This document shows positions 1 through 41,862 of a stretch of DNA of 41,862 nucleotides, piece by piece. The notes below the pieces were generated by a model. That model was not told the origin of the DNA. It did not search any database and saw nothing but the letters and a program-made list of their open reading frames with translations. Location: positions 1-41,862 of IMG/VR virus record IMGVR_UViG_3300031586_000089, one strand, 5' to 3'. Source of the DNA: a virus. Numbering within the stretch: the first letter of the stretch is position 1; every line of letters starts with the position of its first letter. Position numbers and translations under genes: made by a program.

Positions 1-127
1 CGCCTGCTTATGTAGGTGTCCCTAAGACATTTGAGGAGAGATGCACAATGCTGGAGGAGCGAGGTGTAGTTACTCCTACCCAGACACCAGACCAAGAGCT
101 TCTATACTATTACTATGAGCTTAAGCC
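1..127. repeat. Left copy of 127-bp terminal direct repeat
   Basis: Bases 1-127 are identical to 41736-41862. The giant gene reads in frame from the right end through this copy, so the map closes into a circle of 41,735 bp. An exact 127-bp overlap is what an assembler using 127-base words leaves on a circular contig. It is therefore more likely an assembly overlap than a physical terminal repeat. Confidence 0.95.
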
Positions 128-632
128 TGAACTCAAATACAACTGGGAATCAGATAGGATGGAGCTAGACTTCGATACCTACTATGCTTATGTAGATGCG
201 TTGCTAGAAGCACTAGCACCTGCATACAGGGAACGGTTGCTGGAGCGTATCCAGAATGACTGGACTCCAATGGAGAAGTTATACTGGCAGTTTAGCCGAG
301 ACTTTGCTCGCCCCTACCGTAACCTTAAAACTGTAGTCCTAAGCGAATATACTGAGGAGGAAGTGAAGATTATCCGAAGATATGAGGTAGCAAGAGGAGC
401 AGAACGAGAGGAAATCCAGAATATCATGGGGACTGATGGCAAGCTAATAGCAGGCTACCAGAAGCGTCTCCGAGAAGCTCGTCAGCGCTACCGTATCCTT
501 GACCCTACCCTAGATGCTTGGCTATACTTCTTCGGGACTACCGATAAGTTTATGTCCCATGAGTCAGAAGAAATCTACAATGACCTGGCCAAGCAATACC
601 TAACAACAGCAATGATAGGAGAAGCTAAATAA
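1..632 (+). CDS. C-terminal part of the 2134-aa giant virion protein (start at 35963)
   Basis: This is the end of the gene that starts at 35963 and runs off the right end. Position 1 is the second base of a codon, and the first whole codon starts at position 3. An ATG at 48 would give a separate 194-residue protein, but the reading frame is open from the right end through the junction, and codon 48 lies within the duplicated segment. The tail is rich in Tyr, Glu and Arg, with amphipathic helical stretches, and has no recognisable domain. The stop is 23 bases before the -35 box of the capsid promoter. Confidence 0.9.
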   Translation, partial: PAYVGVPKTFEERCTMLEERGVVTPTQTPDQELLYYYYELKPELKYNWESDRMELDFDTYYAYVDALLEALAPAYRERLLERIQNDWTPMEKLYWQFSRDFARPYRNLKTVVLSEYTEEEVKIIRRYEVARGAEREEIQNIMGTDGKLIAGYQKRLREARQRYRILDPTLDAWLYFFGTTDKFMSHESEEIYNDLAKQYLTTAMIGEAK

Positions 633-655
633 AATAATGGCTGATTACATTATCC

Positions 656-684
656 TTGACATACCCAGTTACATATGTTATACT
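656..684 (+). promoter_or_regulatory. Sigma70-type promoter for the scaffold/capsid genes
   Basis: TTGACA (656-661), 17-bp spacer and TATACT (679-684), with TG at 676-677 forming an extended -10. Predicted start is near 691, about 16 bases before the scaffold ATG. It follows directly on the end of the giant gene, so it can raise transcription of scaffold, capsid and downstream genes above read-through from 30351. The same layout recurs at six other places in the window. Confidence 0.85.
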
Positions 685-706
685 GAGAGATAATGGAGGT
701 TACAAT

Positions 707-1387
707 ATGAGCGAAGATATTAAGAACCAGACACCTGGTGCTGCTGGAGACCCTGTGGTTAGTACTCCTACTCCTGACCCTGCAAAGGTAGCTACTCCTG
801 CTACTCCTGTCATGGAGTATAAGGACGGTGCTGTATTTGTAGATGGTAAGAAGATGGTAAAGGAATCTGACCTTATGGCACTCAAGCAGAGTTCAGAGTC
901 AGCAGCTGAGAGAGCACAGGCAGCTCATAATGAGGCAGTAGATGCTGTCCGATTAGAGCTGTCATCTGCTCAACAAGCATTAGCCGACTCGAACGCTGAA
1001 CTAACAAAAGCCAAGGAAGCCCTAGGGCAGGGTGCAACAACCAATGAGGAAGTTGCGAGAATCGAGCAGGAAAGAAAAGATGCCTTAGCAAAGGTAGAGT
1101 CCTTGACCACAGAAGCTGGCAAGGCTCTGGAGCTTAAGAAAGCTCTACTAATAGCTCAATATCCTGGCGTAACTGCTGAGAAATTGGCTGAAAAAACTAT
1201 GGAACAGCTTGATTCTTTCGAGGAAGCCTTAAAGGCTGTATCCTCAGTGAAGGGAAGTGGTATAGGGCCTTATGCAGCTGGCGGAGGATTAGGGCAAGCA
1301 ACTCCCCCAACAGATTATGACAGGAGAAAAGCAGCCCTAGCATCTGCAGCTGTAGGGACTCGTACTACCGAACCTACAGAAAAATAA
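707..1387 (+). CDS. Scaffolding protein (probable)
   Basis: 226 residues from ATG 707, which has GGAGGT seven bases upstream; an in-frame ATG at 656 lies inside the promoter and is not used. The protein is highly charged. It has a Pro/Thr-rich N-terminal stretch, a long central coiled coil rich in Ala, Glu, Gln and Lys (roughly residues 60-150), and a Gly-rich segment before a basic C-terminus. This composition, its size and its place immediately before the major capsid gene are typical of capsid scaffolds. There is no sequence motif to prove it. No protease gene is apparent, so the scaffold may leave the head without cleavage. Confidence 0.7.
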   Translation: MSEDIKNQTPGAAGDPVVSTPTPDPAKVATPATPVMEYKDGAVFVDGKKMVKESDLMALKQSSESAAERAQAAHNEAVDAVRLELSSAQQALADSNAELTKAKEALGQGATTNEEVARIEQERKDALAKVESLTTEAGKALELKKALLIAQYPGVTAEKLAEKTMEQLDSFEEALKAVSSVKGSGIGPYAAGGGLGQATPPTDYDRRKAALASAAVGTRTTEPTEK

Positions 1388-1407
1388 CTTTATAAGGAGA
1401 AACTACA

Positions 1408-1452
1408 TTGAATTACGAAGAATTCAAATCTGTTAAAGAGGAGGTGAAATAA
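1408..1452 (+). CDS. Possible 14-codon leader peptide before the capsid gene
   Basis: TTG at 1408 has AAGGAG eight bases upstream and opens 14 codons ending in TAA at 1450-1452, one base before the capsid ATG. The peptide would read MNYEEFKSVKEEVK. Its last codons contain the AGAGGAGGTG ribosome site of the capsid gene, so its translation would interact with capsid initiation. It could be a coupling or attenuation device, or chance. There is no direct proof that it is made. Confidence 0.35.
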   Translation: MNYEEFKSVKEEVK

Positions 1453-1453
1453 G

Positions 1454-2506
1454 ATGGCGGACTCGGGAGGTCATTGGACTACCTTAGCGGCTGCACAGAA
1501 GCTAACTCAGTCGACTAAGATTCCTGGTGTCATTGAAGAAGATATCAAGCGAAACAATCCTATTGAGAGGGTTGCCGTAGCCCAAGCAGCCAAGTCAGGT
1601 CTGAAAATTGAGTGGTTGAGGGAACAATCTGCTAGCGTTACTGCTCTTGAGGATGCTGTAACCGAAGTGGATATTGGTGGTCAACTGTCCTGGTCTGAGG
1701 ATGTTGACTATGATGAGAAGGAAGCTACCCTCAAGCGGAGTTATGTCCAGCGGAAGCTCGACCACTTTGTCGAGAATATCTACGCCACCTATAACAACTA
1801 CGAGGTCATAATGCTTGGTGAGTGCGAGAAGGCTCTCAAGCGAAAGGTTGGTGCTAGACTAATCTACGCTGACGACAATACCTCAGGACAGTTCAACGGT
1901 ATGCATGCCTGGGCAAGGGAAACTAGCGGCGACCTAAACATAGACCAGGGAGAAGGCAATGGTCTTAGCCTACAGAACCTACGTGTTATGGTAGATGCCA
2001 TGAAGCATGGCTGCGATGAACTTTGGTTTCCTTTCGAGATTATGCGTAGGATGGATGCTGCCTACCAGGAGAAAGGTTTTGTAGGACTAGCAACTGGTAC
2101 TGCTGGCAACCTTGGATACCTAACTCTCGGCTACAATGAACTCGGTAAGCGAGTGCTATTCTGGGATGCAATCCCAATAATCCGAACAGACTTCCTTGTC
2201 GGTGAGGAAGCGAACAGCGGACTAACAGCAACTGCTACTGATGTCCGAACCCTTTACTCATCTGACAAGACATTCTCTATATTCGGAGTTAAGCATGGCA
2301 ATGTGATGGCTATGCAACCTGGACTAACCTACGCCTACGGTGGAACTGAAGGAATGGGAGACTTCTACAAGCTGGTGAGGTTTCCTGAGCTGGAAGACTA
2401 TGATGCTGGAGGTATTAGGTTGGTCAACTATGGAGCTGTACTCCTAGGGTCTTCACTATGTCTAGGCAGGATTGCTGACATGGATGATGCAGCGATAACT
2501 GTCTAA
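1454..2506 (+). CDS. Major capsid protein (HK97-fold type)
   Basis: 350 residues from ATG 1454, with GAGGAGGTG upstream. The pattern fits phage major capsid proteins: an N-terminal arm, then an E-loop/P-domain region around residues 50-120 (WLREQSASVTALEDAVTEVD, then GGQLSWSEDVDYDE), a middle acidic stretch, and a C-terminal A-domain ending in a hydrophobic strand set. Length is normal for an unfused HK97-fold capsid subunit. No cleavable delta domain is evident, consistent with a separate scaffold gene upstream. Position between scaffold and other head genes supports the call. The fold is inferred from pattern, not from a search. Confidence 0.85.
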   Translation: MADSGGHWTTLAAAQKLTQSTKIPGVIEEDIKRNNPIERVAVAQAAKSGLKIEWLREQSASVTALEDAVTEVDIGGQLSWSEDVDYDEKEATLKRSYVQRKLDHFVENIYATYNNYEVIMLGECEKALKRKVGARLIYADDNTSGQFNGMHAWARETSGDLNIDQGEGNGLSLQNLRVMVDAMKHGCDELWFPFEIMRRMDAAYQEKGFVGLATGTAGNLGYLTLGYNELGKRVLFWDAIPIIRTDFLVGEEANSGLTATATDVRTLYSSDKTFSIFGVKHGNVMAMQPGLTYAYGGTEGMGDFYKLVRFPELEDYDAGGIRLVNYGAVLLGSSLCLGRIADMDDAAITV

Positions 2507-2536
2507 GGCAGAAGAAACTAATAAAGGAAAAACAAA

Positions 2537-3145
2537 ATGAGTACTGTTTATCAGAGTAAGGTAATGTCTAAGGCTGGTAGCTCTTCTATTGATGCTGACC
2601 ATATAGAGATAATGACTGTTCTTGGCACTAAGAATGTGCGTATCAATAGTAGGGACTATACTGATACCAGTGGAGATGTTACCGCTGTTCAATCTAAACC
2701 TAATATCTCAGTAGGTGGAACTACTGGTGTAACTGGAGTAGAGGTCTCGCCTAGATTTGCTAGTGGTATAGCTGGCAGCAAGTGTGTGGGTATAATGTCT
2801 AATCCTATTCTCAAGGGCGCTGCTGGTGGAAATCTTAGTAGCGACATGAGATGCTACGAGGGCAAGCTGGAGAGTGATAGTGGCAGCACTAGAACTATTG
2901 CTGGCGGAGCCTATGTCCTCCACGCTATGCAAGCGCTACATGGGACTGTAACTGGCGGAGCTTATCCTGTTGCTGTTGATGCAGCAGGAGGCAATGTAGC
3001 TTGGTCTGGCTTTGCTAAGCTACCTGATGATAGTCAAGTAGCTGAAGATGCAACCACTGGGACTAGTGGAACTAAGAAGGGTTGGATAAAGCTCATGGTA
3101 GGCTCTGTTACTAGGTATATTCGCCTATATGATACTGGTACTTAG
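2537..3145 (+). CDS. Head-associated structural protein, possibly decoration (hypothetical)
   Basis: 202 residues, starting 30 bases after the capsid stop with an AAAGGA ribosome site. The sequence is rich in Gly, Ser, Thr and Ala with alternating short hydrophobic stretches, as in beta-sandwich surface proteins, and has no charged coiled coil or transmembrane helix. It contains the short clusters VGGTTGVTGVEVSPRF and GSTRTIAGGAYVLHAMQALH. Its place right after the capsid gene suggests a capsid-bound or decoration protein. No family is recognised with certainty. Confidence 0.6.
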   Translation: MSTVYQSKVMSKAGSSSIDADHIEIMTVLGTKNVRINSRDYTDTSGDVTAVQSKPNISVGGTTGVTGVEVSPRFASGIAGSKCVGIMSNPILKGAAGGNLSSDMRCYEGKLESDSGSTRTIAGGAYVLHAMQALHGTVTGGAYPVAVDAAGGNVAWSGFAKLPDDSQVAEDATTGTSGTKKGWIKLMVGSVTRYIRLYDTGT

Positions 3146-3156
3146 GTGATAGGCTT

Positions 3157-3184
3157 TGGCGGCTGAGCCCTTAATCAACCGCCA
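3157..3184 (+). other. Hairpin between structural genes
   Basis: TGGCGG (3157-3162) and CCGCCA (3179-3184) can pair to a 6-bp GC-rich stem, with a smaller GGCT/AGCC hairpin inside. It lies after the 2537-3145 stop and just before the ribosome site of the next small gene. No T-run follows, so it is not an obvious terminator. It may protect or tune the downstream part of the late message. Confidence 0.35.
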
Positions 3185-3198
3185 GGGGGAAGGTAAGT

Positions 3199-3372
3199 AT
3201 GAAATCATATACTTTGAAGTTGGTGGAAGAAGATAGAGTGCAACTCAAATCTGACTTGTTGCAGTATCAACAGCAGCTAGCTACTGCTCAGACTAGTATC
3301 CTTAGAGTAGAGGGTGCTCTGATACTTCTTAACCAGATTGAGAAGTATATACAAGATGTTAAGGAGGAGTAG
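3199..3372 (+). CDS. 57-residue coiled-coil protein in the head-gene cluster
   Basis: ATG at 3199 with GGGGGAAGG upstream; stop TAG at 3370-3372. The peptide is almost wholly helical with a Leu/Ile heptad pattern and many Gln, Glu and Lys, ending in VKEE. The last codons supply the AAGGAGGAG ribosome site for the gene at 3376. No family is recognised. Coding spacing and ribosome sites on both sides make it real; its job in the virion is unknown. Confidence 0.65.
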   Translation: MKSYTLKLVEEDRVQLKSDLLQYQQQLATAQTSILRVEGALILLNQIEKYIQDVKEE

Positions 3373-3375
3373 GTT

Positions 3376-3645
3376 ATGAGCATAAAGCTTAAAGTATCCG
3401 ACGCAGACAAGAAGCAGATGGCAAATCACGATATTGAGGCTAGGGTTCTAAATGCCTTGCTTGGTGAGCGTAGGTTCCTGCTGGAGACTAAGGCTAAGGA
3501 AATCCTAGAAACTAATGGCCTATCTTCAAGTCTCTATGTCATGTCCTTCAATCCTGCTAAGGATGAATGGGAAGCTATGCTGAAGCCAGGAATCATATCA
3601 GTACCTACTCCTGGTGGAAATCCAGCAGAGATAAAGAAGAATTAA
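3376..3645 (+). CDS. Hypothetical protein, 89 aa
   Basis: Starts at ATG 3376 with a strong AAGGAGGAG site contributed by the end of the gene upstream. The N-terminal half is helical and charged (MSIKLKVSDADKKQM, then ARVLNALLGERRFLLE). The C-terminal part is Pro/Gly-rich. It is soluble, with no cysteines and no transmembrane segment. Its place suggests a minor head or connector component, but nothing in the sequence shows the function. Confidence 0.65.
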   Translation: MSIKLKVSDADKKQMANHDIEARVLNALLGERRFLLETKAKEILETNGLSSSLYVMSFNPAKDEWEAMLKPGIISVPTPGGNPAEIKKN

Positions 3646-3654
3646 GGAGGCACT

Positions 3655-3852
3655 ATGCCAAACTCAGCAATGGATAATTTAACCAGTGAATCAACAGACC
3701 AGCAAGTACAAGCTGCTGTGTCTGCTGAGATAGAACTCTGTATGAACCAGCCTGCTCCGCCTGGTGCTGAAGACCAGCAGAAATACTGTGCAGGTAAGGC
3801 TTACGGAATGGCTCGGGAAAAGACGGGCAAGGAATTAAACTACGGTAAGTAA
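3655..3852 (+). CDS. Hypothetical small protein, 65 aa
   Basis: AAGGAGGCACT precedes ATG 3655. The protein is acidic and has two cysteines, in ELCMNQ and KYCAGK, spaced 17 residues apart. A helix near the end (CAGKAYGMAREKTGKE) could pack with the first. No known family is recognised. It sits between other small head-region genes and is translated at normal spacing. Confidence 0.6.
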   Translation: MPNSAMDNLTSESTDQQVQAAVSAEIELCMNQPAPPGAEDQQKYCAGKAYGMAREKTGKELNYGK

Positions 3853-3863
3853 AGGAGAAATCA

Positions 3864-4220
3864 ATGGGATTGAGATTAGGCTCTTGGAAAACAGTAACAA
3901 TAACTAAAAATGACGACCCTGCTGTGTCAACTGAGACTGACCTTGGCGGAGTATTCAGGAATGTCCAAGTCTACAGCCCAGCAATAGACTCAGCTACACT
4001 AACAGTCAAGCCTAGCCGATTGACTGCAGATACAGCAGTTCAGGCATACACTATGGATGGTAATGCTACTGGTGACTTTGTGAATACTACCACTGCCAGA
4101 ACAACTGCTGGTATGAATGTCTTTAAGGACATCTGTGCAAGGTTTGTAACCCTGCTGCTCAATGCGGAGCAGACGACAGCAACCGTCACATTCTATGTAA
4201 GGGGCATAGACCCGCTGTAA
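3864..4220 (+). CDS. Hypothetical structural protein, 118 aa
   Basis: AAAGGAGAAATCA precedes ATG 3864. The sequence is Thr/Ala-rich and alternates hydrophobic and polar residues as in an all-beta domain, ending FYVRGIDPL. It has no cysteine cluster except one Cys in the FKDICARF segment. The size and beta pattern would suit a head-tail joining, decoration or tail-tip protein. The order of genes does not decide between these. Confidence 0.6.
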   Translation: MGLRLGSWKTVTITKNDDPAVSTETDLGGVFRNVQVYSPAIDSATLTVKPSRLTADTAVQAYTMDGNATGDFVNTTTARTTAGMNVFKDICARFVTLLLNAEQTTATVTFYVRGIDPL

Positions 4221-4230
4221 TGGAGACAAC

Positions 4231-5289
4231 ATGGCTAGGTCAGTTTCAGCAACCTACCTAGCAGCCTCAAAGGCAGCGAGCAAGACTCCCTACTTCAAAC
4301 TCCTATTCCATCCTACTGCTGGCGGTGCTAATGTAGACTTATCCTCAGATAGCAGCGCTTATGGTAATCGCATAATCTACATAGACCATATCGAGGAGCC
4401 TTACAATGACTATGCCACTATTATCTTCAGGAATAAAGATAGAGACATACCTCAGCTTCTTGGCTACTGGATAGAGATAGGTTTTGGCTATGTAACTGGA
4501 GCTGGTAAGGAATATCTTGGTGATGGCACTAATGAGCCAGCACCTCCTCGTCTCTGGGTAATGCACCAGCAGACTATCTCAGCAGGCGGCAAGTTGTGGG
4601 AGCTACTAGAACTAGAAGGTATGTGGTCTCTTCTGCGGAAGACCCTTATCCGAGTAGGCAGTCCTCCTCTCTATACTGCAAGCTATACTACTGATACTAT
4701 CTACGACATCATAGAAATCATCCTTGGCGAAGTAGACTCTGCAATGACTCTCAATGCACTAGCTGAGGATGATGGTATCATTGACGACTTGCAGCCTCAG
4801 TTTGACATCGATGCGATACCTTTTGAGTATGCTGATGCTTTAATATATAGACTGCTCAATATGACAGCATCCTACCTGAAGCCTCTGGATGATTTGGAGT
4901 GGGAGATAAAGTTTCCCCAAGATGATGATGCTGTGGACTTAACCTTCTACTCATATCAGGCTCCTTACTTCTATGAGTATATGGAGAGAACAAATGTTCT
5001 AATTCCTAATCACATATTAGTCTATGGCAATGAAGGTGATGATGGTCTGTGGGCTAGCTATATAACTGGTGAGGCTGAGGATGCTGATGAGGTAGCTAGC
5101 TATGCCGATGTTATCAGAGTTGTTCTGTCAGGCTCATTGACTCAACAGGCAGATGTGGATGCTAGAGCAGCTGCTCTGTTAGCTAGAGCTAAGTTTGAGC
5201 AGATGGCTGGCAGAATGGTTGCTCCTCACGATGGTAGAGTTGAGCTGTATGATTATATACAGATAGTTGATAGTAGGGCAGTAGTATGA
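4231..5289 (+). CDS. Tail/baseplate-type structural protein, 352 aa
   Basis: Starts at ATG 4231 with GGAGACA upstream; its stop overlaps the next start as ATGA. The protein is rich in Asp, Glu, Tyr and Ile. It begins with a basic Ala/Ser helix, then a beta-rich region (IIYIDHIEEPYNDYATIIFR), a mixed middle, and a C-terminal segment with LLARAKFEQMAGRM and VELYDYIQIVDSR. This general build resembles hub or baseplate-like tail proteins that carry a base ring domain. Similarity is by pattern only. Tight coupling with 5286-6332 suggests that the two products act together. Confidence 0.55.
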   Translation: MARSVSATYLAASKAASKTPYFKLLFHPTAGGANVDLSSDSSAYGNRIIYIDHIEEPYNDYATIIFRNKDRDIPQLLGYWIEIGFGYVTGAGKEYLGDGTNEPAPPRLWVMHQQTISAGGKLWELLELEGMWSLLRKTLIRVGSPPLYTASYTTDTIYDIIEIILGEVDSAMTLNALAEDDGIIDDLQPQFDIDAIPFEYADALIYRLLNMTASYLKPLDDLEWEIKFPQDDDAVDLTFYSYQAPYFYEYMERTNVLIPNHILVYGNEGDDGLWASYITGEAEDADEVASYADVIRVVLSGSLTQQADVDARAAALLARAKFEQMAGRMVAPHDGRVELYDYIQIVDSRAVV

Positions 5290-6332
5290 TAGACTATATC
5301 AAGGTATATGCCTGGACTAAGTGTACTGACCCATCTCAGTCTGACCTAACCTCAGATTTCTGCTCTAGGGCTGGAGTTGTTACTGACGCATCGAACTGGG
5401 GAGGACCTGGCGATTATGGCGATGTAGACTTTGGTGGACAAGCTCCTCTGGGAAGTTGGTGGAGGAATAATAAGAACTGGAGGGAGATATATGGGATTCT
5501 GACAACAAATCCTGTAACCTCATTAGCATGGCAGGAGGAAGATATTGATACAGCTCAGTTTGGTGTAGCCCTATTTACTAGGGAAGACTCTGGATTCTTT
5601 ACTGCGTGTTATAAGGTAAAAGTAGAGATTTATAGAAGCACTGGTATGTCAGTATATAAGCCATCAGCAGATGGTAGTTACTTAGGATGTAGTCTTCAAC
5701 CAGCTGAAGGTGATACTTATGATTACTTGAGCGATGATGATGAGGACACTTACATATATGCTAACTACCGAGGCGGTACTAATTTCTGGTGCTCTAGTGT
5801 ATTAGTAGAACGTAAGGTTAATACCTACCCTTCTAACGATACAGCTAGAGTATCTTCCATCCGCAGAATCTATCATCCTGGACTCTACCGTATGGAACTA
5901 GCACTTGGTGAACTTGGCTTTGAGGTAGATGTATCGGAAGTAGGTATGAGGAAGATACCTGATGAAGTTGAGGAGCCAGAAATTCCGTCAGAAGATGAGC
6001 AACCAGCTGCAGTTCCTGTAGGTAAGGAACTTACCCCAGAAGATTGGACAGAAATAATTAAACAGCAGCAAGCTAGTGACTGGTATAAATCTGTGACTAC
6101 TCCGCCACCTACTGTATCAACTAAAACTACTGCACTAGACCAGATGCCAACATTTAAGCCATCACCTTCTGACAAGACAATTCCTATAAGCAGCAAGAAG
6201 AAGTTTACTGTTACGCTAGCAAATGGTTCTGTTACTACAGTGCAAGCTGATAACCTATCTACAGCCAAGTGGCTAGCATGGGAGTCATTTGAGAGATGGG
6301 GAATAAAAGTTATTAGCGTAGTAGAGGGATAA
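5286..6332 (+). CDS. Structural protein coupled to the preceding gene, 348 aa
   Basis: ATG 5286 overlaps the previous stop by four bases (ATGA), so it is translationally coupled. Residues 1-215 look like a Trp/Tyr-rich beta domain (GGPGDYGDVDFGGQ, SWWRNNKNWREIY). Residues 225-300 are Pro/Glu/Ser/Thr-rich and probably disordered. The C-terminus (KKKFTVTLANGSVTTVQADN, then WLAWESFERWGIKV) looks like a small compact domain. No family is firmly recognised. It may be a tail or host-contact component. Confidence 0.5.
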   Translation: MIDYIKVYAWTKCTDPSQSDLTSDFCSRAGVVTDASNWGGPGDYGDVDFGGQAPLGSWWRNNKNWREIYGILTTNPVTSLAWQEEDIDTAQFGVALFTREDSGFFTACYKVKVEIYRSTGMSVYKPSADGSYLGCSLQPAEGDTYDYLSDDDEDTYIYANYRGGTNFWCSSVLVERKVNTYPSNDTARVSSIRRIYHPGLYRMELALGELGFEVDVSEVGMRKIPDEVEEPEIPSEDEQPAAVPVGKELTPEDWTEIIKQQQASDWYKSVTTPPPTVSTKTTALDQMPTFKPSPSDKTIPISSKKKFTVTLANGSVTTVQADNLSTAKWLAWESFERWGIKVISVVEG

Positions 6333-6334
6333 CA

Positions 6335-7045
6335 ATGGGAAGAAAGTATTCAGGACATAGACCAGAGGATAAGCCAGTATTCGTCAATCCTCTTGATATG
6401 GACTTTGAGAAGAGGCGTATGTTTGTTCCGATAACATACAGTGCACCTACTCCTCCAGTAATAGTGGGCAGGGATTACTTACGTGTCAAGAACTCCTCTG
6501 GAGGTGAACTTGCTGCTGGCGATGTAGTTGTGCTCAAGAATGAAGCTGCTGGTGATGAGGTTACTACTACCACTACAGAGGGAGACCCGTTAGTCTTAGG
6601 CATGGTGGCTGAGACTATAGCCGATGGTGCCTATGGTCTTATACAAGTATACGGTAAGACTACAAAGCTGAAGGTTAATGGAACAGAGAACATAGCTATT
6701 GGCAACTTCATAACTACATTCACTACAGCGAAGATTGGCATGAAGGCATCTTCAGGCAAGATAGCTTTTGCTATTGCCCTTGAGGCTTATACTACTAATG
6801 ATAGTAGTGGTGTTATAGATGCTCTAATTATTACACCTAGAGTGCTTAGTAGTGTAGACTTTCTCCTAGCAGATGGTAGTGTGCCTCTTACAGGCTCTTT
6901 GGATTTCAATCTGCAGCAAGCTGTAGATATGGTAGTAATGACAGTTGCTAATGAGGCAGCATTACCTACTACAGATATAGCAGTAGGGCAGCTTTGCTTT
7001 GCGACTGCTGAATTGACACTGCATATCTGCACAGCAATCTCATAA
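6335..7045 (+). CDS. Virion surface protein with DUF2190-like beta domain (tentative), 236 aa
   Basis: ATG 6335 follows a GAGGG site at two bases after the previous stop. The middle (about residues 45-165) has the repeated small-beta pattern seen in capsid-decoration or DUF2190-like proteins: YLRVKNSSGGELAAGDVVVL, then LVLGMVAETIADGAYGLIQV and a KLKVNGTENIAIG strand. The last 50 residues (ANEAALPTTDIAVGQLC) resemble the short modules found at ends of phage fibres. It may be a decoration or fibre-attachment protein. Assignment is by pattern. Confidence 0.5.
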   Translation: MGRKYSGHRPEDKPVFVNPLDMDFEKRRMFVPITYSAPTPPVIVGRDYLRVKNSSGGELAAGDVVVLKNEAAGDEVTTTTTEGDPLVLGMVAETIADGAYGLIQVYGKTTKLKVNGTENIAIGNFITTFTTAKIGMKASSGKIAFAIALEAYTTNDSSGVIDALIITPRVLSSVDFLLADGSVPLTGSLDFNLQQAVDMVVMTVANEAALPTTDIAVGQLCFATAELTLHICTAIS

Positions 7046-7049
7046 TAAT

Positions 7050-8009
7050 ATGGCATACGCTCAAATAAATCTGACAGGTTGTGGGATACATAAGAATAGA
7101 GCAAAGCTACGGCTTGACTTCTTTCTGAATCCTGACGAGCCAAACTATAATGGCGATACCCCTTTTCATTCTCATTTTATCTATCCTGACAAGAACACCT
7201 CAGATGCTGACATTAAGGCGGAGATAGAGAAGTGCCTTAATTACTTCTATGCCTTTCACCAGTACTGTTGGGATAAAGGACTTAACTTCATAGATGAATG
7301 GAAGAAAGTGCCATCACGGAAGGGACAGGTCAGGCAACCATTCGTCAAAGGCGAGGCGAAAGATGTCAAGGCAAATAAAGCTAAAGTCCAGAACATTGTT
7401 AAGAGAGCCAAGTCCTTTCAAGTTGGAATAGCAAAAGTCCCGCCTCAAGACCTTGATATAGGAGAGAAGGGAACGATTGATGTCGGGAGTGCAGTAATAG
7501 ATAGGCAAAGTACTCAAGCGTTATCTTCTTCCACCTGGGTTCAGACGGTAATAGATTTCAATAATCCAGCTAATGCAGCAGGGGTGATAGATACAGTAGA
7601 GGCTTATTTCTCAACTGCCTCCGAAGGGAATGTCTTCCGTGTTGGCACTTTCCAGGATGATGGGAGTGGGGATTTCACCTGCCATGATGCAGAGGAGATA
7701 GGTGAGGTTGAGTCAACAGGATATAACAAATTTACTGGACTTTCCATAGATATAGATGAAGGTGAATACATCGGGGCAGATTCCGATACAGTAGGTCATT
7801 ATCTAGTTATAGAGTATGGGCCTAGTGGCAGTGGCGTTTATGTTGCGTTTGCGGAAAGTTATTGTGACCCGTCAGATTCAGGCCACTTCAACGATGCACC
7901 ATACGCAATATCCCTCTATGGCACAGGGACAGAGGGTGTTGGAAACCATCTATTAGCGGAGGATACCAACACTCTCTTAATAGATGAGAACATTCTACTA
8001 GTACAGTAA
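7050..8009 (+). CDS. Probable tail fibre or adhesin-type protein, 319 aa
   Basis: ATG 7050 comes four bases after the previous stop with only a weak ribosome site, so it may depend on coupling. The first 150 residues are basic and mixed alpha/beta (HFIYPDKNTSDADIKAEIEK, WKKVPSRKGQVRQPF). From about residue 160 the protein becomes a Gly/Asp/Ser-rich beta-sandwich (IDFNNPANAAGVIDTVEAYF, then GLSIDIDEGEYIGADSDT) of the kind met in phage fibre modules. The C-terminus is a short LLIDENILLVQ tail. It fits a receptor-contact or fibre role next to the C1q-like protein. Confidence 0.5.
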   Translation: MAYAQINLTGCGIHKNRAKLRLDFFLNPDEPNYNGDTPFHSHFIYPDKNTSDADIKAEIEKCLNYFYAFHQYCWDKGLNFIDEWKKVPSRKGQVRQPFVKGEAKDVKANKAKVQNIVKRAKSFQVGIAKVPPQDLDIGEKGTIDVGSAVIDRQSTQALSSSTWVQTVIDFNNPANAAGVIDTVEAYFSTASEGNVFRVGTFQDDGSGDFTCHDAEEIGEVESTGYNKFTGLSIDIDEGEYIGADSDTVGHYLVIEYGPSGSGVYVAFAESYCDPSDSGHFNDAPYAISLYGTGTEGVGNHLLAEDTNTLLIDENILLVQ

Positions 8010-8021
8010 GGAGAAAATTAA

Positions 8022-9047
8022 ATGGCAGTAACATGGAAGAAGGTAGGCTTTTATAGTACCCTCTTAACAGTTGAGGAACAGGAAATAGTTGGAAGGTTAA
8101 CTGGGGGAGACCTAGATGGTATTGCTATAGGTATCGCTGATAACAATATGGTGCAGGTAGATGGCACTATCAATAATGGTGAATACCTTAAAGCTACCGC
8201 CAATGGAGCAGAAGGAAAAACATTTGCTGAAGTTGCATCAGACATATCTAGTAGCATAACAGCACTAGGAGCTGTTGGAACTAAAGCTACTCCTGTTAAT
8301 GCTGACAAGGTATTACAACGGAACAGCGCTGCTAGTGATGCTTTAGTTACTTCTACCTGGACTCAAATCAAGGCATTTCTTAAAACCTATTGGGACACTC
8401 TTTATGAAGCTCTTGGTGCTGTAGCTACTCATGCTGGATTAACTACAGGAGTTCATGGAGTAGGTGCTGGCACTATAGGTATTCTCAATAAGGACAAAAC
8501 TATTCAAGATGCTGATACTGACACCAAGATACAAGTAGAAAAATCAGCCGATGAAGATATAATCAGAATGGATGTAGTGGGAATTGAGGCTTTCCTCCTG
8601 CATAATGATGGCATATTAACTTTAGCAAAGCAGTCAGATGCTAGAGCATATAAGGACGGCACTCAGAGCATAGCAATAGATACAAACGTATTAGTTGAGC
8701 TGGACACCATTGACTTTGACCAGAATAGTGAATTTGATACCTCAGCGGGTAACTACTGCTTCACTGCAAAGCAGGCTGGGATATACCTGATATCTACTTG
8801 TGTAACTTTTATCGCAGCAGAAATTGGAGAAAGGTATCAGGTCATGGTGCAACTGAATGGTGCGACTCAGGGGTTTAATGAGATTTATGCAGCTGGCACC
8901 TATAGAGCAATTTTGCCCTTTCTAACATGTATTGATATGGCAATAGGTGATGTTATCACTCTTCTTGTTTTTCATACTTCTGCAGTGGCTAAGAATATTG
9001 GCACTGATAACAGGTATGTTTGGATGGCAGTCACCAAATTAGCATAG
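8022..9047 (+). CDS. Tail fibre with C-terminal C1q-like domain, 341 aa
   Basis: AAGGAGAAAATTAA precedes ATG 8022. The N-terminal 150 residues contain the Gly/Ala/Thr-rich repeats of a trimeric shaft. A middle part (TIQDADTDTKIQVEKSADED) resembles a fibre connector module. Residues about 205-341 have the C1q/TNF-type jelly-roll order: FDTSAGNYCFTAKQAGIYLI, GERYQVMVQLNGATQG, AGTYRAILPF, and a final YVWMAVTKLA strand. Such domains form trimeric heads on phage fibres and bind surface glycans or proteins. It is the best candidate for the receptor-binding protein here. Confidence 0.65.
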   Translation: MAVTWKKVGFYSTLLTVEEQEIVGRLTGGDLDGIAIGIADNNMVQVDGTINNGEYLKATANGAEGKTFAEVASDISSSITALGAVGTKATPVNADKVLQRNSAASDALVTSTWTQIKAFLKTYWDTLYEALGAVATHAGLTTGVHGVGAGTIGILNKDKTIQDADTDTKIQVEKSADEDIIRMDVVGIEAFLLHNDGILTLAKQSDARAYKDGTQSIAIDTNVLVELDTIDFDQNSEFDTSAGNYCFTAKQAGIYLISTCVTFIAAEIGERYQVMVQLNGATQGFNEIYAAGTYRAILPFLTCIDMAIGDVITLLVFHTSAVAKNIGTDNRYVWMAVTKLA

Positions 9048-9056
9048 AAGGATACT

Positions 9057-9101
9057 ATGGGAAAAGATTTAGGAGATTCTAATGCAAAAGACAACCGATG
9101 A
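9057..9101 (+). CDS. Possible 14-codon peptide before the connector-like gene
   Basis: ATG 9057 has AGAAGG five bases upstream and reads MGKDLGDSNAKDNR before TGA TAG. It lies between two structural genes and ends 12 bases before ATG 9114, which has its own strong site. It has the same length as the peptide at 1408-1452. It may be a coupling device or chance; there is no evidence of a function. Confidence 0.3.
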   Translation: MGKDLGDSNAKDNR

Positions 9102-9113
9102 TAGGAGGTTACA

Positions 9114-10388
9114 ATGGCTAAAGATGAAGTACAACTAATCTACGACCTGAGGACAGACCTTGGGGACATAGCAGAAACAGAGTGGGATGCTATCGAACTG
9201 ATACGAGCATTGGAGAGGGCCAACTCTGACCTGAGCCGATTCCTACCTCGTGAACTTATATTCGACCTGTCACTAACATCTACCATCATCGAGGACGATG
9301 TGATGATAGACTTGTCTGACTACATAGATGAAGATGATGGTATGGAAGGGTTTATCAGAGTCCACAGGGTAGAATATCCTACAGGTCAAGTTCCTCAATC
9401 CTTTGTCAGCTTTGATGTCTTTGGACAGATGCTGATAATTACTGGCATGGCTGAATCAGCAGGGCAGCAACAACTGAAGGCTGGCGAAACTATCCGCATC
9501 TACTATGATGCTCCTCATGTTCTGGCAGATGATGATGAGCCTGGCACCTGTCCGCCATTTCTCGAGAACACTATGATAATGGCTGCTTCTGCCTATGCCC
9601 TATTTCAGCGAGCACTAGACATGATTCATCAAGCAGACTCAGACTTCACATTATCTAGAACTGCCCTTACAAATGCTGGAACTGCACTAGCCAAAGTTGC
9701 TACATACCTAGAGGATAATACCAATGAGGATAGCAAATACTGGCTAACCAAGATAACTACAGACATAGCAGGGCTAAGAACAGCTGTACTTGCTGACCTT
9801 GACCCTCTCAATGCTTATCTGGATAGTGTAGCTGACGACCTAGATGCTGCTGATGATGTTATTGCTAACTATATGGGCACTACCAACTATCTGGATGGAG
9901 GAACAGAACCAGATGTCAAGGCATACCTTGAGAGTGGCGATGCTTTGCTGAACACTATAGCTGATGGTGGTGAAGGACAGGAAGTTGCCCATGCCTACCG
10001 TCAGTATGCTCAAACTGTGAAGGATGCTCTAATAGCTCCTCATGAAGAGAATAGGCGGATGCTATATCAGAATGCTGTAGCCCGAACTAACGCTGCTATG
10101 ATATATGCTCAGGGGGCAGCTCAAAGGCTAAGCAATCTAAGAAGCTATATTGAGCAGGCAGATGCTTGGGGAATGATAGCACAGAGGTTTATTGCTGAGG
10201 CAGAACAGCGACTGGCTGACAGTATCCAGTACAACAACATAGCACTCCATAATATAGAACTGGCTAACAGATTGAAGGAGCAGGCTGAGGCAAGAAGAGA
10301 TGAGGCATGGAGTATTTTCAGGGACAGAAAACAGTACATCGGAGACTTCAGCCAAGCACCAGTGAGACAAATGCAACAATATAGTTAA
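9114..10388 (+). CDS. Connector-like structural protein with long coiled coil, 424 aa
   Basis: ATG 9114 has the same strong GGAGGTTACA leader as the scaffold gene. Residues 1-165 resemble head-tail adaptor proteins of short-tailed phages: an N-terminal helix pair (LRTDLGDIAETEWDAIELIR), an acidic beta part, and the YYDAPHVLADDDEPGTCPP turn before a helix. Residues 170-410 are mainly long helices rich in Ala, Asp, Glu and Gln, with coiled-coil character. The fusion is larger than a usual adaptor, so the helical part could form a tail tip or needle-like stalk. It is the last late gene before the terminators. Confidence 0.55.
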   Translation: MAKDEVQLIYDLRTDLGDIAETEWDAIELIRALERANSDLSRFLPRELIFDLSLTSTIIEDDVMIDLSDYIDEDDGMEGFIRVHRVEYPTGQVPQSFVSFDVFGQMLIITGMAESAGQQQLKAGETIRIYYDAPHVLADDDEPGTCPPFLENTMIMAASAYALFQRALDMIHQADSDFTLSRTALTNAGTALAKVATYLEDNTNEDSKYWLTKITTDIAGLRTAVLADLDPLNAYLDSVADDLDAADDVIANYMGTTNYLDGGTEPDVKAYLESGDALLNTIADGGEGQEVAHAYRQYAQTVKDALIAPHEENRRMLYQNAVARTNAAMIYAQGAAQRLSNLRSYIEQADAWGMIAQRFIAEAEQRLADSIQYNNIALHNIELANRLKEQAEARRDEAWSIFRDRKQYIGDFSQAPVRQMQQYS

Positions 10389-10400
10389 TTGACTGAGGGA

Positions 10401-10425
10401 CTCACCGTCTTAGGATAGCGGTGAG
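10401..10425 (+). terminator. Hairpin at end of late operon, first of two
   Basis: CTCACCG (10401-10407) pairs with CGGTGAG (10419-10425), a 7-bp GC-rich stem with an 11-base loop. It lies 12 bases after the last late gene. The following CACCTCCTTT has only a short T-rich end, so alone it is a weak terminator, but it stands before a stronger second hairpin. Confidence 0.6.
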
Positions 10426-10438
10426 CACCTCCTTTCTG

Positions 10439-10487
10439 AGCAGCGGACTGTCTGGCTAGTTGCCGCTAGGCAGTCTGTCTGCTTTTT
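10439..10487 (+). terminator. Rho-independent terminator of the rightward late operon
   Basis: AGCAG (10439-10443) pairs with CTGCT (10479-10483), and GACTG (10446-10450) with CAGTC (10471-10475), with a long loop; TTTTT follows at 10483-10487. The T-run overlaps the stop codon of the convergent polymerase gene. It stops rightward transcription before it enters the leftward block. On the minus strand no T-run follows either hairpin, so leftward transcription is not clearly ended here. Confidence 0.75.
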
Positions 10488-12912
10488 ACTCCCATCTCCA
10501 AGTCTGCTTAACATCAAAAGGCATTCTGAACTCTGCTATGTTCTCTAGCTCTTCTATAGGAAACTGATGGTCTCCATCTAGGTCTATACTGTCATGGACT
10601 GTTATAGCCATGACTGGAGGGCCTAGCCCTTTACCATTGCATAGTAGTATCGCTCGTTTGATTATTTCTCCATCACTCCCCAAAACTGGATAGTTGACTG
10701 CCTTCCGCTTCATTCCCTCAGTATATAATGCTCCCCACTGATTATATTCTTCTGGTATGGCTATCCGTCTTCCAAACAATGTAGGCTCAGACCAGCCACT
10801 CTTCAGTGATGCTCGCTGAACTGTTGTTACCCAGTCAGCAACTCCTCTATATGCTCTTAGCCAGTCATCTAGCAGCCTTCCACAGAAGTTTACATCCTTA
10901 ATCTTAGCTTGCTCAGATATGGTCTTGGCAGTAGCACCATATGCTACGGCAAAGTTCAATGTCTTGGCTAGTGGTCTTGGAACTCCCATCTTGTTGGCAG
11001 TATGCTGATGGATGTCGGCTTTCTCAGGGTCAGGATTGTAAAGTATATCTAACATGTCCCTGTCGCCTGACATATTAGCAAGGATGTAAAGATGCTCACG
11101 CTGATAGTCTCCACTGGTAAAGCAGCCATTATCAGGCAGGAGAATATGTCTGCAGTCTGGAGGGATATTCTGGATATTTCTATTACGGCTATTGAGTCTA
11201 CCGACTACAGTATCTAAATAGTATTCGGTATTATGAGTTACCATACCTTCAGCTACAAATGTATGGCAATCAGTAACCATATTTATCAAGTCAGTGTTAG
11301 CTAGTGGCTCTATGCTTATTACCTTAGCTGGCTTGAAGCCAACAGGCTTTCTATTCTCCCACACTTTATAAGCATTTTGAAGTAATCGTCTAGGTCTAAT
11401 AGTCCCTAGAAATCTCATACTTTCAGTCATATTAAACCTAACACACATAGTAAGATGTTTCTTATTCTGCTCAGTTACATATCCTTTGAATCCTGCTTCA
11501 TTAAGCATAAATAGTATCCACTGCCAGGTATCTCCAGGCTTCTGAACTATACCTACATGGGCATTGGAAGCATAACCTTCTCCATCGGCTATTCCTGCAA
11601 GATAGCCTGCTGTCCATGATTCTTTATCTTCTTCCCAAGGGTCAACTACATACTTTATTATGTGTCCTGGTCTAAGCTCGTCTGTCCTTATCCATCTAAC
11701 TCCAGTTTTGAAGTAGTAATTGCTATCTCCAGCTCCTAAAACTAGCCAGGGATGCTCACCGTTAGCAATGACTTCACTTTTATCTGTAGTAATTCGGTAG
11801 GCTGGACCTGATAGCCAGTCCATCTTAACTACCTTAGTCCTTATCATCTTCCAGGACCTACCATCACTATGCCTATCTTTATCTATTCCTACTACTTCGT
11901 CTCCAGGATTTATGTCTACTATAGGTAGCCATCTAAGATCTGCTGTCAATATCCTAGTACTAGGGTGCAGACAATAAAATCTATCCTGCTGAGCCATAGG
12001 TCTGATATATGTATTGAGTAGCTTGCTCTTACCACGATACTCTAGTATTGAAACTGCCAGTGGGTCTTCTAGAAACTGAAGGTCCTTCTCGGCAGTTGAT
12101 AGCTGCTTCTTCTTCCTGGTCTTTCCTCCTTTGGTGAATGGGAGAAAGTTACCGCGCTTGCCAAGGATATATCCTACCTGCTGTGGACTGCCTGGATTCT
12201 CAATGCCAGCATCCCTGATAATCTTATAGTAGATTTCAATATCCTTCTCTAGCTTAGCATCCATCTCAGTTCGGGCATCTTGGTCTATGGCTATACCTCT
12301 CATGCTTATATCTATCAGTATTGGTATAACTTCCATCTCAACCTTGAAGTAATCCTTGTACTGAGCATCTATAAGAGGTTTATATTTTAGGTATAGTGCA
12401 TAGGTTGCTCTTGCATCCCGCTGGCACTTATCAGCCAGAGCAATAGGGTCTATGTCTAGCATGGTCTTTTTGCCTGCTAGCATTGTCTTGGCTGCTGTAA
12501 CATCTATGCCAAGGTTCTCACCATTCTCACTTGCTAAGTATGGCAGGTCTGTTTGGATTCTGCCAAGCAATCTGGCTGCTGTGTTAGTATCGAATATGTT
12601 AGACCTGTCAAATCCCTCCATTCCAGGCACCATCGGCATTACTCCCATATCGAATAAGATGTTGTGTGCTGCCTTACATACCTTGGGACTGAACATACAG
12701 GGTTTGAGTAGTTCTATCTCTCTGGTAGGCTCAGGGTAGGTAGGAAACCATATAGCCTCATCTGGTGAGAATGCGATAGCAAAGCCAAGTGGCATTCTCT
12801 CTTTCAGGGATACGGTCTCTGCATCGAAGGCAATAGTCTCTGGAGGATTGGCTAGCAGGTTGCGGATATAATCTGCATTCTTCTGACCAGTGTTGCTGTA
12901 GTAGGTAATCAT
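10486..12912 (-). CDS. polA: DNA polymerase I family (PolA) replicase with intein, 808 aa (560 aa after splicing)
   Basis: Makes DNA in phage replication. The start ATG follows the deaminase stop directly. Residues 25-190 are a 3'-5' proofreading domain: DAE at 30-32, HNxxxxD at 83-89, RDARATYALY near 166-174. Residues 314-561 are an intein. The polymerase domain has GRLNSRNRNIQNIP (571-584), motif A SGDYQREHLYILANMSGD (600-617), motif B R646...K650...F654...Y658 and motif C VHDS (772-775). No 5'-3' exonuclease domain. Motif A has His607 where the conserved Glu normally stands in DYSQIE, and motif C has Ser instead of the usual Glu. These alignments are ungapped and by eye. Confidence 0.93.
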   Translation of the reverse strand: MITYYSNTGQKNADYIRNLLANPPETIAFDAETVSLKERMPLGFAIAFSPDEAIWFPTYPEPTREIELLKPCMFSPKVCKAAHNILFDMGVMPMVPGMEGFDRSNIFDTNTAARLLGRIQTDLPYLASENGENLGIDVTAAKTMLAGKKTMLDIDPIALADKCQRDARATYALYLKYKPLIDAQYKDYFKVEMEVIPILIDISMRGIAIDQDARTEMDAKLEKDIEIYYKIIRDAGIENPGSPQQVGYILGKRGNFLPFTKGGKTRKKKQLSTAEKDLQFLEDPLAVSILEYRGKSKLLNTYIRPMAQQDRFYCLHPSTRILTADLRWLPIVDINPGDEVVGIDKDRHSDGRSWKMIRTKVVKMDWLSGPAYRITTDKSEVIANGEHPWLVLGAGDSNYYFKTGVRWIRTDELRPGHIIKYVVDPWEEDKESWTAGYLAGIADGEGYASNAHVGIVQKPGDTWQWILFMLNEAGFKGYVTEQNKKHLTMCVRFNMTESMRFLGTIRPRRLLQNAYKVWENRKPVGFKPAKVISIEPLANTDLINMVTDCHTFVAEGMVTHNTEYYLDTVVGRLNSRNRNIQNIPPDCRHILLPDNGCFTSGDYQREHLYILANMSGDRDMLDILYNPDPEKADIHQHTANKMGVPRPLAKTLNFAVAYGATAKTISEQAKIKDVNFCGRLLDDWLRAYRGVADWVTTVQRASLKSGWSEPTLFGRRIAIPEEYNQWGALYTEGMKRKAVNYPVLGSDGEIIKRAILLCNGKGLGPPVMAITVHDSIDLDGDHQFPIEELENIAEFRMPFDVKQTWRWE
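11230..11973 (-). mobile_element. Intein with LAGLIDADG-type endonuclease motif inside PolA
   Basis: Codes residues 314-561 of the polymerase. It starts at Cys314 (CLHPSTRILTADLRWLPI, block A-like). The block B-like region has HPW at 387-389 in GEHPWLV. It ends with block F-like DCHTFVAEG and block G VTHN at 558-561, followed by Thr562 as the +1 residue. The 434-450 segment AGYLAGIADGEGY is one LAGLIDADG-like motif. At 248 residues it is short for a two-motif homing endonuclease, so a dimeric, reduced or dead endonuclease is possible. It splits the polymerase just before the conserved GRLNS segment. Confidence 0.92.
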
Positions 12913-13341
12913 CTACTTCATATTGTCTAATGCTGTGAAGGTTCCGAACCTGTCAAAGTATCCTAGCAATCCTGCTGCCTTCATCACTTGTGTGCAGTTG
13001 TGGCAGCACATATCTCTCTCCATGCTGTCCCAGTAATACAATACTGCACCATCGACTGGCAGTCCAAACTTAGCAGCCTGACATACAGCATTTACCTCAG
13101 CATGGATTGCTCGTTGGCAGTGTCCGTTCTCCATAATGCAGCCTTCATCAATGCAGTGAGGTGAGTTAGCAGGTGCTCCATTATAGCCAGTAGATATAAT
13201 CCTATTGTCTTTGACTATGACTGCCCCTACCTGTGCTCTTGGACAGGTAGCTCGCTGTGCTACCTCACAGGCTATGTTTATGAAGTAGTCAGTCCAGTTA
13301 GGTCTATACATATTAACCTCACTTAATGGTTGCCTTCTCAT
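12913..13341 (-). CDS. dCMP deaminase, 142 aa
   Basis: Converts dCMP to dUMP for dTTP supply. The zinc-site motifs are HAE at 80-82 and CCHNC at 112-116 (usual form PCxxC). Family residues TCPRAQVGAVIVKDNRIIST at 32-51 match the start of the deaminase core. ATG 13341 has GGAGG five bases upstream. A second ATG at 13311 (MYRPNWTDYF), also with GAGG, matches the usual N-terminus of the family better, so either may be used. No thymidylate synthase is seen in the window, so the product presumably feeds the host enzyme. Confidence 0.9.
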   Translation of the reverse strand: MRRQPLSEVNMYRPNWTDYFINIACEVAQRATCPRAQVGAVIVKDNRIISTGYNGAPANSPHCIDEGCIMENGHCQRAIHAEVNAVCQAAKFGLPVDGAVLYYWDSMERDMCCHNCTQVMKAAGLLGYFDRFGTFTALDNMK

Positions 13342-13342
13342 G

Positions 13343-14140
13343 TTAGCCTCCTTTCCTTAATACTACTATGCTTTCATCATCAACTGTCTCTATACCCTTA
13401 GCCCTACGAGCAGCAGTGTAAGGCATCCCAGGAGCAGCCCATTTGAAGTGCTCATCTGGATTATGGCTGAATCCTGCACTTACACTAGCATCAATAGCCT
13501 TCTGAACTAACTGCACACGATGTCCCTTCTCTATATGGTCTTTCACAATTAGTGTCATGCTGCCATTAGGCTTCAATGTATCATAGCACTTCTTGTATAT
13601 CAACTCCATCTCATATCCCCAGATGAAGTCAGTCATAGTGCCAAGGTTCAGTGGAGACTTAGAGTATTCGGCAAAGGCATAGCCAGTATCTACATTCCAC
13701 TTGTCAGTTCCTTTGGTGTGCATTATAGTTGCGTACTGTGGACTGAAGATTATGTGGTCTGCTAGGTTAGGTATGGGGAGATACTGCTGACAAGGCATAT
13801 TGATAAGAACTATATGCTCACTGATTCCTGGTGCTATATTCTCCAGCTTATCTACAGCTGCAACTTGTAAGGCGTGGAACATCTCACTAATCTCTACACA
13901 GATGACTTCCCTGCCTATGAGTGCTCCTACCATTAAGGTTCCTGTGCCAGCCATAATGTCTATGAGGACTTGCCCTTCCTCGGATACATACTCAATGATA
14001 GACTGGACAAGATAGACATTCGCCTTGGCAGGATGAGTATTAACCTCAGGAGGAAACATTCTTTTGCGATACTCGGAGTCGGCAGGAAATTTAATCCAGT
14101 CCTGCTCGTTACGAGGATATTCACTAGCGAACTGCTTCAT
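13343..14140 (-). CDS. DNA methyltransferase-like protein (N4/N6-type, orphan), 265 aa
   Basis: SAM-binding motif I is DIMAGTGTLMVGA at 61-73, after the HPAKANVYLVQSIIEY stretch typical of amino-methyltransferases. The catalytic motif IV position reads SPQY at 133-136, where SPPY or DPPY is usual. No restriction endonuclease is seen next to it. AAGGAGACGACTGG precedes ATG 14140. It may modify phage DNA against host restriction. The Gln in motif IV makes the target base or activity uncertain. Its specificity cannot be read from sequence; a link to GATC absence is only a hypothesis. Confidence 0.75.
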   Translation of the reverse strand: MKQFASEYPRNEQDWIKFPADSEYRKRMFPPEVNTHPAKANVYLVQSIIEYVSEEGQVLIDIMAGTGTLMVGALIGREVICVEISEMFHALQVAAVDKLENIAPGISEHIVLINMPCQQYLPIPNLADHIIFSPQYATIMHTKGTDKWNVDTGYAFAEYSKSPLNLGTMTDFIWGYEMELIYKKCYDTLKPNGSMTLIVKDHIEKGHRVQLVQKAIDASVSAGFSHNPDEHFKWAAPGMPYTAARRAKGIETVDDESIVVLRKGG

Positions 14141-14399
14141 TCCAGTCGTCTCCTTTTATCCACTCTCTACGACACTTAGGACAGTGGAATAGAACATTAC
14201 TTTCTGGGTTCCTATGCCATACTAGAGGAACCTTACACTTGAAGCAGTAAGGAATAATTGCAATGTAGCAGGTGTTCCATCCCTGCTGAAGTGCTTGCTG
14301 TTTATACTCCAACTTAAATGGAATGTGAATCTTCTTGGGTGGTTCTCCGTTTAGTTCAGTTATGGTATCGAGTCCGCCAATTTGCTGTTCTTTCTTCAT
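14124..14399 (-). CDS. Small zinc-ribbon protein, 91 aa
   Basis: Two CxxC pairs, CFKC and CPKC, about 20 residues apart form a zinc ribbon in the C-terminal half; the intervening WHRNPESNVLFH is typical of a rubredoxin-type knuckle loop. It overlaps the methyltransferase start by 17 bases and the ERCC4-like stop by four. Such ribbons often bind nucleic acid or help a partner enzyme. No specific family is recognised. Confidence 0.7.
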   Translation of the reverse strand: MKKEQQIGGLDTITELNGEPPKKIHIPFKLEYKQQALQQGWNTCYIAIIPYCFKCKVPLVWHRNPESNVLFHCPKCRREWIKGDDWNEAVR

Positions 14400-15256
14400 A
14401 TGTCCCTCCCTAATGACCTTTGTAGTCTCTCAGCCATTGTCTTACCTATACCATCAATGGCAGTTAGTTCCTTGGTGGGTGCTATGGCTATATCTAGCAG
14501 ATTACAGAATCTCTCGGCCAGCGCACTAGCTCTAACCTCTCCTATCCCAAGATTATAAGTCGTGGACAATAGCAACAATGCCTTGGTAAGTCTATATATC
14601 TCAAGCTCGCCTGCTGTCATGTTCTTCTCATGCTTGATATAAACCTTTGGTCTGTATATCCGCTTGAATGTAGAGTGCGTCTCAGGTGGCTTCTGTTCAT
14701 TCTTGTATATGGATATTAGTAGTCTGGCTGTCTCTTCCCAGTTGTTGGTATAGTATGTGATAATACCAAACTGGCTAAGCCTGTATATCCAAGCATATAG
14801 TTCGGACATTCTGACTGTGGTGAAGCTATGTCCGTGTTCTATAAAGCCTGCTGGTGTAACAGGATAAGTAAACACCTTAGCTCCCAAGTCCCTAGTAGAA
14901 GGCATTGATGCAGAACCTCTGCTACCAGAACCACCACCACTCCTCCCCCCACCTACCGTTTGGATAGAGGCTGCTGCTTCCTTCATATACAACTTGACAG
15001 GGCTCAGCAGACCCTCAATAATCTGATTGGTCTCATCGGCAGAATCGTAATACCGTCTCAACTCATCTTCCATACTATCAACATTACCGACTAGTTCACC
15101 TGCCTGAACCCTACCGAACTGTCTAGTCTTGCCCTCATAGTTACCAAAGAAGTAGTCAGCCATTCCTCGCTGATTGAGTGGAGCCTTAGTGGTAGGTATA
15201 GCCTGCTGGAGCAGGTTAATGATAGTGTCAGGCTCAGATGTATCGACTAAAATCAT
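14396..15256 (-). CDS. ERCC4-like nuclease fold with helix-hairpin-helix, 286 aa (active site altered)
   Basis: N-terminal MILVDTSEPDTIINLLQQ and LNQRGMADYFFGNYEGKTRQ fit the ERCC4 (XPF) nuclease family of phages. The ERK signature should follow: the aligned segment is QFGRVQAGEL at 46-55, so the catalytic Glu and Lys are Gly48 and Val50. A Gly/Ser-rich linker lies at about 102-118. The C-terminus, ELTAIDGIGKTMAERLQRSL at 263-282, is a clear helix-hairpin-helix for DNA binding. It may bind branched DNA without cutting, or use other residues. ATG 15256 follows an AGGTAAG site, six bases after the previous stop. Confidence 0.7.
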   Translation of the reverse strand: MILVDTSEPDTIINLLQQAIPTTKAPLNQRGMADYFFGNYEGKTRQFGRVQAGELVGNVDSMEDELRRYYDSADETNQIIEGLLSPVKLYMKEAAASIQTVGGGRSGGGSGSRGSASMPSTRDLGAKVFTYPVTPAGFIEHGHSFTTVRMSELYAWIYRLSQFGIITYYTNNWEETARLLISIYKNEQKPPETHSTFKRIYRPKVYIKHEKNMTAGELEIYRLTKALLLLSTTYNLGIGEVRASALAERFCNLLDIAIAPTKELTAIDGIGKTMAERLQRSLGRDI

Positions 15257-15261
15257 CTTAC

Positions 15262-15855
15262 CTATGCTGGCTTCTCTATCTCTGCCTCAAGCTCCTTGCT
15301 CTCATCCACCTTAGCTTCAGGCTTGAGGTCTCTGGCTATCTTCCTGTCAAATCCTACATCCCTGCCACCCATACCATCTGGATGCCCAACACCTATGTCT
15401 CCCCCTGGAGGCATCTTGGGCTGACGGTCAGTCTGTTCGGCAGCTGCCTTAGCCTTTGCAAGTGCAGCCCTGGCAGGTGATAATTCTTCCGATGTCTGCT
15501 CTTCCTTTAACTCTTTCACTTGTTCTATAAGGTCTTCTACCTTCTCTGTTGCTTCAGCCACTTCCTCTTTGGCTATCTCCTCATCCCTTGGAACTTCCTC
15601 TATCGGTGTCTCAGGAATATCCTTCCCATCCTCAATAATCTCCTGCACTATTGGCTCATCTACCTCAACATACTTAATTGGGATGAGAACACCAGGAATC
15701 CTAGGATGAGGTACTGCTGGAAACTTAGGGAAGATTATCTCCTTAGGGTCTTCGTTATGGGAAGCATATAGGTAGCTTAGAACATAAGCACCTAAGGCAT
15801 AATTGATGTCCCTAGCCTCCATTTGCATCTGTTTTCTCATAGTACTTACAATCAT
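15262..15855 (-). CDS. Acidic, mostly disordered protein, 197 aa
   Basis: AAAGGAGGTTATA precedes ATG 15855. The first 45 residues are mixed (ALGAYVLSYLYASHNEDP). Residues 60-125 are very rich in Glu, Val, Ile and Pro, and from 85 to 130 form a charged helix or coiled coil. The remainder is Gly/Pro/Asp-rich and ends KELEAEIEKPA. No enzyme motif is seen. Genes on both sides belong to DNA metabolism, so an accessory or scaffold role in replication is possible but not shown. Confidence 0.6.
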   Translation of the reverse strand: MIVSTMRKQMQMEARDINYALGAYVLSYLYASHNEDPKEIIFPKFPAVPHPRIPGVLIPIKYVEVDEPIVQEIIEDGKDIPETPIEEVPRDEEIAKEEVAEATEKVEDLIEQVKELKEEQTSEELSPARAALAKAKAAAEQTDRQPKMPPGGDIGVGHPDGMGGRDVGFDRKIARDLKPEAKVDESKELEAEIEKPA

Positions 15856-15866
15856 TATAACCTCCT

Positions 15867-16322
15867 TTACTTTAGCATCTTTCCTGCTGGATTCTCATGT
15901 CGAGGAACCCAAGCAAACCTTACATCTACATTCTGAATCTGCTGCCATACTTGCTGTGCTAGCTTCCTCAACCTATCATTCCCTATATGATATTCCCGAT
16001 ATAGCTGCTTAACCACTACCTCATTATCTGAACACACTAGCACAGGTGGCGGTAGCGGTCTAGCTGTATGGTCTGCTGGTGAGGCAACATTATCAAACCT
16101 AACCTCTCCAGTTGTTCTCATCCTATCTATATCTAGGTCTCCATACCTAGGGTCTAGCTCCTTATTCCACTTGAGGAAGTACTCATTCAGTCCGTAAGAT
16201 ATAGCTAGGTACTCTGCTTCCATAGCAGTATAGCCTGACGGTAGTGCCTGATAACCCCTGCCTCCATCCTCAAGTACATAAGCAACCATCCGAGGGTTAG
16301 CATCTACATAGAGCTTAGGCAT
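15867..16322 (-). CDS. RNase H-fold protein, 151 aa
   Basis: The RNase HI pattern is present: Asp7 in KLYVDAN, Glu in TAMEAEYLAISYGLNEY (32-48), Asp99 in VLVCSDNEVVVKQL, and a C-terminal AWVPRHENPAG (137-147). Where the last catalytic Asp normally follows (ENxxAD), the sequence is AGK, so this residue is missing. It may remove RNA primers or RNA-DNA hybrids, or bind them with reduced activity. GGAGGAGAG precedes ATG 16322, which overlaps the phosphatase gene by 19 bases. Confidence 0.75.
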   Translation of the reverse strand: MPKLYVDANPRMVAYVLEDGGRGYQALPSGYTAMEAEYLAISYGLNEYFLKWNKELDPRYGDLDIDRMRTTGEVRFDNVASPADHTARPLPPPVLVCSDNEVVVKQLYREYHIGNDRLRKLAQQVWQQIQNVDVRFAWVPRHENPAGKMLK

Positions 16323-23274: not shown

Positions 23275-23625
23275 TCATAACTCCTGAAGTTGCTCAAGGC
23301 ACTGCTTGGCATACACTTTTCTTCTAACTATACTGTTGCACTCATGCCAATCCTTGTATGGCTGACCTAAATCAGTACATCTGCCATACTGAATATAGAA
23401 TGGACAGAATGGACAAACATCTTCGCTACGATGTCTATTGTGGCTACGCTTAGATCTAAAGTTATGCTCACATAGGAAGCATGTAAACAAGATACTATCT
23501 GAATCATACCTGCCTCCATTCATCTTCCATCCAGACCATCCACCTTTTATATCTCCTGTTTTTGCTAGCTCAGTCCACATCTCCTTGGTTAGTTTTATAG
23601 CACGCTTGAGTCCTAGTCTTTCCAA
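23275..23625 (-). CDS. Zinc-binding protein with Cys/His cluster, 116 aa
   Basis: The start is TTG 23625, six bases after GGAGGT; upstream in-frame ATGs fall within the preceding gene. The cluster is CFLCEHNFRSKRSHNRHR then CPFCPFY, a C2...H...C2 arrangement of one zinc site, followed by GRC and an HEC. The His-rich stretch recalls C2H2 fingers or a degenerate HNH site, but no catalytic HH pair is present. It contains one of the two GATC sites of the genome (23453-23456). Confidence 0.6.
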   Translation of the reverse strand: MERLGLKRAIKLTKEMWTELAKTGDIKGGWSGWKMNGGRYDSDSILFTCFLCEHNFRSKRSHNRHRSEDVCPFCPFYIQYGRCTDLGQPYKDWHECNSIVRRKVYAKQCLEQLQEL

Positions 23626-23638
23626 TTTAATACCTCCT

Positions 23639-24070
23639 CTATCTTTCTCGCTCATAACACCAACTGTCATGGCAGGTGATACAGAAAAATCTGTCAAATA
23701 GTAGTGTGCTATGCTCCATTTCCAGTTGGGGATTATGCTTCCTACTAAGAATAACTACGCCGCTGGACATACAGCTCGGACAAGTTACTATATCTAAATA
23801 CTTATCATCAGATAGCCATTCATTGACATAGTTACAGTCCTCTAGGTTAGGAGTAATAGCACCATAAGGTGTAGGGACAATGGGATTACTAATGTGAGTA
23901 CCTTGCATACTGAGGATTTCCTCAAGTGTACTTAACATGAGCAGGTCGTAAAGGCTGTAGCCACCAGAGTTGTATAGAGATTCCTTCTCGCCATGCAAAA
24001 TTGTAAGCAGTGCTGTAGATAGTTCCTCGCCAGCCATGTCTTTAAGTTTTGCGCTCCTATCACTGACCAC
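23639..24070 (-). CDS. Zinc-ribbon protein, 143 aa
   Basis: The first 85 residues are helical (TALLTILHGEKESLYNSGG, LYDLLMLSTLEEILSM). The C-terminus has a CPSC and CITC pair, with further Cys in DSWCYERER, so one ribbon. GTG 24070 is assumed as start, with AAGGA 11 bases upstream and an overlap with the previous gene; ATG 24037 is an alternative. The function is unknown. Confidence 0.6.
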   Translation of the reverse strand: MVSDRSAKLKDMAGEELSTALLTILHGEKESLYNSGGYSLYDLLMLSTLEEILSMQGTHISNPIVPTPYGAITPNLEDCNYVNEWLSDDKYLDIVTCPSCMSSGVVILSRKHNPQLEMEHSTLLFDRFFCITCHDSWCYERER

Positions 24071-24239
24071 TTTTGTTCATATCCTTATGTTTTCTTAACC
24101 TATATATCAAGTCCCTTGCATACCATCTGGTATCAGGCATATCCTCCTCCTTAATACCAAGGCGAGCTAGTGCTGATACCTGCCTGGCAGTCGGTGGCAG
24201 TGTCCACTTAGATGATTGCTCAAGTGTGTAGCTCTTCAT
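24060..24239 (-). CDS. Hypothetical basic protein, 59 aa
   Basis: ATG 24239 overlaps the stop of the previous gene (ATGA). The protein MKSYTLEQSSKWTLPPTARQ continues with SALARLGIKEEDMPDTRWYA and ends in a basic helix (IYRLRKHKDMNKSGQ). It looks like small phage proteins that bind replication proteins or DNA, with a short helical C-terminus. No named family is certain. Confidence 0.6.
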   Translation of the reverse strand: MKSYTLEQSSKWTLPPTARQVSALARLGIKEEDMPDTRWYARDLIYRLRKHKDMNKSGQ

Positions 24240-24526
24240 GTATCCATCAACCTTCTAAACTCTTTTACCTTTTCTATCTTCGATACATCCCGCATGAACT
24301 TAATTGTTATACCATTATCCCATACCAGTACTCCTCTAACAAGCTCACGAATCATAGTATAAGGTATGCTCTTGCTGAGACTTACAGATATAAAATTAAG
24401 TGCAACCTTCTGTGTGCCTTTCCAGTTGGTAGTGTCTATACTTTTTATATCATCCGCTGATGCTATGATGTCTTCTATGCTGCGAAAGTCAGTGCGACTG
24501 CACTGTCCTACAATTCTGTGTTGCAT
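24236..24526 (-). CDS. Hypothetical protein, 96 aa
   Basis: AAGGAGGAAGT precedes ATG 24526. The sequence has alternating strands and helices (RSIEDIIASADDIKSID, FISVSLSKSIPYTMIRELVR) and ends in a helix. It has one Cys and no metal site. No family is recognised; it sits in a run of coupled small genes. Confidence 0.58.
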   Translation of the reverse strand: MQHRIVGQCSRTDFRSIEDIIASADDIKSIDTTNWKGTQKVALNFISVSLSKSIPYTMIRELVRGVLVWDNGITIKFMRDVSKIEKVKEFRRLMDT

Positions 24527-24717
24527 ACTTCCTCCTTGTATGTCTCCTTCATAGACTGGAAGTTAGGTGGTGTCTCTCCGTCTGCTACAGCATTGACACA
24601 CCTGATAGAGTATAGTCCACAATGACCTGGGTAGGCAGACGAGCCATCAGGCAAGTGGATAGTATCATCCCACTTCCAGTGAGTGCAGTCATGGCAGTAG
24701 TGTTGAAGGTTACTCAT
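24508..24717 (-). CDS. Cys-rich small protein, 69 aa
   Basis: GGAGGTATCAGCCA precedes ATG 24717. The N-terminal CHDCTHW (8-14), HCGLY and RC positions give four or five metal ligands within 40 residues, and a final Cys is near the end. This suggests a small zinc fold. It overlaps the following gene by 19 bases. Function unknown. Confidence 0.6.
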   Translation of the reverse strand: MSNLQHYCHDCTHWKWDDTIHLPDGSSAYPGHCGLYSIRCVNAVADGETPPNFQSMKETYKEEVCNTEL

Positions 24718-24929
24718 TGGCTGATACCTCCAAGGTGAACTGTGTCTCCCTTGTTGAAACTATACATAGTGTTCAGCTCTATGCTATCGGTTGACGATAT
24801 TGCCTCTGCTAGCGTTGTATCTGTAGTTCCTAAGTACTGGACTCCAGCCTTCCACCAAGCATACGCTCTTAACCCTTCCCTAACTCCAGCGAAGAACATT
24901 ATGATTTCATCTATAGACTTAGGCTCCAT
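24714..24929 (-). CDS. Hypothetical protein, 71 aa
   Basis: ATG 24929 lies five bases after AGGAGG; the in-frame GTG at 24935 falls inside the site spacing. The first half is one amphipathic, partly hydrophobic helix (IDEIIMFFAGVREGLRAYAW), and the second half is polar and beta-like. It does not look like a secreted protein. No family is recognised. Confidence 0.58.
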   Translation of the reverse strand: MEPKSIDEIIMFFAGVREGLRAYAWWKAGVQYLGTTDTTLAEAISSTDSIELNTMYSFNKGDTVHLGGISQ

Positions 24930-24931
24930 GC

Positions 24932-25189
24932 TCACCTCCTGTTTATATTATCCTTAGCATGATATGCCTTATGACACTTCCTATGCACGAGGGCACAGTT
25001 GCTTGACTTCATATTCATGTGGTCTCCATCTATGTGATGCTCAGTTAACTGGTCGACTCCTCGTGATGGCAGTATCTCATCCCTCACAAACGGTTTGTTA
25101 CAGAAGAAACAGTTGGGCTGGTACTTCTCTATCATGCGGAAGAGGAAGTACTTGAGCCGCTGCTTCTCTTGTGAGGTTTTGACGCTCAT
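24932..25189 (-). CDS. HNH endonuclease-type protein, 85 aa
   Basis: The HNH core is intact: CFFC, then LTEHHIDGDHMNMKSSN, then HRKCHKAYHAKD, with HH as the catalytic pair, Asn in the centre and the final His in the right order; C..C and the later Cys complete a zinc site. It may be a nicking homing endonuclease or act in packaging. Packaging HNH proteins usually sit by terminase; this one is in the early block. The start ATG 25189 has a weak site and overlaps the previous stop. Confidence 0.75.
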   Translation of the reverse strand: MSVKTSQEKQRLKYFLFRMIEKYQPNCFFCNKPFVRDEILPSRGVDQLTEHHIDGDHMNMKSSNCALVHRKCHKAYHAKDNINRR

Positions 25190-25569
25190 TGCACTATGCC
25201 AAGTATCTTGATTTGCTTGGCTACTGTAATCTTTCTGTGGCTGGCATGAAGACCAGTAGCTACAGGTTCTTTCACAGCTACCTTGACAATAGCAAACATA
25301 CTAGATAAAGGAGGAGTAAGTTTCCAGCTCATAGCAGCATCTTTAGTATGGAAGATATGCCAGCCATAAGGGTAATGGAATCCACCTGCATGGATTAGCT
25401 TCTCGCCAGAATGATGTGGCGCTCGATAGTATTCCTCATTTAGCCATGCACCTTGTTGTAGTTCTTGGTTATTACCTTGCATCTCAGCAAACATCTTGCC
25501 ACCACGAAGCCTTACGACTTTATATCCTACTTTGCATGGTTTGAAGTTGCCTTTATAATATAAGCACAT
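25186..25569 (-). CDS. Hypothetical protein, 127 aa
   Basis: AAGGAGGTGAAACT precedes ATG 25569. The sequence is beta-rich with many His, Tyr and Trp (HAGGFHYPYGWHIFHTKDAA, MFAIVKVAVKEPVATGLHAS). It could be a compact enzyme-like domain, but no catalytic motif is recognised. Its end overlaps the HNH start by four bases. Confidence 0.6.
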   Translation of the reverse strand: MCLYYKGNFKPCKVGYKVVRLRGGKMFAEMQGNNQELQQGAWLNEEYYRAPHHSGEKLIHAGGFHYPYGWHIFHTKDAAMSWKLTPPLSSMFAIVKVAVKEPVATGLHASHRKITVAKQIKILGIVQ

Positions 25570-25595
25570 AGTTTCACCTCCTTACTACTCATATC

Positions 25596-25826
25596 CTAGT
25601 TACTCCCCATCCTCAGATAATCTATTGGGTATGACTTGGTACTGCTTCTGCCAACATCTTCCTTTAACTGGTGTGATTCGAGCAGGACTGCCAGCAGGTC
25701 TTTGCTATCCAACTTCCCAAGGGTAAGCAGGAAGTCCCTAGCCTCATCCTGGGCTATCTGTCCTGCGTCTATGAGGTTCTGAGTGGCTTGGCGTTCTATC
25801 TGTTCTCGTTGAATAAAGAATCTTAT
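25596..25826 (-). CDS. Hypothetical protein with non-standard ATA start, 76 aa
   Basis: The frame is open between 25826 and 25596 and reads (M)RFFIQREQIERQATQNLID, then a helical AGQIAQDEARDFLLTLGKLD, then KDLLAVLLESHQLKEDVG and a polar tail. No ATG, GTG or TTG lies at a suitable place. ATA 25826 has GAGGAG eight bases upstream and overlaps the previous stop as ATAA, parallel to the usual ATGA. If that start is wrong, initiation is further in. Function unknown. Confidence 0.5.
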   Translation of the reverse strand: MRFFIQREQIERQATQNLIDAGQIAQDEARDFLLTLGKLDSKDLLAVLLESHQLKEDVGRSSTKSYPIDYLRMGSN

Positions 25827-26014
25827 TGTGAGCTCTCCTCGTGAGCATACTGTAGCAGGATTCTGGCAAGTCGCTTATGTCCTGCCTTAGGATACCACTT
25901 CTTCCACCAGTTAGCTACATCTTGCATAGCATCGTCTGCTACTGTGTTAGCATCACTTTCTGCATCAGCAGCCGCCATATCCATTGCTTGCTTATCTGCT
26001 TCTGTAAATGGCAT
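25823..26014 (-). CDS. Hypothetical acidic protein, 63 aa
   Basis: AAGGAGGTAACTA precedes ATG 26014. The first 30 residues are Ala/Asp/Met-rich (KQAMDMAAADAESDANTVAD); a WWKKWYPKAGHKRLARILLQ segment follows. No cysteine and no membrane helix. Its stop overlaps the ATA start of the next gene. Function unknown. Confidence 0.58.
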   Translation of the reverse strand: MPFTEADKQAMDMAAADAESDANTVADDAMQDVANWWKKWYPKAGHKRLARILLQYAHEESSQ

Positions 26015-26017
26015 TAG

Positions 26018-26188
26018 TTACCTCCTTACAAAGAAACTTCCATGTATCCTGCACTTATAGGTTGCTCCACCTTGCCGCTTGCTATCCCTCTTGGAGTTGG
26101 CGTGGCAGTAAGGGCAAGGCTGGTAGGCAGGCATATCAGGTAGGTTGCTGTGTCTAAATGTTCTCGGCTTCTTAACTGCTGACGCCAT
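26018..26188 (-). CDS. Small zinc-ribbon protein, 56 aa
   Basis: AAGGTGAAGT precedes ATG 26188. The protein MASAVKKPRTFRHSNLPDMP continues with CPYC and ends with YKCRIHGSFFVRR; the CPYCHxN...YKCxxH pattern is typical of a zinc ribbon with C2CH ligands. Its last codons AGG AGG make the ribosome site of the gene at 26014, so the two are coupled. Confidence 0.65.
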   Translation of the reverse strand: MASAVKKPRTFRHSNLPDMPAYQPCPYCHANSKRDSKRQGGATYKCRIHGSFFVRR

Positions 26189-26471
26189 ACTTCACCTTCT
26201 CCTCATGCGTCATCTTCCTTGTGATGCACGGGTACTTGACACCATCTGACAGTCGGCTAACCTGCCCTCTTACAAACTGCCCTGGCTTCTGTCTAGGCAA
26301 TGGTTGCTTATCCAGAATACATTGTAGTTCGTGTAAGATACGTTGGTTGACTGGCTTGTTCAGCAACCGATTGAGTATCGACCTTGTGTGCAGTTGCCGC
26401 TTGAGATAGTTACGGTCTGCATTGCTGACTTGCTTCATCTCTTCAGGTGTTAAGATGTGGCGGATAGACAT
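26172..26471 (-). CDS. Hypothetical basic protein, 99 aa
   Basis: AAGGAGGTAACTA precedes ATG 26471, which shares a base with the previous stop (TAATG). The protein is basic, with helices rich in Arg, Leu and Gln (RNYLKRQLHTRSILNRLLNK). Cys in CILDKQ and CITRKM are spaced too far for a zinc ribbon. Function unknown; nucleic-acid binding is likely from charge only. Confidence 0.58.
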   Translation of the reverse strand: MSIRHILTPEEMKQVSNADRNYLKRQLHTRSILNRLLNKPVNQRILHELQCILDKQPLPRQKPGQFVRGQVSRLSDGVKYPCITRKMTHEEKVKYGVSS

Positions 26472-26638
26472 TAGTTACCTCCTTCAATTGATACTATAAG
26501 CAGCGCTTTCTCGATACACTCAATACAAGCTAGGCTAACCACAAAAGTAGGCTTACTGGTTTCCTTCATTGGGCAAGTTAGTTGAGGACTACTATTTACC
26601 TTTGGACAAGCATTTGGTTTTTGCTTTGGTTCTGCCAT
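26471..26638 (-). CDS. Cys-containing small protein, 55 aa, first gene after a promoter
   Basis: AGGAGGAAGGATACGAAG precedes ATG 26638. The protein MAEPKQKPNACPKVNSSPQL then TCPMKETSKPTFVVSLACIE and CIEKALL has four Cys as C-x11-C and C-x2-C, which could form one zinc site. The stop overlaps the next ATG. It is the first gene of the transcript from 26677-26705. Confidence 0.58.
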   Translation of the reverse strand: MAEPKQKPNACPKVNSSPQLTCPMKETSKPTFVVSLACIECIEKALLIVSIEGGN

Positions 26639-26676
26639 CTTCGTATCCTTCCTCCTATGGTTTTCATTATGATATA

Positions 26677-26705
26677 ATTATAACATACTCCTAACTTTAT
26701 GTCAA
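26677..26705 (-). promoter_or_regulatory. Consensus leftward promoter for the small-gene cluster
   Basis: On minus: TTGACA (26705-26700), 17-bp spacer, TATAAT (26682-26677), with TGT before the -10; all twelve box bases match consensus. The predicted start is near 26670, giving a 32-base leader with AGGAGG. It drives the leftward genes from 26638 downward. Confidence 0.88.
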
Positions 26706-26855
26706 CCTTCCTGTTGCATTATGTAACCTCAACTATACATAATCCCCAACTGGTCTGTTGCGCCATGCAACAAGTAACTGTACTGAACTTGCCTTACTGA
26801 CTGACTCACTTAAGATTCTACCTACTATGATTATGTCTTATAGGAACTGTTCTTA

Positions 26856-26893
26856 AAGCAAAAGAAAAGGGAGTGCTGGTAACTAACACTCCC
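26856..26893 (-). terminator. Rho-independent terminator after the 26915-27469 gene
   Basis: On minus: GGGAGTG (from 26893 to 26887) pairs with CACTCCC (26875 to 26869) around an 11-base loop, followed by TTTTCTTTTGC. This ends the single-gene transcript that starts near 27596. The stretch 26706-26855 has no credible gene; it holds CTGACTGACTCA (26797-26808) and GAACTGTTCT (26844-26853), both also found in 27750-27776. Confidence 0.82.
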
Positions 26894-26914
26894 TATCTTT
26901 ACTTCTGGTACTGG

Positions 26915-27469
26915 TTAGATGATGCCTTCGAGTTTGAGAAGTCTCTGCCTGATAGCATACCTCCAGTTCTTATCAGTATTCGAGTCGTAGGCGGTCTTGA
27001 AGTCCATGCCATCTTTATAAACTTCTCCTCCATGCTTTGCTAGCATATCTTCAGTACTGATGTCGAACTTCTTACCAGTCCCGCCACCGCCTGCCCTTGG
27101 TGTTCGAGTTGTGGTCTTCATTAGTCGGACTGTTGGGGCTTGCTCACCGAAGTCATAAGTCAACCATATACCATCCGCCTTGTCGAGTTTGCCAGATTCA
27201 ACTAATGGTGTGATTGCTCCCATAAGAACATCCTTGACTGATTCTGACATCGCATCGAGTTCGGCACGTTTGGCTTCCAATTCGGCTTTTTCGCCTGCCC
27301 GCTCCCGCTGGTCTATTTGGCGACTAACTGTCGCAACCGCCTTATAATCGCCTGCTGTTAGTGCCGACTGGAGTTGTGCCATGAGTTGCTCCTTGGTTAC
27401 AGGCTCGGGTGCTGGTTGTTCAGGTGTGACTGGTTCCTGTGTGATTGGTTCTGGCTTATCCTTTGCCAT
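26915..27469 (-). CDS. Independently transcribed protein, 184 aa, unknown function
   Basis: GGGAGGCGAACAC precedes ATG 27469. The first 30 residues are Pro/Glu/Thr-rich; residues 30-75 form a charged helix (AVATVSRQIDQRERAGEKAE); GGGGTGKKFDISTEDMLAKH begins a C-terminal part ending NTDKNWRYAIRQRLLKLEGI. No family is recognised. Unlike its overlapping neighbours, the gene is alone, with promoter (27603-27631), structured leader and terminator (26856-26893). Its codon third positions look richer in G and C than neighbouring small genes (by eye). These are marks of a moron-type or highly expressed gene. Confidence 0.75.
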   Translation of the reverse strand: MAKDKPEPITQEPVTPEQPAPEPVTKEQLMAQLQSALTAGDYKAVATVSRQIDQRERAGEKAELEAKRAELDAMSESVKDVLMGAITPLVESGKLDKADGIWLTYDFGEQAPTVRLMKTTTRTPRAGGGGTGKKFDISTEDMLAKHGGEVYKDGMDFKTAYDSNTDKNWRYAIRQRLLKLEGII

Positions 27470-27487
27470 GTGTTCGCCTCCCTTATG

Positions 27488-27567
27488 GAATAGCGTTTGA
27501 TTATTATGCTTTTGGCATAATCGCTATTCTTTTGTTAAAGTGCTGAGCTGTTACCACTTCCCAGCTC
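27488..27567 (-). promoter_or_regulatory. Structured leader RNA of the 26915-27469 gene
   Basis: The 127-base leader on minus can form hairpin one, GAGCTG/CAGCTC (27567-27562 with 27550-27545), and hairpin two, GAATAGCG/CGCTATTC (27529-27522 with 27495-27488). The latter is extended by an inner ATTATGC/GCATAAT stem and a seven-base bulge. Hairpin two ends ten bases before the GGGAGG ribosome site. It could control message life or initiation, or bind a protein or small molecule. The fold is read by eye only. Confidence 0.55.
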
Positions 27568-27602
27568 GGATTGAGTTGTGATTTAATTCTCAATCATGGT
27601 TA

Positions 27603-27631
27603 ATCATAACATATCCTGTCCTGATTGTCAA
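27603..27631 (-). promoter_or_regulatory. Leftward promoter for the 26915-27469 gene
   Basis: On minus: TTGACA (27631-27626), 17-bp spacer, TATGAT (27608-27603), with TGT before the -10. Predicted start near 27596. The -35 box lies 37 bases from the first of four LexA-like palindromes at 27668. Confidence 0.8.
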
Positions 27632-27667
27632 CCTTTTTCAGACATAATCCACCAGAAAATTTGCTCG

Positions 27668-27679
27668 GAACATCTGTGC
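27668..27679. promoter_or_regulatory. LexA-like palindrome 1
   Basis: GAACATCTGTGC; the left half GAAC matches the GAAC-N4-GTTC LexA box of Gram-positive bacteria, and the right half is GTGC. It is the site nearest to the promoter at 27603-27631, upstream of its -35. Binding is not proved. Confidence 0.45.
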
Positions 27680-27706
27680 TAGTTTGTGTGATGATGGCAG
27701 GGAGTA

Positions 27707-27718
27707 GCACATATGTGC
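27707..27718. promoter_or_regulatory. LexA-like palindrome 2
   Basis: GCACATATGTGC, a perfect 12-base palindrome extended to 14 as AGCACATATGTGCT (27706-27719). It keeps the ATAT centre of the LexA-like set, but both half-sites differ from GAAC/GTTC by one base. Confidence 0.45.
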
Positions 27719-27769
27719 TGATGGCAGGGGATGGCAGGCTGTGTCCTACCTGACTGACTCATGCCTGAA

Positions 27770-27844
27770 CTGTTCTCATGTTGATAGTTCACGGCTGGGT
27801 TGCTCCTGCATGGATTGTTCTTATGCTGGTTGTTCTTATGTGAG
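27770..27844 (+). repeat. Five degenerate 15-base tandem repeats
   Basis: Units start at 27770, 27785, 27800, 27815 and 27830. The best two are TTGTTCTTATGCTGG and TTGTTCTTATGTGAG; the others are CTGTTCTCATGTTGA, TAGTTCACGGCTGGG and TTGCTCCTGCATGGA. Flanking units at 27755 and 27845 are weaker. Such iteron-like arrays occur at replication origins and operators. On the minus strand the same period could code five-residue repeats, but the frame lacks a start site. Confidence 0.55.
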
Positions 27845-27867
27845 TCGCTACCACATGATAGACAGTA

Positions 27868-27895
27868 GCACATATGTTCTATAGTACAGATGTTC
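27868..27895. promoter_or_regulatory. LexA-like palindromes 3 and 4
   Basis: GCACATATGTTC (27868-27879) and GTACAGATGTTC (27884-27895), both with the GTTC right half of the Gram-positive LexA box, four bases apart. Centre-to-centre distance is 16 bases, about one and a half helix turns, so both could be filled together. Confidence 0.45.
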
Positions 27896-28036
27896 GACTG
27901 GATATTTAATACGCTCACAACTCATAGGGGTATAGGTCATATAAGAATAAAGTCCGTGCCATACGGGTAGGCAACTTTGGTGGATGTATTATTATACTAT
28001 AGGAGAACGGAGATTTTAGGATTAGCAAAACTGAAC

Positions 28037-28345
28037 TTATGATATATTTGCTTTTACTGGATATGCTCCCATACGGCATAGCCTTCGTTCCTCATCAGTT
28101 AGTTCATGTCCATACCACTTGATTTCTAATAGCCTGTCCATCTCTTTATCATGCTGAACTATCTCAGCAACTTCTCTATTTATCCTTTCACTGTCCTCTT
28201 GGCTCAAGCACCAGCGTGTTCCACTATCAAGTTCTTGCTCCAGCCTTGCGATATACTGGTTTATTAGGAGCTGTCGCTTCTTTGCTTCTTCTAAGCGTCT
28301 CTCTAAGCTTAGTATCTCTTCACTTGATAGTGGTCTTGTTCCCAT
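28037..28345 (-). CDS. Coiled-coil protein, 102 aa
   Basis: AGGGAGA precedes ATG 28345. The first 45 residues form a clear coiled coil (LSLERRLEEAKKRQLLINQY, IARLEQELDSG); a second charged helix set follows (DSERINREVAEIVQHDKEMD). It resembles small phage structural or regulatory helpers. It is the last gene of the transcript from 30274 before the repeat tract. Function unknown. Confidence 0.6.
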   Translation of the reverse strand: MGTRPLSSEEILSLERRLEEAKKRQLLINQYIARLEQELDSGTRWCLSQEDSERINREVAEIVQHDKEMDRLLEIKWYGHELTDEERRLCRMGAYPVKANIS

Positions 28346-28351
28346 TCTCCC

Positions 28352-28876
28352 TTATCGATTATCTCCTTCTCCATGAACTTTATCTCTAGCAGCCCGACTG
28401 GCTAACTTCTCCAGATTACTTACAGCGATGTCGCTTAGGTTGAAGCCTAGTTCAGTTGCCAAATTAGCAATATACCATAGAACATCACCAAGTTCGGTTC
28501 CTATGCTGAACGCATCCATATCTGGGGCTTTTGGTAGTTTACCTCCTTTATCCCGATATATCTTCTTTACCTTCTCAGCAACCTCGCCCGCTTCTCCGTT
28601 TAGTCCTAGTGCAGGATACCATAGGTTGTTGCCAAGGTCAGGGTATACTGCTGTCTTGCGAGCCTCTATCTGATACTTGTCAAAGTCATCTAACTCAGTT
28701 GTTTTCTCCTTATCAATTTCAAACAGTACGGTGTATCCTGCCTTAGTCGGTTGTTCTATTGATTCTATCACAATGAGCCTTCTAGGCGAAGTTATGCTGT
28801 ACTTTGCAATAAGTGCTTCCTCTACGCTGCCATGCTCTACTGTCTCAAAGTAGCTTATATAGTCTTTGATTGCCAT
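28352..28876 (-). CDS. MazG-like nucleotide pyrophosphohydrolase, 174 aa
   Basis: Cleaves nucleoside triphosphates, or ppGpp-like signals, to monophosphates and pyrophosphate. The MazG domain is residues 64-165: YPALGLNGEAGEVAEKVKKI (metal ligands Glu95 and Glu98), then IGTELGDVLWYIANLATELG (Glu128 and Asp131). The first 60 residues add a small beta domain (SPRRLIVIESIEQPTKAGYT). AAGGAGGCATCATA precedes ATG 28876. In phages such enzymes control nucleotide pools or stress signals. Confidence 0.88.
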   Translation of the reverse strand: MAIKDYISYFETVEHGSVEEALIAKYSITSPRRLIVIESIEQPTKAGYTVLFEIDKEKTTELDDFDKYQIEARKTAVYPDLGNNLWYPALGLNGEAGEVAEKVKKIYRDKGGKLPKAPDMDAFSIGTELGDVLWYIANLATELGFNLSDIAVSNLEKLASRAARDKVHGEGDNR

Positions 28877-29226
28877 TATGATGCCTCCTTTCTGTCATAT
28901 TCCTTATCCTCCATTATCTTAATAACTAAGTTAGCGAACTTCCCATCGTCTCCTATCTCCTGCCTAGCATACCATAAGTCTTGCAGCTTAGCTACCATTA
29001 CCTTAGCCTCCCTGTGTTTGTCAAGAAACTTACAATATCCTCTCTGAGTGCCAAGATACTTAATCAGTTGTTCTAGCTCAGTAGCACCGCCTAGCATTGT
29101 AGGTAGCCAGATATGCTTAAGACACCTACTACATTTGAATAAGCTTCCTCCATCAAAAGTATGATTGGCTATGAGGTAGTGAGGTTGGCCATCTGGACAT
29201 AAGGCAGTTATCCATTCTATCCCCAA
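28876..29226 (-). CDS. Zinc-knuckle protein, 116 aa, TTG start
   Basis: The TTG at 29226 overlaps the end of the gene upstream by ten bases, with CGGAG about 11 bases before it. The protein reads GIEWITALCPDGQPHYLIAN, then KCSRCLKHIWLPTMLGGATE, then a charged helix. CSRC with the earlier Cys and His gives one zinc site. A longer frame up to 29553 exists, but that extra part overlaps the more credible 29217-29687 gene in another frame. Confidence 0.55.
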   Translation of the reverse strand: MGIEWITALCPDGQPHYLIANHTFDGGSLFKCSRCLKHIWLPTMLGGATELEQLIKYLGTQRGYCKFLDKHREAKVMVAKLQDLWYARQEIGDDGKFANLVIKIMEDKEYDRKEAS

Positions 29227-29687
29227 GTCGGCGGCACTCCGCCTAGGGGTAGTATCATTTCTTTCAACTCCTCTATCTGGCTTCCTACCTTTATCATGTC
29301 GTCTGTGTCTTTTTGACTTTGGTCTTCCAGCGGCATCAGCATGAGGAGCTTCAACTTCTGCACCAGGCGAGCTCTCTGTCGTAATATCTTCAATCGCTCG
29401 GCCTTTTGCTTTTTTGTTAGTTGAAGCTGTTTTCTTCCTCTTGTTTCTGCTACTGGGTGGTCCTTGAGATAAGCGAGGCCTGCTGCCAACCAGCAGCACA
29501 CTAGGCCTTCCTCGCTTTCTTTTTGAGCGTGCCATCGGAAGTGTGTTATCCATTTTCTATTCTCTCCTCCTTCCTTGGAGGTTCTCCATAATTTGCCAAC
29601 TACCATAACGGAGCCTAAGGTGATAGGCTCTTTACAGTAGCTGCAGTGGGGTACTGTCTTACGGCATACAGTTAGCCAGATGTCCAT
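29217..29687 (-). CDS. Zinc-binding helical protein, 156 aa
   Basis: ATG 29687 directly follows the previous stop (TAATATGG). CSYCKEPITLGS (15-26) with CC near 64 may bind zinc; the pattern HCSYCKEPI...W..HF.WH resembles single ribbons of phage proteins. Residues 85-145 form a basic-acidic coiled coil (KKQKAERLKILRQRARLVQK). The function is unknown. Reading frame choice over the alternative is by composition and spacing, not proof. Confidence 0.6.
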   Translation of the reverse strand: MDIWLTVCRKTVPHCSYCKEPITLGSVMVVGKLWRTSKEGGENRKWITHFRWHAQKESEEGLVCCWLAAGLAYLKDHPVAETRGRKQLQLTKKQKAERLKILRQRARLVQKLKLLMLMPLEDQSQKDTDDMIKVGSQIEELKEMILPLGGVPPTWG

Positions 29688-29688
29688 A

Positions 29689-29877
29689 TTAGGTACTGTC
29701 AGCTAAATTGTCGTTTATTCTCTTGGCAAAATCTAGTAACTGAGGAATAGTAAACCAACCATCTATGCAGATGGAGTCTCCTACCTCCATTCCGTATACT
29801 TCTGTTTCTTCATTAAGATAGGATGCTAGCTTATTAAGCTTAGCCTCCTTTATATCATAATCTTCTGAGCTTATCAT
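29689..29877 (-). CDS. Hypothetical acidic protein, 62 aa
   Basis: ATG 29877 is close after the previous stop with AAGG in between. The protein is acidic (SSEDYDIKEAKLNKLASYLN, then EVGDSICIDGWFTIPQLLDF) with one helix at the end. No metal or enzyme motif. Ordinary member of the coupled early cluster. Confidence 0.58.
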   Translation of the reverse strand: MISSEDYDIKEAKLNKLASYLNEETEVYGMEVGDSICIDGWFTIPQLLDFAKRINDNLADST

Positions 29878-29880
29878 ACC

Positions 29881-30096
29881 TTAGCCACACTTACTAAATC
29901 CACAAGCTGGACAGGCTACACAGCCTTCCTGATACTGCATATTCCCTCCACAGTCAGGGCATACCTTACTGGATATGGTCTGAGCCTGCTGACCAAGTGA
30001 ATGAGGATAGTCTGTAGACTTACTATGAAAGTACTTGTTGTGGACTGCTAGCTCTTTGGCAGTCAGGTTATCTCTACCGCACTTATCACATTTCAT
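29881..30096 (-). CDS. Zinc finger plus RNR-type zinc ribbon protein, 71 aa
   Basis: AAGGAGAAGGG precedes ATG 30096. Residues 1-24 are a C2H2 finger (MKCDKCGRDNLTAKELAVHN, then H). Residues 46-71 are a ribbon, CPDCGGNMQYQEGCVACPAC, ending CGFSKCG; this order is very close to the C-terminal zinc ribbon of class II ribonucleotide reductases. No reductase gene is in the window. It may bind nucleic acid, or partner with a host reductase. Confidence 0.7.
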   Translation of the reverse strand: MKCDKCGRDNLTAKELAVHNKYFHSKSTDYPHSLGQQAQTISSKVCPDCGGNMQYQEGCVACPACGFSKCG

Positions 30097-30266
30097 CCCT
30101 TCTCCTTTTCTGTATATAGTATCTTACCACATCTGTTACAGAATATGCAGTCTATTGTACTTGACGAAGGCATACAGACTAACTTGCCAGGGTCAACAGG
30201 TCCTATTGATTTTACTAAATATACTATTCTATGCCCTATCCAAAAGCATATTATCTTCTTAATCAT
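30093..30266 (-). CDS. Small zinc-knuckle protein, first leftward gene, 57 aa
   Basis: The start is ATG 30266 (MIKKIICFWIGHRIVYLVKS); an in-frame ATG at 30302 lies within the -35 box. The start base is next to the predicted transcription start (30267), so the message would be essentially leaderless. The C-terminus CIFCNRCGKILYTEKEKG has a C-x2-C-x2-C arrangement of a zinc knuckle. The hydrophobic N-terminus may be a membrane or packing helix. Function unknown. Confidence 0.6.
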   Translation of the reverse strand: MIKKIICFWIGHRIVYLVKSIGPVDPGKLVCMPSSSTIDCIFCNRCGKILYTEKEKG

Positions 30267-30273
30267 ATTATAT

Positions 30274-30302
30274 ATTGTATCATATCCAGTAACTCTTGTC
30301 AA
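30274..30302 (-). promoter_or_regulatory. Main leftward promoter at the divergent control region
   Basis: On minus: TTGACA (30302-30297), 17-bp spacer, TACAAT (30279-30274), with TGA before the -10. Predicted start 30267. It faces away from the rightward promoter at 30351-30379; the two -35 boxes are 48 bases apart. This is the head of the early/middle block. Confidence 0.85.
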
Positions 30303-30350
30303 TCTTCCTTATTCACTATGTAAATAAATAATCGTATGATGGTGGTATCC

Positions 30351-30379
30351 TTGACATCACAAGGTATCTATGATACACT
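30351..30379 (+). promoter_or_regulatory. Rightward promoter for packaging and late genes
   Basis: TTGACA (30351-30356), 17-bp spacer, TACACT (30374-30379), with TG at 30371-30372 as extended -10. The predicted start is the A of the ATG at 30386, so the first gene would be leaderless. The AT-rich 48 bases between the two divergent -35 boxes could hold a shared operator, but no clear palindrome is seen. Confidence 0.82.
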
Positions 30380-30385
30380 GGTAGT

Positions 30386-30943
30386 ATGAGTGGCACACCC
30401 CTGTTGCCTCTAGACTCTGATACTCCAAAGGAAGTTAGCATTGCAACCAGTTTACTTCCTTGGCGTAAAGATGACTACCGAGCAAGATACATAGGCTATT
30501 TAGCCTGTGGGTTTGATGTAGATGAAGCTCTTTATATGCTCGGACTAAATATCGCTTGGCTTGAGGAGCAGAGGCAGGATGAAGGCTTCAATGCAATAGA
30601 GTTTAAGGTTCCTGAAATCAGGAAGGAGCTTAGCAAGGAGTATATAGAGCTAGATTTCTTCCGTAACTTCAGACTAGTGCTGGAGAAGGATTACCGAATA
30701 CTCAAGAAGGCTATCTATGATGAAGTCCTGCCTAAACAAGACCACGACTACCTGCTCAAACTCCGCTCAGCATACACTCCACAACAGTTGCAGATACTGG
30801 AACAAGTGATGAAGGGTACTGGGACTGGTGATTGGAACTTTGCTAAATTCATTGCTGAGAATCAGGATAAGATTCTTGAGATTAGCCGAACAGACAAAAT
30901 AACAGTAAAGGATAGAGTTCTGGATGGCGAGATACAAGGCTAG
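30386..30943 (+). CDS. terS: Terminase small subunit candidate, 185 aa
   Basis: ATG 30386 coincides with the predicted transcription start. An HTH-like stretch, YLACGFDVDEALYMLGLNIA, is near residues 37-57, as in small terminases that bind DNA. The rest is helical and ends with an EILEISRTDKITVKDRVLDG segment that may contact the large subunit. Position at the head of the operon, four genes before the large subunit, supports it. A sequence search is needed to be sure, since small terminases diverge greatly. Confidence 0.6.
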   Translation: MSGTPLLPLDSDTPKEVSIATSLLPWRKDDYRARYIGYLACGFDVDEALYMLGLNIAWLEEQRQDEGFNAIEFKVPEIRKELSKEYIELDFFRNFRLVLEKDYRILKKAIYDEVLPKQDHDYLLKLRSAYTPQQLQILEQVMKGTGTGDWNFAKFIAENQDKILEISRTDKITVKDRVLDGEIQG

Positions 30944-31121
30944 AACTGTAACCACTAAGGCTCGTCAGGCTTCCAGGCGGAATATCATCAGAGCACAGCA
31001 GGCGAGGGTTGGTAGGAAGGAACCTCGTAGTGTTGGAAGAGAAACAAGGAAGCGACAAAGATTTAGCAAACCAGCCATCAGGACTAGAGCACCTATGATG
31101 GTGAGGGTAAGGAGTAGATAA
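30924..31121 (+). CDS. Very basic, Arg-rich protein, 65 aa
   Basis: ATG 30924 overlaps the end of the previous gene by 20 bases, with AAAGGA upstream. About 18 Arg and 5 Lys are spread over all 65 residues (KARTVTTKARQASRRNIIRA, then GRETRKRQRFSKPAIRTRAP), with almost no acidic residues. It should bind nucleic acid strongly, perhaps as a DNA-condensing protein packed in the head or an RNA-binding regulator. No hydrophobic core is seen. The stop overlaps the next ATG (TAATG). Confidence 0.6.
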   Translation: MARYKARTVTTKARQASRRNIIRAQQARVGRKEPRSVGRETRKRQRFSKPAIRTRAPMMVRVRSR

Positions 31122-31363
31122 TGGAGATACCTATCGAAGCATTGTGCAGTCTAGGCGTAGGTGGAGTATTTGGTTTAGTGGTTTTCCTAATGTATAGAAA
31201 GGATAGAAAGTCTAGTGAAGAGCAGATTCGCCAAGATAGGGTATTTATGGAAGATAGGTTAAATAAGATAATTGACCGAGACCAGGATTCTCGTGAAGGA
31301 CTCACTGAGGCAGTAACTGGACTCACTACACTTCTTATCAGATTGAATGGGAGGATTAAGTAA
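31121..31363 (+). CDS. Membrane protein of BhlA/holin-like type, 80 aa
   Basis: One transmembrane helix near residues 8-25 (LCSLGVGGVFGLVVFLMY), then a highly charged coil (RKDRKSSEEQIRQDRVFMED) and a short helix TEAVTGLTTLLIRLNGRIK. The order, N-terminal helix then charged tail, fits BhlA/UviB-type holin-like proteins. Its stop lies directly before the next ATG. It may act with the holin-like protein at 33172. Confidence 0.6.
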   Translation: MEIPIEALCSLGVGGVFGLVVFLMYRKDRKSSEEQIRQDRVFMEDRLNKIIDRDQDSREGLTEAVTGLTTLLIRLNGRIK

Positions 31364-31486
31364 ATGACAAGAGCACCAGCAGCAAGACCATGCCCAGGTA
31401 GTAAAATCCGAAGTGGCGGAGCAGGTAGAGGATTAGGAAGAGGTAAAGGCAAAGGACCTATAGGCAGACCATATAGAGGAAAGTAA
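31364..31486 (+). CDS. Gly/Arg-rich basic peptide, 40 aa
   Basis: ATG 31364 immediately follows the previous stop; 40 codons end at TAA 31484-31486, four bases before the terminase ATG. The sequence MTRAPAARPCPGSKIRSGGA then GRGLGRGKGKGPIGRPYRGK is very rich in Gly, Arg and Lys, like an RGG-type nucleic-acid binder. Too short for usual calling. With the 65-residue Arg-rich protein it forms a pair around the membrane protein. Confidence 0.55.
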   Translation: MTRAPAARPCPGSKIRSGGAGRGLGRGKGKGPIGRPYRGK

Positions 31487-31490
31487 CCCT

Positions 31491-33158
31491 ATGCAGGCAG
31501 TTAATCAAGACGAAGCCTTAAAAGCTTTGTTCTCTAACAGACGACTTATGATGGAGTCGTTGTTGCAGATAGAGAACAAGGAGCGTCAGCTTGTTCCTTT
31601 CATCCTTAATCCTATTCAGGCAGATATGCTGGATAACTCAGGCCCAAGAGATATCTATGTTAAGCCTGCACAGATAGGGGCTACATCACTTCATCTGGCT
31701 GACTTCTATCTTGACAACATCACTATCAATGGAACTGTGTCTGTTATCATTAGTTATGATGAGACTAGTGCTAAGCGACTTATCATTAAGGCTAAGCGGT
31801 ATCACCAGCATCTGGAAAGGAAAATACCCTCAGTTGCTAAGCTAGACCACAAGAGTGCTGAGGAACTTACATGGGAGAATAGGGATACTAACTTCTACTC
31901 TATCATGTATATATTTAGTTCCAGAAGCTACACACTTGGTAGGGGAGAGGCTATACATAATCTGCTGCTTGATGAGTATGCTTTCTGGATGATAGGCACT
32001 CATGAGCAGGTGTTTAGCTCTGCTGTCCAGCGTGTGCCACTGAAGCTGGGAACTAAAATCAGAGTCCAATCAACAGCTAATGGGGAAGACAATCCTCATT
32101 GTGAGATGTATAGGGCATCCAAGGAAGGCACAGTAGTAGGGCAGTCAGTCTACAAGCACCACTTCTATCCTTGGTATATTCATCCTGATTATATAATGTA
32201 TCCTGGAGACCCTTTCTGCTTAGACGGTGATGATATAGACCCTCTGCCAAATCTCAAGTCAGACGAGGTATTGCTGATGAAGCGGTTGCTACATGAGTTT
32301 GGCTTTTCTGAGCTTGATGCTATGGCTAAGCTTCGCTGGAGGAGATATAAGAAGGCGGAGATGGCAAGTCTAAGACGAAGCGGTGATACGGTGCTTCTGT
32401 TTGAGCAGGAATTTCCTGAAGACGATGAGACCTGTTTCCTTGTTGCAGGAGACCAAGCATACAGCTCTGACACCATAACTGATAAGGTCAGACAATGCAT
32501 CCCTCCTCGATTTACAAAGAATATAGTAAATCCCAAAACTGGAACTTCAGCCGAGTTGGATGTCTGGCACGATAAGGAAGAAGGGCTAAACTATATAGTA
32601 TCCATAGACCCAGGCAAGGGAAAGACATCGGAGTCGGTAGGTCATGTCTGGCATTTTGAAGATGGTTATCAGGATAAGGAAGGTAAGGACATACCACCTA
32701 TTATGCTCCACTGTGCTACACTGGCTGGCTTCTACGATGAGTGGGAAATGGCTGAGTATATGAAGGTTGTTGCGTACTACTACAATGGAGCAGTGATAGC
32801 ACCTGAGGACAACCTAGATATTGTCAGCCATCTGAGAGATTATCCTGACCTCTATTGGCGAGAGGATGTCAGAACAGGCAAAGGTATCAAGGCTGTAGGA
32901 TGGCAGACTAATCTATCTACTAAGCCATATATGATTACTGAACTCAATAGGCATATGGAGTATTTGGATTGTCAGGATATTAGATTCTGGAGTCAGTGCA
33001 AGAATATCCGCAGAAACCCTACAGTCAAAAGCGGTATTGTAGTTGTAGGTGCAGATGACCATCACGACTGTGGAGCAATAGCGATAGTATGCCGAGATGT
33101 TCAGGCGACTACTCGAGGGTATGTAGGCAGTGCAGGATGGCCTGACGGCTGGGGATAA
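31491..33158 (+). CDS. terL: Terminase large subunit (packaging ATPase and nuclease), 555 aa
   Basis: Packs DNA into the prohead. The ATPase has a deviant Walker A, VKPAQIGATS at 57-66 (Lys58 precedes the loop; Ala64 stands where GK usually is), Walker B NLLLDE with Asp161 and Glu162, and coupling motif QSTAN at 193-197. The C-terminal RNase H-fold nuclease has YIVSIDPGKG (Asp373), APED (Glu439, Asp440) and DDHHDCGAIAI (Asp526). Length is typical. No good ribosome site precedes ATG 31491, so translation may depend on upstream genes. Confidence 0.92.
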   Translation: MQAVNQDEALKALFSNRRLMMESLLQIENKERQLVPFILNPIQADMLDNSGPRDIYVKPAQIGATSLHLADFYLDNITINGTVSVIISYDETSAKRLIIKAKRYHQHLERKIPSVAKLDHKSAEELTWENRDTNFYSIMYIFSSRSYTLGRGEAIHNLLLDEYAFWMIGTHEQVFSSAVQRVPLKLGTKIRVQSTANGEDNPHCEMYRASKEGTVVGQSVYKHHFYPWYIHPDYIMYPGDPFCLDGDDIDPLPNLKSDEVLLMKRLLHEFGFSELDAMAKLRWRRYKKAEMASLRRSGDTVLLFEQEFPEDDETCFLVAGDQAYSSDTITDKVRQCIPPRFTKNIVNPKTGTSAELDVWHDKEEGLNYIVSIDPGKGKTSESVGHVWHFEDGYQDKEGKDIPPIMLHCATLAGFYDEWEMAEYMKVVAYYYNGAVIAPEDNLDIVSHLRDYPDLYWREDVRTGKGIKAVGWQTNLSTKPYMITELNRHMEYLDCQDIRFWSQCKNIRRNPTVKSGIVVVGADDHHDCGAIAIVCRDVQATTRGYVGSAGWPDGWG

Positions 33159-33171
33159 TAAAGGAGGTAAC

Positions 33172-33354
33172 ATGAATTTTAAGGATAGTGCAAGACCATT
33201 AGCAATGATATTTCTAGTACTAGCGCTGATTATAGGAGCTGTACTTGAATCAGTGGGCTATCCTATGGCTGAGTGGTTCAGATACTTTGCTATCTCGGTA
33301 GTCGGTGAGTGGTTTGTGGAAAGAGGAATTACCAAGCAGAAGGGGAACTCATAA
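33172..33354 (+). CDS. Holin-like protein, 60 aa
   Basis: AAGGAGGTAAC precedes ATG 33172. A first hydrophobic helix (LAMIFLVLALIIGAVLESVG) and a second, weaker one (MAEWFRYFAISVVGEWFVER) are separated by a short turn, with charged ends. Two helices, small size and position among late genes suit a holin that opens the inner membrane at lysis. No muramidase or amidase gene is recognised. Confidence 0.65.
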   Translation: MNFKDSARPLAMIFLVLALIIGAVLESVGYPMAEWFRYFAISVVGEWFVERGITKQKGNS

Positions 33355-33356
33355 GT

Positions 33357-33923
33357 ATGTGCGGATTTCTAGACTTCCTTGGCAGAAATAAGCAGAAGTA
33401 TGAGCGATGCTCTGAAAACTATGCTAAGTGCATAGATGAGGTTAATCTTCTCAGCTTAGATTTAGCCAAGGCGGATGAGAAGATAAAGCAAATGGAGAAG
33501 GTTTTGCCTAGGCCTGCACCTCCAGAACTAACCAATACTATTGAGAAGGATACTGCCTGGGTTCAGGATGTACTTATGGAGATGAAGGTTCAGGTTATCA
33601 GGCTGCCATTAGGTTCAGAGTTTAGGCTAGTTGATAAAGATACCTTCATAGAGTTCATAGCCTGGGACTGGGTTGACTCATTTGAGTATCACAAGTTCTA
33701 CCGATGTGGGAACTTTACTATTAGCTTCAAGGCTAGTGCCGACCAGTGGGGAGTTAATCAGGTAGGAATTGTACTAGACTATCAATCTGGCCATGCCTAC
33801 AACCTGGTGATATTTCCTGATAGGAAGGTTATGCTGCTAGAACCTCAATCAGACAATCTATTCTTCCATGATGAGCACGCACCTCAGTTCTATCCTCTAG
33901 AAGGAGCAGTGGTAATAATATGA
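33357..33923 (+). CDS. Cys/His enzyme candidate (papain/transglutaminase-like), 188 aa
   Basis: ATG 33357 lies just after the holin-like stop. Residues 10-50 form a charged helix. From 105 onwards the order YRCGNF (Cys117), SGHAYNLV (His146) and LLEPQ (Glu162) matches a Cys-His-acid triad spacing in papain- or transglutaminase-like domains found in phages. It may cut peptidoglycan or act as a virion protease. No signal peptide is seen. Placed after the holin-like gene, it is the best endolysin candidate, but weakly supported. Confidence 0.5.
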   Translation: MCGFLDFLGRNKQKYERCSENYAKCIDEVNLLSLDLAKADEKIKQMEKVLPRPAPPELTNTIEKDTAWVQDVLMEMKVQVIRLPLGSEFRLVDKDTFIEFIAWDWVDSFEYHKFYRCGNFTISFKASADQWGVNQVGIVLDYQSGHAYNLVIFPDRKVMLLEPQSDNLFFHDEHAPQFYPLEGAVVII

Positions 33924-34162
33924 TTTCTCCATTCAAGCGGATTAAGACATTTATGAATACTCCAGATGAGTGGCATACTACTGTTATAGGTATTGGTGAA
34001 GGGTTCTGTCCTTGGCAGCCAAGATATGAGCCAGGTGAAGATGTAGAGAATATGATAAAGAAGGAATATCACTACTACATCTTTGGAACTGCAGTTGGCT
34101 TTGCTTGTCTGATATTTGCACTGGCAGGAGCAGTAGCATTAGTGCTAAGAGCGATACTGTAA
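33920..34162 (+). CDS. Small protein with C-terminal membrane helix, 80 aa
   Basis: ATG 33920 overlaps the previous stop (ATGA). The first 50 residues are soluble and acidic (PWQPRYEPGEDVENMIKKEY). A C-terminal transmembrane helix (YIFGTAVGFACLIFALAGAV) ends ALVLRAIL. It may anchor to the membrane, as a lysis regulator or spanin-like helper, or join the head-portal region. No lipobox. Confidence 0.55.
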   Translation: MISPFKRIKTFMNTPDEWHTTVIGIGEGFCPWQPRYEPGEDVENMIKKEYHYYIFGTAVGFACLIFALAGAVALVLRAIL

Positions 34163-34173
34163 GGAGAAACAAT

Positions 34174-35958
34174 ATGATTGCAACTTACGCAGATAAGACT
34201 CAACAGATAATCACTCGCTGCAATAACCTTAAGACCTTCTGGGAGCCTAGGAATAAGGCTATGAAGCGCTGGTATAGGCTTATCGAGATGATTGATGAGT
34301 TGAAGACCGATAAGATGGAATCCTTTGTAGGCAACGACCCTAGGGCGCTGTATAATCTTGTTCTGCATCTGCTAGATACTCATATACCTCACAGGATGAA
34401 GAACTATGATATGACTGACCTTGAGGTAATATCTGCTGTGGCTGAAGTAGGTAAGTACTTCAAAACTCACTGGCAGGATGCTCAGGATAGCTTCCGCAGA
34501 ACCAATCCTAGACAGGGCTTGAATAGAACATTCATTGGATTCCTGTTAGCTACTGGCTGGTATGCTATGTTTAGCATAATGTCTGATGATGGCAAGCGGA
34601 CTTACAAGGAACCTTGGAATCCTATGGAAGTATATCCTATGTGGGATGCTATGCTTGGACTGTCCGAGGTGGCTCACATCTACGGTATTAGTCCGCTAGG
34701 TGCAGTTCATATGGCTAAGGCTAATAACTGGGACCTTGGCAGTCCATTTGACCAGTGGATTAGAGCACAAGGAAATGGCAATGTAACTGTATATGACTAC
34801 TGGTGGACTGACATATCAGACGAGTTCCCCTATGTTATGGCTGTCTGGAACGCTGTAGTAATAGGCACCACACTTGTCAAATATGAGCAGACAAGGTTTA
34901 AGAGAATACCTATCTATGTAGCTCCAGTTGGTGGTCTTCCTGATATGGGTAGTTTGACAGAAGGAGCATCTATCAATCAGAAGTACTCCTCAACAATAAG
35001 AGTTCAGGAGCAGAACGAAGTATCTGGTGTAATGACTGACAGGTGGAAGGCTGAACTTGGTCAATCTATCCTAGCAACCAATGAGAACATCTACCGAACC
35101 TGGAATAAGTGGTGGAGTTTCAGTCTGCAGCTGCTAAGAGACACTGCTCAACCGAGGATATTTGAGCGGAGCAGGAGTGGCAAGTCTATCGTCAAACCTG
35201 AAGATGTCTTCAAGCGAGGTGCGATATTCCGAGGTGGGCCTGATGATGATGTTACCTTTGTTGGCACTCCGCCTATACCGCTAGAACTCAGAAGCACTCA
35301 GCTTGACCTGGAAGCCATGATGCAGAGAGGTGGAGTTAGCTGGGCTATGCATGGTGCTGTTGCTGGACAAGTAACTGCCTATGTTATGAGTCAGATAGCA
35401 GCCTCAGCTAATCAAGTTATGAAGCCATTTCATCAGGCAGTAGTTGATGCCTTATCTGACATGGACAATGACGACTTGCAGGATATTAAGGAGAGAGGGC
35501 TTAGACCTTATGGCTGGAAGTATCCTACTGCCCTACCTGACAATAGCATTGTCTCAGCCGATTATGAGGTAGAGATTCCTGGTGACCTTGTGCAGAGAGC
35601 GACTACTGCCAGAATGCTAAATCCTGAGTTCGCACTAAGCTATAGCTATGTAATGAGAAAGCTCTTCCCTGATATAGAAGACTCTATGCAGGAGAGAGCA
35701 CAGCGGCTATCAGATATGGCAGCACTACATCCGAGCAATGCTATGATAGCACTAACGAGATACTACGATGAACAGTCAGCATTCTTATCTAAGCATGGAG
35801 ATGCTAGGGGAGCACAGTTGTATGAACTAATGGCTAGAATGGTTATGCAGCAGCTAGTACCTCAAGCTCCTGAGGAACAGACTGGAGCAGCAGGTATGGC
35901 TGAGCCTGGAGCAGCTTTGCAGCCTCCCGCTGGAAGAAATATAGAGCAACTGAGGTGA
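34174..35958 (+). CDS. Portal protein, 594 aa
   Basis: The start is ATG 34174 with AAGGAG just upstream; an in-frame ATG at 34105 lies inside the previous gene and is rejected. It follows terminase and precedes the giant protein. The sequence has the portal build: N-terminal helices (NNLKTFWEPRNKAMKRWYRL), a beta-rich wing (WNPMEVYPMWDAMLGLSEVA, YDYWWTDISDEFPYVMAVWN), a long helix near residues 380-440 (MAHGAVAGQ-type region then AYVMSQIAASANQVMKPFHQ), and an Ala/Gln-rich C-terminus. It forms the dodecameric DNA gate. Call rests on pattern, size and place. Confidence 0.75.
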   Translation: MIATYADKTQQIITRCNNLKTFWEPRNKAMKRWYRLIEMIDELKTDKMESFVGNDPRALYNLVLHLLDTHIPHRMKNYDMTDLEVISAVAEVGKYFKTHWQDAQDSFRRTNPRQGLNRTFIGFLLATGWYAMFSIMSDDGKRTYKEPWNPMEVYPMWDAMLGLSEVAHIYGISPLGAVHMAKANNWDLGSPFDQWIRAQGNGNVTVYDYWWTDISDEFPYVMAVWNAVVIGTTLVKYEQTRFKRIPIYVAPVGGLPDMGSLTEGASINQKYSSTIRVQEQNEVSGVMTDRWKAELGQSILATNENIYRTWNKWWSFSLQLLRDTAQPRIFERSRSGKSIVKPEDVFKRGAIFRGGPDDDVTFVGTPPIPLELRSTQLDLEAMMQRGGVSWAMHGAVAGQVTAYVMSQIAASANQVMKPFHQAVVDALSDMDNDDLQDIKERGLRPYGWKYPTALPDNSIVSADYEVEIPGDLVQRATTARMLNPEFALSYSYVMRKLFPDIEDSMQERAQRLSDMAALHPSNAMIALTRYYDEQSAFLSKHGDARGAQLYELMARMVMQQLVPQAPEEQTGAAGMAEPGAALQPPAGRNIEQLR

Positions 35959-35962
35959 TATA

Positions 35963-38900
35963 ATGGCAAACGGAACTACTGAAACTACTCCAACCTTACC
36001 AGCCCCTGTCGAACCACCTGAATACTATGCTGGCTTTGGTGTTGAGTTTGAGCAGATGGGAATAGAGTTACAGCAAGCATATGATAATCTGCAGCAGGCT
36101 GAGAAGAAACTGAGTGAGCCTTTCCTTGTTCAGGCGATGCCTGGAGGATTCTTAAAGAGTGCTATGGCTTCTAGCATATATACCTGGATTGTGGAAGCAC
36201 TTACTCCAAAAGAGAGGAAGCAGGAGATAACTCAGTATGCTCAGGCAGAGTTCGATGCAGCTGCTGTAGCATTTCAGCTTGCTGAGTGGAAGTTGGAAAT
36301 TATGCAGGTGCTTCCAGCATATCTGTCAGACCCTACCTATGTGATAGAGAAACCTGAGGATATCTTACAGTTTGTAGCACCTGGAGTTGACTTGAGTGAT
36401 GCTGATACCGCCTGGCTTAATGCAACTTTTGGTAAGTTTGAGCATCTGTCAAATGTTCTGCCAGAAGACTTCCAAGGTGATGCTATGGATGCTCAGTCCA
36501 AGATACTTAATGAAATCCTGACAGAGCCTAAGCTGGAGATGAAGGGAGTTCATCGCCTTACCATAGATGAGATAGCTAAGGCATTTACTTTTGGTGTAGC
36601 AGAGTTGCCTGAGGGGATGACTGAGGAGGATGTGAGAAATATCCTTAGCCAGATGGAGCTAGAAGATGAAGGGTTACTGAGTCAGCAGGAATGGATTGCT
36701 GAGAGGGCTAAGGAATGGGAAGTAGAGTCAGCAAGAATGAGCCTTATCCGAGCAGGTGAGATACTAGCTGGAACACCAGAATTAGCTCCTCTCGAATGGG
36801 CAAAGTTGATAGTAACTCAACCTATGATGGCGACTGTTGAGACAATGCAGAAGTGGTGGGATGCTATAAGCAGGCCAATATCAGCAGCAATTATGGTTAA
36901 TCTGCCTGCTGAGGCTTCTGGTGCTGTTCATGGAGCTGCTCTTGGTGCTGCTGGAGGAGCAACCGTAGGCTCCATACTTGCTCCATTTAGCTTTGGTGTT
37001 AGTATACCTATTGCAACTGCAATAGGAGCACTGGCTGGAGCTATAGGCGGGGCTGCTTGGTTTAGCACTTGGGAGGATGAAGCCAGCAAGGAACTAACCC
37101 AGCACTATGAGTTTTACACTGCCCAAGGTGATAGCAGCTGGTCTGCATATGCTAAGGCCTTCAATGAGTGGGATGCTCCTTGGTGGAAGAAAGCTATATT
37201 AGACTCTGCCTATGACCCTCTAATGTGGATAGGCTGGGGAGGGATAACGGCAGTCGGCAATAAGATAGCAAACATAGCGAAGCCACTATCTAGCGGATTT
37301 CTGAGGAAAGCAGGAACCAGAATTGGTAGCGCAATAGCAGCCTTCGAGAGAGGATATGTTGCTGGAGCAGATGCTGTATTCAAGGTTGGAATATCAGCAG
37401 TTACTGCTCCTATCAAGGGTGCGTTCTGGATAGAAACAAAAATCCTAGGAAGAGGTGTTGGCTATGCTATCCCTCAGACCCTTACGCAGATGTCTCGTAA
37501 CTTTGGAAGAAAAGGCATGATGGATATTCTAGCAGTGGCACGACAGAGATATTCAGGTGCTACACTATCACGAGGTAAACTTGTAGGCATATCTGCAAAA
37601 GACTTTGAAGGTATTCTTACTGATATTACTAGATATGCTCTCAAGAATCCTACCAGTAATGACACTATGGCTAAAGCTGGAACTGCTGCCCTGGAGTTTG
37701 CTTACCGTAATGCAGATGATGCAATGAAGTTTCTAAGGGGTATAGTTGATGATGCTGTATGGGATACTGCTACACTAGCTAAGTTCAACAGCGACTTGCT
37801 TGATTCAATTAGTGGATTTGTCAATATCCCAGGAGTTGCTGTTACTCATGGTGATAGAATGGCTGCTGGCAAAATACTTAGCAGATTCAATAAGTTAACA
37901 AACCTTAGCTCTGCTGAGAGTACTAAGTTAGTTGATACCTTAGCTTCTAGAATAGGTGAGTTTAAGAGTGGGCTGGCTAAGAAGGTTATTGACTCTGTGA
38001 AGGACATGGCTCCTGGTGATGCTATATACAAGATATTTAATAATATGGTAGATACCAGATATGCTAATCTTCGTAACCCAATAGACCAGTTTATGCAGCA
38101 GGCTGGCCACTCTGCATCATGGCATAGTAGAGTAGCAGATAAAATCCTATATTCATCTAGAATGGTAGCTATGGAAAGAAAGCTAGTAATGCCTATAGCT
38201 AAACAGCAGCTACTCTTCACCAACTTTGGTCCTTACAACTATCTTGAGAATAGCATGAGAAGCTTCCTTGGTGGTGCTGAGTTTTCAGTCCCTAGAGCAT
38301 ATGGTGGTGTAGATGAGACTCTGGAAGTCATTGGTAGGTTATCTGGCTGTCCCTATAATTTGGTAATGCTGCAGAGGGGTGAGAAGAGATTAGTGCAGGC
38401 TATGGTTAATCCTGAGACTGGTAGGGCACTTGTATTCAAGGGAGGTAACATTCCATTTGTAACTAGAGGTGTAATTATACCTGAGAAGATTCCTGCTCTT
38501 GGAGGCAAGAAGCTAGGAATGACCTTATCCATAGGTGATAAGAAGTACTTCCTTGGTAGTGCTCAGGACTGGTATGATATGTGGGCTGACCTTGTAGGTA
38601 AGCAACTAGCATATGACTACCAGATACACTTCACTAAGGCTCTATATGATACTCCTCTAGGCAAGGAGACTATTGATGGAGTAAATGATGCTCTGAATAG
38701 TGCTAGGCCTATACTAAGCAACATACCTAGTGTTAAGCAATATACATCAGATATTGAACGCTTGCTTAGGTGGAAGGCACTAGATAATCCTGGAGCTGTC
38801 AGAACAATGGCTGATGTGGATGTTCTGACTTTCAACCGTAGGTGGATTGGTCAGCAGTTCAACCAGAAGGCAGATGCACTCTATGATATACATAGGATTA

Positions 38901-41862
38901 CTAAGGAAGGTCTATACGACAATATCCTTGATGGTTCTATGTTCTCTAAAGGATATGGTAGTATAGATGATAGGTTTGCTGTTGCTCTAGCCTCTGAGCG
39001 TGATATAAGTATAGCCAGCCTGGCTCCTCAGATTGAGGCTATGAAAGACCAGGTTAATTGGATTCTGGCTAATCCTGCTAGGAATCTTGACGATTTCCTT
39101 TGGGATGTGAACCATCTTACTACTGATATAGAAGCAGTCCGAGCAACCATACATGATTACAGGAAGTTGACTAGGATGAGAAGCGGTCAGATGATGCTTG
39201 GTGAGGCAGACGACTTTGAGGTTGGGAGCGCTAAGATGCTAGCTAAGTATCTGAATGAGTCAGAAGAGTCACTAACCAAGATAATGAATCAGGTGATGGA
39301 GAATGCTAAGCTTGCAGGGCTAAACGATGTTCAGCTTGCTCGTCTAACAGACCTAAACTCTATCAATCGACTGGAACTTGAAAATGTTATAGCAACCAGA
39401 ACTAAGCTAGCCGAGATAGAATCTGAGATTGCTGCTTTTCATAAGAGAATCAAAGGTATGTGGAGAACCAATCCTGATAAGGCTGCTAAGGAAAGTAGGC
39501 TGTTCTGGAATGAAGGCACTAACAGCCAAAGATTTAGGAAGTCATCTGTGTGGGAGGAGTTTGATGATGTAGCCGATAAGTTAAAGTTTGGCAGACTGGA
39601 GGCTAGCCGTAACTTCCTTACATCTGTAGATAAGCCAGCCTTCGTGCCTGACTTTGTTCCAGAGGTAACAGGAGAACTAACTGCTAACCACCTAGCATAT
39701 CTCTATGGTGCTACTGGAGATGACTTGTATAGAGGGTTGACCAGAATATCTCAGCATACCCAGACTATGCCTAGGAAGGACTTTATCATACATACCAGAG
39801 AACAAGCATCTGCCTATGCTGCCAAGCTTGGCAAGACAGCTGACCAGATAGGCTTTACCGAGGAGGCGATAGGTGAAGTATATGACCAGATGTGGAGAAG
39901 CCTTGGTGTCAATCCTAATATGCTGACTCCTGACTCTCCAACAGCACTTCAGCTGGAGGAGCTAAGGCAGGAGATGTATAGATGGTATGGGTCTACTAAG
40001 ATTCCTGAGGCAGATGTAGTGAAGTGGAGGAAGTATCTCAATACAGTAGCAGATGGAGTAGAGCAGTTGCCAGCATACAAAGTGGCGGGTGCTGTTCCTG
40101 GAGTAGTAGAAACAGGTCAGCCATATACTGCCAGACTATATCGAGGAACCAAGCTTAAGGGACAGCCTCCAACTGATGAGGGTCTGGTTGGTAAGGGGCA
40201 GTACTGGACTACTACTAGAGAAGTAGCCGAAACCTATGATGCTGTAAGAGAAGCTACCATAAATCTGCGGAAGCCTTATGTAATCAAGACTCAAGCTGAG
40301 TTTGACGACTTTAGCAATATGCGGATTAGACCAATTAGAGATGTAGCTGAAGCTGAAGGAAGAAGTGAGGACTGGGTGCAGACAATGCTTCGTAGCCAGC
40401 TTAAGAATGAAGGCTTTGATGGAGTTATTATAGAAGCAGGCATTGTTGAGAAGGGTAGGCAGATAGCAGTATTCAATCCAGAGAAGGCAGTAGGAGCAGC
40501 TCCACCGCCAAAGGTGCCTACTGCTGAAGCTGTTGGCGGCACTCCTGCCTGGTGGGCTACCAAAGAATCTGCCATGACTAAGGCTCGTGAGATGCACGCT
40601 ATGGCCTACCCTACCTATGACGATGCTAACATCATAGACGAGACTATGAGGGCCATCTTTCCGTTTTGGAACTATGAACTCTTCCGTTGGAAGTGGCTAC
40701 CTCGCACCTTCATGCGAACTCCAGGAGTTATGTCTGGAGTAGCTCGCTATATGGACTATACTGACCAAGGCTATGTGTCTGTGCCAGGCACTGACCTTCA
40801 GCTAAACCCACTCCGAGGTACTGTCTTTATGGGCGGATTGAGAAGTTTCTACCTACGTGACTTTCCTGAGTTCCATGATTCTATCCCAGGTATAGAGTTT
40901 CTAGACTACATCGGCAGAGCAGGCTTCTTCCCAGGCATCCATGTTATGCTTCCTATCATTGGACTATCATCTATAGCAAGTGGGCAGAAGATGCAGTGGA
41001 GTGAGCTAGCCCCTGCTTGGATTAAGACTAGCCTCAGTGGACTAAGAGCATTATCTCCTGAGCATATAGGAAAGGTTCTGGACACCATCTACCCTGACCG
41101 CTTCCGAGACTATATGACTATGATGCAATTAGCTAGCATGGGCTATGACGGTGATGAGATATGGAAGAAGAGACAGCAGGGTACTGCGCTTACCGAAGAG
41201 GAAGAGAAACTTTGGCTGACTGCTGTAAACAAGGTTGATGGCATCAAGGGTGTACTGATGAATCAGACAGGACTGTTTAGAATCCGCCCAGCTGAATTTA
41301 CTCAAATCCGAGGCGAGATGAGATTGGCAATAGAGGAAGCTACTGGTGTTCCTGTCAGCACCCAAGAATGGATTGACAAGATGTATCCTGTAACAGGCAA
41401 GAGATTCACTGACTACTACCACTTGGACATTCAGCAGCAGGCTCTCCTCTACCAGTGGGAATCATTCAGAAGGTATCAGGGGATAACTGAACCATTATAC
41501 CCTTCCAGCTGGCAGGCTATTGATATTAAGAGAAGTGATTACTATGCCGAACTGGAGCGGATATATACAGATGCAAGGTATAATGGAGTATATGAGAATG
41601 GTGAGCTAGTTCAGCAGAGCATGACTGAAATCAACCGACAGCTTGTAGAAGGTATCATAGGCCCTGACCAGTGGAGGGCAGCTAGAAGCAGTATGCAAGA
41701 GGGACTATCAGCATCTGCTACCGCACTTGGCAATTCGCCTGCTTATGTAGGTGTCCCTAAGACATTTGAGGAGAGATGCACAATGCTGGAGGAGCGAGGT
41801 GTAGTTACTCCTACCCAGACACCAGACCAAGAGCTTCTATACTATTACTATGAGCTTAAGCC
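35963..41862 (+). CDS. Giant virion protein (2134 aa with its end at 1-632), ART-PolyVal-like domain
   Basis: GAGGTGATATA precedes ATG 35963. The frame is open to the end and continues at position 3 to 632. Residues 1-300 are helical. About 315-372 form a long Gly/Ala hydrophobic stretch (GAALGAAGGATVGSILAPFS, then ATAIGALAGAIGG) that may cross or enter membranes. About 1388-1512 resemble an ADP-ribosyltransferase of the polyvalent-protein type: RLYRG (1391-1395), GKGQYWTTTREVAETY, INLRKPYVI, LKNEGFDGVIIEAG, QIAVFNP. A Phe/Trp-rich segment (IFPFWNYELFRWKWLPR) follows. It may be an internal or ejected protein that modifies host targets. Confidence 0.75.
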   Translation, partial: MANGTTETTPTLPAPVEPPEYYAGFGVEFEQMGIELQQAYDNLQQAEKKLSEPFLVQAMPGGFLKSAMASSIYTWIVEALTPKERKQEITQYAQAEFDAAAVAFQLAEWKLEIMQVLPAYLSDPTYVIEKPEDILQFVAPGVDLSDADTAWLNATFGKFEHLSNVLPEDFQGDAMDAQSKILNEILTEPKLEMKGVHRLTIDEIAKAFTFGVAELPEGMTEEDVRNILSQMELEDEGLLSQQEWIAERAKEWEVESARMSLIRAGEILAGTPELAPLEWAKLIVTQPMMATVETMQKWWDAISRPISAAIMVNLPAEASGAVHGAALGAAGGATVGSILAPFSFGVSIPIATAIGALAGAIGGAAWFSTWEDEASKELTQHYEFYTAQGDSSWSAYAKAFNEWDAPWWKKAILDSAYDPLMWIGWGGITAVGNKIANIAKPLSSGFLRKAGTRIGSAIAAFERGYVAGADAVFKVGISAVTAPIKGAFWIETKILGRGVGYAIPQTLTQMSRNFGRKGMMDILAVARQRYSGATLSRGKLVGISAKDFEGILTDITRYALKNPTSNDTMAKAGTAALEFAYRNADDAMKFLRGIVDDAVWDTATLAKFNSDLLDSISGFVNIPGVAVTHGDRMAAGKILSRFNKLTNLSSAESTKLVDTLASRIGEFKSGLAKKVIDSVKDMAPGDAIYKIFNNMVDTRYANLRNPIDQFMQQAGHSASWHSRVADKILYSSRMVAMERKLVMPIAKQQLLFTNFGPYNYLENSMRSFLGGAEFSVPRAYGGVDETLEVIGRLSGCPYNLVMLQRGEKRLVQAMVNPETGRALVFKGGNIPFVTRGVIIPEKIPALGGKKLGMTLSIGDKKYFLGSAQDWYDMWADLVGKQLAYDYQIHFTKALYDTPLGKETIDGVNDALNSARPILSNIPSVKQYTSDIERLLRWKALDNPGAVRTMADVDVLTFNRRWIGQQFNQKADALYDIHRITKEGLYDNILDGSMFSKGYGSIDDRFAVALASERDISIASLAPQIEAMKDQVNWILANPARNLDDFLWDVNHLTTDIEAVRATIHDYRKLTRMRSGQMMLGEADDFEVGSAKMLAKYLNESEESLTKIMNQVMENAKLAGLNDVQLARLTDLNSINRLELENVIATRTKLAEIESEIAAFHKRIKGMWRTNPDKAAKESRLFWNEGTNSQRFRKSSVWEEFDDVADKLKFGRLEASRNFLTSVDKPAFVPDFVPEVTGELTANHLAYLYGATGDDLYRGLTRISQHTQTMPRKDFIIHTREQASAYAAKLGKTADQIGFTEEAIGEVYDQMWRSLGVNPNMLTPDSPTALQLEELRQEMYRWYGSTKIPEADVVKWRKYLNTVADGVEQLPAYKVAGAVPGVVETGQPYTARLYRGTKLKGQPPTDEGLVGKGQYWTTTREVAETYDAVREATINLRKPYVIKTQAEFDDFSNMRIRPIRDVAEAEGRSEDWVQTMLRSQLKNEGFDGVIIEAGIVEKGRQIAVFNPEKAVGAAPPPKVPTAEAVGGTPAWWATKESAMTKAREMHAMAYPTYDDANIIDETMRAIFPFWNYELFRWKWLPRTFMRTPGVMSGVARYMDYTDQGYVSVPGTDLQLNPLRGTVFMGGLRSFYLRDFPEFHDSIPGIEFLDYIGRAGFFPGIHVMLPIIGLSSIASGQKMQWSELAPAWIKTSLSGLRALSPEHIGKVLDTIYPDRFRDYMTMMQLASMGYDGDEIWKKRQQGTALTEEEEKLWLTAVNKVDGIKGVLMNQTGLFRIRPAEFTQIRGEMRLAIEEATGVPVSTQEWIDKMYPVTGKRFTDYYHLDIQQQALLYQWESFRRYQGITEPLYPSSWQAIDIKRSDYYAELERIYTDARYNGVYENGELVQQSMTEINRQLVEGIIGPDQWRAARSSMQEGLSASATALGNSPAYVGVPKTFEERCTMLEERGVVTPTQTPDQELLYYYYELK
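41736..41862. repeat. Right copy of 127-bp terminal direct repeat
   Basis: Identical to 1-127. Bases 41736-41862 are a second copy of the same part of the giant gene and should be counted once on a circular map. Confidence 0.95.

Follow-up and report, generated by a model that had tools for sequence, protein, structure and literature searches.

The window, by which is meant the whole stretch of DNA analysed here (41,862 nt), is the complete genome of a tailed phage and maps as a circle. Bases 1-127 are identical to bases 41736-41862, and this 127-bp direct repeat at the ends gives a circular map of 41,735 bp. The plus strand carries the genes for the major capsid protein (1454..2506; phrog_212, 1.2e-9), which served as the query for collecting the family, for a large terminase subunit (31491..33158; best tblastn match to annotated terminases 2e-22) and for a probable portal protein (34105..35958), which is without a family match in profile searches and is named from its position after the terminase; it is found in 21 of 21 relatives at 33-72% identity. 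On the minus strand lie a family A DNA polymerase (10486..12912; PF00476, 1.4e-41), interrupted in frame by an intein-like insertion of roughly 253 aa that brings it to 808 aa compared to 540-572 aa in 20 relatives, the core methyltransferase P0001 (13343..14140; 265 aa), a core XPF/Hef-like protein with a C-terminal helix-hairpin-helix (14396..15256; PF12826, 2e-7) and a RecA-like/DnaB-like helicase of the AAA_25 type (20922..21902; PF13481, 4.7e-18). The matches of the XPF/Hef-like protein fall in its C-terminal half, and its family profile also matches the XPF endonuclease 2bhn (1.3e-4). A further core protein on this strand (18782..19555), with weak OB-like and winged-helix-like matches, possibly binds single-strand DNA, judging from a predicted model (pLDDT 84) whose best fold match is itself weak (Z 5.7, rmsd 3.8, 88 residues aligned). 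A Cas4-like protein (17934-18632) of weak similarity (3.4e-4) is found in 10 of 21 relatives, and the window also encodes a dCMP deaminase and MazG. Among the 40 ORFs scanned with Pfam, none matched an integrase.

The host is taken to be a bacterium. A scan of positions 9000-28900 showed three minus-strand sigma-70 sites (starting at 26705, 22201 and 19922) that match the consensus exactly and have TG ahead of the -10 hexamer, and strong Shine-Dalgarno sequences stand ahead of many genes; promoter-like sites in total (46) are not above the number in shuffled sequence (42.5±6.8). Megablast searches with both halves of the window found no near DNA relative in the phage collection, where the capsid relatives are distant (25-29% identity over part of the protein only).

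The tetranucleotide GATC occurs twice in the 41,862 bases, at 11937..11940 within the DNA polymerase gene and at 23453..23456, in each case as AGATCT, which agrees with the count in an earlier note on this DNA. That note had set the expectation on the order of 150; the shortage is at least as strong against a maximal-order Markov expectation of 170, with 178 expected from a first-order model and 159 from base composition. The corresponding z of -16.6 is the lowest among all 256 tetranucleotides, and the Poisson probability of two or fewer sites given 170 is 2e-70. When synonymous codons were shuffled in 36 ORFs (32,388 nt, 300 shuffles, with proteins and codon use kept), the mean was 115.3 GATC sites (sd 8.0, minimum 92) compared to one observed, and the depletion is thus independent of codon use and base composition. 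Among words one step removed from GATC, the excess over the shuffle is greatest for GATG (z 9.5), GATA (6.0), GACC (5.4) and TATC (5.3), with smaller shifts for AATC and CATC (3.0 each) and GATT (-2.0). The products expected of deamination are without net excess (GATT 120 compared to 138 expected, AATC 146 compared to 123), and because GATT is slightly low while AATC and CATC rise less than the four leading neighbours, deamination of methyl-cytosine was not the main route of loss. The earlier proposal of counter-selection is therefore well supported by a depletion that survives the codon shuffle, leaves no net GATT or AATC excess and is kept across the family. An exemption of the AGATCT context was considered and rejected, as the 46 residual sites in 21 low-GATC genomes include 8 AGATCT and 14 AGATCC or GGATCT.

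The avoidance is specific to the site, in that AGCT, TCGA, CTAG, TATA, TTAA and ATAT stand at 0.72-0.91 of expectation compared to 0.01 for GATC. All 16 four-base palindromes nevertheless lie under their Markov expectation (0.00-0.91). The contrast that the earlier note drew with other palindromes holds for CTAG, which is common (212 compared to 264 expected), but it missed the complete absence of CCGG (0 compared to 36 expected, z -7.7) and passed over the reduction of GGCC and GTAC, which together with CGCG, ACGT and GCGC stand at 0.08-0.54 of expectation, CGCG being nearly gone. Since every palindrome in the window is somewhat low, and GATC falls below 0.5 of expectation in 11 of 24 loci from other viruses, part of the GATC signal may belong to a wider trend. 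These 24 loci (GATC below 0.1 of expectation in three, at 0.1-0.5 in eight and at or above 0.5 in 13) were picked through relatives of a methyltransferase discussed below, P0002, and have no more in common with the family than distant terminase or polymerase matches, seen in 3 of the 24. Their wide variation in GATC counts in favour of site avoidance as the reading for the family.

The capsid search yielded 67 related IMG/VR loci with 49-87% identity in the best segment, forming 50 groups at 95% DNA identity over 1 kb. GATC is below 0.1 of expectation in 61 of the 67 and wholly absent from 36; pooled, the loci hold 117 sites compared to 2,988 expected, and 39 of the 117 come from L068 alone. 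The loci at or above 0.1 are L026 (2 sites of 16 expected), L027 (10 of 57), L054 (4 of 7), L065 (3 of 29), L066 (11 of 49) and L068 (39 of 94). Among ORFs of at least 80 aa, the partly relaxed L027 and L066 show matches to the family's structural portion and no P0002. Fetching 21 long relatives (35.9-44.5 kb) gave, with the window, 22 genomes, 11 of them with end repeats; in 21 of the 22, GATC stands below 0.07 of expectation, and 11 of the 21 relatives have no site at all. On a tree of the capsid, terminase and portal proteins, a quickly built tree whose branch support consists of SH-aLRT values alone and in which G029 has a long branch, GATC status differs in a single genome, G030, while CCGG changes 3-5 times, GGCC 5-6 times and TCGA 4-5 times, depending on the cut-off. 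With 21 of 22 genomes alike, the count of GATC changes is capped at one, so that the tree speaks for constancy and not for a rate; GATC avoidance is near-constant, and the loss of CCGG, GGCC and TCGA is labile. CTAG, AGCT, TGCA and CATG never fall below 0.25 of expectation in the 22 genomes, and some losses are confined to single members, namely GAWTC in G019 (0 of 50 expected), CTGCAG in G013 (0 of 25) and GCTAGC in G007 (0 of 17).

The exception, G030 (the record of L068), holds 84 GATC sites compared to 218 expected. It forms a clade with the window and G004 (support 100 for the trio, not for its inner order), a placement from which GATC was most simply lost earlier and then regained. The sites are evenly spread along the genome (KS P 0.73), and 13 core genes hold 38 compared to 87 in shuffled sequence; corresponding sets of 12-13 genes hold 1, 2, 3, 3, 0 and 0 in the window and in five relatives, respectively. 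Every gene that occurs in at least 20 of the 21 relatives is present in G030. As G030 keeps the core genes and yet regained GATC evenly and in inherited genes, the loss does not stem inherently from the way these phages replicate their DNA. Of its ORFs of at least 45 aa, 29 have no match in the other 21 genomes; a profile scan of eight of these and two others revealed an extra methyltransferase, P0002 (166 aa; L117:13288-13788 in G030), with an NPPY motif and a match to the phrog_799 DNA methyltransferases (5.9e-37), present in G030 alone among the 22 genomes. No Dam-family match was found for P0002 in Pfam, from which its specificity is not readable.

The core methyltransferase P0001 (PF01555, 2.5e-11; PADLOC Type II MTase, 8.8e-11) is present in 24 of 33 related records, including all 20 of those longer than 37 kb. 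Its motif I reads MAGTGT, and its motif IV reads SPQY in the window, in six of 19 aligned relatives and in G014, where an intein-like insert follows directly behind it, and SPPY in the other 13 relatives. Clades differ in the C-terminal half of the protein, which is what one might see for a target-recognition region. The predicted structure is that of a class I methyltransferase (pLDDT 88) with its best fold matches to the tRNA enzymes Trm11 and Trm14 (Z 19.0, rmsd 2.8, 181 residues aligned), so that the modelled fold alone would be compatible with a DNA or an RNA substrate; sequence profiles lean to DNA enzymes, with Trm14 weaker. P0001 gave no Pfam match to the Dam-family methyltransferase profiles PF02086 and PF05869, and its target specificity is not readable from that result. 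As P0001 is present in the strictest GATC avoiders, it is probably not a protector of GATC, and it may protect other sites.

Taken together, the loss of GATC is quite probably an avoidance of recognition sites driven by a GATC-directed defence of the hosts, restriction being inferred because a purged palindrome in a genome with no recognised integrase is an established footprint of restriction. Sau3AI, MboI and DpnII typify the Type II restriction endonucleases that read GATC, and DpnI the methyl-dependent type; within host defence, a Type II endonuclease most likely holds the larger share. The agent proposed in the earlier note, a host restriction or methyl-dependent enzyme, accordingly stands as the best inference and not as something observed. 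A GATC-reading defence would occur across the bacteria infected by the family, and genomes bearing the site would be cut on entry, such that synonymous or tolerated substitutions removing GATC became fixed early in the family and later sites were purged as they arose. Lineage-specific enzymes reading CCGG, GGCC, TCGA, GTAC or GAWTC would add further, changeable losses; one constant enzyme and several patchy ones lead one to expect just such a stable loss of GATC beside a changeable loss of CCGG, GGCC and TCGA. GATC would drift back wherever the threat ended, whether in hosts lacking the enzyme or under the shield of a methyltransferase, the latter being perhaps the case in G030. Against this reading, constancy down to approximately 49% capsid identity demands a GATC enzyme that is near-universal in the host range, which is stronger than usual for restriction-modification systems.

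Mutational or compositional bias, whether deamination of methylated cytosine in GATC or codon preference, is a very unlikely substitute for selection against cutting. Other words are indeed low as well, the CpG-containing palindromes above all, but the codon shuffle still expects 115 sites, the enriched neighbours are GATG, GATA, GACC and TATC with GATT low, and G030 has far more GATC at a similar base composition. Equally unlikely is a GATC-reading nuclease of the phage itself, aimed at the DNA of the host or at competing phages but harmless to a phage without the site. Such an enzyme would directly give the family-wide constancy, and nuclease-like genes exist in the core XPF/Hef-like gene and the weakly matching Cas4-like gene; however, those found look like repair enzymes, a search for a DpnII-family domain (PF04556) had no match in the window although one control genome did match, and G030 retains the core genes, including that for the XPF-like protein, yet holds its 84 sites. 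An elaboration in which the product of a core gene strikes GATC sites in the DNA of the host or of rivals, the purged phage is immune, and G030 can afford GATC again by marking its own sites with the extra methyltransferase is less probable still. Host defence might also take a methyl-dependent form (DpnI or Mrr type), in which progeny from a GATC-methylating host would be cut in the next host. For phages whose hosts encode Type IIM enzymes, GATC is reported below expectation in 46 of 46 cases (PMC6286503), and the HF1 haloviruses are described as lacking GATC, with restriction of methylated GATC described for a haloarchaeal host (PMC7230728). An enzyme of this kind selects only on previously methylated DNA, and hosts of both kinds would have to be met often. 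This sub-case of host defence is rather unlikely; nothing in the data separates it from Type II restriction.

For G030 alone, shielding by P0002 is a possible but doubtful cause of the return of GATC, and a change of host is an equal alternative. The confinement of P0002 to this one of 22 genomes, its NPPY motif and its phrog_799 match speak for shielding. Against it, the return is a single event, P0002 lacks a Dam-family match in Pfam, and G030 has 28 further unique ORFs, 21 of them outside the profile scan. A general restoration of GATC by enzymes of this type was not borne out, since the 24 loci of other viruses that carry a P0002 relative range from GATC-free to GATC-normal.

The search for a host of the family yielded little. 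A profile scan of genome contigs with the capsid alignment found no related capsid, and a scan with the polymerase alignment found one match, L136, in an Eisenbacteria MAG. L136 is itself GATC-poor (1 site of 70 expected), but five sampled contigs of the MAG have 61-68% GC compared to 45% for L136, a 4-mer usage correlated with it at only 0.07, and GATC at expectation. The mismatch in GC and 4-mer usage indicates that the link of L136 to the MAG is probably a binning error, and no host is named from it. This weakens the host-defence reading in that the sole host-linked contig is probably misbinned and no DpnII-family endonuclease was found in its MAG. Searches of 47 genomes of that phylum brought up neither a further match to L136, of the kind that a CRISPR spacer would give, nor a capsid match, the latter search having matched nowhere and hence showing little; PF02086 methylases occur in 19 of the 47, which says nothing on specificity.

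Site avoidance as such has well-described precedents. Roughly a tenth of viral genomes are reported to have eliminated a site completely or almost so, for the most part an orthodox Type II site, and avoidance of GATC is seen with Type IIM enzymes as well (PMC6286503). The window shares with the non-temperate dsDNA phages of that study (Rusinov et al. 2018; PMC6286503) the near loss of a palindromic Type II site, GATC being among the sites avoided there, but in the cases described there the hosts are known, whereas here the avoidance spans the whole sampled family, an uncultured one, with one reversal. The HF1-group haloviruses offer a likeness in their group-wide loss, GATC being absent in seven of seven isolates and reduced to 0.45 of the expected number in two proviruses, and it is argued that the methylases they encode recognise different motifs; they are archaeal viruses that also lack CTAG, unlike the window with its bacterial-type promoters and common CTAG (PMC7230728). 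The Staphylococcus podovirus phiAGO1.3 likewise has only two GATC sites, a loss tied by its authors to Sau3A-type and other host enzymes, but its genome is of 17.6 kb and its host cultured and well known (PMC6346686). Among the matches listed in the literature on GATC avoidance, there is no description of this phage family, which has no searchable name.

The phenomenon is thus already known, and the phages presented here are a genuine and strong example of it that extends across their family and includes an instructive reversal, without constituting a new type of system. In the studies considered here, site avoidance is mostly described for phages of known hosts, whereas in this uncultured family one site is excluded over deep divergence, and the constancy of GATC beside sites that come and go allows a constant element of the defence landscape to be told apart from a patchy one. 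The same constancy provides a clue for finding the hosts, namely bacteria with a clade-wide GATC defence, and G030 represents a natural reversal with a testable candidate cause in P0002.

The DNA polymerase gene of the window (10486-12912, minus strand) encodes a protein of 808 aa, compared with 540-572 aa in the 20 relatives compared, and the additional ~253 aa, carried in frame, form an intein-like insert that begins with the residues CLHPSTRIL and ends with VTHN. The region corresponding to this insert, residues 313-563, matched mycobacteriophage genes at 35% in a tblastn search and, among the matches listed, many are annotated as terminase. The methyltransferase of the related genome G014 (L134:15397-16962) likewise bears an intein-like insert, located directly behind its SPQY motif. 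The terminase of this same genome (L133) reaches 891 aa, compared with 555-573 aa in its own clade, a difference in length that suggests a second intein-like insert in G014.

Elsewhere in the window, a perfect 30-nt inverted repeat, with copies 457 nt apart (19946-19975 and 20433-20462), flanks an ORF at 19998-20381, and together they may constitute a mobile or regulatory unit. The homologue of this ORF in G030, the close relative with 84 GATC sites, is longer and weakly matched HNH endonucleases. A small minus-strand ORF (17737-17943) displays similarity to DNA_pol_A below the curated cut-off and is adjoined, on the same strand, by a protein with weak Cas4 similarity (17934-18632). A single plus-strand ORF of at least 1,966 aa occupies 35963-41862 and runs on over the join of the genome ends; it has a counterpart in all 21 relatives, that of G030 being 2,721 aa in length, and searches of Pfam and PHROG with the window ORF returned no match.

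One contig of the phage family (L136; JAGMBO010000094.1) lies inside a public Eisenbacteria MAG. Its GC content is 45%, whereas sampled contigs of the same bin range from 61-68%, and its presence there is likely a contamination of the MAG.

In two further relatives, G019 (L081-L082; 0/50) and G023 (L089-L090; 1/42), GAWTC is nearly missing, and GGWCC, GTSAC and some hexamers are also low. These losses read as the footprint of a different host restriction set.
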